Positions 1 through 47,357 of a stretch of 47,357 bases of DNA are shown piece by piece. The notes below the pieces were generated by a model. The model saw only the letters and a program-made list of their open reading frames with translations. It was not told the origin of the DNA and searched no databases. The translations under genes were made by a program, and so were the position numbers. Source of the stretch: Maribacter sp. GTDB taxonomy: Bacteria > Bacteroidota > Bacteroidia > Flavobacteriales > Flavobacteriaceae. How positions within the stretch are numbered: position 1 is the first letter of the stretch; every line of letters begins with the position of its first letter. The stretch spans positions 1-47,357 of the forward strand of contig JAHENB010000014.1 of NCBI GenBank assembly GCA_024643345.1, read 5' to 3'.

Positions 1-721
1 AATTGGCCCTATTGTTTTGATTTCTTGGCCTATCGGATACCCTTTTGATCACCGCATTGTGCATGAGCGAAACACTATCGGTAAGTTGGGTGGCTTCCGC
101 GTGGCAGAAACCAATGGCCCCGACCGTCCCTTTTTCCTGAATGGCCTTCATCAGATTCGAGCCCAATTGGCTCTTCGCGGCCGAAGCGTAACCGAGTCCA
201 GTCTTGGTATACTCGGCCTGGTTTCTTTTTGTGGCGATGCCCATACCCTTGTTTTTGCCTTTTTGCTTCCCATATTCCTCCTGATACCGGTTATCGTACC
301 AATCGGGCTTCTCAATGTCATTGTCATAAAGGTATTCGGCAACTTGGGCCAGTGCATCCTCCGGATAGGGCATGTAGGGCATGGTTCCAAATTTTTTATG
401 GGCGCCCGGCATTTTGGTGTCTTGTTCGGGATCGTTCATCCATCTGATCAGATCTTCGGTAAAGGCTTCCTTGGAGGTATTGGAATCAATATAATGCCGT
501 TTGATCGCCACCATGGGCGGTGCGATCATCTTCTCTTGGGAAACTCTGGGGTTATGGCATTGATAGCATTCCGTTTCCAATATCTGTTTGCCCGGATGGG
601 TACCTTCATCTTCAACCGTTTCTTGCCAAGCGTCGGATACCATGGGTAATGTTTCCGATTTCTTGGTTTCCTTACAACCGGCGATGACCAAAAGAAAGAT
701 AAAAGGTACGATACGTTTCAT
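1..721 (-). CDS. cytochrome c / DUF3365 lipoprotein, C-terminus cut off by the window
   Basis: The gene starts at the ATG complementary to 719-721 and runs out of the window, so about 240 residues are visible. Residues 1-16 form a lipoprotein signal (hydrophobic stretch ending LVIAGC, Cys16). A CxxCH haem site is at Cys52-Tyr-Gln-Cys55-His56, and a Met/Pro-rich segment near 114-120 (TMPYMPYP) may hold the axial Met. The C-terminal part around 195-240, with GFCHAEA and RVSDRPRNQNNRAN, resembles the DUF3365 (Tll0287-like) haem domain, which ends in R-S-x(3)-RN. It is therefore probably a membrane-anchored periplasmic redox or sensor protein. It follows the rhodanese gene on the same strand after a 105-bp gap; neither gene has one of the inverted-repeat operators seen further on. 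Function of the combined domains is unknown. Confidence 0.75.
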   Translation of the reverse strand, partial: MKRIVPFIFLLVIAGCKETKKSETLPMVSDAWQETVEDEGTHPGKQILETECYQCHNPRVSQEKMIAPPMVAIKRHYIDSNTSKEAFTEDLIRWMNDPEQDTKMPGAHKKFGTMPYMPYPEDALAQVAEYLYDNDIEKPDWYDNRYQEEYGKQKGKNKGMGIATKRNQAEYTKTGLGYASAAKSQLGSNLMKAIQEKGTVGAIGFCHAEATQLTDSVSLMHNAVIKRVSDRPRNQNNRAN

Positions 722-826
722 TGCTTTACGTTTTATGTTATGGAAACCAAGACCAGGATCTCTACCTTGAACCACCCCGATAGGTTAAATAATCCGCTGG
801 AAATTGACACCTCGACAAGAATGTGA

Positions 827-1198
827 TTACATTCGGCCAGCTACTGCCGATCCCTTGTTCCATCTTTGATAGCCGCCTTTCAGGTCATAAATTTCCGAAA
901 ACCCCATCTCCAATAATCTTTGGGCAGCATTTTTGCTACGGGATCCAGATCGGCAATACAGGTATACCGGTTTGTTCTTATCCAATTTCTCAAAGGACCT
1001 ATCAAAGTTTGCCTTATCAAAAAAATCGATGTTGATGGCATTTTTGATATGGCCACTGCGATACTCATTGGCCGTGCGTACATCAATAAGTTGCGCTTTT
1101 CGACCTGAAATTGCGGTCACATAGTCAGTGGCATCCAATATTTTAATTTTATTTGATTTGGGTTGTTTCGTTCCGAAAAAGTTACTTAATAGCGACAT
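827..1198 (-). CDS. single-domain rhodanese-like sulfurtransferase
   Basis: A 123-residue protein with one rhodanese domain covering nearly its whole length. The LIDVRTANEY segment (38-47) and the active-site loop YCRSGSRS, with catalytic Cys82, are intact, so it should carry a persulfide on Cys82 and move sulfane sulfur between acceptors. No signal peptide is evident and it is probably cytoplasmic. It lies 140 bp downstream of the persulfide dioxygenase gene on the same strand, which fits a role in sulfide/persulfide handling. I saw no GTAAC-type operator directly before it, so it may be read from the cstB promoter or from a promoter I cannot recognise. Confidence 0.9.
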   Translation of the reverse strand: MSLLSNFFGTKQPKSNKIKILDATDYVTAISGRKAQLIDVRTANEYRSGHIKNAINIDFFDKANFDRSFEKLDKNKPVYLYCRSGSRSKNAAQRLLEMGFSEIYDLKGGYQRWNKGSAVAGRM

Positions 1199-1338
1199 GT
1201 GTTTTTGAATTGTGGTATTCTTGGCGGTAATGAAAGGGAAACGGCACCTTTTACGATAACCGCTTCCCTAAACAACCAACCAAATAAAACCAATTTGTTT
1301 TACTAATTTTCTGTTCTACTGAAATTCAATCTTTCACC

Positions 1339-2754
1339 CTACAACATAGTAGTGGGTTCGACATATTTCGATTTTTTGATGTTGGTTTTCTTCAGTTCAT
1401 CGAACCCGCCGATCAAATCCACAAAATCTTCCCAGCCCCTTTGCTTGAGGATCGATGCGGCAACCATACTGCGATAACCCCCTGCACAATGCAGTACAAA
1501 AGGTTTGTCTTTTGGGAATTGTGACAGGTGCTGGTTAATTTCATTCAAGGGCACGTTGATGGCACCGATGACATGCTCTGAATCGAACTCGCTCTTTTTT
1601 CTTACGTCAATGACCAAAACATTATTGGTCTGGTACATCTGCTCAAAAACCTTTGACGTGATCCTGTTGACCGTTTCATAGGGCTTTTTCGCTTTTTTCC
1701 AACTTTCGAAACCGCCGTCCAAAAAGCCGACCGTGCGGTCATATCCCACCCGTGATAAACGGGTAATGGCTTCCTCCTCTTTGCCCGGATAGGTAATCAA
1801 CAGTATTTGCTGCTTCACGTCGGGAATCATTTCCCCTACCCATTGGGCGAAACTCCCTTCGAGTCCGATGTTGATGCTATTGGGGATAAAACCTTTGGCA
1901 AAATCTTCGGCACCACGCGTATCCAACATCAACGCTTCGGTCTCATTGGCCACTGCTTCAAATGCCTCAGGGGACAAGGGTTTTTCTCCGCGTTCCATTA
2001 CCGTATCGAGACTTTCGTATCCCTTGATGTTCATCAAGACATTTTGCGGAAAATATCCCGGAGGCGCGGTCAAACCGGTCAATAGCTCTTTAATGAACTC
2101 TTCTTTGGTCATATCGGGTCTAAGGGCGTAGTTCGTTTTCTTTTGATGGCCCAGGGTATCCGAGGTTTCCTTGCTCATTTTCTTGCCACAGGCAGAACCC
2201 GCACCATGGTTGGGATATACGATAAGGTCATCTGATAATGGCATTATTTTATTTCTGAGCGAATCGTACAAATGCGCGGCCAACTTTTCTTCGGTAAGTT
2301 CAGATACCACATGTTGTGCCAGATCGGGTCTTCCCACGTCCCCTATAAAAAGGGTGTCCCCGGTAATGATGCCGTGTTCTTTCCCCTTTTCATCGATCAA
2401 TAGGTAGGTAGTACTTTCCATGGTGTGACCAGGGGTATGCAAGACCTTGACCTTGTAGTCGCCCACTTCAAAAATTTGGTTGTCTTTTGCGACCAAGGCT
2501 TCATAGCCCGGTTTGGCCGTGGGTCCGAATACGATTTGGGCCCCTGTTTTTTTCTGTAGGTCGAGATGGCCACTGACAAAGTCGGCATGAAAATGGGTCT
2601 CGAAAACATATTTTATCTTGGCCTTATCTTTCCTGGCCCTATCTATATAGGGCTGTACTTCGCGCAAAGGATCGAATATGGCAGCTTCCCCTTTGCTCTC
2701 TAGGTAATAAGCGGCATGCGCCAAACATCCGGTGTAAATCTGTTCTATTTTCAT
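1339..2754 (-). CDS. cstB: CstB-like persulfide dioxygenase-rhodanese fusion
   Basis: A 471-residue three-part protein. Residues 1-235 are a metallo-beta-lactamase-fold persulfide dioxygenase with HFHADFVSGH (His54, His56, Asp58), His110 in TPGHT and Asp133 in TGD, i.e. a mononuclear iron site. Cys189 in GAGSACGKK matches the extra cysteine of staphylococcal CstB. Residues about 265-360 form a rhodanese domain whose active-site loop reads ITYPGKEEE, without cysteine, so it is a pseudo-rhodanese. Residues 370-465 form a working rhodanese with Cys423 in LHCAGGYRS. Such enzymes oxidise glutathione or low-molecular-weight persulfide to sulfite and thiosulfate. The gene has its own promoter (-7 TAATTTTA at 2790-2783, GTAAC operator at 2813-2826). 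TauE upstream could export the sulfite formed. Confidence 0.92.
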   Translation of the reverse strand: MKIEQIYTGCLAHAAYYLESKGEAAIFDPLREVQPYIDRARKDKAKIKYVFETHFHADFVSGHLDLQKKTGAQIVFGPTAKPGYEALVAKDNQIFEVGDYKVKVLHTPGHTMESTTYLLIDEKGKEHGIITGDTLFIGDVGRPDLAQHVVSELTEEKLAAHLYDSLRNKIMPLSDDLIVYPNHGAGSACGKKMSKETSDTLGHQKKTNYALRPDMTKEEFIKELLTGLTAPPGYFPQNVLMNIKGYESLDTVMERGEKPLSPEAFEAVANETEALMLDTRGAEDFAKGFIPNSINIGLEGSFAQWVGEMIPDVKQQILLITYPGKEEEAITRLSRVGYDRTVGFLDGGFESWKKAKKPYETVNRITSKVFEQMYQTNNVLVIDVRKKSEFDSEHVIGAINVPLNEINQHLSQFPKDKPFVLHCAGGYRSMVAASILKQRGWEDFVDLIGGFDELKKTNIKKSKYVEPTTML

Positions 2755-2812
2755 CTCTTTATATTTTTTAAGGTTAATGTTATAAAATTAGGGACTGCCA
2801 AGGATCGATACA

Positions 2813-2826
2813 GTAACATTGGTTAC
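2813..2826 (-). promoter_or_regulatory. GTAAC-N4-GTTAC operator and promoter of cstB
   Basis: Perfect inverted repeat GTAAC-ATTG-GTTAC. On the minus strand a -7 element TAATTTTA occupies 2790-2783, its first base 29.5 nt from the repeat centre. The expected transcript start is near 2777, which puts the operator centre at about -42. The geometry is the same as at tauE and at the TGAY-type operators elsewhere in the window. Confidence 0.75.
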
Positions 2827-2879
2827 AAAACTGGGATTTTATCACCGTAAAGGGAATGATACAGATCAGTTTTACGACT

Positions 2880-3680
2880 TTAGAAAAGTTCCTTGTACAA
2901 AATATAGATACCCATGAGCAATACGAACCACCCGAAGACTTTTTTAAGCCGGTTGCCATCGATAAATTTATTGAGCCATACGCCCAAGAAAATGCCCACC
3001 ACCGAAAGGGAGGTAAATCGAATCAGAAACGCCCAGTCGATATCGAGGTTTTCAACATCGCCGATAAAACCGATCAAAGACTTGATGGCGATTATCAATA
3101 GGGAAGTGGCGACCGCTTTTTTCATAGGGAGTTTGGCCAACATCACCAGGGCGGGAATAATCAAAAAACCGCCTCCGGCACCTACGATACCGGTAATGAC
3201 CCCCACTACAAGTCCTTCTATGACGATCATGGGATAATTATAGGTCACCACGGCATCCTCATCATCACAGTTTTTGCACTTGCCCTTGATCATTGAATAT
3301 GAAGCCAAGAGCATGATCAGGGCAAAGAACACCATGATACCGATGTCCTTGGTAACCAAAAACCCTCCTACCGTAAACAGTTCATCCGGGATGGCGGGCA
3401 CCAGGTATTTCCTAGTGGCATAAACCGTAATAAAAGCGGGAATTGCAAAGACAATGGCCGTCTTAAAATCGACCAAGCCCTTCCTGATATTTTGAAAGGC
3501 CCCGACCAATGAGGAAACCCCGACCACGAACAAGGAATAGGCCGTGGCCACGACCGGGTTGATGAACAATAGGTACACAAAAACGGGGACGGTAAGAATC
3601 GAACCCCCGCCACCTATCAGGCCCAATACTACTCCGATCAGCAGGGCCCCGACATAGCCAAATATTTCCAATATTTCCAT
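2880..3680 (-). CDS. TauE/SafE family sulfite/sulfur-anion exporter
   Basis: A 266-residue integral membrane protein of the TauE/SafE (DUF81) family: two similar halves, each opening with a Gly-rich GLIGGGG or GIVGAGGG motif in a membrane helix, with about eight predicted helices. The halves are joined by a cytoplasmic-type loop with CKNC. I chose the ATG at 3680 (MEILEIFGYV) because the expected transcript start is near 3693, so an earlier start at 3719 would be upstream of the promoter. Family members export sulfite or take up organosulfonates; beside cstB the likely role is removal of sulfite or thiosulfate. The staphylococcal cst locus has the same tauE-cstB pairing. It has its own GTAAC operator at 3730-3743. 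Confidence 0.9.
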   Translation of the reverse strand: MEILEIFGYVGALLIGVVLGLIGGGGSILTVPVFVYLLFINPVVATAYSLFVVGVSSLVGAFQNIRKGLVDFKTAIVFAIPAFITVYATRKYLVPAIPDELFTVGGFLVTKDIGIMVFFALIMLLASYSMIKGKCKNCDDEDAVVTYNYPMIVIEGLVVGVITGIVGAGGGFLIIPALVMLAKLPMKKAVATSLLIIAIKSLIGFIGDVENLDIDWAFLIRFTSLSVVGIFLGVWLNKFIDGNRLKKVFGWFVLLMGIYILYKELF

Positions 3681-3729
3681 AGATAAAGTTATTTGGTCAC
3701 AAAAGTAGGTGGCTTGCAAGGAAACGGCA

Positions 3730-3743
3730 GTAACTTAGGTTAC
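3730..3743 (-). promoter_or_regulatory. GTAAC-N4-GTTAC operator and promoter of the tauE-like gene
   Basis: Perfect inverted repeat GTAAC-TTAG-GTTAC in the 70-bp gap between the Crp/Fnr gene and tauE. A perfect -7 element TACTTTTG lies at 3707-3700 on the minus strand, again 29.5 nt from the centre, with an expected start near 3693. The operator sits directly downstream of the gene for its most likely binding protein. Confidence 0.8.
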
Positions 3744-3750
3744 AGAGCAA

Positions 3751-4386
3751 TCATAGATTCAGGATGGTGATGTGGTTTCGGTTGAGCGTTATTTTATCCA
3801 TATTTTCAAGTTTTTTGAGCAATCGGGAAATGACCACACGCGAGGTGTGCAACTCGTAGGCGATCTCTTGATGCGTACTGTAGATGTTATGGTCTTTGTT
3901 GACCTTGGCCTTTTTGTTCAGGTATTTCAGCAAGCGTTCATCCATTTTCAGGAACGCAATACTATCCACGGTTTCTAACAGTTCATTGAGGCGGTTATGG
4001 TAGCTTTGCAGCACAAAATTGCGCCAACTCTTATATTTCGATAGCCACTCTTCCATTTTTTGAACGGGAACCATGATCAATGCAGCATCGGTCTCGGCAA
4101 TGGCCCTGATTTCGCTTTTGGTATGCCCTAGGCAACAGGTAAGGGTCATGGCACAGGTATCGCCATTTTCGAGGAAATAGAGCAGCAATTCATCACCATG
4201 GCCATCTTCTCTAAGAATTTTTATCACGCCCGATACCAAAAGCGGCATCGATTTAATGTACTCCCCGATTTCCATCAAAGTAGAACCCTCGGGAATTTCC
4301 TTATAAAGGCCCACTTGATCGATTTCCTCCAAAAGTGCATCTTCAAATAAGGTTCCGTAACGTTCGGTCAGTGCTTTGATCATCAT
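3751..4386 (-). CDS. Crp/Fnr-family regulator with cysteine-rich effector pocket
   Basis: A 211-residue protein: cNMP-binding-like beta-barrel (about 15-120), dimerisation helix (120-150, FVLQSYHNRLNELLE) and a winged HTH (165-211). In Crp the phosphate-binding cassette would follow the FLENGD turn; here the sequence is TCAMTLTCCLGHTKSE with Cys78, Cys84 and Cys85, so cAMP binding is unlikely and a thiol or persulfide signal is possible (inference). The recognition helix reads SRVVISRLL; compared with Fnr (TVETISRLL) Ser and Arg remain but the Glu that contacts G in TTGAT is Val. This fits the two GTAAC-N4-GTTAC operators of cstB and tauE, which lack the TGA core. It directly abuts the M50 protease gene (stop TAA at 4387-4389), so the two are co-transcribed. 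Confidence 0.85.
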   Translation of the reverse strand: MMIKALTERYGTLFEDALLEEIDQVGLYKEIPEGSTLMEIGEYIKSMPLLVSGVIKILREDGHGDELLLYFLENGDTCAMTLTCCLGHTKSEIRAIAETDAALIMVPVQKMEEWLSKYKSWRNFVLQSYHNRLNELLETVDSIAFLKMDERLLKYLNKKAKVNKDHNIYSTHQEIAYELHTSRVVISRLLKKLENMDKITLNRNHITILNL

Positions 4387-5472
4387 TTATGCGCTTGAAG
4401 TCTTCAATAAGATAAATTCACTGATGTTCACCATATCGATTGCCCCCAGCAGTTTATTGCCGGAAGTAACCGGGATGAAACTGTGTTTTTCCTTACTTAT
4501 CAATTCCAACACTTTTACGATTTCGGTGGATTCATCGATGGTCTTGAAATCTCTATGCATGATATCCCGTACCAACAGGCTAGGGTTGCCCGCATTTTTA
4601 ATGATATTCTTTTGAAATACCAAACCCATTATTTGCCCATCTTGGAGCACCACAAAATCTTTTTCGGTACCAGCCAACAAAATATCTACCACTTCCTTGA
4701 TCGTATTTTCAGGGGCAAGTAAGGTAATATGGGTCAACATGGCCTCTCTGGCCACATGGCCTTCCAAGAGGGAAGTCTGCTTTACCATTTGGTTTTCCCC
4801 GTAGGCCCCGAAGAAGATAAAAAAAGCAATGAGCACCAAAAAAGGATTGAACAATAAGCCCAAGACAAAGAAAATCAAGGCCATGGCCTGTCCCAAGGTA
4901 GCCGCTATCGCAGTGGCCTTGACCCTACCCAGTTTAAAGGATAGGAGCGCCCTTAATACCCGCCCTCCATCCATGGGAAAGGCAGGAATCATATTGAAGA
5001 CCACCAACATTACATTGGCGATGAACAGATAAAACAAAAAGTTTGGTAAACTGGGTTGAAACAGCATCTCATCGATGACCACATTGTCGAAATTAAAATA
5101 GCTCCGCAGGGGGATGGCCAACGACAGTAAGACCGCAATGATTACATTCACTGCCGGCCCTGCCAATGCCACTAAAAGTTCCTCGCCCGGTTTATCGGGC
5201 ATCTTTTCCAGGGAAGCCACTCCTCCTATGGGCAGCAGCGTTATTTTTTTGGTTTTGATGTTGAATTTTTTGGCGGTGAGGGCATGTCCCAATTCGTGCA
5301 GTATCACACAGGCGAAGAGTACCAGGATCAAGGCCATATTGAATAAAGTGGTCTGGAAGGTTCCTCCGCGCTGTATATCCAAAAAAACCACCCATACCAG
5401 TAAAAGGGTAAAGGTCCAGTGAACCTCGATCTTGATCCCAGAAACGTTGCCCAATTTTAATACGCCTTTCAT
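4387..5472 (-). CDS. site-2 protease-like M50 metallopeptidase with two CBS domains
   Basis: A 361-residue membrane protein. The zinc motif HELGH is at His59-Glu60-x2-His63 in a membrane helix, and the second motif NMIPAFPMDGGR near 157-170 supplies the third ligand Asp. About six membrane helices cover 1-225. A tandem CBS pair (Bateman module, about 235-355) follows, which usually binds adenosine nucleotides. Members cut membrane proteins within the bilayer, often anti-sigma factors. A similar M50-CBS protein (Rv2625c) belongs to the mycobacterial DosR regulon. The gene shares a TGATAATTATCA operator with the divergent pfkB-type gene; its -7 is TATTTTCG at 5498-5491. It is followed without gap by the Crp/Fnr regulator gene. 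Confidence 0.9.
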   Translation of the reverse strand: MKGVLKLGNVSGIKIEVHWTFTLLLVWVVFLDIQRGGTFQTTLFNMALILVLFACVILHELGHALTAKKFNIKTKKITLLPIGGVASLEKMPDKPGEELLVALAGPAVNVIIAVLLSLAIPLRSYFNFDNVVIDEMLFQPSLPNFLFYLFIANVMLVVFNMIPAFPMDGGRVLRALLSFKLGRVKATAIAATLGQAMALIFFVLGLLFNPFLVLIAFFIFFGAYGENQMVKQTSLLEGHVAREAMLTHITLLAPENTIKEVVDILLAGTEKDFVVLQDGQIMGLVFQKNIIKNAGNPSLLVRDIMHRDFKTIDESTEIVKVLELISKEKHSFIPVTSGNKLLGAIDMVNISEFILLKTSSA

Positions 5473-5521
5473 ACCGTTGGTTCTTTAATGCGAAAATACC
5501 TTTGAACCCTATGGGCGACAA

Positions 5522-5533
5522 TGATAATTATCA
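5522..5533. promoter_or_regulatory. shared divergent TGATAATTATCA operator (M50 protease / pfkB)
   Basis: Inside the 14-bp perfect palindrome 5521-5534. Centre 5527.5. On the plus strand a perfect -7 TATTTTTG starts at 5557; on the minus strand TATTTTCG starts at 5498. Both are exactly 29.5 nt from the centre, so one site can serve two class II-like promoters with starts near 5571 and 5484. Confidence 0.88.
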
Positions 5534-5586
5534 TATGATTGGCCAAGGCTTACTGCTATTTTTGAAGTTACAATATTTGGATACCC

Positions 5587-6552
5587 ATGAAGAAAATCAT
5601 TACGCTTACGGTGAACCCTGCGATAGACAAGAGCACTTCTGTGGAAGGCATAAGGCCCAATAGCAAACTGCGGTGCGAGCCGCCCGTTTTTGAGGCCGGT
5701 GGGGGCGGCATCAATGTTTCCAGGGTCATCAAGGAACTCGGTGGAAACTCGCTCTGCATGCACCTTTCAGGAGGTGCCACGGGGGAACATTTGAAGAACA
5801 TGCTCGATGAAGCGGATATCATGCAACAGATCGTACCCATTTCGGGCTGGACAAGGGAGAATCTTGCCGTGACCGATTCCACTACCGAGCTACAGTACCG
5901 CTTTGGTATGCCGGGACCTGCGGTAAAGGAAAGCGAATGGAAGCAGTGTTTGGAACACCTTGGAGCTCTATTGGTTGCTGGTGACTTCCTCGTGGCAAGC
6001 GGCAGTTTGTCCCCCGGTATGCCCGATGATTTTTTTGCGGAAGTGGCCAAACTGGCGAAGGACAAAAAAGTAAAATTTATACTTGACACTTCCGAGAAAG
6101 CGTTGATAAAGGGCGCCGCGGCCGGAGTATTTTTATTAAAGCCCAATTTAGGGGAACTCAGTGGTCTCTGCGGGGTGAAGTCGATTTCATCGATGAACCT
6201 ATTGCCATTGGCCAAACAATTCCTGGATCAAAATACCTGCGAGATCTTGGTGGTTTCCTTAGGTTCAAGGGGGGCATTATTGGTGACCAAAGACCTTACC
6301 GAATATATTCTGGCGCCAACGGTGCACGCCAAAAGTACCATAGGTGCCGGGGATAGCATGCTGGCGGGCATGGTGAAGGGTTTGGCCGAAGGAAAATCGT
6401 TGGGGGAAATGGCGAAATATGGCGTTGCCTGTGGTACTGCCGCCGCCATGAGCGAAGGCACGCAACTCTGCAAGAAAAAAGAGGTGGATGTGCTTTATGA
6501 ATGGATCCTTGAAAATTCAAAGAAACCGCATAAAATAGAATTGGATACCTAA
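5587..6552 (+). CDS. pfkB: PfkB-family sugar-phosphate kinase (phosphofructokinase-2 type)
   Basis: A 321-residue ribokinase/PfkB-family kinase. The N-terminus LTVNPAIDKS and the substrate motif GGGGINVSRVIKELGG (38-53) are those of 1-phosphofructokinase/Pfk-2 enzymes. The ATP and catalytic motif is STIGAGDSMLAG near 252-263, where the Asp is the catalytic base. It probably phosphorylates fructose 6-phosphate or a related hexose or tagatose phosphate; sequence alone does not decide between these. A perfect -7 box and the shared operator at 5522-5533 control it. The DUF302 gene follows after 11 bp. In mycobacteria pfkB (Rv2029c) is a DosR target, so recruitment of this kinase to a low-oxygen regulon has a precedent. 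Confidence 0.88.
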   Translation: MKKIITLTVNPAIDKSTSVEGIRPNSKLRCEPPVFEAGGGGINVSRVIKELGGNSLCMHLSGGATGEHLKNMLDEADIMQQIVPISGWTRENLAVTDSTTELQYRFGMPGPAVKESEWKQCLEHLGALLVAGDFLVASGSLSPGMPDDFFAEVAKLAKDKKVKFILDTSEKALIKGAAAGVFLLKPNLGELSGLCGVKSISSMNLLPLAKQFLDQNTCEILVVSLGSRGALLVTKDLTEYILAPTVHAKSTIGAGDSMLAGMVKGLAEGKSLGEMAKYGVACGTAAAMSEGTQLCKKKEVDVLYEWILENSKKPHKIELDT

Positions 6553-6563
6553 TCGTAATCAAA

Positions 6564-6950
6564 ATGGAATATTATTTTAAAAAAGAGCTTCCTGGGCAAT
6601 CTTTTGAACAGGCGATTCAGAAAGTAACGGAAGCTTTGAAAAAGGAAGGTTTTGGTGTGTTGACCGAAATAGATATCAAAGCCACCCTGAAGAAGAAATT
6701 GGATGCAGATTTTCATCCCTACGTTATTTTGGGCGCCTGCAATCCGGGCTTTGCATATAAGGCGTTAAAGGCCGAAGATAAAATCGGCACTATGCTCCCT
6801 TGCAATGTCATCGTTCAGGAAAAGCAGGGTATAGTTGAGGTCGCTGCAGTGAATCCCATGGCTTCCATGCAAGCGGTTGAAAATGAATCTCTTGCGGAGG
6901 TGGCAACACAGGTAACGGAAAAGCTGAAACGTATGGTAAATCAACTATAG
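6564..6950 (+). CDS. DUF302 domain protein
   Basis: A 128-residue protein that is almost entirely one DUF302 domain. The diagnostic pattern is present: an amphipathic start with F(x)A(x)3V(x)2ALKKEGFGVLTEID, then KATLKKKLD, YVILGACNPGFAYKALKAE and a C-terminal half with LPCNVIVQ. No signal peptide or membrane helix is visible. The biochemical role of DUF302 is not established; members often occur near sulfur, metal or stress genes. It lies 11 bp after pfkB and is certainly co-transcribed with it. The next operator begins 34 bp after its stop codon. Confidence 0.9.
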   Translation: MEYYFKKELPGQSFEQAIQKVTEALKKEGFGVLTEIDIKATLKKKLDADFHPYVILGACNPGFAYKALKAEDKIGTMLPCNVIVQEKQGIVEVAAVNPMASMQAVENESLAEVATQVTEKLKRMVNQL

Positions 6951-6984
6951 CGGGTGATGAAGCCCTTTTGAAGAACGGGCATAC

Positions 6985-6996
6985 TGATTATTATCA
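6985..6996 (+). promoter_or_regulatory. TGAT-TATT-ATCA operator of the flavin reductase-RNR operon
   Basis: Centre 6990.5. The -7-like TACCTTGA starts at 7020, exactly at the regulon spacing; the match to TAnnTTTG is imperfect. The expected start near 7034 places the ATG at 7054, rather than 7036, as the first usable start codon. It probably serves the four-gene operon 7054-11566. Confidence 0.75.
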
Positions 6997-7053
6997 CCTT
7001 TCTTGGAGGCAGACTTTCGTACCTTGAGGTAATTCGTGCAGATCATTAATAAA

Positions 7054-7665
7054 ATGGAAAGGCCACTGACGACAGATTTTATACCGTTGGAGACGGAAAC
7101 GCCTATTTGGAACCGGTTTTTTACTGTTGCACCCTTAATTGTGGTCGGTTCCAAAGAAGGTCAAGGATATGATCTGGCCCCAAAACATATGGCCACCCCT
7201 TTGGGGCATAAGAACTATTTTGGTTTCGTTTGTACGCCGCTGCATTCGACCTATCATAATATCAAAGCCAATGGGGAATTCTCAGTGAGCTTTCCCTTGC
7301 CAGACCAGACCATTTTGGCGGCTTTGAGCGCAACCCCAAGATGCGGCACGCCATCGGGCAACAAGGAAATCATCAAATCGATACCCACCTTGAAGGCAAC
7401 TAAAATAGATGCGCTTTTCGTTGAAAATTCCTATTTGTATTTAGAATGTGAATTGTACAAGATCATCGACGGATTTGATGAATATAGTCTGATTTCGGGA
7501 AATGTGGTGGCCTCATTCGTGCACAAAGATTACCTGAGGGTTTCCGAAAAGGACGAACAAGATCAAATATATCGGCACCCTTTATTGGCCTATTTGGCAC
7601 ATGGCCGGTTCGCATCGGTTTCAGAAACCTATAATTTTCCCTATCCAAAGGATTTTAAATTATGA
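7054..7665 (+). CDS. flavin reductase-like FMN-binding protein
   Basis: A 203-residue protein of the flavin reductase-like/split-barrel FMN-binding fold. After WNRFFTVAPLIVVGS comes DLAPKHMATPLG, which matches the flavin-contacting strand (usually N-L-x-P-x-S), and later FGFVCTPLHSTYHNI and GEFSVSFPLP. It probably reduces or binds FMN with NAD(P)H; the partner is unknown. The start at 7054 (MERPLTTDF) is preferred over 7036 because the promoter geometry places the transcript start near 7034. The stop codon overlaps the next start (ATGA at 7662-7665), so translation with the M20 peptidase gene is coupled. It is the first gene of an operon ending with the class II ribonucleotide reductase. Confidence 0.82.
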   Translation: MERPLTTDFIPLETETPIWNRFFTVAPLIVVGSKEGQGYDLAPKHMATPLGHKNYFGFVCTPLHSTYHNIKANGEFSVSFPLPDQTILAALSATPRCGTPSGNKEIIKSIPTLKATKIDALFVENSYLYLECELYKIIDGFDEYSLISGNVVASFVHKDYLRVSEKDEQDQIYRHPLLAYLAHGRFASVSETYNFPYPKDFKL

Positions 7666-8837
7666 TTGGCATGGAAGATCAGGCGCTGCAGTTGAATGAA
7701 TATCTGAATTCCCGATCACAGGAAATGTTTCGATTCTTAAAGCGGTTGGTGGCTTTGGAATCGCCTTCAAAAGATATTGCCTTGCAGCACAATATCCTTT
7801 TATTTTTAAAAAAAAAATTGGAAAGTCTCGGATTTGTTGCGGTACATGTACTCGGACAAAAGACCGGAGGGTACCTCTATGCCCGGCCACGGAAAAGGGA
7901 TAAGAAGTTGCCCCTTCAATTGCTGATAGGGCATTGCGATACGGTATGGCCCATGGAAACCATCAAACAGATGCCTATTTCCGGGTCGGATGAAACCTTG
8001 AAAGGGCCGGGTATCTATGATATGAAAGCGGGCCTGACACAACTCGTATTTTCTTTGCAGGCCATTGCCGAACTCAAATTACCACTGAAAGAAACACCGG
8101 TGGTATTGATCAATTCAGATGAGGAAATCGGGAGCAGGGAATCGACTCCAATAATTGCCAAACTGTCAAAATTGGCCGACCGCGCCTTTGTGATGGAACC
8201 CCCTTTGGATTTGGACGGAAAACTGAAAACCGCTAGAAAGGGATTGGGAAGATTTACGATTACCGTAAAGGGGAAAGCCGCCCATGCGGGCCTGGATCCC
8301 CAAAAAGGGATCAATGCGATCGTGGAATTGTCGTATCAGGTGCAGCAGCTCTATGCCATGAACGACATGGATAAAGGGATTACCGTAAATGTGGGCATGA
8401 TAGAGGGCGGTATTTCCCCAAATGTGGTGGCTCCCATGAGCAAGGCCGTCGTTGACGTTAGGGTACTGAAAGAGGCCGACGGGCAATACATCACCGAACG
8501 GATAAAGGGGTTACGTCCACATTTAAAAGATGTGGAACTCAACATTGAAGGCGGTATTGGCCGACCCCCGATGGAAAGAACCGAACGCAACCAACAATTA
8601 TGGCATGTAGCGCAGGAACAGGGTAACCGATTGGGAATTTCGCTCGAACAAGCTACCTCTGGCGGCGGTTCCGATGCCAACACCACCAGTAGGTTCACGG
8701 CAACCCTGGACGGACTTGGAACTCCGGGCGATGGAGCGCATGCCAATCACGAATATATCGTACAGCACAAGTTGTTGGAAAGAACCGCCCTTTTGAGCCT
8801 TTTGTTACTTACCGAACCCTTGAAAACTTCAAAATGA
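7662..8837 (+). CDS. M20 family zinc peptidase (carboxypeptidase G2-like)
   Basis: A 391-residue M20 metallopeptidase. The co-catalytic zinc ligands are visible: His91 in IGHCDTV, Asp120 in GIYDMKAG, Glu154-Glu155 in SDEEIGS, a further acidic ligand in VMEPPLD and a C-terminal His in GDGAHANHE. The dimerisation domain sits in the middle (about 195-305). No signal peptide is visible. Members hydrolyse peptide or acyl-amino-acid bonds, the carboxypeptidase G2 branch favouring C-terminal Glu. The start overlaps the flavin reductase stop, and the stop overlaps the next start at 8834, so the three genes are translationally coupled. Substrate is unknown; salvage of amino acids during starvation is a guess. 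Confidence 0.88.
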   Translation: MIGMEDQALQLNEYLNSRSQEMFRFLKRLVALESPSKDIALQHNILLFLKKKLESLGFVAVHVLGQKTGGYLYARPRKRDKKLPLQLLIGHCDTVWPMETIKQMPISGSDETLKGPGIYDMKAGLTQLVFSLQAIAELKLPLKETPVVLINSDEEIGSRESTPIIAKLSKLADRAFVMEPPLDLDGKLKTARKGLGRFTITVKGKAAHAGLDPQKGINAIVELSYQVQQLYAMNDMDKGITVNVGMIEGGISPNVVAPMSKAVVDVRVLKEADGQYITERIKGLRPHLKDVELNIEGGIGRPPMERTERNQQLWHVAQEQGNRLGISLEQATSGGGSDANTTSRFTATLDGLGTPGDGAHANHEYIVQHKLLERTALLSLLLLTEPLKTSK

Positions 8838-9853
8838 ACCATCAATATATCTTCACATCGTTGACCCGGATTTCAGATATGGAAGAAAAAGGGTTCAGTT
8901 TAAAAAAACTTCCTAAGGAACAATGGCAGAATGCAGATTATGTGGTCTGCGAAATAGTGAACGCGGGAAGTGAAACCTTGAAGCTCGAACTCCCCAATGG
9001 CAGAATGCGTGGGGTAATAGGTGGGGAGTTTTTGGTAGGGGCACTTGGCGAACGATTTGCCACTCTGGAAGCCACTGGATCATGGCGCAAGGTGGAGCAC
9101 GATCTTAAAATGAGCGTTCTTACTGGTGCGGGTCTCTTGGGCAAATTGACCTCTAAATCTGTTTTCTTGCCCCAATTGATGACCGTTGCATATACCGGCC
9201 ATGCATTTAGGGGTTCCCAAAAGTTAACCATGGACTATTTTGTAAAACCCATCGAGCCCTTACCTTTTGACATCCCGGTAATCCTGTTCGTAGGGACCTC
9301 TATGTCTGCAGGAAAAACCACCTCCGCACGAATCGTCACCAATTTGTTCAAACAAGCAGGGCTTAAGGTGGTGGGTGCCAAACTAACCGGTGCCGGTCGT
9401 TATAAAGATATCCTAGCTATTAAGGACGTTGGTGCTGATGCCGTGTACGACTTTGTGGATGTGGGCCTTCCTTCATCCATTTGTCCGATAGGCGAATACC
9501 AGGAAAAGTTGATGCAAATGCTCAGTCTTATGGCCAAGGAAAGGGCAGAGATAGCCATTGTTGAAATTGGGGCATCGCCCTTGGAACCCTACAATGGAGA
9601 TCTGGCCATCGAAGCCCTAAGGAAGTTTGTGAAATGCACCATTTTGAGCGCCTCAGATCCTTATGCGGTATATGGCCTGATGAAGGCCTTCGAAATTGTC
9701 CCCGACATTGTAACGGGCATTACCTCCAACACTTTGGCGGGTATCCAAATGGTGGAAAGTCTTTGCAAGGTAAAGGCTTTGAATTTGATCGATGCCACCA
9801 CCACCAAAAAGCTCAAACAAATTTTGACGAGTACTACGGGCTTTTCACTTTAA
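8834..9853 (+). CDS. P-loop protein resembling DUF1611
   Basis: A 339-residue protein with an N-terminal domain of unknown fold (1-140) and a P-loop NTPase domain from about 148, with Walker A GTSMSAGKTT (154-163). Later motifs are IVEIGASPLEPYNGD, and SASDPYAVYGL. The layout resembles DUF1611-type proteins, which carry a GTD-x4-GK-type P-loop. I cannot name its substrate; it may be a small-molecule kinase or ligase rather than an energy ATPase. It overlaps the M20 gene by 4 bp and is followed after 9 bp by the ribonucleotide reductase gene. The peptidase-P-loop pairing suggests that they act on the same peptide or amino-acid compound, which is inference only. Confidence 0.65.
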   Translation: MNHQYIFTSLTRISDMEEKGFSLKKLPKEQWQNADYVVCEIVNAGSETLKLELPNGRMRGVIGGEFLVGALGERFATLEATGSWRKVEHDLKMSVLTGAGLLGKLTSKSVFLPQLMTVAYTGHAFRGSQKLTMDYFVKPIEPLPFDIPVILFVGTSMSAGKTTSARIVTNLFKQAGLKVVGAKLTGAGRYKDILAIKDVGADAVYDFVDVGLPSSICPIGEYQEKLMQMLSLMAKERAEIAIVEIGASPLEPYNGDLAIEALRKFVKCTILSASDPYAVYGLMKAFEIVPDIVTGITSNTLAGIQMVESLCKVKALNLIDATTTKKLKQILTSTTGFSL

Positions 9854-9862
9854 AGGCTGCCG

Positions 9863-11566
9863 ATGTTGACCAAAAATGCCATACAACTTCTCGAGGAACG
9901 TTACCTTTTAAATAAAGGTTTGGCCGAAACGCCCGACCAAATGTTCAGGAGGGTGGCCAAGCACGTTGCCAGTGCCGAGAAACAAGGGAACAAAGCATGG
10001 GAAGAGGCTTTTTATGCGATTATGAAAAATCTTGAATTCCTGCCCAATTCGCCCACTTTGATGAATGCGGGATTGCCCAACGGACAATTGAGCGCTTGTT
10101 TTGTTTTACCGGTGGAAGATAGCCTTACTTCAATTTTCACCACTTTGAAGAATGCTGCATTGATCCACCAAAGTGGGGGAGGAACGGGGTATAATTTTTC
10201 CGATCTTCGGCCCAAGGGCGATAGGGTCAATTCCTCGGGCGGCACCTCTTCGGGACCCATTGCCTTCATGGAAATCTATGATTCGGCGACCGAACATGTG
10301 AAGCAAGGGGGTAAACGCAGGGGCGCCAATATGGGCATCTTAAATGTCAACCATCCCGATATCGAGGATTTTATACTTTCAAAATCAGAGGGTAGGCGTT
10401 TGCAAAATTTCAATATTTCCGTAGGCATCACGGACCATTTTATGGAAGCCGTTGCCGAGGATGGCGATTGGACTTTGGTAAATCCTAGAACGAACAAAGT
10501 TCAGAAAACGGTCAAAGCCAAATCGATTTGGGATTCGGTCGTTCGGGAGGCATGGAAAACAGGAGATCCCGGACTGGTATTCTTGGATACCATCAATCAG
10601 GCGAACCCAACGCCAAAACAGGGCAGCATTATTTCCACCAATCCGTGTGGCGAAGTACCATTGCTGGCTTATGAAAGCTGTAATCTGGGCTCCCTGAATT
10701 TGATGAAGGTCTTGACTTCAAATAAAACAGGACCAGGAATAGATTGGCATCAGTTGGAAACCAATATTGGGGTGGCGATGCGTTTTTTGGATAATGTGAT
10801 CACAGTCAACCATTTTTTGCTGCCTCAAATCAGGGAAACGGCCCATGCGAACCGCAAGGTAGGTTTAGGGGTGATGGGGTGGGCCGAATTGCTCATTTCA
10901 CTCGACATTCCCTATGCCTCTGATGATGCCGTTGCCCTGGGAGAGCGACTAATGGATTTTGTGAAGACGAAGAGTTATGAAACTTCCAAGACACTGGCCA
11001 AAGAAAGGGGAACATTTGGGTCATGGGCCGAAAGTATTTACGCTCCCCATATGCCATTACGGAATGCCACTTGCAATAGCATAGCCCCTACCGGAAGTAT
11101 TTCCGTTATTGCCAATACCTCTTATTCCATCGAACCCCTATACGGACTGGTTTATGAACGTGTGGGCATTTTGGACGGCAAAAACCAGATCGAACGCAAT
11201 GTCGTGGTGGTTGAAAAGTTAAAGCAACTGAAACTTTGGAATGGGCATGTGCGGGAAACAGTATTGAAAACGGGCAGCATACAGCAGGTCAGAACCCTCC
11301 CAACGGCAGTGCGAAAGCTTTTTGAAACGAGCCATGAAGTGCCATGGAAATATCATTTACTTCATCAGAGGGCGTTTCAAAAGCATACCGATAATGCGGT
11401 TTCCAAAACCATTAACCTCCCGAAAATGGCCACCGAAACGGAAATTTCAGAAATATACCGGACCGCATGGGAATTCGGCTTAAAGGGTATTACCATCTAT
11501 CGCGATGGGAGCAAACCGAATCAGATACTCCAAAAGTGTGGCTTAAACCATAGTCCTTATTGCTGA
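9863..11566 (+). CDS. nrdJ: class II (adenosylcobalamin-type) ribonucleotide reductase, compact
   Basis: A 567-residue ribonucleotide reductase catalytic subunit. Cys79 (LSACFVLP) and Cys273 (ESCNLGSLN) form the substrate-reducing pair, and STNPCGE holds Asn260, Cys262 (thiyl radical) and Glu264. GGGTGYNFS and RRGANMG are typical of the cobalamin-dependent class II enzymes. No NrdB-type radical subunit or NrdG activase is near, which supports class II. There is no N-terminal ATP-cone, and the C-terminus ends with a Cys559-x7-Cys567 pair that may pass electrons from thioredoxin. It makes dNTPs without oxygen. It is the last gene of the operon from 7054. A class II enzyme (NrdZ, Rv0570) is also in the mycobacterial DosR regulon. 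Confidence 0.9.
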   Translation: MLTKNAIQLLEERYLLNKGLAETPDQMFRRVAKHVASAEKQGNKAWEEAFYAIMKNLEFLPNSPTLMNAGLPNGQLSACFVLPVEDSLTSIFTTLKNAALIHQSGGGTGYNFSDLRPKGDRVNSSGGTSSGPIAFMEIYDSATEHVKQGGKRRGANMGILNVNHPDIEDFILSKSEGRRLQNFNISVGITDHFMEAVAEDGDWTLVNPRTNKVQKTVKAKSIWDSVVREAWKTGDPGLVFLDTINQANPTPKQGSIISTNPCGEVPLLAYESCNLGSLNLMKVLTSNKTGPGIDWHQLETNIGVAMRFLDNVITVNHFLLPQIRETAHANRKVGLGVMGWAELLISLDIPYASDDAVALGERLMDFVKTKSYETSKTLAKERGTFGSWAESIYAPHMPLRNATCNSIAPTGSISVIANTSYSIEPLYGLVYERVGILDGKNQIERNVVVVEKLKQLKLWNGHVRETVLKTGSIQQVRTLPTAVRKLFETSHEVPWKYHLLHQRAFQKHTDNAVSKTINLPKMATETEISEIYRTAWEFGLKGITIYRDGSKPNQILQKCGLNHSPYC

Positions 11567-11772
11567 TTGCTTTTTCAAAACGTCCCTCGCGCCTGATCGT
11601 CGTCATATTAATTGAGTAACAAATTCACGATATTCAAGTTTAATCTCTGGTTTGCCAAGGGGTTGAACCATTGATTCTTTCATTGCGGTCCGGGTCAAAT
11701 GACCCTGAAAAGCCATTTGGGCAAGCTTTGTTGGTCTTGATCGGATATGGTTGCTTCTATAGCATAATACCC

Positions 11773-12420
11773 ATGAAAATAGCGTCGTTAAGCCATAGTA
11801 AAAGCACCTTTTTTGTAATGTTCCCCCTTATTGCAATGGGATTGTTTGTGCTTCTATATCTTTTTGCCGCCATGAACTATCCCGGGGGATCTTGGATTTC
11901 TCCGCATCAAGACGGATTCAGTTTTTGGAACAATTATTTATGCGACCTACTCGACGACTATGCGATCAACGGAGAGCTCAATACAGCGAGATATCCAGCA
12001 CGTTTGGCACTTGCTGTCCTGTGTTTTGGCCTATTGGTACTATGGGCCTATCTTCCCAATTTATTTCCGAAGAAAAGTAAAAACCTGAAGGTCATGCAGC
12101 TGACCGGGATCCTTTCGCTCTTGGTTCTTACTTTGCTCGCTACGGAAACACATGATCTCATCGTCCGTATCGCGGGTTTTATGGGGATCATCGCTTTTGT
12201 GAGCTGTTTTGTGGAACTCTATAAGGCAGGTTATGCCCGTCTGCTGGCATTGGGCATTTTTAGTCTGATGGTTTTTTTGATCAACTATTATATTTATGAA
12301 ACGGGCGTGTTCCTAAAATCCCTTGCGGTGATCCAAAAAATCACATTTATCTTATTTCTTGGGTGGTTTGTTCTTATGGATGTAGCGGTTTATCAAGAAC
12401 TGAAGTTGCATAAATCTTAG
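11773..12420 (+). CDS. multi-pass membrane protein, DUF998-like
   Basis: A 215-residue integral membrane protein with six or seven hydrophobic segments. The first is preceded by KIASLSHSKST and followed by a loop with NYPGGSWIS and DGFSFWNNYLCDLLDD; this Asn/Trp/Cys/Asp-rich loop resembles DUF998-type proteins. I chose the ATG at 11773; an in-frame TTG at 11671 exists but adds an unlike soluble stretch. No function can be given. The 206-bp gap before it holds a repeat TGAT-CGTC-GTCA at 11594-11605, but no -7 element at the required distance. Confidence 0.6.
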   Translation: MKIASLSHSKSTFFVMFPLIAMGLFVLLYLFAAMNYPGGSWISPHQDGFSFWNNYLCDLLDDYAINGELNTARYPARLALAVLCFGLLVLWAYLPNLFPKKSKNLKVMQLTGILSLLVLTLLATETHDLIVRIAGFMGIIAFVSCFVELYKAGYARLLALGIFSLMVFLINYYIYETGVFLKSLAVIQKITFILFLGWFVLMDVAVYQELKLHKS

Positions 12421-12484
12421 GCGTTTGTTTAAAAAACACCCAGTAATGAACCATTGTTTAATCATAATTTAAAACCATAAAACC

Positions 12485-13231
12485 ATGAATCCAACACTTT
12501 TGTTGTTCGTCATTTTTGCCCTTTTTCTTTTCGTCGGGGTACGTATCATCTTTGAATATAAAAGAGCCTTAAAATTCCGATTCGGGAAGTATGTCAAAAC
12601 ATTACAACCAGGTCTACGTTGGATCATACCCTTTGTGGAAACGATCCAGGTGGTAGACATTCGTGTGATCACCATCAATATTGTTTCCCAAGAAGTGATG
12701 ACCGAAGACAACGTGCCCTGTAGTATTGATGGCGTCGTCTTTTTTAAAATCACCAATCCGGAAAAGGCCGTATTGGAAGTAGTGGAATATACCTTCGCCA
12801 TTACCCAACTTTCCCAAGCCGCTTTGAGGGATGTTTGCGGGAAAGTGGAACTGGACACCATTCTCTCGAAACGGGAGGAAATGGGCAAAAACATTAAGTC
12901 TATTGTGGAACAGGAAACGCAACAATGGGGTATAGACATCATCGATGTGAAAATCAAGGACATACAGTTGCCCGAAAATATGAAAAGGATGATGGCCAAC
13001 CAGGCCGAGGCAGAACGATCAAGAAGGGCCAGGGTAATCTTGGCACTTGCTGAAGAACAGGCCGCCGGGAAGTTGCTAGAGGCCGGAAAGCTCATCGATC
13101 AATCACCTTCGGCCATCAAGTTGCGGTTATATCAAACCTTGTCGCACATTGCCGCCGAAAAGAACTCGACGATTTTATTCCCGTTCCCGGAGGAAGCCTT
13201 GCCCAGAAATACGGATCATAAAAAACCATGA
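12485..13231 (+). CDS. SPFH/band 7 (slipin-like) membrane protein
   Basis: A 248-residue stomatin/slipin-type protein: one N-terminal membrane helix (about 3-23), then the SPFH domain from about 25 (EYKRALKFRFGKYVKTLQPG, IPFVETIQVVDIRV), continuing through a long helix with EAERSRRARVILALAEEQAAGKLLEAG. Such proteins assemble into membrane rings or microdomains and often regulate a protease or channel. No NfeD-type partner is next to it. The gene is convergent with the P-type ATPase and they share a hairpin terminator at 13298-13321. No regulon operator is recognisable in the 64 bp before it. Confidence 0.88.
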   Translation: MNPTLLLFVIFALFLFVGVRIIFEYKRALKFRFGKYVKTLQPGLRWIIPFVETIQVVDIRVITINIVSQEVMTEDNVPCSIDGVVFFKITNPEKAVLEVVEYTFAITQLSQAALRDVCGKVELDTILSKREEMGKNIKSIVEQETQQWGIDIIDVKIKDIQLPENMKRMMANQAEAERSRRARVILALAEEQAAGKLLEAGKLIDQSPSAIKLRLYQTLSHIAAEKNSTILFPFPEEALPRNTDHKKP

Positions 13232-13297
13232 TCCGGTGGCAATGCCTTAAAAATCAAAATGACTATCGAAGCGCAGGTTAAAGGGGATTGCCCTTCC

Positions 13298-13321
13298 TAA
13301 ATTTGGCCAATGCCAAATTTA
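13298..13321. terminator. bidirectional hairpin terminator
   Basis: A 10-bp perfect stem (arms TAAATTTGGC and GCCAAATTTA) with a CAAT loop. It lies between convergent genes and overlaps the ATPase stop codon (13319-13321). A/T-rich outer arms could serve in both directions. Confidence 0.55.
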
Positions 13322-15823
13322 TCGCGGTCTATGGGTTCGTTTGTACCATTTAACCAATTCGTACCAAACCACGAATAGGAAGCCCGTGGCAATACTGATC
13401 GACAATTGCTGTGCATTCAATCTTTCAAATTTAAAGAAACGTGTTAGTGGATCTACAAAGAGCAACATGGCGGTTATCGAAATGGTAATTCCAATGATAA
13501 TGGGAACCAATCGATTCCGATATTTAAAGGTGGTGAACATACTGTAATAGAATGAACGGTTGACCAAGGTCAAAAAAATATTGGCGGAGATCAGTACCGT
13601 AAACACCATGGCCCGGGTGACCCCTTCACCATGTCCTTCCACCACGGCATATTGGTAGATCAACAAGCCTCCCAAAGTAATCATCAGACCTTGTATGATA
13701 CTGGTAATAAGTTCTCTCCATTTAAAAAAAGTAGTGGTAAAGGGCCTTGGATTTTGCTCCATGGAGTGTTTTTCAATCGGTTCATTCTCATAGATGATGG
13801 AACAAGTGGGCCCCATGATCAACTCCAATAGAATCACGTGTACCGGTGAGAAAATGTTGGGGTAGGCCCAATGGAGTGCTAAGGGAATAAATACAATGAG
13901 GATGATCGGAATATGGATTGAAATCACATATTGGATCGCCTTTTTAAGATTGGTATAGATCTTACGGCCCATGGCCACCGCATCGACCATTTTCGAAAGG
14001 TCATCTTCCATTAAGATCAGGTTGGCCGACTGTTTGGCTATCTCGGTACCTTTTTGGCCCATGGCCACCCCGATATGCGCCGCTTTCAATGCAGGGGCAT
14101 CGTTAACGCCATCACCCGTCATCGCCACAATTTCGCCCTTTGCTTTTAAGGCTTCTATGATCTTTAATTTTGCGGTTGGGAACATCCTGGTAAAAATATT
14201 TACCTCTTGAACAGCATTATTCAACGCTTCGCCATCTAATTTCATTAGGCTGTCTCCTTCCAAAATCTCATGTTCCCCATTAAAATCTATTTGTTTGGCA
14301 ATCGCTTTTGTGGTCAGCGAATTGTCGCCCGTGATTATTTTGATTTTGATACCGGCTTTATAGAATGAATCGAAAACCCCTTTAATATTTTCTTTAGGAG
14401 GGTCATAGAATGCCACGATGCCTTTAAATCCAAATCGAAATTCCTGCTGCTGTTTGGGAAAAACATTGCCTTCAAAATGGGCCTCCGCAACCCCCAAAAG
14501 CCGGTAGCCTTCTTTGGCCAAAAGGGCTATGGCTTCATGTACCTGCTGTTTTTGGGTCGAGGTTAAATCAGAAATTTCAAGAAAGGCTTCCGGGGCCCCT
14601 TTGGCTGCGATAATTCGCTTGCCCTGACCGTTCTCAAATATATGTGTCATCATGGGTGGCTTACCCCCCAAGGGATATTCATGGATCATTTTGAAGTTTG
14701 GCCGCTCATCATTATCGATCATCCGCCCATAGGCATCGTGAAGTGCCACTTCCATTCGGTCGAACGGAATGGGTTCACTGGCCCACATTGATAGTTCTAT
14801 GAGTTCTTTCTCGGGTTTTCCCAAGGGCATGTTAGGGTCAGAGATTTTTTGCGATTCCATGACCAAAATTTTTGCCAGGCCCATTTCGTTTTTGGTAATG
14901 GTGCCTGTCTTGTCTACACAGATCACGGTAGCACTCCCCAAAGTTTCAACGGTCTTCATTTGTTTGACCACAATACCCATTTTCATCAACCGCCAGGCAC
15001 CCAAAGCCATGAAAGTGGTGAACGCAACCGGTATTTCCTCTGGAAGAATACTCATGGCCAAGGTCAGGGCCTTAAGAAGACTATCGAGTACATTGTACGA
15101 ATTATAATAATTGATGCCCCAGACCATTATAAATACCACAATACCTACGGCAGACATTTTTTTTACAAAATTATTGATCTGTATTTCCAAAGGCGTTTTT
15201 TCCTCGGAAATGGATTCAAGACTCTTGCCTATTTTACCCAACTGGGTCGCATTGCCAATGGCGGTCACGGAAGCAATGGCCAGTCCGCTGGCCACGGTGG
15301 TCCCCCGATAAATGAAATGGTCTGTTTTTTCACTGTCTTTGTACACAGCAAAAGATTCCCCGGTAAGTATCGACTCATCCACCGAAAAATCATTGGAATG
15401 TACAATAGTGCCATCTGCAGGAATGGTCGTGCCTTCCTCTACCATCAGGCTATCCCCGATGACAATGTCTTCAATGGCAATCTCCGCGACCGTTCCATTT
15501 CTGATGACGTTGCAATGGGGTTGGCTGATGACCTTGAGTTTTTCTAGGGCATTTCTGCTTCTTGAATCTTGGTAAATAGAAATGGCGGAAACGAGCAGAA
15601 TGGCGACCGCCAAAAAAATTCCATCCCCTTTATCCCCTAAAATAAAGTAGAGGGTCGAAGTGACCAAAAGGAGGATCACCATGGGTTCCTGTCCCAAATC
15701 CTTCATCAGTTTCCAGAAGGCGTTTTCTTTTTGGTAGTGCAGTTCGTTTCTGCCAAAACGGACACGGGAAGCTTGCACTTCCTCCGTGGTCAATCCTTTA
15801 ACGTTAAAATTGGAAACAGACAT
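13319..15823 (-). CDS. P-type cation-transporting ATPase (P2-like)
   Basis: An 834-residue P-type ATPase. The actuator motif TGES is at 154-157, the phosphorylation site DKTGT at Asp304, the nucleotide-domain motif KGAPEAF and the hinge TGDGVNDAPAL are present. Ten membrane helices are expected. Helix 4 carries PEEIPV (261-266), the place of PEGLP in Ca2+ pumps, so a Ca2+ or other P2-type cation role is likely but not fixed. There is no N-terminal metal-binding domain. In mycobacteria the P2-type pump CtpF (Rv1997) belongs to the DosR regulon. I found no clear TGAY-N4-RTCA operator with the regulon geometry before this gene; the best half-site is AAAC-ATTT-ATCA at 15872-15883. Confidence 0.92.
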   Translation of the reverse strand: MSVSNFNVKGLTTEEVQASRVRFGRNELHYQKENAFWKLMKDLGQEPMVILLLVTSTLYFILGDKGDGIFLAVAILLVSAISIYQDSRSRNALEKLKVISQPHCNVIRNGTVAEIAIEDIVIGDSLMVEEGTTIPADGTIVHSNDFSVDESILTGESFAVYKDSEKTDHFIYRGTTVASGLAIASVTAIGNATQLGKIGKSLESISEEKTPLEIQINNFVKKMSAVGIVVFIMVWGINYYNSYNVLDSLLKALTLAMSILPEEIPVAFTTFMALGAWRLMKMGIVVKQMKTVETLGSATVICVDKTGTITKNEMGLAKILVMESQKISDPNMPLGKPEKELIELSMWASEPIPFDRMEVALHDAYGRMIDNDERPNFKMIHEYPLGGKPPMMTHIFENGQGKRIIAAKGAPEAFLEISDLTSTQKQQVHEAIALLAKEGYRLLGVAEAHFEGNVFPKQQQEFRFGFKGIVAFYDPPKENIKGVFDSFYKAGIKIKIITGDNSLTTKAIAKQIDFNGEHEILEGDSLMKLDGEALNNAVQEVNIFTRMFPTAKLKIIEALKAKGEIVAMTGDGVNDAPALKAAHIGVAMGQKGTEIAKQSANLILMEDDLSKMVDAVAMGRKIYTNLKKAIQYVISIHIPIILIVFIPLALHWAYPNIFSPVHVILLELIMGPTCSIIYENEPIEKHSMEQNPRPFTTTFFKWRELITSIIQGLMITLGGLLIYQYAVVEGHGEGVTRAMVFTVLISANIFLTLVNRSFYYSMFTTFKYRNRLVPIIIGITISITAMLLFVDPLTRFFKFERLNAQQLSISIATGFLFVVWYELVKWYKRTHRPR

Positions 15824-15950
15824 ATTAGATGTTGATTACCTCAATTCCATGGAATGGATAGTACTAACGAAAAACATTTATCAATGCACGATATTGCCAA
15901 CTGTTCAATGGTCGTTACTTGTTGCACAAGTGTAGGAAAAAATAATTAAA

Positions 15951-16100
15951 ATGACACTGATAGGTATGCTGAAGAAGAGCATGTATAAATCCATTAAAGA
16001 AATTAAGGTCGGTAAGATCAAACGATTTTTGGCTAGGCCTGTCAAACATGACAAATGTTGCTGCCATACAATTGAATTTACTCCTTGGTCCGTGAAATGA
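15951..16100 (+). CDS. possible 49-residue basic protein with CCCH
   Basis: A short open frame from the ATG at 15951 to TGA at 16098-16100: 49 residues, Lys-rich in the first half (KKSMYKSIKEIKVGKIKR), with DKCCCHT near the end. Its end overlaps the 3' end of the minus-strand membrane protein gene (16078-16254). There is no promoter with the regulon geometry in front of it. It could be real or chance; listed because the surrounding 254 bp hold nothing else. Confidence 0.2.
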   Translation: MTLIGMLKKSMYKSIKEIKVGKIKRFLARPVKHDKCCCHTIEFTPWSVK

Positions 16101-16254
16101 TAGGGGCGATGACAAGCCCTAAACCAATGCCGATTAAAATGGAGGCAACAAAAAGTATGGCGTTCGATTGTACGAAAAAAAGTCCGACACCTACCCCTAC
16201 CATGGCCATCCCGCCGATGGCCCAAGTACTCTTATCTTCTTTTTTTGTGGTCAT
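16078..16254 (-). CDS. small two-helix membrane protein
   Basis: A 58-residue protein starting at the ATG complementary to 16252-16254. After a charged start (MTTKKEDKS) there are two Gly-rich hydrophobic segments (about 12-27 and 31-52) ending in ISRTKE, so it is probably a small inner-membrane hairpin. I do not recognise a family. It is the real gene here, shown by the composition and by its promoter: an operator TGAC-CATC-ATCA at 16314-16325 with a -7-like TATTTTAT at 16290-16283. Confidence 0.65.
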   Translation of the reverse strand: MTTKKEDKSTWAIGGMAMVGVGVGLFFVQSNAILFVASILIGIGLGLVIAPIISRTKE

Positions 16255-16313
16255 AATTATATAGAATTAATGAATGGAATGCATAAAATAGGGAGGTTTT
16301 CCATGAAATAATA

Positions 16314-16325
16314 TGACCATCATCA
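16314..16325 (-). promoter_or_regulatory. TGAC-CATC-ATCA operator of the small membrane protein gene
   Basis: Centre 16319.5. On the minus strand TATTTTAT begins at 16290, exactly 29.5 nt away. The expected start is near 16276, 22 nt before the ATG at 16254. Confidence 0.7.
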
Positions 16326-16419
16326 TGGTTGGCATTCGGTTAAGGCGCCTATTTGCCCACATTGGGACAACTGATCGGGTCTGTTTAAACCTAAAAAATG
16401 AGATCAAATCACTATTCAG

Positions 16420-16431
16420 TGACATAAATCA
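16420..16431 (+). promoter_or_regulatory. TGAC-ATAA-ATCA operator of the zinc-ribbon gene
   Basis: Centre 16425.5. TAATTTTT, followed by G, starts at 16455 at the regulon spacing. The expected start is near 16469, 40 nt before the ATG. Together with the site at 16314 it fills the 254-bp divergent gap 16255-16508. Confidence 0.75.
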
Positions 16432-16508
16432 TTTCGTATGATCAAAAAGGAAATTAATTTTTGCCCTACAATTTAAGATTTATTTCATGACCCTCAAAAA
16501 CCATAGCT

Positions 16509-16814
16509 ATGGAAACATTAGAAAAGAACATCTGTCAGAGTTGCGGCATGCCGATGCTACAACTTGCCGATTTTGGCTGGAACGGCGACGGCAGCATCAA
16601 TACTGAATATTGCCAATATTGCTATAAAAATGGGGCATTTACAGATGGGGATATTACCTTGGAAGAGAAAATCTCCAAGAATATAGCCATGGCCCAAAAG
16701 ATGGGCATGTCAAGGGCATCGGCCACCGATTTGGCTGTGACCACGCTTCCAAATTTAAAGCGATGGGGCAAAAAAAAAGAACAGAGGAAGTCGGGGAGTA
16801 GGATTAAAAAGTAG
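16509..16814 (+). CDS. zinc-ribbon domain protein
   Basis: A 101-residue protein with two CxxC knuckles, Cys9-x2-Cys12 (CQSCGMPM) and Cys35-x2-Cys38 (CQYCYKNG), spaced as in the putative zinc-ribbon family annotated for small stand-alone bacterial proteins. A helical C-terminal half (KISKNIAMAQKMGMS) and a Lys/Arg-rich tail (from 88) suggest nucleic-acid or protein contact. It is cytoplasmic. It is transcribed alone from the operator at 16420. The exact role is not known. The 227 bp between its stop and the next gene hold no recognisable signal. Confidence 0.85.
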   Translation: METLEKNICQSCGMPMLQLADFGWNGDGSINTEYCQYCYKNGAFTDGDITLEEKISKNIAMAQKMGMSRASATDLAVTTLPNLKRWGKKKEQRKSGSRIKK

Positions 16815-17041
16815 CCATGTAAACTGCTACCTATGACGAGCAAAGACCAGGACGCTTTTCGCTCGAGCAGCGAATTGGGGCATTAAGGGTATGGCCATAG
16901 CTCCCAAATGAAGAAGTAACCATTCTTTAGGGGTAAAATGGGAGAGGCATTTTCTCCAACTGATGATGTTGGGTTCCCTGTAAAAAGCCTTATTTCGTAT
17001 GGAAATCAAAGCGTATTCGGTGACAATCGGACATTATTTTA

Positions 17042-17551
17042 TTACTGGTTCTGACTCACCGTGACCGTACCATTGCCATCGCCCAATAACAGCATGACCG
17101 ATAAGTCATCTTTCTCGGCCGCAAGTTGACCTCCGGTTCCTGCCACCGTTGTAAAACTTATGGTGAACCCGGCATTTTCCAGTTGTTTTTTATAATTTTC
17201 CAAGGCCTTGTTCGGTACCTCTTCGAACATGATCATCCAATTATTGGCATCTTCCATGGCCTGCGTCGTAGCGCCCATTATTTTGCCCTCTTTGAATTCC
17301 GGGACACTATTGGGAACATCATTGGGCCAGCTACGAACGTTGGCATCGGTGGTAAAGGTGCCTTCCTCGGTCTCAATGACCATCTTCTGGTCATCAATAT
17401 CTACTTTGGCATCCCCGCCGATCGACTCTTCGATCATTTTTTCACTGGTTTTCTCGGCTGCCTGTTTGCACCCGTTTAACGGAAGCACTAGCGCAACTGC
17501 AATGAATAAAATGATTGATCTAAATACGTTTGAAATTTTTTGGGTTTCCAT
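17042..17551 (-). CDS. small lipoprotein of unknown function
   Basis: A 169-residue protein. The start is taken at 17551 (METQKISNVF) because the expected transcript start is near 17605 and a lipoprotein signal begins there: hydrophobic 10-25 followed by LPLNGC, lipidated Cys about residue 27. The mature part has an acidic beginning (EKTSEKMIEES, DAKVDIDD), then WMIMFEEVPNKALENYKKQLENAGF and a Gly-rich end. The pattern of a short beta segment, WMIMF, and helix KALENYKKQLENAGF recurs in small periplasmic sensor-type domains, but I cannot name a family. It is the only gene of its unit, with the operator at 17643. Confidence 0.65.
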   Translation of the reverse strand: METQKISNVFRSIILFIAVALVLPLNGCKQAAEKTSEKMIEESIGGDAKVDIDDQKMVIETEEGTFTTDANVRSWPNDVPNSVPEFKEGKIMGATTQAMEDANNWMIMFEEVPNKALENYKKQLENAGFTISFTTVAGTGGQLAAEKDDLSVMLLLGDGNGTVTVSQNQ

Positions 17552-17642
17552 AGGTGCTTGAATAAAAATGTTCTTTATTCCTAGTTTGTAATCAGTTTTC
17601 AATTTCCTGATTAAAAGTAACGAATTTTGAGATGCGACATAA

Positions 17643-17654
17643 TGACCCAAGTCA
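17643..17654 (-). promoter_or_regulatory. TGAC-CCAA-GTCA operator of the lipoprotein gene
   Basis: Centre 17648.5, inside ATGACCCAAGTCAT. TACTTTTA starts at 17619 on the minus strand, at the regulon spacing. The rest of the 331-bp gene-free stretch 17552-17882 shows nothing I can support. Confidence 0.82.
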
Positions 17655-17882
17655 TCAGTTTCGAAAGTTATTTGAAAGCAAGGGAGTGGGTATCATACAG
17701 CCGACTGTGGCAACAAATCGTAGGGACGACCAAGGATTGAAATGACCAATAAAGCGTTAGAAAATATATCGATCTTAATAGTCCAAAACTACCATTGCAC
17801 CTACACACAAGAGCATTGGAAAAATCAAAATTGCGTTGTCCCTTATGGGCCATATATAATTATGGAAGCTGGTGAGCCGAGA

Positions 17883-18560
17883 TCATTTCATTAGGTATTC
17901 AGCATATTTTTGCATTCCTGCGTTGACCATGCCGATGGCTGCCCTGCTGGTCGTGGTGGCACCGGAGATGCCATCGACCACCTGCATGCCCTCCACCAAA
18001 ATTTGCCCGGTTTGCGCAAGGCCATAGGTATTGGCTTTTACATTTAATTTGGCATCCATAAATTGATTCTTAAAACTTGACGCGCTGATACCGGCACCAT
18101 AGCCCTCGGATTCCGATCGATGGTCAAATTCAATTTTTTTGATTTTTTGGGTCGATAGGTCCACCAATACTTTGGCCCATATCGGACCAGCAAATCCATT
18201 GCCGCTTACCAAAAGAATAGTATTGCCACTTTCCCGTAACTCGAAAATTGGGAGTTCCGCGCCACTGCCGTTCTTTATGATAAGCTGGTAGAGCTTGAGA
18301 TAGGTGTCATAGTCAATGGTTTCGATGTCGCCAATGCCATTGATTTTCTTGAAATGGACCATCTGATCCGCGGCAATAACATCGGGGATGTCAAGACCTG
18401 CAAATTGGCCAAGGTCCTTTATGATCGCAGGCAAAGGTGCTTTGACCGCGACTTCCGTGTCATTATCCGTTGTCTTGGACTGTTGATCCGGAGTTGCTTT
18501 TTGTTTGCAACCCCAAAAAAGGGTTAAAAGGATGAAGAGCAGCTGATAAATAGTTTTCAT
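17883..18560 (-). CDS. FMN-binding lipoprotein (RnfG/NqrC-like domain)
   Basis: A 225-residue lipoprotein: signal 1-18 ending LFWGCK (Cys18), a polar linker, then an FMN-binding domain from about 60. The flavinylation motif DGISGATTTS (196-205) is the S/T-G-A-T-x-T sequence in which Thr accepts FMN by a phosphoester, as in NqrC, RnfG and extracellular flavin-transfer proteins. It should therefore carry covalent flavin outside the cytoplasmic membrane and pass electrons; an ApbE-type transferase would be needed and is not in the window. It is the third gene of the WG-SDR-FMN unit (41-bp gap from the SDR gene), controlled by the operator at 20086. Confidence 0.85.
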   Translation of the reverse strand: MKTIYQLLFILLTLFWGCKQKATPDQQSKTTDNDTEVAVKAPLPAIIKDLGQFAGLDIPDVIAADQMVHFKKINGIGDIETIDYDTYLKLYQLIIKNGSGAELPIFELRESGNTILLVSGNGFAGPIWAKVLVDLSTQKIKKIEFDHRSESEGYGAGISASSFKNQFMDAKLNVKANTYGLAQTGQILVEGMQVVDGISGATTTSRAAIGMVNAGMQKYAEYLMK

Positions 18561-18601
18561 GATTTCTCTTATTATTTTTTTTTACGGAATAACGATTGCT
18601 C

Positions 18602-19363
18602 TTAATTGCCAATCATTCCGCCATCGATAACATGCGTATCGCCGGTGATATAGCGGCTATCATCGGAGGCCAAAAAGAGTGCCAATTGTGCAACTTCTTC
18701 GGCTGTGGCATATCGCCTGAAAGGGATGCTCGATTCAAACCCTTTATGTACTTCCTCCGCTTTTTCCGGAGACATATCCACTTCAATTCGTTGCATCATT
18801 TTAGTGGCCACAGGTCCGGGATGGATGCTGTTTACCCTTATTCCGGTTTTGGCGAATTCGAGCGCTGCCGTTCTCATGATTCCTAAGGCCCCATGTTTGC
18901 TCGCAACATAGGCGCCCAAGCCCGGAAATCCCTTTAATCCGGCTACCGAGGAAGTGATGATCACACTTCCGCCTTCGGTCATTTTTGGGATTACGTACTG
19001 GCAGCCCAACCAAACCCCTTTTAAATTGACCGCTATGACCCTGTCAAAAATTTCTTCCGGATATTCCGCAATCGACTTTGCGGTGCCTTCTATCCCGGCA
19101 TTGTTAAAAAAAACATCAATGCGGTCAAAGGTCCTCAATGCCTGTTGAACATAGTTCTTAACGTCGATCGACTTGGAGACATCGGCCGTACAAAATGCAA
19201 CATTGGGGCTATTCAGTTCTTTTGCTGTTTCCTGTAGTTCCTTTTCCTGGTTGTCGACCAAAAATACTTTGGCCCCTTCCGATAGAAACAGCTGGGCCGT
19301 GGCCTTGCCTATTCCCGCGGCACCACCTGTGATCACCGCTACTTTATTGGTCAATCTTTTCAT
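18602..19363 (-). CDS. short-chain dehydrogenase/reductase
   Basis: A 253-residue classical SDR. The cofactor motif TGGAAGIGKA (11-20), Asp after strand beta-2 (LVDNQ, favouring NAD), NNAG (88-91 region), catalytic Ser in ITSSVAG and Tyr-x3-Lys in YVASKHG are all intact. The C-terminus ITGDTHVIDGGMIGN is typical. Substrate cannot be read from the sequence; members oxidise alcohols such as sugars, hydroxyacids or steroids. It is preceded by the WG-repeat gene (12-bp gap) and followed by the FMN-binding lipoprotein gene in one transcription unit. Confidence 0.9.
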   Translation of the reverse strand: MKRLTNKVAVITGGAAGIGKATAQLFLSEGAKVFLVDNQEKELQETAKELNSPNVAFCTADVSKSIDVKNYVQQALRTFDRIDVFFNNAGIEGTAKSIAEYPEEIFDRVIAVNLKGVWLGCQYVIPKMTEGGSVIITSSVAGLKGFPGLGAYVASKHGALGIMRTAALEFAKTGIRVNSIHPGPVATKMMQRIEVDMSPEKAEEVHKGFESSIPFRRYATAEEVAQLALFLASDDSRYITGDTHVIDGGMIGN

Positions 19364-19375
19364 AGGGAAGTAAGT

Positions 19376-20032
19376 TTAAAATTTTATTTGATTTATTTGC
19401 CAATGGTTGTCAGCAGTCTTCATGGCCAGTAAGTTCGGACTCAACATTTTTGAATTGAGAGGGGGGAGTTGGTATCTTTTTTTAGCCATTTGGATATTCG
19501 ACCGTTCTGCAAGAGGCATCATGATTTCCCCTTTCGTATTGATCACGACTTCGGTGAAACTATAATCGAATATATTTAACTTAAAATCATTTTGTCCCCT
19601 AAATGTTTTTTTTACAAAGATACCGACCGCATACCCTTGATCGAAAGGGCTAAGGTTGATATATTCGGTTGCGATCACCAATTTTCCGGAAGTGTCGATA
19701 AATCCGTAATAGGGAATGTCTTCCTCTTTCAATTCCTTTATCATGCACATGCCTTCCTTGAATTCGGGATATCCCACTCCAGTGACATCCGATGCCTTTG
19801 GGTCAGGATTTCGGTTCGATACCAGATCACTCCTGAAATCAATTACGATTTGGCCCGCTTCATTGATGAAACCCCATTGATTACCTTTTCTTACGGCGGC
19901 CAAACCTTCGCTGAAAGGCGCTACCTCATCCAGGCCATCGATGGTTGTCTTTAAAAAGTCAGTCGTTTGTTGAGAAATGGCCAAAAAAGGACATATCATG
20001 AGGAGGGTCAATAACGGATAGATACGTTTCAT
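19376..20032 (-). CDS. WG-repeat protein, probably exported
   Basis: A 218-residue protein with an N-terminal signal peptide (MKRIYPLLTLLMICPFLAISQ, cleavage about 20). The body has WG (KWG-repeat) beta units: VAPFSEGLAAVRKGNQWGFINEAG near 36-60, YGFIDTSGKLVIATEYINLSPFDQGYAVGI near 112-140, and a third degenerate one. WG repeats form beta-propeller-like or solenoid structures for binding. With 218 residues it is short for this family. It is the first gene of the WG-SDR-FMN unit; operator at 20086-20097, -7 TATTTTAA at 20062-20055. Confidence 0.8.
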   Translation of the reverse strand: MKRIYPLLTLLMICPFLAISQQTTDFLKTTIDGLDEVAPFSEGLAAVRKGNQWGFINEAGQIVIDFRSDLVSNRNPDPKASDVTGVGYPEFKEGMCMIKELKEEDIPYYGFIDTSGKLVIATEYINLSPFDQGYAVGIFVKKTFRGQNDFKLNIFDYSFTEVVINTKGEIMMPLAERSNIQMAKKRYQLPPLNSKMLSPNLLAMKTADNHWQINQIKF

Positions 20033-20085
20033 GGGTTCATTTTTTTAGTTGAAGTTAAAATAGGTGACTGATCCGGTTTCCAAAA

Positions 20086-20097
20086 TGATTTTCATCA
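20086..20097 (-). promoter_or_regulatory. TGAT-TTTC-ATCA operator of the WG-SDR-FMN operon
   Basis: Centre 20091.5. TATTTTAA begins at 20062 on the minus strand, the regulon spacing. The expected start is near 20048, 16 nt before the ATG at 20032. Confidence 0.75.
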
Positions 20098-20171
20098 CTC
20101 CAACTATGGTTATGAAGCAATAGCATTTAAAAATTCGGTATTGGACCCCTTGTTGTTTAGTGGTAAATCAC

Positions 20172-20624
20172 CTAAAACATTAAATTGGAGTAGATCATAC
20201 TTTTCAAATCCTTGGGAAGTCCGTCACGGATATCTTCCATTTCTCCCAAAGAAATATATTTTCTTAAATAGATAAAGGTCGTATCTATATACTGCTCCGC
20301 AACCTCATCGCTATATTCGAAATCATTGACCGCTGCAGGGCCATCGTGTTGGCGCACCAGATCGATGAATTCTGCCATATGCTTGATCTTTGGTTTTTCC
20401 TTTCTGAGGTTCCATCCGTTCACGTATACCGCTTTCAGGAACATTGGCAACTGGGCAGTAAGTTGCAGTGATTCCTCTGGCGGAATGATATCCCGCAGTG
20501 CATGCAGGATGGCACTAAGTATCCTTCCGGCCTTGTCGGTATCGGTTCCGAGGTTCATTTCTTTGGTATAATCCTTTAAAAAGGTATTTCCATCTTTCGC
20601 ATATTCGTTAAAATTAAGACCCAT
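20172..20624 (-). CDS. DUF2267 domain protein
   Basis: A 150-residue protein with the DUF2267 signature: an N-terminal FLKDYTKEM segment, DTDKAGRILSAILHALRDIIPPEESLQLTAQLP (the conserved A-x3-L-x3-L-x3-L-x3-E-x6-QLP pattern), then MLFLKAVYVNGW-like and EYIDTTFIYLRKYIS. I used the start at 20624 (MGLNFNEYAK); the expected transcript start is near 20641, so 20660 would be upstream of it. The role of DUF2267 is unknown; genes of this family often appear with stress or phage-shock loci. It shares an operator with the divergent hibernation-factor gene. Confidence 0.82.
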   Translation of the reverse strand: MGLNFNEYAKDGNTFLKDYTKEMNLGTDTDKAGRILSAILHALRDIIPPEESLQLTAQLPMFLKAVYVNGWNLRKEKPKIKHMAEFIDLVRQHDGPAAVNDFEYSDEVAEQYIDTTFIYLRKYISLGEMEDIRDGLPKDLKSMIYSNLMF

Positions 20625-20678
20625 GATCGATTTTTTTAAATGAGCCCTAAAGATGGCCATGATTTGGCAAAGGCCAAA

Positions 20679-20690
20679 TGATTTAGGTCA
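20679..20690. promoter_or_regulatory. shared divergent TGAT-TTAG-GTCA operator (DUF2267 / hibernation factor)
   Basis: Centre 20684.5. Plus strand: perfect -7 TATTTTTG at 20714-20721. Minus strand: CATCTTTA from 20655. Both at 29.5 nt. The plus-strand start near 20728 leaves only a short leader for the hibernation factor. Confidence 0.85.
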
Positions 20691-20741
20691 TATTTAGGCC
20701 GGAAAAACTCCGTTATTTTTGAAAAAAACTAATTGAAAAGC

Positions 20742-21044
20742 ATGAAGGTCCAGATACAGTTTATCAAGATGCCGACCAACGATTCCTTAAGTGATATGGT
20801 CATTCAAAATCTAAACAAGGTGGCACATAAATACCCCTTTATAATAAGGGGAGAAGTAATCTTTAAAGAGGAAAACGATCCTAGCGATATCGGCAAGATC
20901 TGCGAAATTCGATTGAGTGCTCCAGGGCCGAGGCTATTTGCCAAATCCAACGAAAGTAGCTTTGAGAAGGCCGCATTGGAGACCATAGGCGATTTGGAAC
21001 GACAATTGGAAAAGCGCAAGGGAATTTTAAAAAGGCACCACTAA
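20742..21044 (+). CDS. HPF/RaiA-family ribosome hibernation factor
   Basis: A 100-residue protein (start MKVQIQFIKM at 20742; an ATG at 20733 is nine bases upstream) matching the short HPF/RaiA (sigma-54 modulation) family: beta strand VQIQFIKMP, helix SLSDMVIQNLNKVAHKYP, strands GEVIFKEENDP and KICEIRLSAPG, and helix SSFEKAALETIGDLERQLEKRKG ending in a basic tail. Such proteins sit in the mRNA/tRNA channel of the small ribosomal subunit and silence ribosomes in stationary or anaerobic cells. There is no long C-terminal dimerisation domain. It lies 13 bp before a USP gene and is co-transcribed from a perfect -7 box with the operator at 20679. Confidence 0.85.
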   Translation: MKVQIQFIKMPTNDSLSDMVIQNLNKVAHKYPFIIRGEVIFKEENDPSDIGKICEIRLSAPGPRLFAKSNESSFEKAALETIGDLERQLEKRKGILKRHH

Positions 21045-21057
21045 ATCAGCTCTTAAA

Positions 21058-21900
21058 ATGGATATCAAAAGGATACTGGTCCCCGTTGATTTTTCCGAAC
21101 ATTCTTCTTATGCCTTGGAAGTTGCGGCCCAATTGGCAAAACAGTACGGGGCCGAACTTTTGGTACTTCATATGTTGGGTTTGTCCGAATCGGCATATGA
21201 CATGGATGAAACGTCGGGAATGGCCGAGGCCAGGTATTACATGAAAATTGCCAAAAAGAGGTTCAACGAATTTTTGGACAAAGATTACCTAAAGGGGATT
21301 TCTGTGGATCAAATGGTGCAGAACTACAAAATTTTCAGTGAATTGAACCAAGTGGCCGAGGAACAAGAAATTGATTTGATCGTGATGGGTTCGCACGGCA
21401 CCAGTGTCATGGGGGGATTTTTTGTGGGATCCAATACCGAAAAGGTCATTCGCTCCGCTGAGGTACCGGTATTGGTGATCAAAAAGCAAACACCAAACTT
21501 TGGCATCAGGCAAGTCGTGTTTGCTTGTGATTTTAATTTAGAAAATGAAGGGGCCTATCTCAAGGCCACGAAACTGTTCCATAGATTGGGTGTAAAGGTG
21601 CACCTGCTTTATGTGAACCTGCCCAATACCCAATTCAAGAGCACCATGGAAATCGAGGAAAAAATGGCCAATTTCCTATTTATGGTGCACGATGGGAAAC
21701 CAGTTTTGGATGAAACGCCCGTTTGTGTGTGCGATCATACCATCGAAATGGGAATATATCGCTACTGTAAAAAGGTCAATGCCGATCTGCTTGCCATTCC
21801 TACCCATGGACGGCAGGGGATTTCACATTTTTTTAGACAAAGTTTGGCAGAGGATATCGCCAATCATATCGATCTCCCCGTAATGACCTTTAGGATATGA
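21058..21900 (+). CDS. tandem universal stress protein (USP)
   Basis: A 280-residue protein with two UspA domains. Domain 1 (1-145) starts IKRILVPVDFSEHSSYALEVA and has the ATP-loop GSHGTSVMGGFFVGSNTEKV (G-x2-G-x9-G-S/T). Domain 2 (150-280) keeps a recognisable end, AIPTHGRQGISHFFRQSLAEDIANHIDLPVMTF. It differs from the other eight USPs of the window: an ordinary G-x2-G region remains in domain 2 and the family-specific KHxF-LE-L tail is absent, so it belongs to another subgroup. It is co-transcribed with the hibernation factor. USPs bind ATP and act in dormancy and stress survival, mostly by unknown means. Confidence 0.9.
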   Translation: MDIKRILVPVDFSEHSSYALEVAAQLAKQYGAELLVLHMLGLSESAYDMDETSGMAEARYYMKIAKKRFNEFLDKDYLKGISVDQMVQNYKIFSELNQVAEEQEIDLIVMGSHGTSVMGGFFVGSNTEKVIRSAEVPVLVIKKQTPNFGIRQVVFACDFNLENEGAYLKATKLFHRLGVKVHLLYVNLPNTQFKSTMEIEEKMANFLFMVHDGKPVLDETPVCVCDHTIEMGIYRYCKKVNADLLAIPTHGRQGISHFFRQSLAEDIANHIDLPVMTFRI

Positions 21901-21932
21901 TTGCTATTGGAACACAGAATTTGGATCGGTTC

Positions 21933-22631
21933 TCAGAGAAGATGCAGGGCAATATCCACCATATCCCTAAAAGTACTTTCCCTTTCGTCGGCTGAGGATC
22001 GTTCCCCGGTGACCAAAGAGTCTGAAATGGTAAGTATGGCAAGGGCCCGTATATTATATTTGGCAGCGATGGTATAGAGGCCGGAGGCTTCCATCTCCAC
22101 GCAGAGCACGCCAAATTTGGCCCATAATTTATAGTCTTCCGGATCATCGGTATAGAATTCATCGGATGAAAGAACATTGCCGGCCTTTATGGCAATGCCC
22201 TTTTCCTTGGCATATGAAGCGGCCTTCAGCAAGAGCTCAAAGTTGGCGGTAGGGGCGTAATCGGCATTGATGAAACGGGAATTATTGATGCCGGAAGTAG
22301 TAGAGGCCGCCATGGCCAAAACAATATCCCTGATCTTCACCTCTTTTTGATAGGAACCTGCCGTACCTACCCTAATGATGTTCTTCACGCCATAGTCGTT
22401 GATCAGTTCATGGTAATAGATCATTGCAGACGGAATTCCCATTCCACTACCTTGTACCGACACTGGCTTCCCATGGTAGGTGCCCGTATAGCCCAACATG
22501 CCCCGTACATCGTTATAGCAATGTGCATCTTTAAGAAAGGTCTCGGCAATCCACTTGGCGCGCATGGGATCCCCTGGCATAAGCACGGTTTGTGCAATCT
22601 CTCCTTTTTTGGCTTCGATGTGTGTGCTCAT
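21933..22631 (-). CDS. deoD: purine-nucleoside phosphorylase (DeoD type)
   Basis: A 232-residue hexameric-type purine-nucleoside phosphorylase. The N-terminus STHIEAKKGEIAQTVLMPGDPMRA with phosphate-binding GDP and Arg, RVGTAGSYQ, ECEMEASG-like VCVEMEASGLY (ribose and base contacts) and the C-terminal ISDS are present. It splits purine (deoxy)nucleosides with phosphate to base and (deoxy)ribose 1-phosphate. It is the last gene of a TerB-like/deoC/deoD operon (7-bp gap from deoC). Together with DeoC it can turn deoxynucleosides into glyceraldehyde 3-phosphate and acetaldehyde, which is useful for fermentation when oxygen is low. Confidence 0.93.
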   Translation of the reverse strand: MSTHIEAKKGEIAQTVLMPGDPMRAKWIAETFLKDAHCYNDVRGMLGYTGTYHGKPVSVQGSGMGIPSAMIYYHELINDYGVKNIIRVGTAGSYQKEVKIRDIVLAMAASTTSGINNSRFINADYAPTANFELLLKAASYAKEKGIAIKAGNVLSSDEFYTDDPEDYKLWAKFGVLCVEMEASGLYTIAAKYNIRALAILTISDSLVTGERSSADERESTFRDMVDIALHLL

Positions 22632-22638
22632 AGATTTC

Positions 22639-23286
22639 TTAATTAAGGGCAGCCAACATAGCGGCCCCTGAGGAGGTCCCGATGCGCGAAGCGCCCATGC
22701 TCAGATATTTTTTAGCGGTCGCGGCATCTTTGATTCCTCCTGACGCTTTAATTCCGATGGCATCCCCGACCCATTGTTTTATCAAGGCAACATCTTCTAA
22801 AGTGGCCCCTAACGGACCGAAACCCGTTGAGGTCTTCACAAAATCGGCTCCGGCTCCTATGGCCATTTCACAGGCCAATCGTTTCTCATTCCTATCCAAA
22901 TAACAGGTTTCTAGGATTACCTTGAGCACTTTATCCCCAATGGTTTTTTTTACCTGTGCGATTTCGGCCCCGACCAAACCATAATCCCCCGATTTCATCC
23001 ATCCGATGTTCATCACCATATCAATTTCATCCGCTCCTAGTTCAATGCCCAACCGGGCCTCAAAACACTTGGTTTCGGTTAAATGGGCGCCGGTCGGAAA
23101 ACCCGCAACCGTGACCAGTTTCACCCCGGTGCCATATAGTGCTTCTTTACAGGTTTCCAAATGGCACCCATGGACGCATACGGCATAAAGGTGATATGTT
23201 TTAGCCTCTTCGCACAATTTTTCTATTTCAAGTATGGAGGCATCGGGCTTGAGAAGGGTATGGTCTATGTAGTTTTCCAACAGCAT
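22639..23286 (-). CDS. deoC: deoxyribose-phosphate aldolase
   Basis: A 215-residue TIM-barrel DeoC. NYIDHTLLKPDAS (5-17), the acid-base region DEIDMVMNIGWMKSGD, the Schiff-base Lys in FVKTSTGFGP (about residue 151) and the second Lys in IKASGGIKDA are all intact. It cleaves 2-deoxyribose 5-phosphate to glyceraldehyde 3-phosphate and acetaldehyde. The start overlaps the stop of the TerB-like gene by 1 bp and deoD follows after 7 bp, so the three genes form a tight operon under the operator at 23743. A phosphopentomutase, needed to connect DeoD and DeoC, is not in this operon. Confidence 0.94.
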   Translation of the reverse strand: MLLENYIDHTLLKPDASILEIEKLCEEAKTYHLYAVCVHGCHLETCKEALYGTGVKLVTVAGFPTGAHLTETKCFEARLGIELGADEIDMVMNIGWMKSGDYGLVGAEIAQVKKTIGDKVLKVILETCYLDRNEKRLACEMAIGAGADFVKTSTGFGPLGATLEDVALIKQWVGDAIGIKASGGIKDAATAKKYLSMGASRIGTSSGAAMLAALN

Positions 23287-23690
23287 TATTTCAACAGAAG
23301 CCCCAACTTACCAAGTAAGACCAGTTCGGCCTTGTTTTTTCCTGAGAAGGCGGAGGCAACGGCATTCGCTGAAGTCATGATAAGATCTTTGAGGTCTTCC
23401 GTAAAAATACTTGAATGCTCTTTGTAAAATTTCGCGAAGGCATTAAAGCAGGGATCGCTTTTCTTTTCATATTCCAAGAGCCAATCAAAGACAGATTCGA
23501 TTTGATAGGCCGCATCGGTACCATAGCGGTCTTCGAGAGCATCTACATCAAGCCATTTTTCACGTACGACTTCTTTGAGGCGATCTAATTCTTTAATATG
23601 GACCGAATGATCTGCATTGGCGATGGAATAGAACAATTTTCCCAGATTTTGATAGAGTTGGTGGCCAATTATTTGCGAATTTGTCATCAT
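23286..23690 (-). CDS. TerB-like helical protein
   Basis: A 134-residue all-helical protein: NLGKLFYSIANADHSVHIKELDRLKEVV resembles the opening of TerB/DjlA-like acidic metal-binding domains, in which an A-D-x3-x-E pattern (here ANADHSVHIKELD) forms the metal site. It is first in the operon with deoC and deoD (1-bp overlap with deoC). Its function is not known; TerB proteins are associated with stress and metal or tellurite tolerance. The promoter is the strongest in this block: a perfect -7 TAGATTTG at 23719-23712 with the operator at 23743-23754. Confidence 0.65.
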   Translation of the reverse strand: MMTNSQIIGHQLYQNLGKLFYSIANADHSVHIKELDRLKEVVREKWLDVDALEDRYGTDAAYQIESVFDWLLEYEKKSDPCFNAFAKFYKEHSSIFTEDLKDLIMTSANAVASAFSGKNKAELVLLGKLGLLLK

Positions 23691-23742
23691 AATTCAATGT
23701 TAAGAAGATATCAAATCTAACTTTAAAATGATTTTCTGGATA

Positions 23743-23754
23743 TGATAAATGTCA
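23743..23754 (-). promoter_or_regulatory. TGAT-AAAT-GTCA operator of the TerB-deoC-deoD operon
   Basis: Centre 23748.5. A perfect TAGATTTG begins at 23719 on the minus strand at the regulon spacing. On the plus side the same distance falls on the kinase start codon (23778), so it cannot drive the histidine kinase gene in the same way. Confidence 0.85.
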
Positions 23755-23777
23755 GTTATAAAAGCTAATTTTGAAAC

Positions 23778-25301
23778 ATGCAGGTTTTCCAAAAGAACAG
23801 TAATATTTTCAATTTGCTTTCGGAAGGGGTCTCCGAAGGCATTCTTGTCGTCAACAAACATCAGGTCATCGTGGCCACCAACTCATCCGCGGAGGAGATG
23901 TTTGGCTATTCAAAAGATGAATTATTGGGTCAATCCCTTGATCTGCTTATTCCATCAAAATATAGGCTTGCGCATAAAGATTATGTGATCGATTTTGTGG
24001 CAACAAGTGAAAAACGCCAGATGGGGCATGGTAAAAACCTTTACGGCCTTCGAAAAAATGGAGAGGAGTTTCCTGTAGAAGCAGGGTTGAACCCTTTTGA
24101 CCTCTATGGTGTTACCTATGTAATGGCCCTGGTCATTGATATTACCGAACGTAAAAAGGCAGAAAGGGAACTGATCCATTGGTCGAACATCTTTAACGAA
24201 TCGTTAAACGAGATTTTCATTTTTGATGCCAAAACCCTGCACTTCAAAAATGTGAACAAGGGGGCCCTAAAGAACATGGGCTATACCTTGGGAGAATTTA
24301 AAAATTTGACACCCATTGACATCAATCCCAAGTTCGATGAATCCGGTTTTCAAAATCTGATCGCCCCGCTTCTCAGCGATCAAACGGAAAAAATAGAATT
24401 TGAATCATTACACCAACGAAAGGACGGTTCTGCTTATCCGGTGGAAGCGCACCTGCAAATATCCGACTTAGGGGAAGAGCAAGTGTTCGTTGCGATTATT
24501 TTGGATATTACCGAAAGAAAGAATTATACAGAAAAATTGGAAAGAACGGTGGAGGAGCGAACCAAACAGCTCACCGAGGCTTTGGCGAAGGAGAAGGAGC
24601 TCAATGAATTGAAGACACGCTTTTTATCGCTGGTATCCCATGAGTTTAAGACCCCTTTGAGCAGTATTCTCACATCGGTTACCCTGTTGTCGAAATACAA
24701 GCTTACAGACCAGCAGGGCAATCGGGAAAAGCATGTGGATACCATAAAGAACAAGGTGCGGTATTTAGATGCGATACTTAACGATTTTCTTTCCCTGGAG
24801 CGTTTGGAATCGGGGAAGGTCAATTATAAAATAGATCATTTTCCATTGAGCAAGCTGATCAATGAGGTCGTATATGATGCCAATTTGTTGTTGAAGGAGG
24901 GCCAAAAAATTATCTATCCCCAAGATATCGATCACATCAATTTGGCTTTTGAACAGAAAATTTTGGAGTTGGCCTTATCGAATTTGGTGCACAACGCGAT
25001 TAAATATTCGGCGGAGAATACCGTTATCGAAATTCGGGTAATAGAAAACCGCGATAGCTTGGAGCTCGATATTATCGATGAAGGGATAGGCATTCCGGCC
25101 GAAGAACAGAAACATATTTTTAATCGTTATTTTAGAGCAGAGAATGCCCTGCTGAACCAAGGCACCGGAATCGGTTTGAGTATTGCCAAACAGCATCTTG
25201 AAAATTTGGGCGCTACCTTGAGTTTTACAAGTGAAGAAAATAAAGGATCTATATTTACGATAAAAATTCCAGAAAACGTCGTGGTGAATGCTCTTTCGTA
25301 G
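23778..25301 (+). CDS. PAS-PAS sensor histidine kinase, FixL-like
   Basis: A 507-residue kinase without membrane helices: PAS1 (about 10-125), PAS2 (135-248), coiled coil (250-280), HisKA with H-box SLVSHEFKTPLS (His288) and HATPase_c with NLVHNAIKYS, DEGIGI and GTGIGLS. PAS1 aligns with the FixL oxygen-sensing PAS domain: RxxH-x2-Y (His66, the place of the haem-ligating His200), and GHGK-x4-GLRKNGEEFP, with Lys where FixL has Arg220. Other, non-haem PAS domains share parts of this pattern, so haem binding is likely but not proven. The response regulator with a Crp/Fnr output follows after 105 bp. It is soluble, as expected for a sensor of diffusible gas or redox state. Confidence 0.88.
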   Translation: MQVFQKNSNIFNLLSEGVSEGILVVNKHQVIVATNSSAEEMFGYSKDELLGQSLDLLIPSKYRLAHKDYVIDFVATSEKRQMGHGKNLYGLRKNGEEFPVEAGLNPFDLYGVTYVMALVIDITERKKAERELIHWSNIFNESLNEIFIFDAKTLHFKNVNKGALKNMGYTLGEFKNLTPIDINPKFDESGFQNLIAPLLSDQTEKIEFESLHQRKDGSAYPVEAHLQISDLGEEQVFVAIILDITERKNYTEKLERTVEERTKQLTEALAKEKELNELKTRFLSLVSHEFKTPLSSILTSVTLLSKYKLTDQQGNREKHVDTIKNKVRYLDAILNDFLSLERLESGKVNYKIDHFPLSKLINEVVYDANLLLKEGQKIIYPQDIDHINLAFEQKILELALSNLVHNAIKYSAENTVIEIRVIENRDSLELDIIDEGIGIPAEEQKHIFNRYFRAENALLNQGTGIGLSIAKQHLENLGATLSFTSEENKGSIFTIKIPENVVVNALS

Positions 25302-25406
25302 CATTATGGAAAAGGGGTTGAAGTCGATTCAAATCGGTACTTGGCCCATATTTTGCCCCATAGGACAAATACCTTGGGTTCTGGACTAAAACAATAATAA
25401 GGAAAG

Positions 25407-26459
25407 ATGAAAAGCGTACTGTTAATTGAAGATGATAAGGCCCTCAGGGAAAATACGGCAGAGTTGCTCGAACTTTCAAACTATTCGGTAATGACCGCCG
25501 CCAACGGCATCATCGGGATACAAATGGCTGAGGATCACATGCCCGACGTGATCGTTTGCGACATCATGATGCCAGAGCTTGACGGCTATGGGGTACTTCA
25601 AAGCCTTGCTTCCCGTCAAAGTACCATGCACATACCTTTTATCTTTCTTTCTGCCAAAACAGAACATAAGGAAGTCCGAAAGGGCATGGACCTTGGCGCG
25701 GACGATTATTTGACCAAACCGTTTGAGGAGGACGACCTGATCAGTGCTATAGAAAGCAGGCTCGCAAAGTCCGAGATATTGTCCCGTATGAACCAGGGGC
25801 TCCCGGTTAAATCGGATATTTCGGAACAAGAGATGCGTTCGTTGAACGAGCTCAAGAATTTTTTTGATGATAATGGGGAAGAGGAACTTTATGCCGAGGG
25901 GCAAATGATCTTTAAGGAAGGCACGCACTCCCATAAAATATACCTTATTTTGAAGGGTTTGGTGAAATGCCATAAAATAGATGCCGACGGTAAGGAATTG
26001 ATCACCTCCCTCTACAGGGCGGATGATTTTTTGGGACTGACGTCCTTTATCAACAATGTGCCATATCAAGAATCGGCAACTGCAATGGAAGAGGTGGTAC
26101 TGGTGGGCATCTCAAAATCACGATTAAAGGAAGTTTTGGAACAAAACCATTCCATATCATTTGAACTGATGGAATTGCTGACGCAGAACATTACCGATAT
26201 CAAGGGCCAATTATTACAAATGGCCTATAGTTCCGTTAGAAAGAAAACGGCCCAAACCCTGCTTCAATTCGCGGAGGTCTTGAATAAAAAAACCGAAGAC
26301 CCCATCAAAATATCAAGGAACGATCTTGCCAGTGTAGCGGGCATCGCTACCGAAACCTTGATCCGTACACTTTCCGGATTCAAGAAAGAGGGCCTTATTG
26401 CGATCGAGGGCAGGAATATCAGAATCAAGGAATTAAAAGCATTGCATTACGTTTCATAG
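25407..26459 (+). CDS. response regulator fused to a Crp/Fnr DNA-binding module
   Basis: A 350-residue protein. Residues 1-125 form a receiver domain (acidic Glu8-Asp9-Asp10, phospho-acceptor Asp52 in CDIMMPELDG, Lys104 in LTKPF). A linker leads to a cNMP-binding-like barrel (about 145-255, FKEGTHSHKIYLILKGLVK), dimerisation helix and winged HTH (300-340). The HTH aligns without gaps to Fnr: ATETLIRTL against TVETISRLL, keeping the Glu and Arg that read TGA but with Ile for Ser212. No cluster-binding Cys set is present. It thus joins the roles of FixJ and FixK in one protein. It is the best candidate to bind the TGAY-N4-RTCA sites around it. The gap before it (25302-25406) holds CGAT-TCAA-ATCG at 25325-25336, without a -7 element at the regulon distance. 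Confidence 0.9.
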   Translation: MKSVLLIEDDKALRENTAELLELSNYSVMTAANGIIGIQMAEDHMPDVIVCDIMMPELDGYGVLQSLASRQSTMHIPFIFLSAKTEHKEVRKGMDLGADDYLTKPFEEDDLISAIESRLAKSEILSRMNQGLPVKSDISEQEMRSLNELKNFFDDNGEEELYAEGQMIFKEGTHSHKIYLILKGLVKCHKIDADGKELITSLYRADDFLGLTSFINNVPYQESATAMEEVVLVGISKSRLKEVLEQNHSISFELMELLTQNITDIKGQLLQMAYSSVRKKTAQTLLQFAEVLNKKTEDPIKISRNDLASVAGIATETLIRTLSGFKKEGLIAIEGRNIRIKELKALHYVS

Positions 26460-26496
26460 TCCCAGTGTTGAAATAGCCGTAATTTATCCCCAAAAA

Positions 26497-26508
26497 TGAT
26501 AATTATCA
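26497..26508 (+). promoter_or_regulatory. TGATAATTATCA operator of the first USP gene of the cluster
   Basis: Centre 26502.5, within the 14-bp palindrome 26496-26509. A perfect -7 TACATTTG starts at 26532. The expected start near 26546 rules out translation from 26518 and supports the ATG at 26587. Confidence 0.9.
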
Positions 26509-26586
26509 TATCCAGCTTTGAATTGCGGAACTACATTTGTCAATATTTTTCTTGAAAGCCATCAACCAGCTTATGAAGTTCCTTGC

Positions 26587-27420
26587 ATGAAGCATATACT
26601 AGTTCCGACAGATTTTTCAATAAATGCCTGGAACGCCTTCGAATATGCCCGCAAGCGATTCGAGCACGTGCCATGTAGGTTTTATGTCCTCCACGTTGCG
26701 GGCCTTGCCGACTCACCCATTACAGCCAATTCCTTGGTTCTTGCCAAATCTGAAAACAAATCTGCAAAAAAGGATATGAGAACCCTTTTTGAGCGCATTT
26801 CACGATTGACACCCAATGCGAACCATAAATTCATGGCACTCCATCAATACGGATATTTCGTGGATATGGTACGAAAGGCCATTGATGAGAACAATATTGA
26901 ATTGTTGGTCATGGGAACCAAAGGTGCGGATGGGATCAAGGCCAGCGTGATCGGTAGCAATACCGGCGACGTAATCCATAAAGTAAGATGCGATATTTTA
27001 ATCGTTCCTGAAAACGCGGTTTTTGAACCGATACGAGAAGTGGCATTCCCCACGGATTTCAATACTTTTTACACCCACCATGTCTTAGAATCCTTATCGG
27101 AGATCTTGGCCACGGGCGAGACAAAATTGAGGGTTGTGCACGTGAAGGCCCATAAGGGTCAACTCAGCGTGAATCAGGAGCAGAACAGGGTCTACCTGAA
27201 AGATTATTTAGAGGAATTATATAAGGAAGTCCATTCTTTCCATATGGTAACCAACACCAAGGTTTCAAAGGCGATAGAGGAATTTACGGATCTTATGGGG
27301 ATTGATCTAGTCGTAATGGTGGCCAAAAATTTAAATTTTCTGCAACAGCTCCTTTTCGATTCTTCGATCCAGAAGGTAAGTTTCCATACAGAGGTCCCCT
27401 TGCTGGTGCTGCATGAATAA
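26587..27420 (+). CDS. tandem universal stress protein
   Basis: A 277-residue protein with two UspA-like domains. Domain 1 opens KHILVPTDFSINAWNAFEYA and has the ATP-loop VMGTKGADGIKASVIGSNTGDV. Domain 2 (from about 140, REVAFPTDFNTFYTHH) lacks the G-x2-G-x9-G loop and ends with the variant MVAKNLNFLQQLLFDSSIQKVSFHTEVPLLV. The start at 26587 follows from the promoter position. It is transcribed alone; the next gene has its own operator. The closest relative in the window is the USP at 34052, which shares the VAKNLNFLQ ending in place of KHSFLE. Confidence 0.9.
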   Translation: MKHILVPTDFSINAWNAFEYARKRFEHVPCRFYVLHVAGLADSPITANSLVLAKSENKSAKKDMRTLFERISRLTPNANHKFMALHQYGYFVDMVRKAIDENNIELLVMGTKGADGIKASVIGSNTGDVIHKVRCDILIVPENAVFEPIREVAFPTDFNTFYTHHVLESLSEILATGETKLRVVHVKAHKGQLSVNQEQNRVYLKDYLEELYKEVHSFHMVTNTKVSKAIEEFTDLMGIDLVVMVAKNLNFLQQLLFDSSIQKVSFHTEVPLLVLHE

Positions 27421-27443
27421 AAGGCATTGTTTTTCTTTGTCAC

Positions 27444-27455
27444 TGATAATTATCA
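27444..27455 (+). promoter_or_regulatory. TGATAATTATCA operator of the three-USP operon
   Basis: Centre 27449.5. A perfect -7 TACTTTTG starts at 27479, expected transcript start near 27493. The first gene begins only at 27632, so there is a leader of about 139 nt. Confidence 0.9.
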
Positions 27456-27486
27456 TAGATTTAAGCAAACTACACCAATACTTTTG

Positions 27487-27631
27487 AATGGCAGCGCGAA
27501 GGTATTAGGGCACATGGCCCGAACCTAAGAAGCACTGTCGACTTAAGATAATGCCATCGGAGACCGCTAGGGGCGGAGACCATGTTTTTACGACAACCGC
27601 CTAGTAACCGATCGCCAAAAAAAACACCGTA
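27487..27631 (+). promoter_or_regulatory. structured 5' leader of the three-USP operon
   Basis: This stretch is transcribed if the -7 box at 27479 is used. It holds two possible hairpins. Hairpin 1 pairs TTAGG (27506-27510) with CCTAA (27524-27528). Hairpin 2 pairs ATCGG (27556-27560) with CCGAT (27608-27612) and inside it CTAG and GCGG (27567-27576) with CCGCCTAG (27597-27604), with a 2-nt bulge and a 20-nt loop. GGAGACC occurs twice (27558 and 27574 regions). A six-codon frame starts at 27488. A regulatory RNA role is inference; other operators in the window have short leaders. Confidence 0.45.
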
Positions 27632-28477
27632 ATGAGAACTGTTTTGATCCCCACCGATTTTTCCATAAATGCCCGGCACGCTATTGATTATGCGCTGCAG
27701 CTCTATAAATGCGAAAAGACGAATTTCCATTTTTTGCATGCCTATTCCGATTCGTTTTATGACCTTTTAAAGGCGGCCGAAACGGATAACATGGAGGCAC
27801 ATAAAGAAAAGGCCAAAATAAAATCTGAAACCGCACTTGAAAGACTCTTGGAAGAAGTTCGATCCAAGACAAATAATCCCTTGCATACCTATAAGGTCAT
27901 TTCTGCATTTGACACTTTGGTCGATGCCGTGAACGATTTTGCCAATAAGATCAATGTAGATGCAGTAATCATGGGCACCAAAGGAGAAACTGCCGACAAA
28001 AAGATCACTTTTGGGAGCCATACGGTGCAAGTGTTCAAATATGTAAAATGCCCGGTTTTGGCCATTCCACAGCAATGTGAATACCAACAACCCAAAAAAA
28101 TCCTCTTTCCAACCGATTACATGCTGCCCTATAAACGAAGGGAACTCAAACTGCTGAACGATATCGCCACCCAGTTTAAATCGAAGATCTACTGTTTGTA
28201 TTTTTCCGATTTTGAGGAGTTGAGCAACAGACAGATCGACAATAAAAGGTTCCTGAGGGAATCGCTTTCTAAGGCCTACCTTTTTTATGAAAGGCTGCCG
28301 GTCGACAACAAGGCAAAGGCCATTTTGGATTATATCGATAAGAACGATATATCAATGCTCGTCATGGTGAATTCACGCCACTCTTTTTTGGAGGACATGC
28401 TCTACCGCTCAACGGTCGATGAAATTGGGCTGCACGCCAACATTCCGTTTTTGGTCATGCAAAACCTGCCCAGATAA
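27632..28477 (+). CDS. tandem universal stress protein
   Basis: A 281-residue protein, first of three co-transcribed USP genes. Domain 1 begins RTVLIPTDFSINARHAIDYAL and has IMGTKGETADKKITFGSHTVQV, so the ATP-loop glycines are changed (G-x2-G is followed by ETADKK and GSH). Domain 2 begins KKILFPTDYMLPYKRREL and ends MLVMVNSRHSFLEDMLYRSTVDEIG, without nucleotide loop. A long structured leader precedes it. Co-transcription with 28496 (18-bp gap) and 29358 (7-bp gap) suggests they form mixed oligomers or act on related partners, which is inference. Confidence 0.9.
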   Translation: MRTVLIPTDFSINARHAIDYALQLYKCEKTNFHFLHAYSDSFYDLLKAAETDNMEAHKEKAKIKSETALERLLEEVRSKTNNPLHTYKVISAFDTLVDAVNDFANKINVDAVIMGTKGETADKKITFGSHTVQVFKYVKCPVLAIPQQCEYQQPKKILFPTDYMLPYKRRELKLLNDIATQFKSKIYCLYFSDFEELSNRQIDNKRFLRESLSKAYLFYERLPVDNKAKAILDYIDKNDISMLVMVNSRHSFLEDMLYRSTVDEIGLHANIPFLVMQNLPR

Positions 28478-28495
28478 ACCCTAATCCCAAACGAA

Positions 28496-29350
28496 ATGAA
28501 GAAAATACTATTACCCACCGATTTTTCTGAAAATGCTTGGAATGCCATAGCCTATGCATTGGAATTGTTCAAAAATGAAAACTGTACTTTTTATATACTC
28601 CATACCTATACCCCTTTGTTTTATCGATTGGACTATATGATGGGCGGCCCCGAATTCAGTGCCATTCCCGATGTAGGCGTCGATATCTCTGTTGCGGGCC
28701 TGGAGAAAACCTTGGACGACATAAAATCGCGCTATCCCAATAAAAAACATCAGTACAAAACGGTTTCCGCATTCAACACCCTCACCGATGAGATCAATAG
28801 CCTATGTGAAAGCCATAAGATCAATTTGATTGTTATGGGGACCCAAGGGGCCACCGGTGCAAAAGAAATCTTATTAGGTACCAATACGGTATACGTGATC
28901 AGAAAGGCCAAGGTGCCCGTTTTGGCCGTTCCGGAGAATTACAGCTTTAAACCGATCAAAAAAATCTTATTTGCTGTTGATTATTGGACCCGCTATAAGG
29001 AAGAAGAGCTAAAATTCCTTAATGAAATGATTGATTTAAACGCTGCGAAATTGGTAGTGATGCATGCCAATGAGGAACATGCCTTAACTGAAGTCCAGAA
29101 AAAGAACAAAACCTATTTGATGGATTATTTTAAGACGGTCGATCCGGTCTTCGAAGAAATGAAAGATCATTACATGCCGAACGCGGTTCACGATTATATC
29201 GCCGAAAATGGCATTGACCTGTTGACCATGATGAACCGAAAGCATTCGTTTTTGGAAAGATTATTGGTCAAGCAGAACATAGATACCATTGGGTACCATG
29301 TCAAGATTCCATTTTTGGTCATGAAAGACACCGCCAAAATTTCTAAATAA
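28496..29350 (+). CDS. tandem universal stress protein
   Basis: A 284-residue protein, second of three co-transcribed USPs. Domain 1: KKILLPTDFSENAWNAIAYAL and the complete ATP-loop VMGTQGATGAKEILLGTNTVYVI. Domain 2 begins KKILFAVDYWTRYKEEEL and ends LLTMMNRKHSFLERLLVKQNIDTIG, the degenerate form common to this cluster. Spacing is 18 bp to the gene before and 7 bp to the gene after. The domain-1 loop suggests it binds ATP; the second domain probably serves for dimerisation or partner binding. Confidence 0.9.
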   Translation: MKKILLPTDFSENAWNAIAYALELFKNENCTFYILHTYTPLFYRLDYMMGGPEFSAIPDVGVDISVAGLEKTLDDIKSRYPNKKHQYKTVSAFNTLTDEINSLCESHKINLIVMGTQGATGAKEILLGTNTVYVIRKAKVPVLAVPENYSFKPIKKILFAVDYWTRYKEEELKFLNEMIDLNAAKLVVMHANEEHALTEVQKKNKTYLMDYFKTVDPVFEEMKDHYMPNAVHDYIAENGIDLLTMMNRKHSFLERLLVKQNIDTIGYHVKIPFLVMKDTAKISK

Positions 29351-29357
29351 GAGGCCC

Positions 29358-30200
29358 ATGCAAAAAATACTATTGCCCACCGATTTTTCAGATGACGCAT
29401 GGAATGCCATTTTTACTGCCTTAAAAATCTCCGGCAAGGAGGAATGTACATTTTATCTCTTGCACGCCTATGAGCCAAACCTGCTCAATATTCTGGGAGA
29501 CAAAAGCGAACAGCGCCTGGCGGCCATTTACGATTCCCTCTCCCAAGAATCACAAATGAAACTCAATGAAACACTAGACTATCTGAACAAAAATCACCAG
29601 AATCCGAAACACGGTTTCAAAACGATTTCAAGACGTGACGGGCTGGTGAACGCGGTGAAAGACCTGCAAAAGGATATAGGTTTCGATTTGGTGGTCATGG
29701 GCACCAAGGGCGCCACAGGGGCCAAGGAGGTATTTTTGGGGAGCAATACCGTTAAGGTAATCAAGAATCTGCGGCGTTGTCCCATCTTGGCAGTACCGGG
29801 CGATTATAATTTCCAGGTATTGCAACAAATCGTTTTACCGACCGACTATACGCATTCCATACAAGGATCGGCCCTTGATCTGCCCAAAAAACTGGCCAAA
29901 AAGTGGAACGCTTTGATCTATGTCTTATATGCATCGTCAGGACAAGATTTGAACAAGGAACAGCAAACGAACCAAAAACAACTAGAAACAATATTGGAAG
30001 GATTTCGGTTGAACTTACAAGAGGTTGCTTTAAAGGCAGATGTGTCCGATGCTATAGAAAGTTTCGTTGAGGAGATAAGGGCAGACTTGATCGTCTTGGT
30101 GCGCCACGAGCATAGTTTCTTGGAAAAGTTGACCAGGGAAGCGGTAATCAAAAAAATAGCCTTCAAATCGGAAGTGCCGTTATTGGTGATTCCTGATTGA
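29358..30200 (+). CDS. tandem universal stress protein
   Basis: A 280-residue protein, last gene of the three-USP operon. Domain 1: QKILLPTDFSDDAWNAIFTAL, ATP-loop VMGTKGATGAKEVFLGSNTVKVI. Domain 2: QQIVLPTDYTHSIQGSAL and ending LIVLVRHEHSFLEKLTREAVIKKIAF, again without nucleotide loop. A 37-bp gap with no recognisable terminator separates its stop from the convergent small gene at 30238. Confidence 0.9.
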   Translation: MQKILLPTDFSDDAWNAIFTALKISGKEECTFYLLHAYEPNLLNILGDKSEQRLAAIYDSLSQESQMKLNETLDYLNKNHQNPKHGFKTISRRDGLVNAVKDLQKDIGFDLVVMGTKGATGAKEVFLGSNTVKVIKNLRRCPILAVPGDYNFQVLQQIVLPTDYTHSIQGSALDLPKKLAKKWNALIYVLYASSGQDLNKEQQTNQKQLETILEGFRLNLQEVALKADVSDAIESFVEEIRADLIVLVRHEHSFLEKLTREAVIKKIAFKSEVPLLVIPD

Positions 30201-30237
30201 AAGCGTTCTTTGAAAAACAGTCAAAATCAAAGCCTAA

Positions 30238-30507
30238 TTACAATGCAATATCTGAAGTGAAATCGTCAAATACCAACTTTGTGGCATTTGGGGCGGTGCA
30301 ACTATAATCGGTAATGGGATGGCCAATCCTGCGCAGTTCCTGTTTTACCTTTTCAAAGCAGCCAGGGCTGTCATACAGAAAGGAAAGCATTCCCCTGATG
30401 ATATCGATATCGACAATCCTTATATCGAGAATGCGACTGAGGTTTCTGATCACGGTATTCTGAGATTCGATCGATTTTAAATCTTCAATTTTTGCTGTGG
30501 CTTTCAT
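30238..30507 (-). CDS. small HMA-like protein without metal cysteines
   Basis: An 89-residue protein from the ATG at 30507. The order NTVIRNLSRILDIRIVDID - IRGMLSFLYDSP - CFEKVKQELRRIGHPI looks like a beta-alpha-beta-beta-alpha ferredoxin-like fold, as in heavy-metal-associated domains, but there is no CxxC; single cysteines are at SPGC and YSC. Function is unknown. The start is firmly placed: a perfect -7 TAATTTTG occupies 30536-30529 and the operator at 30560 is shared with the divergent ROK gene, so the expected transcript start is near 30522 and a start at 30636 is excluded. Confidence 0.65.
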   Translation of the reverse strand: MKATAKIEDLKSIESQNTVIRNLSRILDIRIVDIDIIRGMLSFLYDSPGCFEKVKQELRRIGHPITDYSCTAPNATKLVFDDFTSDIAL

Positions 30508-30559
30508 GGATATGAATTTTGGGTTGAGCAAAATTACAGTATTGGCCGAACGTATAAAA

Positions 30560-30571
30560 TGACCTAGGTCA
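30560..30571. promoter_or_regulatory. shared divergent TGACCTAGGTCA operator (HMA-like / ROK kinase)
   Basis: Part of the 14-bp perfect palindrome 30559-30572. Centre 30565.5. Minus strand: perfect TAATTTTG from 30536. Plus strand: TTGGTTTA from 30595 (two mismatches). Both at the regulon distance. Confidence 0.85.
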
Positions 30572-30624
30572 TGTGGGCGCTTTTTTATTTTATCTTGGTT
30601 TATAATCTTAATTTTGGTTGTCGA

Positions 30625-31593
30625 ATGGTCAAGCAATATGTCTTAGGGATAGATATCGGAGGTACTTTTACCAAAATCGGAATCGTTGATTTGGAAGGGA
30701 CTATTCTTAAAAACACCGTATATAAGACGGGCGCAAATGCCTTTTACGGGGATTTTTTGAACAAATTGGAAGTGCAGGTGAACCTGCTCAGAAAAGCCCT
30801 CAACAAGAATGACCGGCTTTTATGCATAGGGGTGGGTGCGCCCAATGCCAATTATTTGACCGGCCTTATGGAACATCCCGTAAATTTTCGATGGGGCGAT
30901 AAGGTACCTTTGGTATCGGAAATCGAAAAACTTTTTGGATTACCGGTCTATATTGCCAATGATGCGAACGCCGCTGCCTTGGGCGAATTGTATTTTGGCT
31001 CAGGGAAAAATATGAAAGATTTTGTAGTCTTGACCTTGGGTACGGGGTTGGGAAGCGGTATTATAGCCAATGGTGAAATTTTGAGAGGGGCCCACGGAAT
31101 GGCCGGGGAAATCGGCCATGTGAACGTAGATCCCAACGGTCGCAATTGTAAATGCGGCCTGCAAGGTTGTTTGGAGACCTATGCTTCGGTGACCGGAATT
31201 AAACGCACCGTATTCGAACTTTTGGCCGAAATGACCGTTGACTCCGCAATGCGCCGGATAAGTTACGATGAAATGACCGGTGAAATGATTGCCAATGCAG
31301 CTTTGGAAGGCGATGAGGTCGCCTTGACCGCGTTTGAAAAAACGGCATTGGTTCTGGGCGGCAAGATGGCAGATACAGCAGCCCATCTCGATCCAGAGGC
31401 TTTTATTTTGAGCGGGGGGCTAAGCAAGGCCGGGGCCATTCTCCTAAATCCGGTAATCACCAGTATGGAAAAAAACCTGTTTAAGGCCTACAGGGGCAAA
31501 ATCAAGGTGATGATCTCAGACCTTCCTGGGGCGAGCGCCGTTTTGGGGCCCGCTGCCTTGGCATGGCAGCAAATCAATCGCATGAAAACTTAA
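30625..31593 (+). CDS. ROK-family sugar kinase (glucokinase-like)
   Basis: A 322-residue ROK kinase. The ATP motif VLGIDIGGTFTKIGIVD (6-22), the catalytic region YIANDANAAALGE with the base Asp, LGTGLGSGI, and the zinc site GHVNVDPNGRNCKCGLQGCLE (His plus three Cys) are intact. There is no N-terminal HTH, so it is an enzyme, not a repressor. It probably phosphorylates glucose or another free hexose, feeding glycolysis. The start is at 30625 because the expected transcript start is near 30609. The 3' end overlaps the convergent small helical protein gene by 4 bp. Confidence 0.88.
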   Translation: MVKQYVLGIDIGGTFTKIGIVDLEGTILKNTVYKTGANAFYGDFLNKLEVQVNLLRKALNKNDRLLCIGVGAPNANYLTGLMEHPVNFRWGDKVPLVSEIEKLFGLPVYIANDANAAALGELYFGSGKNMKDFVVLTLGTGLGSGIIANGEILRGAHGMAGEIGHVNVDPNGRNCKCGLQGCLETYASVTGIKRTVFELLAEMTVDSAMRRISYDEMTGEMIANAALEGDEVALTAFEKTALVLGGKMADTAAHLDPEAFILSGGLSKAGAILLNPVITSMEKNLFKAYRGKIKVMISDLPGASAVLGPAALAWQQINRMKT

Positions 31594-32048
31594 TGTTCTA
31601 AAAGATGCTCTAGGCGCTCGCTGTCAATTACATATTCGGTTAAAGTAAAAAGCTCCTTTCTGTTTTCCCTTACACTTTTAATAAATTCGGCAATCTCATT
31701 TTCCAATTCCTCATGATCGTCACGAAATACCTTGGTATTGAATTTTGTGGGATCATCGATGAGGCTTGCAAGTTGCGCCAAATGCTTGTCTATTTGGTCC
31801 AATAGGGTATCACATGCCAAAGTATCCGCCAGAATATTCTGGCCAATGGTCTGCACCGCCTTCAAATTCTCCGTTTGGGTAATCCAAATAAAATATTTGT
31901 CCAACAAGTGGTGCAGAAACTTTAGGTCATCTTTGTAGAAGAGCAGATCTGATTTCCAATGTTCTGTTAAGACATAAAGCTCTTGCCACTGGGAATTTTG
32001 CAAATAGCTGTCTTTTGGCCGCATTCTATACTCGTTCATCACATTCAA
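31590..32048 (-). CDS. small helical protein, paralogue A
   Basis: A 152-residue cytoplasmic all-helical protein (an alternative ATG at 32039 gives 149). It is one of four related proteins in the window (also 33332, 41579, 42169). The family signature is near the N-terminus: W-x-S-x-L-x-F-x-x-D-[ED]-x-x-F-L-x-x-L-L-x-x-Y, here HWKSDLLFYKDDLKFLHHLL (about 31-50). A middle helix with DKHLAQLASLID and a C-terminal helix (FRDDHEELENEIAEF then RKELFTLTEYVI) follow. There is no membrane helix or metal motif. Function unknown. It is transcribed alone from the operator at 32106 with -7 TACCTTTA. Confidence 0.8.
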   Translation of the reverse strand: MNVMNEYRMRPKDSYLQNSQWQELYVLTEHWKSDLLFYKDDLKFLHHLLDKYFIWITQTENLKAVQTIGQNILADTLACDTLLDQIDKHLAQLASLIDDPTKFNTKVFRDDHEELENEIAEFIKSVRENRKELFTLTEYVIDSERLEHLLEH

Positions 32049-32105
32049 TTTTAGGTGAGAAAATAATTGTCATCTAAAGGTAGCTACGACATTGACGGCA
32101 ACACA

Positions 32106-32117
32106 TGATTTTGGTCA
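32106..32117 (-). promoter_or_regulatory. TGAT-TTTG-GTCA operator of paralogue A
   Basis: Centre 32111.5. TACCTTTA starts at 32082 on the minus strand, the regulon spacing. It separates the chaperone operon from the paralogue A gene although both lie on the same strand. Confidence 0.82.
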
Positions 32118-32125
32118 TGGCATCC

Positions 32126-32416
32126 CTATTCGTAAAGACGGAGCCTGTTTCTCAGCACATTGATTTCCTCCTGCATGCCATTGATTCGCTGCAAGAGTTG
32201 TTGTATCACTTCAATGCCTTCCAAATTAATGTCAAGATCGCCATAGAGACGAATGATCCGCTCTGCTTTGTGAAGCTCTTCCTGTTGAATATAAGGGGTC
32301 TGAGCTACGTGAATGAGCTCAATGAGGCCATACTCGTGCCACTGTAATACGAATTGTGGGCTAATGCCGTGACTGGCACAAAATTCACTTAGGGCAATGT
32401 TTTCATAAATGTTCAT
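32126..32416 (-). CDS. cbpM: CbpM-like chaperone modulator (MerR-type HTH)
   Basis: A 96-residue protein of the CbpM family: helix-turn-helix-like N-terminus (IALSEFCASHGISPQFVLQWHEYGLIEL), then AERIIRLYGDLDINLEGIEVIQQLLQRINGMQEEINVLR and a coiled C-terminus. CbpM binds the J-domain of CbpA and controls its interaction with DnaK. Its position 3 bp after cbpA is as expected. It is the last gene of the paralogue B-cbpA-cbpM operon from the promoter with the operator at 33802. Confidence 0.9.
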   Translation of the reverse strand: MNIYENIALSEFCASHGISPQFVLQWHEYGLIELIHVAQTPYIQQEELHKAERIIRLYGDLDINLEGIEVIQQLLQRINGMQEEINVLRNRLRLYE

Positions 32417-32419
32417 AAC

Positions 32420-33319
32420 CTATGCTTTTTTTAGCTGGGCCAATTCTTCAAAGAGTTCTTTTTCCCGATCGCTGAGATGGGTCGGTATTTTTAATTGGTA
32501 GGTGATAAACAGATCGCCATACGCCCCTTCTTTTTTATAGACGGGAAATCCTTTATCCTTTAATTTTATTTTTGTCCAGTTCTGCGTCCCTGGTTTAACC
32601 TTTAGCTTTGCTTTTCCATCAAAAGTGTCAACGGTAATCTCCCCGCCCAGGATGGCCGTATAAAGATCTAGGTCGACCGTGCGGTACAAATGGTTTCCAT
32701 CCCTTTTGAAAGGGGTGTTGTTATCGATGGAGAAGGTGATGTAAAGATCGCCGTTCGGACCGCCGTTTCGACCGGGTCCGCCATGACCTTTGATCTTGAT
32801 GGTTTGTCCGTTTTCTATACCTGCGGGAATGGTTATCCTGATATTCTTGCCATTGACCGTAAGGGTCTGTTTTTGGGTGGTGTAAACATCGCGGAGCTGT
32901 AACCGCAATTCGGCATTGAAATCCTGTCCACGAAATTTAACTTGGCTTTGCCTCGAATAGGTGCCGCCCCCACCGAACATCGATTCAAAAAAGTCGGAGA
33001 AATCTCCCCCCGAGAACTCTTCGCCAAAAGGTTGTCCCGTGCTTCTTCGGCCTCCCGATTGCGAAGCCCGCCTGGCTTTTTCGAATTCTTCGGCATGTTG
33101 CCAATCTTTTCCGTATTGGTCGTACTTTTTACGGTTTTCAGCATTGCTCAAAACCTCGTTCGCTTCATTGAGTTCCTTGAATTTTGCTTCCGCGCCTTTA
33201 TCGTTAGGATTTACATCGGGATGGTATTTACGGGCCAGTTTGCGATATGCTTTTTTGATATCGCTTTCTGTGGCATTTTTAGGTACCCCTAAAATCTTGT
33301 AATAATCAATATACTCCAC
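32420..33319 (-). CDS. cbpA: CbpA-type DnaJ co-chaperone
   Basis: A 299-residue J-protein: J-domain 1-70 with HPD in YHPDVNPND, a Gly/Ser/Phe-rich linker (about 80-125, [18 protein letters not shown]), and two C-terminal substrate-binding domains from 130 ([12 protein letters not shown]-like [25 protein letters not shown]). It has no Cys-rich zinc-finger domain, so it is CbpA and not DnaJ. It works with DnaK in protein protection and, in E. coli, with nucleoid binding in stationary phase. It lies between paralogue B (12-bp gap) and cbpM (3-bp gap). Confidence 0.92.
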
Positions 33320-33331
33320 GTTCAGATCACA

Positions 33332-33745
33332 TTATTTTTTTTGTACTTTCATTTTCTCCAAAACACTGTGGGCAATGCCAAATATTTCTTGCTTGGCCGA
33401 ATTGAAACGCAATTTGAAGGTAGCCATTTTTTTTTGAAGACTTTTGTGCGTCCTGGCCATATCTGATACCAAGGCAAGGTTTGGGCGCTCGATGAAACCT
33501 GCAAGACGATCGCGATGCTGCACCATTTCCTTTAACAATGTTTCATTGGCATGTCCCAAATCTTGCAACTGCATGACCTCTTCTCTAATTTCATCCAAGT
33601 TTTCGATCTTAACCACCTCCAGATAATAGCGGTCGATCAACCGCCTCAAAAATTGCATTTCATCCTTATAGAGCGATAGGGCCGAAATCCAATCCAAGGT
33701 GATTTCATATTGGTTTTGCATAGGGCCGTTTGCCATTTGTTCCAT
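33332..33745 (-). CDS. small helical protein, paralogue B
   Basis: A 137-residue helical protein with the family signature DWISALSLYKDEMQFLRRLI (18-37), followed by a helix with NETLLKEMVQHRDRLAGFIE and a basic C-terminal helix (THKSLQKKMATFKLRF, QEIFGIAHSVLEKM). It is first in the operon with cbpA and cbpM, which suggests a chaperone- or aggregation-related role, by inference. It has a perfect -7 TATTTTTG at 33778-33771, with the operator at 33802. The ATG at 33745 or the one at 33736 may be used. Confidence 0.8.
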   Translation of the reverse strand: MEQMANGPMQNQYEITLDWISALSLYKDEMQFLRRLIDRYYLEVVKIENLDEIREEVMQLQDLGHANETLLKEMVQHRDRLAGFIERPNLALVSDMARTHKSLQKKMATFKLRFNSAKQEIFGIAHSVLEKMKVQKK

Positions 33746-33801
33746 CCTTCCTTATTTTTTTGATTGGTCCCAAAAATAATGGGAACTAAAAATTAGGCAT
33801 A

Positions 33802-33813
33802 TGACTTTGATCA
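33802..33813 (-). promoter_or_regulatory. TGAC-TTTG-ATCA operator of the paralogue B-cbpA-cbpM operon
   Basis: Centre 33807.5. A perfect TATTTTTG starts at 33778 on the minus strand at the regulon distance. The gene-free stretch 33746-34051 (306 bp) holds this site and the one at 33893, each facing its own gene. Confidence 0.88.
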
Positions 33814-33892
33814 TATAGGTCGAGAAATTTCTCATGTCCACTCGTATGGCGCAATGGTTTGCGATACTTTTTTGATCATTTTTTTGTTGATA

Positions 33893-33904
33893 TGATCAAA
33901 ATCA
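33893..33904 (+). promoter_or_regulatory. TGAT-CAAA-ATCA operator of the USP gene at 34052
   Basis: Centre 33898.5. TAATTTTA starts at 33928, the regulon distance. The expected start near 33942 gives a leader of about 110 nt. Additional half-sites (TGAT, ATCA) lie on both sides between 33870 and 33910. Confidence 0.8.
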
Positions 33905-34051
33905 TATGATATGGAATGGTTGGCCGCTAATTTTAAAGCCTTATCCAGTTCAATTTACCTATGGTAGACCAATTGGGCATTTGCAGCAGAAAGCTTAAAA
34001 GACACTTTTTATGCAAGCGCAATAATGACCAACTAAACAGTGAAAGGTTTT

Positions 34052-34891
34052 ATGAAAGCAATTCTCGTTCCCACAGATTTCTCCGAAAATGCCTGGAATG
34101 CCCTAAAATATGGTATGGAACTTTATAAAGGGCGCCCCTGTACCTTTCATTTACTGCATGTGAATCCGCTTCTTTCCAATAAAAGGGAAAAAAAGCCGAT
34201 GCTCAAGACGCCACAGTTGGTGGAGGAGCAGATCTTGAAAAAGAGCAGGGTGCAGTTACAGCATCTACTGAATCGTATTGAAGAACTACCTAAAATTAAG
34301 GAGCATACTTTTGTTACCCATACCACTTATTCCTTCTTCATTGAAACCATAAGGGCGATCATAAAAGAGTACCAGATCGAAATGGTGATCATGGGCACAA
34401 AAGGTGCTTCGGGTTTAAAGCAGATATCCCTTGGAAGCAACACCGCTGCGGTGATGACCAAAGTAAAATGTCCGCTTTTAGCGATTCCCCAGGATGCCAT
34501 ATATCGCCATCCAAGGGAAATTGCCTTTCCGACCGATTATCGTATGCCCTATAGTCAGAATGTACTCGATACCCTTGAAGAGATGGTCATGAACACCAAA
34601 GCTTCCTTACGCGTTCTGTACATGTCATCAAAGGATATCGAGCTGGAAATGGAGCAGCAAAGGAACAAGGACCTGCTGCAGGATTTCTTTAATTCGTATG
34701 AATTAAGTTTCCACCATGTTGATGGAAATAATCTGTCAACTGCAGTGCAATATTTTACCCAAAGTAGGGAAATCGATATGATCGCGATGGTCGCAAAAAA
34801 TTTGAATTTTTTACAAAGAATTTTGTTCAAACCGAGAATCGAGGATATTAGCTATCATGTGAAGTTGCCGTTCTTGGTGATGCATGAATAA
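34052..34891 (+). CDS. tandem universal stress protein
   Basis: A 279-residue protein; start at the ATG of 34052 (MKAILVPTDFS), since the GFM extension from 34040 is not conserved. Domain 1: AILVPTDFSENAWNALKYG and loop IMGTKGASGLKQISLGSNTAAV. Domain 2: REIAFPTDYRMPYSQNVL, ending IAMVAKNLNFLQRILFKPRIEDISYH. The VAKNLNFLQ ending groups it with the USP at 26587. It is transcribed alone after a leader of about 110 nt and is convergent with the thioredoxin gene. Confidence 0.9.
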   Translation: MKAILVPTDFSENAWNALKYGMELYKGRPCTFHLLHVNPLLSNKREKKPMLKTPQLVEEQILKKSRVQLQHLLNRIEELPKIKEHTFVTHTTYSFFIETIRAIIKEYQIEMVIMGTKGASGLKQISLGSNTAAVMTKVKCPLLAIPQDAIYRHPREIAFPTDYRMPYSQNVLDTLEEMVMNTKASLRVLYMSSKDIELEMEQQRNKDLLQDFFNSYELSFHHVDGNNLSTAVQYFTQSREIDMIAMVAKNLNFLQRILFKPRIEDISYHVKLPFLVMHE

Positions 34892-34908
34892 ATACGAGAG
34901 GGATTGTT

Positions 34909-35208
34909 CTAAGGCATCGATCGAACCCTGCTGACAATATCGTTCTTTTGCAATACCCCAGATTGACGCCATACCTGTTTTCCGTTTTTAAAAAGAATCA
35001 TGGTAGGTACCCCGCGTACCTGATATTTTTCCGCCAAGGCCTGGTTTTTGTCCACATCGATCTTGACAACCTTAAGGCCATCGCCCATTTCATCCTTTAC
35101 CTGTTTGAGAATAGGGGCCAACATTTTGCAGGGCCCGCACCATTCGGCAAAAAAATCGACCAAGACAGGGGTTTCGGAGTCGATGATCTTTCGGAAATTA
35201 CTTTTCAT
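34909..35208 (-). CDS. trxA: thioredoxin
   Basis: A 99-residue thioredoxin covering just the fold: [16 protein letters not shown] with the redox pair Cys24-Gly-Pro-Cys27, and the cis-Pro in [12 protein letters not shown]. It has no signal peptide, so it reduces disulfides in the cytoplasm. It could supply electrons to the class II ribonucleotide reductase of this window, whose C-terminal Cys pair would need a reductant (inference). It shares an operator with the divergent USP gene at 35329; its -7 is weak, TAAATTGC from 35238. Confidence 0.92.
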
Positions 35209-35261
35209 GGATATTGAAATTTATGGTTCGGCAATTTATGAAAATTGACCAAATGCAAAAC

Positions 35262-35273
35262 TGACCAATATCA
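35262..35273. promoter_or_regulatory. shared divergent TGAC-CAAT-ATCA operator (thioredoxin / USP)
   Basis: Centre 35267.5. Plus strand: TACTTTTA from 35297. Minus strand: TAAATTGC from 35238. Both lie at 29.5 nt. The same TGACCAATATCA sequence occurs again at 41519. Confidence 0.82.
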
Positions 35274-35328
35274 TAGTGGACTATCGGCTTCACCTTTACT
35301 TTTATCGGGAGTCTAAAATGATGCGAAA

Positions 35329-36162
35329 ATGAAGAAAATACTATTGCCCACCGATTTTTCTGAAATTGCCTATAACGCGACGCGGTATGCCTTGAAACTT
35401 TTTGAAGGGGAGGAATGTACCTTTTATTTGTTGCATACGTACACCCCGGCCATTTATCAAGCCGAATATCTTTTGCACAGCCCCGGTCAAATTGGATTGG
35501 GCGATATTTACCAAACAAAAACAACCACCCAACTTGAAGCTATGAAGTCAAAGCTTCAAAAAGAATTTAAGAATCCAAAGCATACCTTCAAAATACATTC
35601 TGCCTTCAACATCTTGGTGGATGAAATTCTGGAGACCATCGAAAACGAGAAGGCCGATTTGGTGGTCATGGGCACCCAAGGGGCTTCAGGCGCCAAAGAG
35701 TTGCTGCTGGGATCGAACACGGTGCACGTGCTGCAGAAGGCCGGTTGTCCCGTACTTGTCATCCCTCCGAAATTTAAATATGAAAAGCCCAAAGAGATTT
35801 TATTTCCGACCGACTATGAGATCGATTACACCGGGCAGCGGTTTCGGATGCTCCTGGAAATTGCACAAACACATAGTTCGCGTATAGAGGTTTTGCATGT
35901 TTCCATGGGATACGACCTCACCGATCTCCAACTTTACCATAAGTCGAAACTAGATCATCTTTTGGGCAATACAGCACATCTTTTCCACGAAGTGCCCAAT
36001 CAGGAAATCATTACCGCCATCAATAATTTCCAATCGAAAAAACCCATGAATCTATTGGTGATGGTCAAGAACAAGCACACTTTTATGGAACGCCTTTTTA
36101 TAGAACCGGTCATCAAAAAAATAGGATTCCACATCACCATTCCTTTTATGGTTATTCCATAA
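35329..36162 (+). CDS. tandem universal stress protein
   Basis: A 277-residue protein, first of two co-transcribed USPs. Domain 1: KKILLPTDFSEIAYNATRYAL and complete ATP-loop VMGTQGASGAKELLLGSNTVHVL. Domain 2: KEILFPTDYEIDYTGQRFR, ending LLVMVKNKHTFMERLFIEPVIKKIG, without the nucleotide loop. The next USP gene follows after 20 bp. The promoter is shared with thioredoxin. Confidence 0.9.
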   Translation: MKKILLPTDFSEIAYNATRYALKLFEGEECTFYLLHTYTPAIYQAEYLLHSPGQIGLGDIYQTKTTTQLEAMKSKLQKEFKNPKHTFKIHSAFNILVDEILETIENEKADLVVMGTQGASGAKELLLGSNTVHVLQKAGCPVLVIPPKFKYEKPKEILFPTDYEIDYTGQRFRMLLEIAQTHSSRIEVLHVSMGYDLTDLQLYHKSKLDHLLGNTAHLFHEVPNQEIITAINNFQSKKPMNLLVMVKNKHTFMERLFIEPVIKKIGFHITIPFMVIP

Positions 36163-36182
36163 AGGCATAAATACCATCAATT

Positions 36183-37031
36183 ATGCAACATATTTTGGTC
36201 GCTTCAGATTTTTCCAACAATGCGTACAATGCCCTTTTCTATACTTCGAAATTATTCAGGCACAAACCCTGTACTTTCTTTTTGCTAAATGCCTATGATG
36301 TTCATACCCCTTTGATAAGCAAGAGCATTGCCAATGAAGAAAAGAAAGACTTTTTGGAACAGTTGCGCGATGAATCTTTGGAAGGCCTGACACAGACATT
36401 GCACCGAATCAATTTAGACGACCCAAACCCAAAGCACCGATATCAATTGATAACCGCACATGGAGATGTCACCGAGGAGATTGTGAAGGCCGCACGCCAA
36501 CATAAGGCAGATTTGGTGGTCATGGGCAATAAGGGCGCCACGGGTAACATTTCGGTTTTTCTTGGAAGTAAGAGCACTAAGACCATTTCGGCCCTGCAGA
36601 CTTGCCCCGTATTTGCCGTACCCGAAGAAGCCGAATTTGAAATACCAAATGAAATCGCTCTTGCCACTGATTACAAACGGCCGCTAAAACCCGAAATGAT
36701 CAAACCCCTGCGCGATATGGCGCAGCTCTGTCATGCCGCGGTAAGGATCTTGCACATCCATGAGGAAGAAAAATTGGACAAGGAACAAGAGGCCAATCTT
36801 AAATTTTTACTGGACCAATTGAAGCCATTGGACCATTCAACCTACTGGCTGCCCAGTTTTGCAAGTAAAACAGATGCCATTCAAGCGTTTTTGGATGGGT
36901 TGGGCATTGGCATGCTGGTTATGATCGACTACAAGTTAGGCTTTATGGAAAAGCTTTTGCGGGAGCCGGTCATCACCAAAATGATGTTCAACATTTCAAT
37001 TCCGTTTTTGGTCATTCCCGAAAGTGACTGA
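36183..37031 (+). CDS. tandem universal stress protein
   Basis: A 282-residue protein, second gene after 35329. Domain 1: QHILVASDFSNNAYNALFY, with ASD in place of PTD, and loop VMGNKGATGNISVFLGSKSTKTI. Domain 2: NEIALATDYKRPLKPEM, ending MLVMIDYKLGFMEKLLREPVITKMMF. It is more diverged than its neighbours in both halves. The stop codon TGA (37029-37031) forms the first three bases of the next operator, so the following promoter starts within this gene. Confidence 0.9.
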   Translation: MQHILVASDFSNNAYNALFYTSKLFRHKPCTFFLLNAYDVHTPLISKSIANEEKKDFLEQLRDESLEGLTQTLHRINLDDPNPKHRYQLITAHGDVTEEIVKAARQHKADLVVMGNKGATGNISVFLGSKSTKTISALQTCPVFAVPEEAEFEIPNEIALATDYKRPLKPEMIKPLRDMAQLCHAAVRILHIHEEEKLDKEQEANLKFLLDQLKPLDHSTYWLPSFASKTDAIQAFLDGLGIGMLVMIDYKLGFMEKLLREPVITKMMFNISIPFLVIPESD

Positions 37032-37040
37032 TAATTATCA
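37029..37040 (+). promoter_or_regulatory. TGATAATTATCA operator of the USP-MscS-MBL operon
   Basis: Centre 37034.5, overlapping the stop codon of the gene before. TAATTTTA starts at 37064, the regulon spacing, with an expected start near 37078. It probably drives five genes from 37100 to 41508. Confidence 0.87.
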
Positions 37041-37099
37041 TAGTGTTACAACCCTTTGGAAATTAATTTTATACCCGAACGAAACAAAATTTGAGTATC

Positions 37100-37951
37100 A
37101 TGGACAAGAGAGTATTGTTACCCACCGACTTTTCGAAGAACGCTTTGAACGCGATCAGATATGCTCTGGATCTGTACAAAGACCAGTCGTGTGAATTTTA
37201 TCTTTTAAATGCCTTTCAAGTCGACGGGTTTTCACTGGACAACCATATGATGGTTCCGGAACCCGGGGAAATGGCTTTTGAAGCTGCAAAAAAAGAGTCG
37301 GAGGAAGGGCTGGCGAAATTGATGGATATCATAGAACTGCACCATGACAATGCCAAACATACCATGCATCCCATTTCTACCTACAATTCCCTGCTCTATG
37401 CCATTAAGGATACCATTGCCAAATACGACGTCGATATCGTAGTGATGGGCACCAAAGGGTACACTGGGGCAGAAAGCGTGATCTTCGGAACCAACACCGT
37501 AAATGTAATGGAACAGGTCACCGAATGTCCCATCCTGGCCATTCCGGAAAACGTGCGTTTTTCGGCACCTAAGGAAATCGTTTTTCCTACCGATTATAAA
37601 TCCAATTTTAAACGAAAAGAGCTCAAATACCTGTTGGAAATCGCAAAACACCATAATGCCTTTATCAGGGTATTGCATATTGTAAAGGAACCCGATCTAA
37701 ACAAAACACAGCAGAGCAATAAAGAATTATTGGAATCGATATTGAACGGTTATGACCATAGCTATCACAATCTGAGCGACCTTAAAGTACCATCGGGCAT
37801 CAGTGCTTTTGTGGAAAGTCGTGGAAGCGACATGATCGCGTTTATCAATAAAAAACATGGCCTTTTCGACCATATTTGGTCAAAACCTTTGGCCAAGGAA
37901 ATTGGATATCATTCGAAAATACCGGTACTTACCATGCACGAAGCAAAGTAA
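37100..37951 (+). CDS. tandem universal stress protein
   Basis: A 283-residue protein; start ATG at 37100 (MDKRVLLPTDFS), 22 nt after the expected transcript start. Domain 1: RVLLPTDFSKNALNAIRYAL and loop VMGTKGYTGAESVIFGTNTVNVM. Domain 2: KEIVFPTDYKSNFKRKEL, ending MIAFINKKHGLFDHIWSKPLAKEIGYH, a diverged form of the KHSFLE tail. It is first in an operon with an eRF1-like protein, MscS channel, ATP-cone nuclease and MBL hydrolase, all with gaps of at most 13 bp. Confidence 0.9.
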   Translation: MDKRVLLPTDFSKNALNAIRYALDLYKDQSCEFYLLNAFQVDGFSLDNHMMVPEPGEMAFEAAKKESEEGLAKLMDIIELHHDNAKHTMHPISTYNSLLYAIKDTIAKYDVDIVVMGTKGYTGAESVIFGTNTVNVMEQVTECPILAIPENVRFSAPKEIVFPTDYKSNFKRKELKYLLEIAKHHNAFIRVLHIVKEPDLNKTQQSNKELLESILNGYDHSYHNLSDLKVPSGISAFVESRGSDMIAFINKKHGLFDHIWSKPLAKEIGYHSKIPVLTMHEAK

Positions 37952-37963
37952 AATCACTATATC

Positions 37964-38377
37964 ATGAACAATATTGGAATTTGGATAGATAAAGAAAAGG
38001 CCCATTTGGTGACCCTGAACAATAACGAAATTGATATTAAAACCCTTTATTCCGAGATTGAAAACTTCCATCCAAAAGGGGGTTCCAGATCAAGGGAAAA
38101 ATGGGGAGGTACTCAGGATGTGTTCAAAGAAAGTACCTATATGGAGCGGGAGAAACAGCAACTCAAAAAATATTTTGAAAATCTCGCGCATGAACTATCA
38201 GATGCCGATGAAGTTGTGATCCTAGGGCCTTCGGACACTCCTGATAAGTTTCGAAAAGCCTTGACAGAAAAGCATGGCCAGTTGAATGGAAAGGTGAGAT
38301 CAGTGATCAAATGCGACAGTTTGACGGAGAATCAACTCAAGGCCAAGGTCAAGGAAATATTTAAACCCAAAGCTTAG
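37964..38377 (+). CDS. small eRF1/host-attachment-like protein
   Basis: A 137-residue protein beginning IGIWIDKEKAHLVTLNNN, a strand-turn-strand start like that of the bacterial eRF1-related translational-machinery or host-attachment proteins (usually VWIDHREA). The end, EVVILGPSDTPDKFRKALTEKHG then KVRSVIKCDSLTENQLKAKVKE, resembles the eRF1 domain-3/L7Ae-type part. The middle has an R/K/E-rich charged section (SRSREKWGGT). If correct it may act on stalled or hibernating ribosomes, which would suit the hibernation factor elsewhere in the regulon. The assignment is tentative. Gaps: 12 bp before, none after. Confidence 0.5.
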   Translation: MNNIGIWIDKEKAHLVTLNNNEIDIKTLYSEIENFHPKGGSRSREKWGGTQDVFKESTYMEREKQQLKKYFENLAHELSDADEVVILGPSDTPDKFRKALTEKHGQLNGKVRSVIKCDSLTENQLKAKVKEIFKPKA

Positions 38378-39277
38378 GTGCAGGAACTTTCTGAATTTTT
38401 CGCGCGTCCCATGGTGCTCAAAATCATGAAGCTGTTTTTGTGGCTGATCATCATCGTACTGGCCATTGGTTTCTTTCGCAGACTTCTTAAACACCGAATA
38501 ACCGATACTACAATTAGGTACAGGGCCCAAAAGGGGGTTGAAGCGATCGGCTATGTACTGATCGCCATCTTATTTTTGATTTCGTTTACCTTCGGTGAAT
38601 TTAAGGATTATACCATCATCATTGGGCTTTTTACGGCTGGGCTTACGTTCACCCTGCAAGAACTGATCTTAAGCGTAGCGGGTTCTTTCTTTATATTTTT
38701 TGTTAGGGTCTACAAACCTGGAGATCGGATCGAAATCAACGGGATCAAGGGCGATGTGATCGATATCAACAGTATGTATACCACGATCATGGAGATGGGG
38801 GAATGGGTGAGCTCTGACAACTACTCCGGAAGGATTGTCAAAATCAGCAATGCTTTTGTCTTTAAAGGACCGATAAAGAACTATTCCATGGATTTTCCTT
38901 TTTTATGGGATGAATTGAACGTTTTGGTCACCTTTGAATCCGACATAGAAATGGCCAAAAAGCTGGTTATGGATGTATCTGAGAACTTGCTTTCCGATTA
39001 TAGCAAGGCCTCCAAGGCCAAATGGGAACAAATGGTGGAACGTTATTATATCGAAAACGCCACGATCGATCCCACCATTGCCGTTAGTTTGACCGATAAT
39101 TGGGTCGAATTGAATCTAAGGTACATCACCGACTATAAATTTCGGCGCATCTCCAAACATCGGTTGTTCGATGAAATTCAAAAGGCGGTTTCGAAAACCG
39201 ATGGAAAAGTAAAACTGGCATCCACCACGCTGCAATTATTGAAAATACCCGAAATGGAGGTAAGGGTCAAACCATAA
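38378..39277 (+). CDS. MscS-type mechanosensitive channel
   Basis: A 299-residue MscS-family protein. The start is GTG at 38378, directly after the stop of the gene before; an ATG at 38411 is the alternative. Three or four N-terminal membrane helices (15-125) end in the pore region GLFTAGLTFTLQELILSVAGSFFIFF, with Gly and Ala less regular than in E. coli MscS. The beta domain follows (YKPGDRIEINGIKGDVIDIN, then ISNAFVFKGPIKNYS), and a C-terminal alpha/beta part. It releases ions or small solutes under hypo-osmotic shock. Third gene of the operon from 37100. Confidence 0.87.
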   Translation: MQELSEFFARPMVLKIMKLFLWLIIIVLAIGFFRRLLKHRITDTTIRYRAQKGVEAIGYVLIAILFLISFTFGEFKDYTIIIGLFTAGLTFTLQELILSVAGSFFIFFVRVYKPGDRIEINGIKGDVIDINSMYTTIMEMGEWVSSDNYSGRIVKISNAFVFKGPIKNYSMDFPFLWDELNVLVTFESDIEMAKKLVMDVSENLLSDYSKASKAKWEQMVERYYIENATIDPTIAVSLTDNWVELNLRYITDYKFRRISKHRLFDEIQKAVSKTDGKVKLASTTLQLLKIPEMEVRVKP

Positions 39278-39281
39278 AAGT

Positions 39282-40124
39282 ATGCAGGATTCTGAAATAG
39301 AGATTATTAAGTCTTCGGGCGAAAAGGTTAAGTTTTCCCTCAATAAATTGCGCAACTCATTAAAAAGGAGCGGTGCCGACGAGCCTTTGGTCGACCAAAT
39401 TGTTGACAAGGTCAGGGATGAGCTATATCAGGGCATTTCCACAAAGGAAATCTATAATCGTGCGTTTGCGCTCCTCAAACGAAAAAAATCCGTTTTTGCG
39501 TCCAAGTATAAATTAAAAAAGGCGATCTATGAGCTGGGCCCAACCGGTTTTCCATTTGAAAAATTCGTGGCCGCCATTCTGGAATATTCAGGATTTCGTA
39601 CTCAGGTGGGCAAAGTCTTGAATGGTGTATGCGTTACCCATGAAATTGATGTGTTTGCAGAGAAAAATGGTACCGTCGAAATCATAGAGTGTAAATTCCA
39701 TGGGGAGGAGGGCCTTAATTGTAATGTGAAAATACCATTGTATATCAATTCAAGATATCATGATGTCAAAGCGCATTGGGAAGGCAAAAAAAATCAAAAC
39801 AAGGCAATACATCAAGGATGGGTGGTGACCAATACCCGCTTTACCGTAGATGCCCAAAACTATGGTAGGTGTGTTGGTCTTTTTTTGTTGAGCTGGGATT
39901 TTCCCAAAGAGGAGGGCCTCAAGGACAGAATCGATCGTTTGGGCCTTTATCCCATTACGGTATCCACTCTGTTGAGTAATCGTGAAAAGCAATTTTTACT
40001 TAGTAGGGATGTGGTGCTCTGCCGCCAATTGATAAAAAATCGATTTTTTTTGGACCACCTGGGGATTTCCGAGACCCGGAAACAGAAGATTTTGAACGAA
40101 GTTGAACAACTCTGTAATTTTTGA
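39282..40124 (+). CDS. ATP-cone and PD-(D/E)xK nuclease fusion
   Basis: A 280-residue protein. Residues 3-92 form an ATP-cone (IIKSSGEKVKFSLNKLRNSLKRSG, then ELYQGISTKEIYNRAFALLKRK), the nucleotide-sensing domain of ribonucleotide reductases and NrdR. Residues about 92-220 are a Mrr/RecB-type endonuclease fold with Asp123 (HEIDVF) and Glu136-Cys-Lys138 (IIECKFH), i.e. D-(x)n-ExK intact. A helical tail ends the protein. It may be a DNA nuclease gated by ATP/dATP level. It lies 4 bp after mscS and 13 bp before the MBL gene. Absence of a methyltransferase argues against a classical restriction system. Confidence 0.8.
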   Translation: MQDSEIEIIKSSGEKVKFSLNKLRNSLKRSGADEPLVDQIVDKVRDELYQGISTKEIYNRAFALLKRKKSVFASKYKLKKAIYELGPTGFPFEKFVAAILEYSGFRTQVGKVLNGVCVTHEIDVFAEKNGTVEIIECKFHGEEGLNCNVKIPLYINSRYHDVKAHWEGKKNQNKAIHQGWVVTNTRFTVDAQNYGRCVGLFLLSWDFPKEEGLKDRIDRLGLYPITVSTLLSNREKQFLLSRDVVLCRQLIKNRFFLDHLGISETRKQKILNEVEQLCNF

Positions 40125-40137
40125 AAGCAGTGTTATT

Positions 40138-41508
40138 ATGGAAAAGATAAAGATTCATTTTTTAGGGGCTTCGGGAACCGTCACGGGTTCGAAATATTTT
40201 TTGGAAACCCCTGAAATTAATTTCATGGTCGATTGTGGCATGTTTCAAGGCCTCAAGGAGCTGCGGCAGATCAATTGGACACCATTGCCCATCGATGTTT
40301 CCAAAATAGATGTGGTATTGCTGACCCATGGCCATTTAGACCATACGGGCTATTTGCCACGATTGCTCAAGGAGGGTTTTCAAGGAAAAATATTGGGTAC
40401 GGCACCGACCCTCTCCATTACGAAAATTATATTGCGCGACAGCGCCAAGATACAGGAAGAAGAGGCCCAGAGCGCCAATGAACAGGGCTATAGCAAACAC
40501 CATCCCGCTTTGCCGTTCTATAATCTAGAGGAGGCTGAAAAAACTATCGATTTATTTCAAGGCGTGGAAAAAGATGAATGGATCAACCTTTCGGAACATG
40601 TGAAATGCAGGTTTCGGTATAATGGGCATATTATCGGCGCGACCTTTTTGGAATTGGATATATTCGGCAAGCGATTCGTGTTTTCTGGCGATGTTGGCCG
40701 TATGGAAGATTCACTGCTCTATCCCCCTGAACGTCCGGAATGGGCAGATTATCTTTTTATAGAAAGTACCTACGGCAACAAGTTGCATCCCGAGGAGGAT
40801 GTGGAAGCCATTTTGGTTTCCATCATTAACCAAACCATCAAAGAAAGGGGCAATTTGATCATACCGTCATTCGCGGTGGAACGATTACAATCCTTGATGT
40901 ACCTTTTGTACCGATTATACCTCAAAAACCGTATCCCCAATATTCCGGTTTTTATCGATAGTCCCATGGGCAGCAATGTACTCTCGGTTTTTCAACAATA
41001 TATGAATTGGCACAAACTTCCCCAAAGCGAATACAGGGCCATGTGCAACCATTTCACCATCATCAGCTCCTACGCAGACACATGGAAAACCATAGATGAT
41101 CCCAGGCCAAAAATCGTTATCGCGGGAAGCGGAATGGTCACCGGGGGCCGGGTGCTCACGTATTTAAAGCAGTTGATAGACAATACCTCGACCCATGTTT
41201 TGATGGTGGGGTACCAAGCGGAAGGTACCCGCGGCAGACAACTGTTGGAGGGGGCCCATGAGCTGAAATTCTTTGGAAAATATGTAGCGGTAAAAGCAAA
41301 GGTCCATCATTTTGAAAGCCTTTCTGCCCATGCCGACCAGCACGAATTATTGCATTGGTTGGGAGCCATCAAGAATATTCCCGAGCAGGTTTTTCTGATA
41401 CATGGTGAACCAACCGCATTGGACGCCTTTCGTGTAAAGATCAAAGATGCCTTTGGTTGGAGGGTCCATATTCCCAAACTTTTCGAAACCATAGAACTGC
41501 TCGTGTGA
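40138..41508 (+). CDS. MBL-fold/beta-CASP RNA hydrolase (CPSF-like)
   Basis: A 456-residue metallo-beta-lactamase of the beta-CASP class. GASGTVTGSKY, zinc motif HGHLDHTGYLPRL, the second His in YNGHIIGATF and FSGDVGR are the MBL part. The beta-CASP part holds FIESTYGNKLHP, AVERLQSLMYLL and SGMVTGGRVLTYL; C-terminal motifs ESLSAHADQHELL and IHGEPTALDAF complete it. It is close to bacterial CPSF73-like RNases and might cleave RNA. The start is the ATG at 40138, which fits the conserved beginning. Last gene of the operon from 37100. Confidence 0.9.
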   Translation: MEKIKIHFLGASGTVTGSKYFLETPEINFMVDCGMFQGLKELRQINWTPLPIDVSKIDVVLLTHGHLDHTGYLPRLLKEGFQGKILGTAPTLSITKIILRDSAKIQEEEAQSANEQGYSKHHPALPFYNLEEAEKTIDLFQGVEKDEWINLSEHVKCRFRYNGHIIGATFLELDIFGKRFVFSGDVGRMEDSLLYPPERPEWADYLFIESTYGNKLHPEEDVEAILVSIINQTIKERGNLIIPSFAVERLQSLMYLLYRLYLKNRIPNIPVFIDSPMGSNVLSVFQQYMNWHKLPQSEYRAMCNHFTIISSYADTWKTIDDPRPKIVIAGSGMVTGGRVLTYLKQLIDNTSTHVLMVGYQAEGTRGRQLLEGAHELKFFGKYVAVKAKVHHFESLSAHADQHELLHWLGAIKNIPEQVFLIHGEPTALDAFRVKIKDAFGWRVHIPKLFETIELLV

Positions 41509-41518
41509 AGGGCCGAAC

Positions 41519-41530
41519 TGACCAATATCA
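41519..41530 (+). promoter_or_regulatory. TGAC-CAAT-ATCA operator of paralogue C
   Basis: Centre 41524.5. TAGTTTTA starts at 41554, the regulon spacing. The expected start is near 41568, just before the ATG at 41579; ATGs at 41534 and 41561 are therefore excluded. Confidence 0.83.
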
Positions 41531-41578
41531 TTTTTGGGTATGGTAATCGGTAGTAGTTTTATGGAAAGAAAATTGCTC

Positions 41579-42010
41579 ATGAATGCCGAAAATGATTTTA
41601 CCAAAATCGATCAATCCAAAAAAGTCGATCAACTCTATTTGGAATTAATGCAGTGGAATTCGGCCTTGCGGTTTATGGGCGATGAAATACACTTTTTAGA
41701 GCACCTTCTCAATTCTTACGCATTCGAACCCAAAACGCCCAATCTCTTCGAACGTTTGCTCGATTATCAGGAGCGGGTAAAAAAGGCCAAAACAGAGGAA
41801 TCCGTGGTTGCGACCCATATCAGGAAGCACAAAAACGACCTTGGCGGAATGCTCGAATGTACAGATGATGCCTGCGACCTGACCTATTTCCAAAAACATG
41901 CCAAATTAAAGGCCGAATGGACCGCTTGCCTAGAGGATTTCCAAAATCTGAAATCCGAGATTTTCAATTATGCCGGTGCCATCCTAAAAAGGAAAAAACC
42001 AGACCTCTAG
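41579..42010 (+). CDS. small helical protein, paralogue C
   Basis: A 143-residue helical protein of the family with paralogues A, B and D. Signature QWNSALRFMGDEIHFLEHLL (about 26-45). The middle has THIRKHKNDLGGMLECTDDACD, with two cysteines absent from the other paralogues, and the end has KAEWTACLEDFQNLKSEIF. The start at 41579 follows from the promoter. It is transcribed alone; paralogue D has its own operator 30 bp after the stop codon of this gene. Function unknown. Confidence 0.8.
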   Translation: MNAENDFTKIDQSKKVDQLYLELMQWNSALRFMGDEIHFLEHLLNSYAFEPKTPNLFERLLDYQERVKKAKTEESVVATHIRKHKNDLGGMLECTDDACDLTYFQKHAKLKAEWTACLEDFQNLKSEIFNYAGAILKRKKPDL

Positions 42011-42039
42011 GCCATGAAGAATCATTTCAATTAATAAAC

Positions 42040-42051
42040 TGATATTGGTCA
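42040..42051 (+). promoter_or_regulatory. TGAT-ATTG-GTCA operator of the paralogue D operon
   Basis: Centre 42045.5. TAAATTGG starts at 42075, the regulon spacing; the match to TAnnTTTG is imperfect and resembles that of thioredoxin. The expected start is near 42089, giving a leader of about 80 nt before 42169. Confidence 0.72.
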
Positions 42052-42168
42052 TTTTCCGTGCCGGGAAGTCTTCATAAATTGGCCATGGTTCTTATTGTTG
42101 TCCAATCAAACATCCAATGGGAATCTAATCTAAACAATATTGGGAATCCATTAAAAAAAGCCATTGTC

Positions 42169-42615
42169 ATGAAAACAAAAAATAGCCCAAAATATACCTA
42201 TCTCGAATGGTTCAGTCCCGAAGAATTACATGAAGCCGGACTAGCATGGTTTTCCGAGTTGAATTTCGCAAGGGACGAGCAGGCCTTTTTAAACGACCTG
42301 GTAAAATCCTATACCCTTCAACTTACCGAGCACAGTAGGTTCGAGAAAAGTAAAGATATTGTAACCGCCCTTTCCAAGGTGGAGAAAGAAGGCGTCGCCT
42401 TGATGAAACAGGTCCAGGCCCATGAAAACCAATTGGAGATCATGCTCGACGGGGTAGATCAGCTAGCAATGGAAAAAGCCTATCTGCAGACCCATAAGGA
42501 ATTATTGATTGCCGTTGGCGATTATATGAAATCTTACAGAAAGGTAAAAGAAACCCTGATGGATCTCGTATCACAGGTAATGAAGGAGGAAAAACAAAAA
42601 CGATTATTGAATTAA
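42169..42615 (+). CDS. small helical protein, paralogue D
   Basis: A 148-residue helical protein; start MKTKNSPKYTYLEWF at 42169, since the upstream in-frame part is unlike the family. Signature AWFSELNFARDEQAFLNDLV (about 26-45), a middle helix with QAHENQLEIMLDG and a C-terminal helix KAYLQTHKELLIAVGDYMKSYRKVKETLMDLV, longest in the family. The three-gene unit continues with a lipoprotein (11-bp gap) and a D-2-hydroxyacid dehydrogenase (20-bp overlap). Confidence 0.78.
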   Translation: MKTKNSPKYTYLEWFSPEELHEAGLAWFSELNFARDEQAFLNDLVKSYTLQLTEHSRFEKSKDIVTALSKVEKEGVALMKQVQAHENQLEIMLDGVDQLAMEKAYLQTHKELLIAVGDYMKSYRKVKETLMDLVSQVMKEEKQKRLLN

Positions 42616-42626
42616 AACAAGGCATC

Positions 42627-43283
42627 ATGAAAAAACTGTTCCTATTAGCCATACTTGCATTAATGGGATGTTCTTCGACCGAATTGGTCGAAAATTGGAA
42701 GAACCCGGATATCGTAATTTTTGATGCCAACAAGGTCTTGATCGTAGGGATGACGCAGAATGAGGACGCCCGTTCAGAATTCGAGACCAAACTCAAAAGG
42801 GAATTCAAGCAAAGGGGAGTGGATGCGGAACGAAGCATTGACCTGTTCGATGTGGCCTTCACGAATTCCCACAGATCCGAGCAAGAAATTTCAGCGGTGG
42901 AGGAACAACTGTTGGAAAAAGACTTCGATGCCATTCTATTTACAAAAATAGTGGCTGCGGAAAGCCGGAAACCCTTGATAGAGAGCATTTCCGAATTGGA
43001 TGATTACAACAGTACTTTCAATGAAGATTATTTGACCCATCAGGACATCTACTACGATACAGATTACTATGACGAGTATAAGGTTTACCATGCGGAAACC
43101 TCTTTGTACTGTATCTGTGTCGGCAAGGAACGTTCCTTGATCTGGAGGGGGTCGATCGATATCCTGGACCCCATTGATATAAGAAAAACGGTAAACGATT
43201 ACATCAAATTGGTCGTGCTCGCCATGGAGGAGCAAGACCTTATTTTTAGAAAAGAAAAAAGTAATGAAGTTACTGGTCTTTAG
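42627..43283 (+). CDS. lipoprotein of unknown function
   Basis: A 218-residue lipoprotein: signal ALMGCSS with Cys15. The mature part begins ENWKNPDIVIFDANKVLIVGMTQNEDARSEFE, alternating strands and helices, with KFFDAILFTKI-like strand and a Tyr/Asp-rich section (QDIYYDTDYYDEYKVY, about 140-155). The order of strands and the ERSLIWRGSIDILDP end suggest a small alpha/beta domain facing the periplasm. I do not recognise the family. It overlaps the next gene by 20 bp. Confidence 0.65.
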   Translation: MKKLFLLAILALMGCSSTELVENWKNPDIVIFDANKVLIVGMTQNEDARSEFETKLKREFKQRGVDAERSIDLFDVAFTNSHRSEQEISAVEEQLLEKDFDAILFTKIVAAESRKPLIESISELDDYNSTFNEDYLTHQDIYYDTDYYDEYKVYHAETSLYCICVGKERSLIWRGSIDILDPIDIRKTVNDYIKLVVLAMEEQDLIFRKEKSNEVTGL

Positions 43284-44271
43284 TGCAAAGGATTTTGAGA
43301 TTCCTTTCATCGATAAGGCGAATAAAAACCACCATAAAGTAGCCTACATTAAAGATGCTTTGGATTGCCATAGTGCAAATCGGGCGTTGGGCTACAGGGC
43401 CATCTCGATTTTTTCGGGAGACGATGCCAGTTTGAAAGTACTTGAAAAATTATGGGATTTAGGCGTCCGTTATATCACCTTGCGCTCCGCGGGCTATAAC
43501 AACATCCATGTCAAGGCCGCGAAACGAATCGGTTTTAAGGTTGCCAATACGCCCGATTATTCTCCCCATGCCATTGCAGAACATGCAGTGGCACTTTTAC
43601 TTGCGATGAACCGTAAGCTTATTTTGGCCGATAAAAGGGTCCACCAATACAATTTTGTGCAAGATGGCCTTTTGGGCTTCAACCTCAACGGAAAGACCTG
43701 TGGCATCATTGGTACGGGCCGCATTGGCAGCGTTATGGCCAAAATTATGCACGGATTTGGATGTAATATTTTGGCGAACGATTTGGCCCCCAACGAAAAT
43801 CTTAAAGCCTTGTATGATGTTAGCTATACTTCTTTGGAAGATCTCTGTGCCAGGGCCGATATGATCAGTATTCATATTCCCCTGACCTTTGAAAACCATT
43901 ATTTGATCAACAAGCACACTTTGTCCCTGATGAAAAAGACTGCGGTTTTGATCAATACTTCAAGGGGCTCCATAGTAGATACCAAGGCACTGATCGAAAC
44001 CTTATCGAATCATGGTTTGGGGGCGTATTGTACCGATGTATATGAAAAAGAAAAAGGTGTGTTTTTTAAAGACCATTCCAAAGATGGTCTGGAGGAAGAA
44101 CCCTTAAAAAAACTGTTGGCTTTTCCAAACGTACTGTTAAGTCCGCACCAAGCTTTCATTACGCAGGAAGCCTTGACCAATATCGCAGAAACCACCTTCG
44201 AGAACATCGATTGTTGGGAAAAGGGCGTTGCTTGTAAAAATGAATTGGGGTACGAGACCCTAGTTACCTGA
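43264..44271 (+). CDS. D-2-hydroxyacid dehydrogenase (D-lactate dehydrogenase-like)
   Basis: A 335-residue NAD-dependent D-hydroxyacid dehydrogenase. Dinucleotide motif GIIGTGRIGSVMAKIM (about 146-161), ILINTSRGSIVDTKAL with the substrate-binding Arg, and SPHQAFIT with the catalytic His are intact. The N-terminus KLLVFSAKDFEIPFID is that of fermentative D-lactate dehydrogenase (LdhA). It would reduce pyruvate to D-lactate and regenerate NAD. The gene starts inside the lipoprotein gene (20-bp overlap) and is the last of the unit from the operator at 42040. It marks the right border of the regulon. Confidence 0.88.
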   Translation: MKLLVFSAKDFEIPFIDKANKNHHKVAYIKDALDCHSANRALGYRAISIFSGDDASLKVLEKLWDLGVRYITLRSAGYNNIHVKAAKRIGFKVANTPDYSPHAIAEHAVALLLAMNRKLILADKRVHQYNFVQDGLLGFNLNGKTCGIIGTGRIGSVMAKIMHGFGCNILANDLAPNENLKALYDVSYTSLEDLCARADMISIHIPLTFENHYLINKHTLSLMKKTAVLINTSRGSIVDTKALIETLSNHGLGAYCTDVYEKEKGVFFKDHSKDGLEEEPLKKLLAFPNVLLSPHQAFITQEALTNIAETTFENIDCWEKGVACKNELGYETLVT

Positions 44272-44358
44272 TCTACTTTTGAAGGTGCATCGTTTGCCAT
44301 TGGTCGCCTTGGCTCGCGAGTTTGGTGCAATTAAAAGTATACCCCCATTTCCGAAAAC

Positions 44359-45762
44359 CTAAAAATCAAAGTAGGCCTTGGCATTGTAATAACAGATGTC
44401 CTGTATCAGTTTTCCGATCCAGGGCAAATCGGCGGGCAATTCGCCCTTTTCGATATCCTGACCAAAAAGATTGCACAGGATGCGCCTGAAGTACTCATGT
44501 CGTGGAAAAGAGAGGAAACTTCTCGAATCGGTCAGCATCCCGATAAAACAACTGATCAGTCCCATGTTGGAGAGGGCGTTCAGCTGATTGGTCATGCCTT
44601 CTTTTTGATCGAGGAACCACCAGGCCGAACCCCACTGTACCTTACCTTTGATACTGCCATCGTTAAAATTACCGATCATGGTGGCCATCAATTCGTTATC
44701 CCTTGGGTTAACGTTGTAAATGATGGTTTTGGCCAACCGATCGACGGTGTCCAAAGTGTTCAAGAATTTCGATAGACTTGCTGCCTGGGGATAATCCCCG
44801 ATCGAATCCCAGCCGGTATCGGGCCCGAGCAGCCGGTACATCCTGCTGTTATTGTTCCGTTGAGCACCTAGATGAAACTGCTGCACCCAACCCAGTTCAT
44901 GATAGCTTTTCCCCAAAAACAATAAAACGGCACTTTGGAACTGGGCCGCTTCATGTGCGCTGATGGTTTTGCCTTCGCGCTTCCTTTTAAAAATGGCATT
45001 GACTTCATTTTCGGAAAAATCTTCGGCATAAAGCTGTTCCAGTCCGTGATCGCTCAACCGGCATCCGTGCTCATGAAAATAGGTCATCCTGCGCTTCAGT
45101 GCCTCGCAAAGATCGTCAAAAGAGGCGATTTCCACCGATGCCGCTTCCCCCAAGTGTTGAAGGTACTCGAAGTAGTCCTTGTTTTGGATGGAGAAGGCCT
45201 TATCAGGTCTGAAAGCCATGCTTACTTTGGTGTTGAAATCGCTCTGCGCCAATTTGTGGTGATGTTCCAGGCTGTCTATGGGGTCATCGGTGGTACAGAG
45301 CACCTCTACCTTCATTTTTGAGATTAGGTTACGGCAGCTAAAAGCTTCGGTATTTAACTGCTTTGAAAGGTCTTGAAATACCTTATCGGCATTCATCGGG
45401 CCCAATGGATCGAAAAAATCGAAGTATCTGGAAAGTTCCAGGTGAGTCCAATGGTATAAAGGATTTCTCATGGTATAGGGTACCGTATAGGCCCATTTCT
45501 GAAATTTCTCCTGATCAGGGGCATTCCCGGTGATATATTTTTCGTCAATGCCCAAATTGCGCATGGCGCGCCATTTGTAATGGTCCCCATTGATCCATAC
45601 CTGGGTCGGATTCCTGTAGATGACATTTTCGGCCAGATCTTTTGGCGATAGATGATTGTGATAATCTATAATGGGTAGCTTCGATGCATGCTCATGATAC
45701 AGCAGCTGTGCATATTTGTTTTCCAAAAGAAAATCTTCGTGTATCAGGCTAGCAGCGTTCAT
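44359..45762 (-). CDS. uxaC: glucuronate isomerase
   Basis: A 467-residue UxaC. The start is at 45762 (MNAASLIHEDFLLEN), as usual in the family; an upstream in-frame start adds 16 unlike residues. LPIIDYHNHLSPKDLA with the metal motif H-x-H, the ERCTTDDPIDSLEHH-like CTTDDPIDSLEHH, and the C-terminal SWWFLDQ, MLTDSRSFLSFPRHEYFRR parts are those of uronate isomerase. It converts glucuronate to fructuronate and galacturonate to tagaturonate, first step of hexuronate breakdown, e.g. from algal polysaccharides. No regulon operator precedes it. The 252 bp to the divergent gene 46015 show no TGAY-type repeat. Confidence 0.94.
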   Translation of the reverse strand: MNAASLIHEDFLLENKYAQLLYHEHASKLPIIDYHNHLSPKDLAENVIYRNPTQVWINGDHYKWRAMRNLGIDEKYITGNAPDQEKFQKWAYTVPYTMRNPLYHWTHLELSRYFDFFDPLGPMNADKVFQDLSKQLNTEAFSCRNLISKMKVEVLCTTDDPIDSLEHHHKLAQSDFNTKVSMAFRPDKAFSIQNKDYFEYLQHLGEAASVEIASFDDLCEALKRRMTYFHEHGCRLSDHGLEQLYAEDFSENEVNAIFKRKREGKTISAHEAAQFQSAVLLFLGKSYHELGWVQQFHLGAQRNNNSRMYRLLGPDTGWDSIGDYPQAASLSKFLNTLDTVDRLAKTIIYNVNPRDNELMATMIGNFNDGSIKGKVQWGSAWWFLDQKEGMTNQLNALSNMGLISCFIGMLTDSRSFLSFPRHEYFRRILCNLFGQDIEKGELPADLPWIGKLIQDICYYNAKAYFDF

Positions 45763-46014
45763 AGGATAAAATACGATAACGGTTGGTTTGGTACATTCTA
45801 AAACCCCCAAAAATGATTTTTATAGAAATAAATGTTGATTTTGGCCCCCTAAAAGAAATAATGTTCCAAAAAGAGGGTCAATTGCTTTAAAACTATGTTT
45901 TTGTTTTCATTGGGTATCCATGGAAAGTTATTAATATTTTTTATATTCGATAACTTGAAAAGGTTTTAATTTTTCCTTCCCAAAAACGATTCGGTTAATC
46001 CAAAATAGAACAGC

Positions 46015-47357
46015 ATGCCGCACCATCAGTCTATTGCCATCTTACGCAAGCTAATTTTGATTTCCTTTGTTGTGACAAGTCTTCCCTTGGTCGCCCAAGA
46101 TCATTGGGAGACGCTCTTCAACGGGAAAGATCTTTCCAGTTTTGAACAGTTGAACGGGACCGCAAAATACGAGATTAGAAATCAAGAACTGATAGGAACA
46201 TCCCAACTCGGTACCCCCAACAGCTTTATGGCCACCAAAAAGCAATATGGCGATTTCATTTTAGAGTTTGAGGTCTTCGTGGAGAACGGCCTCAACTCCG
46301 GGGTACAGTTCAGGAGTTTAAGCCTCCCCACCTACATGCAGGGCAGGGTGCACGGTTACCAATGCGAAATTGAGACCAGTTCCAGAAAGTGGGCCGGTGG
46401 GGTGTACGATGAGGCAAGAAACGGTTGGCTTTATCCCCTGACCAGAAACGAAAAAGGCAGAAATGCCTTTGTCCCGGGCGAATGGAACCATTATAGGATC
46501 GAAGCTATAGGGCCTAGTATCCGAACTTGGGTCAACCATGTGCAATGCGCCAATTTAGTCGATGATACCACCGCTTCCGGCTTTATCGCATTTCAGGTTC
46601 ATGCCATAGGGGATAAGGCCTTGGAGGGTAAAATCGTTAAATGGCGCAATATCAAGATACTGACCGGCGATTTGGAAAAATCAAGACATGCGGTAGACCC
46701 TGAGGTCCCGGAAATCAGTTACCTGACCAACCAATTGACCGAAATGGAGAAAAGAAAGGGATGGCGGTTGTTATGGGATGGTAAAGGGACTGAAGGTTGG
46801 CGTGGCGCAAAATTGGATGCCTTTCCCGAGAAGGGTTGGGATATGGTGGAGGGCTCCTTAAATGTGGAGTCGTCCGGAGGGTCCGAATCGCGAAACGGGG
46901 GCGATATCGTTACGCTGCACGCTTTCAGGGATTTTGAGCTGAGCGTCGATTTCAAGATTACCGAAGGGGCGAATAGTGGGATAAAATATTTTGTGGACCC
47001 CAACCTTAACAAGGGAGAAGGTTCGGCCATTGGATTGGAGTTCCAAATTCTCGACGATGAAAGGCATCCCGATGCCAAAGAGGGCAAAAATGGCAACCGT
47101 ACCGTGGGATCATTGTACGACCTTATACGGGCAGAGAATACGGATAATGCAAGGGGTAAAAATTTCAAGGGGGTAGGGCAATGGAACAACGCCAGGATAG
47201 TGGTCAAGGGGGGGCATGTGGAACATTGGCTCAATCAGGTAAAAGTGGTCGAATTCGATCGGTTCAGCCAAACCTTCAAAGCCCTGGTCGAAAAGAGCAA
47301 ATATGAACAATGGGAAAACTTTGGCCGTTTACCGGAGGGTTTGATCCTTTTGCAAGA
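46015..47357 (+). CDS. DUF1080 (3-keto-disaccharide hydrolase-like) protein, C-terminus cut off by the window
   Basis: An exported protein whose first 447 residues are visible. Signal peptide 1-27 (ILISFVVTSLPLVAQ). Domain 1 (about 30-215) begins HWETLFNGKDLSSFEQLNG and domain 2 (about 245 onwards) begins GWRLLWDGKGTEGWRG: both are DUF1080 (beta-jelly-roll) domains, with NSGVQFRSL and NSGIKYFVD as the shared core motifs. Members cleave 3-keto-glucosides or bind glycans. No operator of the regulon precedes it. It belongs to a carbohydrate-use region with uxaC, outside the stress regulon. Confidence 0.85.
   Translation, partial: MPHHQSIAILRKLILISFVVTSLPLVAQDHWETLFNGKDLSSFEQLNGTAKYEIRNQELIGTSQLGTPNSFMATKKQYGDFILEFEVFVENGLNSGVQFRSLSLPTYMQGRVHGYQCEIETSSRKWAGGVYDEARNGWLYPLTRNEKGRNAFVPGEWNHYRIEAIGPSIRTWVNHVQCANLVDDTTASGFIAFQVHAIGDKALEGKIVKWRNIKILTGDLEKSRHAVDPEVPEISYLTNQLTEMEKRKGWRLLWDGKGTEGWRGAKLDAFPEKGWDMVEGSLNVESSGGSESRNGGDIVTLHAFRDFELSVDFKITEGANSGIKYFVDPNLNKGEGSAIGLEFQILDDERHPDAKEGKNGNRTVGSLYDLIRAENTDNARGKNFKGVGQWNNARIVVKGGHVEHWLNQVKVVEFDRFSQTFKALVEKSKYEQWENFGRLPEGLILLQ

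Follow-up and report, generated by a model that had tools for sequence, protein, structure and literature searches.

The closest known counterparts of the arrangement considered here come from the rhizobia, in which FixL-FixJ-FixK cascades, and hFixL-FxkR-FixK cascades with FnrN, have been described (PMC7888657). Among FNR/Anr regulons, genes carrying an Anr box include hemN (PMC6588701). For the Bacteroidota, a TAnnTTTG sigma-A box at -12 to -5 has been described in F. psychrophilum, along with the induction of cbb3 oxidase and haem-synthesis genes at low oxygen (PMC9723704); that paper treats sigma motifs, and the word “crp” is absent from its main text. The CRP/FNR superfamily is represented in the same phylum by the redox-type regulators PgRsp (PMC6955866) and HcpR (structure 9day) of P. 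gingivalis, in whose listings no receiver domain is seen, unlike the fusion protein described below. A CRP/FNR meta-regulon of a nitritation-anammox microbiome considers a Flavobacteriales CRP/FNR homologue under changing oxygen and gives it a MalR-like carbon role, with no Flavobacteriales FNR or receiver fusion in the portions of that paper covered here (PMC8510549). PMC1183210 states that it left DNA-binding response regulators out of consideration. Across the titles, opening lines of abstracts and passages covered by literature searches, neither a receiver-CRP regulator nor an FNR or low-oxygen operator is described for the Flavobacteriaceae.

The DNA analysed here, a stretch of 47,357 nucleotides from Maribacter sp. 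(the window), resembles the rhizobial cascade in combining a FixL-like kinase, a receiver and a CRP/FNR output predicted to act on a TGA palindrome, with cbb3 oxidase targets and a coexisting cysteine-bearing FNR on the same box (PMC7888657). In the rhizobia, however, the receiver protein induces the fixK gene in a two-step relay (PMC7888657), whereas here a single polypeptide holds both the receiver and the CRP/FNR output; the outer operator position has A or C in place of T, and the phylum and the universal stress protein (USP) targets differ as well. With FNR/Anr class II regulons the system shares operator position, hemN and oxidase targets, and a cysteine-bearing CRP/FNR protein, but that protein scores below the Fnr cut-off, the half-site is [A/C]TGAY rather than TTGAT, and the second candidate reader is a response regulator. 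Sequence and position of the promoter box are those of the Bacteroidota sigma-A promoters of PMC9723704.

The window has 26 copies of the operator repeat, TGAYNNNNRTCA, where 3.88 would be expected, and none of 100 shuffles reaches 26. An initial annotation had listed 18 such 12-bp repeats, all of which are present where it placed them, and by ORF picking 17 are intergenic; the exception, 17643, overlaps the start of an ORF that is probably over-extended. The eight further matches (six coding, two intergenic at 2857 and 11594) all lack TAnnTTT at 23 nt. Leftward of the repeat at 2857, CAGTTTTG lies at 23 nt with five of six box positions. Four sites share the identical sequence TGATAATTATCAT (5522, 26497, 27444 and 37029), and the seven perfect TAnnTTTG and six TAnnTTTA boxes that had been counted are likewise confirmed. 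Over all 26 sites read on both strands, TAnnTTT stands at spacing 23 on 14 of 52 site-strands, and no other spacing between 10 and 44 has it on more than one. The annotation's claim of a box at exactly +23 for every repeat holds for 15 of the 18 sites, with five or six of six positions, while 6985, 16314 and 20086 reach only four. At the stricter level spacing 23 accounts for 16 of the 36 site-strands of the listed sites (mean 0.45 of 36 per other spacing), with boxes on both strands at one listed site only, 5522; the claim of four both-strand repeats and 22 promoters was an over-count that holds only at the lenient level of four positions, where 23 of 36 site-strands and five both-strand sites are found and other spacings give a mean of 2.16 and a maximum of 7. 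The predicted promoters are as follows, “operator” denoting the repeat.

5522–5564, forward: operator, 23 nt, TATTTTTG; upstream of pfkB-family gene 5587
5491–5533, reverse: the 5522 operator read leftward, box TATTTTCG (5/6); upstream of M50/CBS gene 4387–5472 and Crp gene 3751
6985–7027, forward: weak, operator, box TACCTTGA (4/6); upstream of flavin-reductase gene 7036
16283–16325, reverse: weak, operator, box TATTTTAT (4/6)
16420–16462, forward: operator, box TAATTTTT; upstream of zinc-ribbon gene 16509
17612–17654, reverse: operator, box TACTTTTA; gene 17042–17650, start probably over-extended
20055–20097, reverse: weak, operator, box TATTTTAA (4/6); upstream of 19376, SDR gene 18602 and FMN-binding gene 17883
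20679–20721, forward: operator, box TATTTTTG; upstream of hibernation-factor gene 20733 (S30AE), then USP gene 21058
23712–23754, reverse: operator, box TAGATTTG; upstream of 23286–23690 (134 aa, no Pfam family), 22639 and 21933
23743–23773, forward: the 23743 operator read towards the kinase gene, with box TAATTTTG at just 11 nt and the centre near -29.5
26497–26539, forward: operator, box TACATTTG; directly 3' of the fusion gene, ahead of a USP gene
27444–27486, forward: operator, box TACTTTTG; upstream of USP genes 27632, 28496 and 29358
30529–30571, reverse: operator, box TAATTTTG; upstream of a small gene in ORF 30238–30636 (no Pfam family)
32075–32117, reverse: operator, box TACCTTTA; upstream of 31590–32048 (no Pfam or NCBIfam family)
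33771–33813, reverse: operator, box TATTTTTG; upstream of 33332–33745 and DnaJ-like gene 32420
33893–33935, forward: operator, box TAATTTTA; upstream of USP gene 34040
35262–35304, forward: operator, box TACTTTTA; upstream of USP genes 35329 and 36183
37029–37071, forward: operator, box TAATTTTA; upstream of USP gene 37091, then 37964, MscS-like 38378, ATP-cone 39282 and beta-CASP 40102
41519–41561, forward: operator, box TAGTTTTA; upstream of 41534–42010 (start probably over-extended)
42040–42082, forward: operator, box TAAATTGG (5/6); upstream of 42058, 42627 and 43264 (2-hydroxyacid dehydrogenase)

The 11-nt register on the kinase side of 23743 would be expected to block transcription and points to possible negative autoregulation. 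The true start of the USP ORF 26518–27420 is probably downstream of the box TACATTTG. The proposed control of almost every gene between 4.4 and 44.3 kb is too broad a description, as the genes from 7.0 to 15.9 kb have only the weak candidates 6985 (rightward) and 16314 (leftward).

The high AT content of boxes and operators alike, and their mostly intergenic location, could invite an explanation by chance or by a compositional artefact of AT-rich intergenic DNA. This explanation is refuted by the shuffles and retains a negligible probability: 300 dinucleotide shuffles of the window gave the operator, 23 nt and TAnnTTT a mean of 0.013 times (maximum 1) against 14 observed, 500 shuffles of intergenic DNA gave none against nine in 24 cut-out intergenic pieces, and the pattern read backwards occurs once in the organism's own genome and 0 to 2 times per family genome. 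The equal frequency in shuffled DNA that the initial annotation had named as the outcome telling against it was thus not found. Class II activation by CRP/FNR proteins has its site at position -41.5. With the box at its published position of -12 to -5 (PMC9723704), the 23-nt spacing puts the centre of the palindromic repeat at -41.5, so that the proposal of class II geometry on a Bacteroidota promoter is supported by exact spacing and published box position together. The repeats are therefore best described as predicted CRP/FNR-class activator sites on Bacteroidota sigma-A promoters, forming one coherent regulon, a description supported by the sequence data.

This regulon is genome-wide rather than a single regulon of these 37 kb, as had been supposed: only 14 of the 37 spacing-23 sites lie in the window, with 17 on contig C5 (49–114 kb), a second operator island carrying FNR, cbb3 oxidase and hemN genes, and six elsewhere. 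The operators depart from the FNR/FixK-type sequence TTGAT-N4-ATCAA in lacking its outer T. A or C prevails before TGA, with T at none of 16 own sites, two of 68 sites from genomes with the fusion only and four of 41 from genomes with FNR only, and profiles of the latter two sets show no clear discriminating position.

Four proteins are central to the question of what reads this operator.

23778–25301, forward: sensor histidine kinase with PAS regions, HisKA and HATPase (Pfam), the first PAS resembling the FixL/DosP haem PAS
25407–26459, forward: receiver-CRP/FNR fusion response regulator, 350 aa, candidate activator (Pfam Response_reg, cNMP_binding, HTH_Crp_2)
C5:49529–50242: FNR-type regulator with four conserved cysteines, between operators and beside cbb3 genes
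3751–4386, reverse: other Crp-type protein, recognition region TSRVVISR, disfavoured as reader

The fusion has the makings of a two-component response regulator: receiver residues D9, D10, D52 and K104 (acidic pair, phosphoacceptor Asp and Lys) are present in all 30 best-scoring fusions, and a kinase gene adjoins it. The order kinase, fusion, operator, USP recurs in 20 of 20 loci read, although the genome G143 has no TAnnTTT operator 3' of its fusion gene. Operators ahead of kinase-fusion genes often stand at a register of 10–12 or 24–25 nt, that is, a non-activating one, which suggests feedback. Although FixK is the best CRP-type NCBIfam model for the CRP half (73 bits against a cut-off of 300), the fusion falls outside that family by score and by its receiver domain. 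The pocket of the cAMP receptor protein binds cAMP through an Arg-Ser pair. Since the aligned block of the fusion reads ES, and ES or ET in the seven relatives shown, cAMP was rejected as its ligand. A structure model is confident by domain (mean pLDDT 79.5), its pTM of 0.40 leaving the domain arrangement uninterpretable; the best 50 of 1938 Foldseek matches comprise CRP/FNR-type chains and RpaA, with no receiver-CRP chain among them.

In the kinase, residues 1–135 have FixL (8e-15) and DosP (2e-13) as their closest solved structures, and the His aligned with what is presumably the haem ligand of FixL is present in all 21 sequences compared; a PAS closest to FixL is here combined with a candidate haem-ligand His. 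Histidine at that position also occurs in non-haem PAS domains. At the position of the presumed oxygen-contacting Arg of FixL, 17 of 21 sequences have Arg and the organism's own kinase has Lys. The PAS domain probably senses oxygen via haem, and both this domain and the target genes hint that oxygen limitation is the signal.

Regulation by oxygen is the classical role of FNR. The FNR-type protein found here has Cys 11, 14, 60 and 113, conserved in all 30 best-scoring orthologues in a layout that differs from the cysteine spacing of E. coli FNR; its best NCBIfam hit is Fnr PRK11161, whose 105 bits fall short of the curated cut-off of 228. It probably senses oxygen via an Fe-S cluster. All 30 best-scoring fusions show the recognition helix A-x-E-[ST]-x-I-R, and E, I and R at the three key positions are found in these and in all 30 best-scoring FNRs, so that either protein appears able to read the operator.

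A comparison of 199 Flavobacteriaceae genomes (198 genera; counts without phylogenetic correction) ties the operator to these two regulators, using class cut-offs of E below 1e-70 and 1e-45 that were chosen after the distributions were seen. Genomes with neither regulator (n=43) average 0.9 operators and 26 of them have none; in the other three classes every genome has at least one, with means of 8.4 in the 37 genomes that have the fusion only, 6.3 in the 70 that have FNR only and 12.8 in the 49 that have both. Each class differs from the neither class at p below 1e-12 (Mann-Whitney, operators per Mb, phylogenetically uncorrected). The neither class has smaller genomes (mean 2.26 Mb vs 3.34–3.84 Mb), and among genomes of 2.5 Mb or more its mean is 1.2 (n=13) vs 6.8–12.8. 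Its 39 operators include 24 in four genomes with 3–9 each, three of which are incomplete (G048 82%, G147 73%, G051 88%); the fourth, G138, is 99% complete with five operators and is unexplained. Outside the family, five of 33 fusion genomes lack the operator.

Core targets are common to both single-regulator classes: where operator regions were read, hemN relatives lie 3' of an operator in four of four fusion-only and five of five FNR-only genomes, and ccoS in three of four and five of five, family assignments having been run on one example of each. Operators of the fusion-only genomes G198, G040 and G069 include some preceding USP, hemN, hibernation-factor, cytochrome c and CcoI-like genes, and hibernation-factor relatives with an operator occur in G027, G130, G072, G107, G069 and G198. 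USP genes rise from 6.2 per genome with FNR only to 12.7–13.2 with the fusion, and are first after an operator in three of four fusion-only but none of five FNR-only genomes read.

The initial annotation's choice of the protein at 25407–26459 was sound insofar as its recognition-helix residues and its co-occurrence with operators make it a credible candidate, but its notion of one activator was not: the genome also has the FNR-type protein and a second receiver-CRP fusion with the same key helix residues, and operators track FNR or fusion. Conserved gene order and the USP distribution do favour the fusion acting alone, a reading that nonetheless appears quite improbable given these coresident proteins, the identical operator and spacing in FNR-only genomes, and the USP gene directly behind an operator-led hemN (by coordinates) in FNR-only G044 and G017. 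Somewhat less improbable, but still unlikely, is the converse, that FNR is the sole reader as in ordinary FNR regulons and the fusion binds elsewhere or has another role. The placement of the FNR gene between operators beside cbb3 genes, the operators and core targets of FNR-only genomes, and the operators of G210 (six) and G290 (ten), outside the family and without the fusion (FNR status not assessed), agree with this reading, as does FNR's classical role. It was rejected on the operators of the 37 genomes without FNR by cut-off and on the Crp-HTH content of three of them, G198, G040 and G069, which have two Crp-HTH matches each, the fusion and one TSRVVISR-type protein; the shared recognition residues of the fusion also argue against it. 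Some other fusion-only genomes (G130, G027, G075) contain further Crp proteins with the helix Glu and Arg. As for the Crp protein at 3751–4386, its gene and 4387 are arranged like an operon downstream of the 5522 operator; its TSRVVISR region without the Glu of the TGA-reading type, and the occurrence of this type in G073 and G087, which have zero operators, led to its rejection and leave it a very slight chance.

The best model, to which a probability of about 0.7 is assigned, is a FixL-FixJ-FixK-like cascade in which a receiver fused to an FNR-like activator acts beside or instead of FNR. It draws on operator and spacing enrichment, co-occurrence, conserved residues and gene order, all computed here; its predicted components are that either protein binds DNA, that the fusion is phosphorylated, that haem and an Fe-S cluster serve as sensors, and that transcription is activated. 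A dimer would sit on [A/C]TGAY-N4-RTCAT with its centre at -41.5, the position from which a class II activator contacts RNA polymerase, and both fusion and FNR are predicted to bind the TGATAATTATCA fragment. One reader would be the FNR-type protein, with its four conserved cysteines and probable Fe-S oxygen sensing; the other would be the fusion, activated by phosphotransfer from the kinase, acting beside FNR and, in lineages without FNR, alone. Either would switch on a low-oxygen or energy-limitation programme of cbb3 oxidase assembly, hemN, cytochromes, ribosome hibernation factor and universal stress proteins.

An evolutionary extension of this model stands at about even odds: the fusion, fed by a FixL-like haem kinase and merging FixL-FixJ-FixK into one protein, may have assumed control of the FNR regulon, with its cbb3 assembly, hemN and cytochrome genes, in several FNR-less Flavobacteriaceae lineages, the sensor being exchanged while operator and 23-nt geometry stayed unchanged, a universal-stress/dormancy island being added, and the often non-activating register ahead of kinase-fusion genes suggesting feedback. 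On a quick tree of 30 fusions, onto which only FNR presence was mapped, that trait needs at least eight changes, of which supported branches force at least four (16 of 28 inner branches are under 80% support). The FNR-less lineages would have lost FNR rather than never gained it.

The organism is a marine flavobacterium with dozens of predicted, identically built low-oxygen-type switches, and the analysis suggests that each can be operated by two different proteins, one of the classic oxygen-sensing type and one a two-component hybrid. For a bacterial family common in the sea, this provides a precise operator, a promoter geometry and two candidate readers, together with natural genomes in which one reader is missing, so that the retention of operators by a regulon whose sensor has been swapped can be tested directly.

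Each of the 18 repeats of the form TGAY-N4-RTCA (the operator) listed in the initial annotation is found at its position in the window, where TGAYNNNNRTCA occurs 26 times against 3.88 expected. When all spacings from 10 to 44 nt are surveyed on both strands, a TAnnTTT box lies at exactly 23 nt for 14 of 52 site-strands, every other spacing giving 0 or 1. The whole element (operator, 23 nt, box) is present 14 times versus a mean of 0.013 and a maximum of 1 per shuffle in 300 window shuffles. The 22 promoters originally claimed reduce to 16 that are well supported, because three sites (6985, 16314 and 20086) match only four of the six box positions and 5522 alone reaches five of six on both strands. 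Eight further repeats, six of them in coding sequence, show no TAnnTTT at 23 nt, and one of the eight (2857) has a five-of-six box, CAGTTTTG.

If the box lies as in F. psychrophilum, for which PMC9723704 gives the sigma-A box TAnnTTTG at -12 to -5, the operator covers -47 to -36 and is centered at -41.5. This is the class II position of Escherichia coli CRP and FNR. In extended form the operator reads [A/C]TGAY-N4-RTCAT, and a T preceding TGA is rare in three site sets (2/68, 4/41, and 0/16 sites). Its outer base thus differs from that of the anaerobox, TTGAT-N4-ATCAA in PMC7888657.

Across the 3.70-Mb genome (67 contigs), operator plus 22–24 nt plus TAnnTTT gives 39 matches, 37 with a spacing of 23 and two of 24, and a backwards-read control pattern gives one. 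Of the 37, 14 fall in the window and 17 at 49–114 kb of contig C5, a second operator-rich island. With the stricter TAnnTTTG and spacings of 8–38, 17 of the 35 matches listed are at 23; fixing the spacing at 23 raises this count to 18, the additional site being C5:102187 (TAAATTTG at 23 nt), which the variable-spacing listing places at a shorter spacing only. The features concerned are as follows.

Window 3751-4386, - strand: other Crp-type protein
Window 23743-23773: kinase-side operator, 11 nt from a TAATTTTG box
Window 23778-25301, + strand: kinase gene beside the fusion
Window 25407-26459, + strand: receiver-CRP/FNR fusion response regulator (domains Response_reg, cNMP_binding, HTH_Crp_2)
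C5:44000-120000 (pieces L037-L040): second island
C5:49529-50242, in the island: FNR-type protein with four conserved cysteines
C5 island: cbb3 oxidase genes ccoNO (COX1 and FixO)
C5 island: hemN (TIGR00538, above cut-off)
C5 island: phosphotransacetylase, pta (family search)
C5 island: second receiver-CRP fusion with its own kinase
C5 island: nosZ-like, ackA-like, Hsp20-like, and cation-ATPase-like genes (named by eye)

Contig C5 also encodes a free-standing receiver domain (94347-94724, L039; 125 amino acids, 45% identical to the receiver of the fusion), and the operator-poor part of the window's island holds a ribonucleotide-reductase large-subunit-like gene (9863-11566, 567 amino acids).

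A Crp helix-turn-helix search of the genome returns six matches, five above cut-off. A-T-E-[ST]-x-I-R is found in both fusions and in the FNR-type protein, and 3751-4386 and a protein on contig C37 carry TSRVV[IV]SR. The 30 best-scoring fusions all retain the receiver residues and carry not one of the four conserved FNR cysteines. Isoleucine occupies the position equivalent to E. coli FNR Ser212 in 30/30 fusions and 30/30 FNRs; its presence in both candidate readers may explain the outer base of the operator.

Exact elements with TAnnTTTG were counted in 199 family genomes from 198 genera, a fusion of either type being scored present at a best E < 1e-70 and FNR at < 1e-45, cut-offs chosen after a gap in E values was seen, with no listed match scored as absence.

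Operators and universal stress protein (USP) matches by regulator class
Class; genomes; mean operators; genomes at zero; mean USP matches (at least)
Neither; 43; 0.9; 26; 2.1
Fusion only; 37; 8.4; 0; 12.7
FNR only; 70; 6.3; 0; 6.2
Fusion and FNR; 49; 12.8; 0; 13.2

The USP means are lower bounds, their scoring being capped near 19. The backwards-read control gives 0 to 2 operators per genome, and the difference between classes persists when genomes below 2.5 Mb are set aside (1.2 operators for neither versus 6.8–12.8). Of the 39 operators in the neither class, 24 lie in four genomes (G048, G147, G138, and G051) and 15 are spread over the other 39. Three of these four are 73–88% complete; the 99% complete G138, with five operators and neither regulator by these cut-offs, is an unexplained exception. 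Mapped on a quick tree built from 30 fusions, the presence of FNR requires eight or more changes, gains and losses together, at least four being forced by supported branches. In place of the one activator proposed for nearly all genes from 4.4 to 44.3 kb there are two candidate readers, FNR-type protein and fusion, each of which accompanies operators.

The remaining Crp-type proteins were weighed as readers. TSRVVISR-type proteins occur at two loci each in the zero-operator genomes G073 and G087 (of five and four helix-turn-helix matches, by motif scan), which argues against 3751-4386 and leaves it disfavored. Other Crp proteins were read in 13 of the 37 fusion-only genomes (20 proteins). In G198, G040, and G069 the two Crp matches are the fusion and one TSRVVISR-type protein; G190 and G114 come close to this, each having a single weak or unlisted match outside the proteins read; and G130, G027, and G075 have additional Crp helices bearing Glu/Arg.

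At 20/20 loci of window-type fusions, some chosen for their high scores and others because their genomes are fusion-only, the kinase gene lies immediately upstream of the fusion gene, and an operator (TAnnTTT at 23) and then a USP gene lie directly downstream. The closest solved domains to the first PAS region are those of FixL (8e-15), DosP (2e-13), and the E. coli heme PAS, ahead of others. A histidine aligned to the FixL heme ligand is present in 21/21 sequences; the arginine of the FixL GxGR is kept in 17/21 and is lysine in the Maribacter kinase. An operator precedes the kinase gene in 17/21 loci, with a TAnnTTT box at 23 nt on the divergent side in 15/17. Toward the kinase gene, a TAnnTTT[GA] box lies at 10–12 nt in seven (the Maribacter locus included), at 24–25 nt in seven, and at 28, at 16, or nowhere found in the other three. 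This arrangement suggests that the divergent gene is activated and, possibly, that the kinase-fusion genes are under negative feedback. The system can be likened to FixL-FixJ-FixK in mode of working, although curated scores place it outside FixK and Fnr membership.

Operator regions were read in four fusion-only genomes (G143, G027, G101, and G130) and in five of the six FNR-only genomes listed (G059, G044, G072, G017, and G107; G169 left out). Downstream genes include hemN relatives (4/4 and 5/5, respectively), ccoS (3/4 and 5/5; one example identified by family search as FixS, TIGR00847, the rest by eye), and a hibernation factor (2/4 and 2/5). USP is the first gene after an operator in 3/4 and 0/5, but a clean split is countered by USP genes immediately behind operator-led hemN (by coordinates) in the FNR-only G044 and G017, and by a fusion gene in G143 with no TAnnTTT operator after it. 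In the five cleaner fusion-only genomes (G198, G040, G069, G190, and G114), 30 of 40 operators were read: six precede USP genes, two hibernation factors, one hemN, two cytochrome c, one a presumably CcoI-like ATPase, and three flavin/NAD(P)-type oxidoreductases, while three lie within picked ORFs and 12 before other or unassigned genes.

Named relatives of the fusion are from Flavobacteriaceae (Pelagihabitans, 83%; Arenibacter, 76–77%; Pricia, Maribacter, Saonia, and others), and 56 of 395 genomes sampled from the phylum carry a fusion, with several families of the class represented. In other families the element is found in 30/35 genomes, mostly in 1–6 copies and at most 11 (backwards control 0 or 1 each). 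As five of 33 fusion-bearing genomes there lack it, and as G210 and G290, from another family of the order and scored for the fusion alone, have 6 and 10 operators without one, the operator-fusion link is demonstrated solely within the window's family. The element has the known geometry of class II CRP/FNR promoters and is, in Flavobacteriaceae, unusually regular and widespread. Rather than a single reader it appears to have two, an FNR-type protein and a receiver-FNR fusion driven by a kinase.
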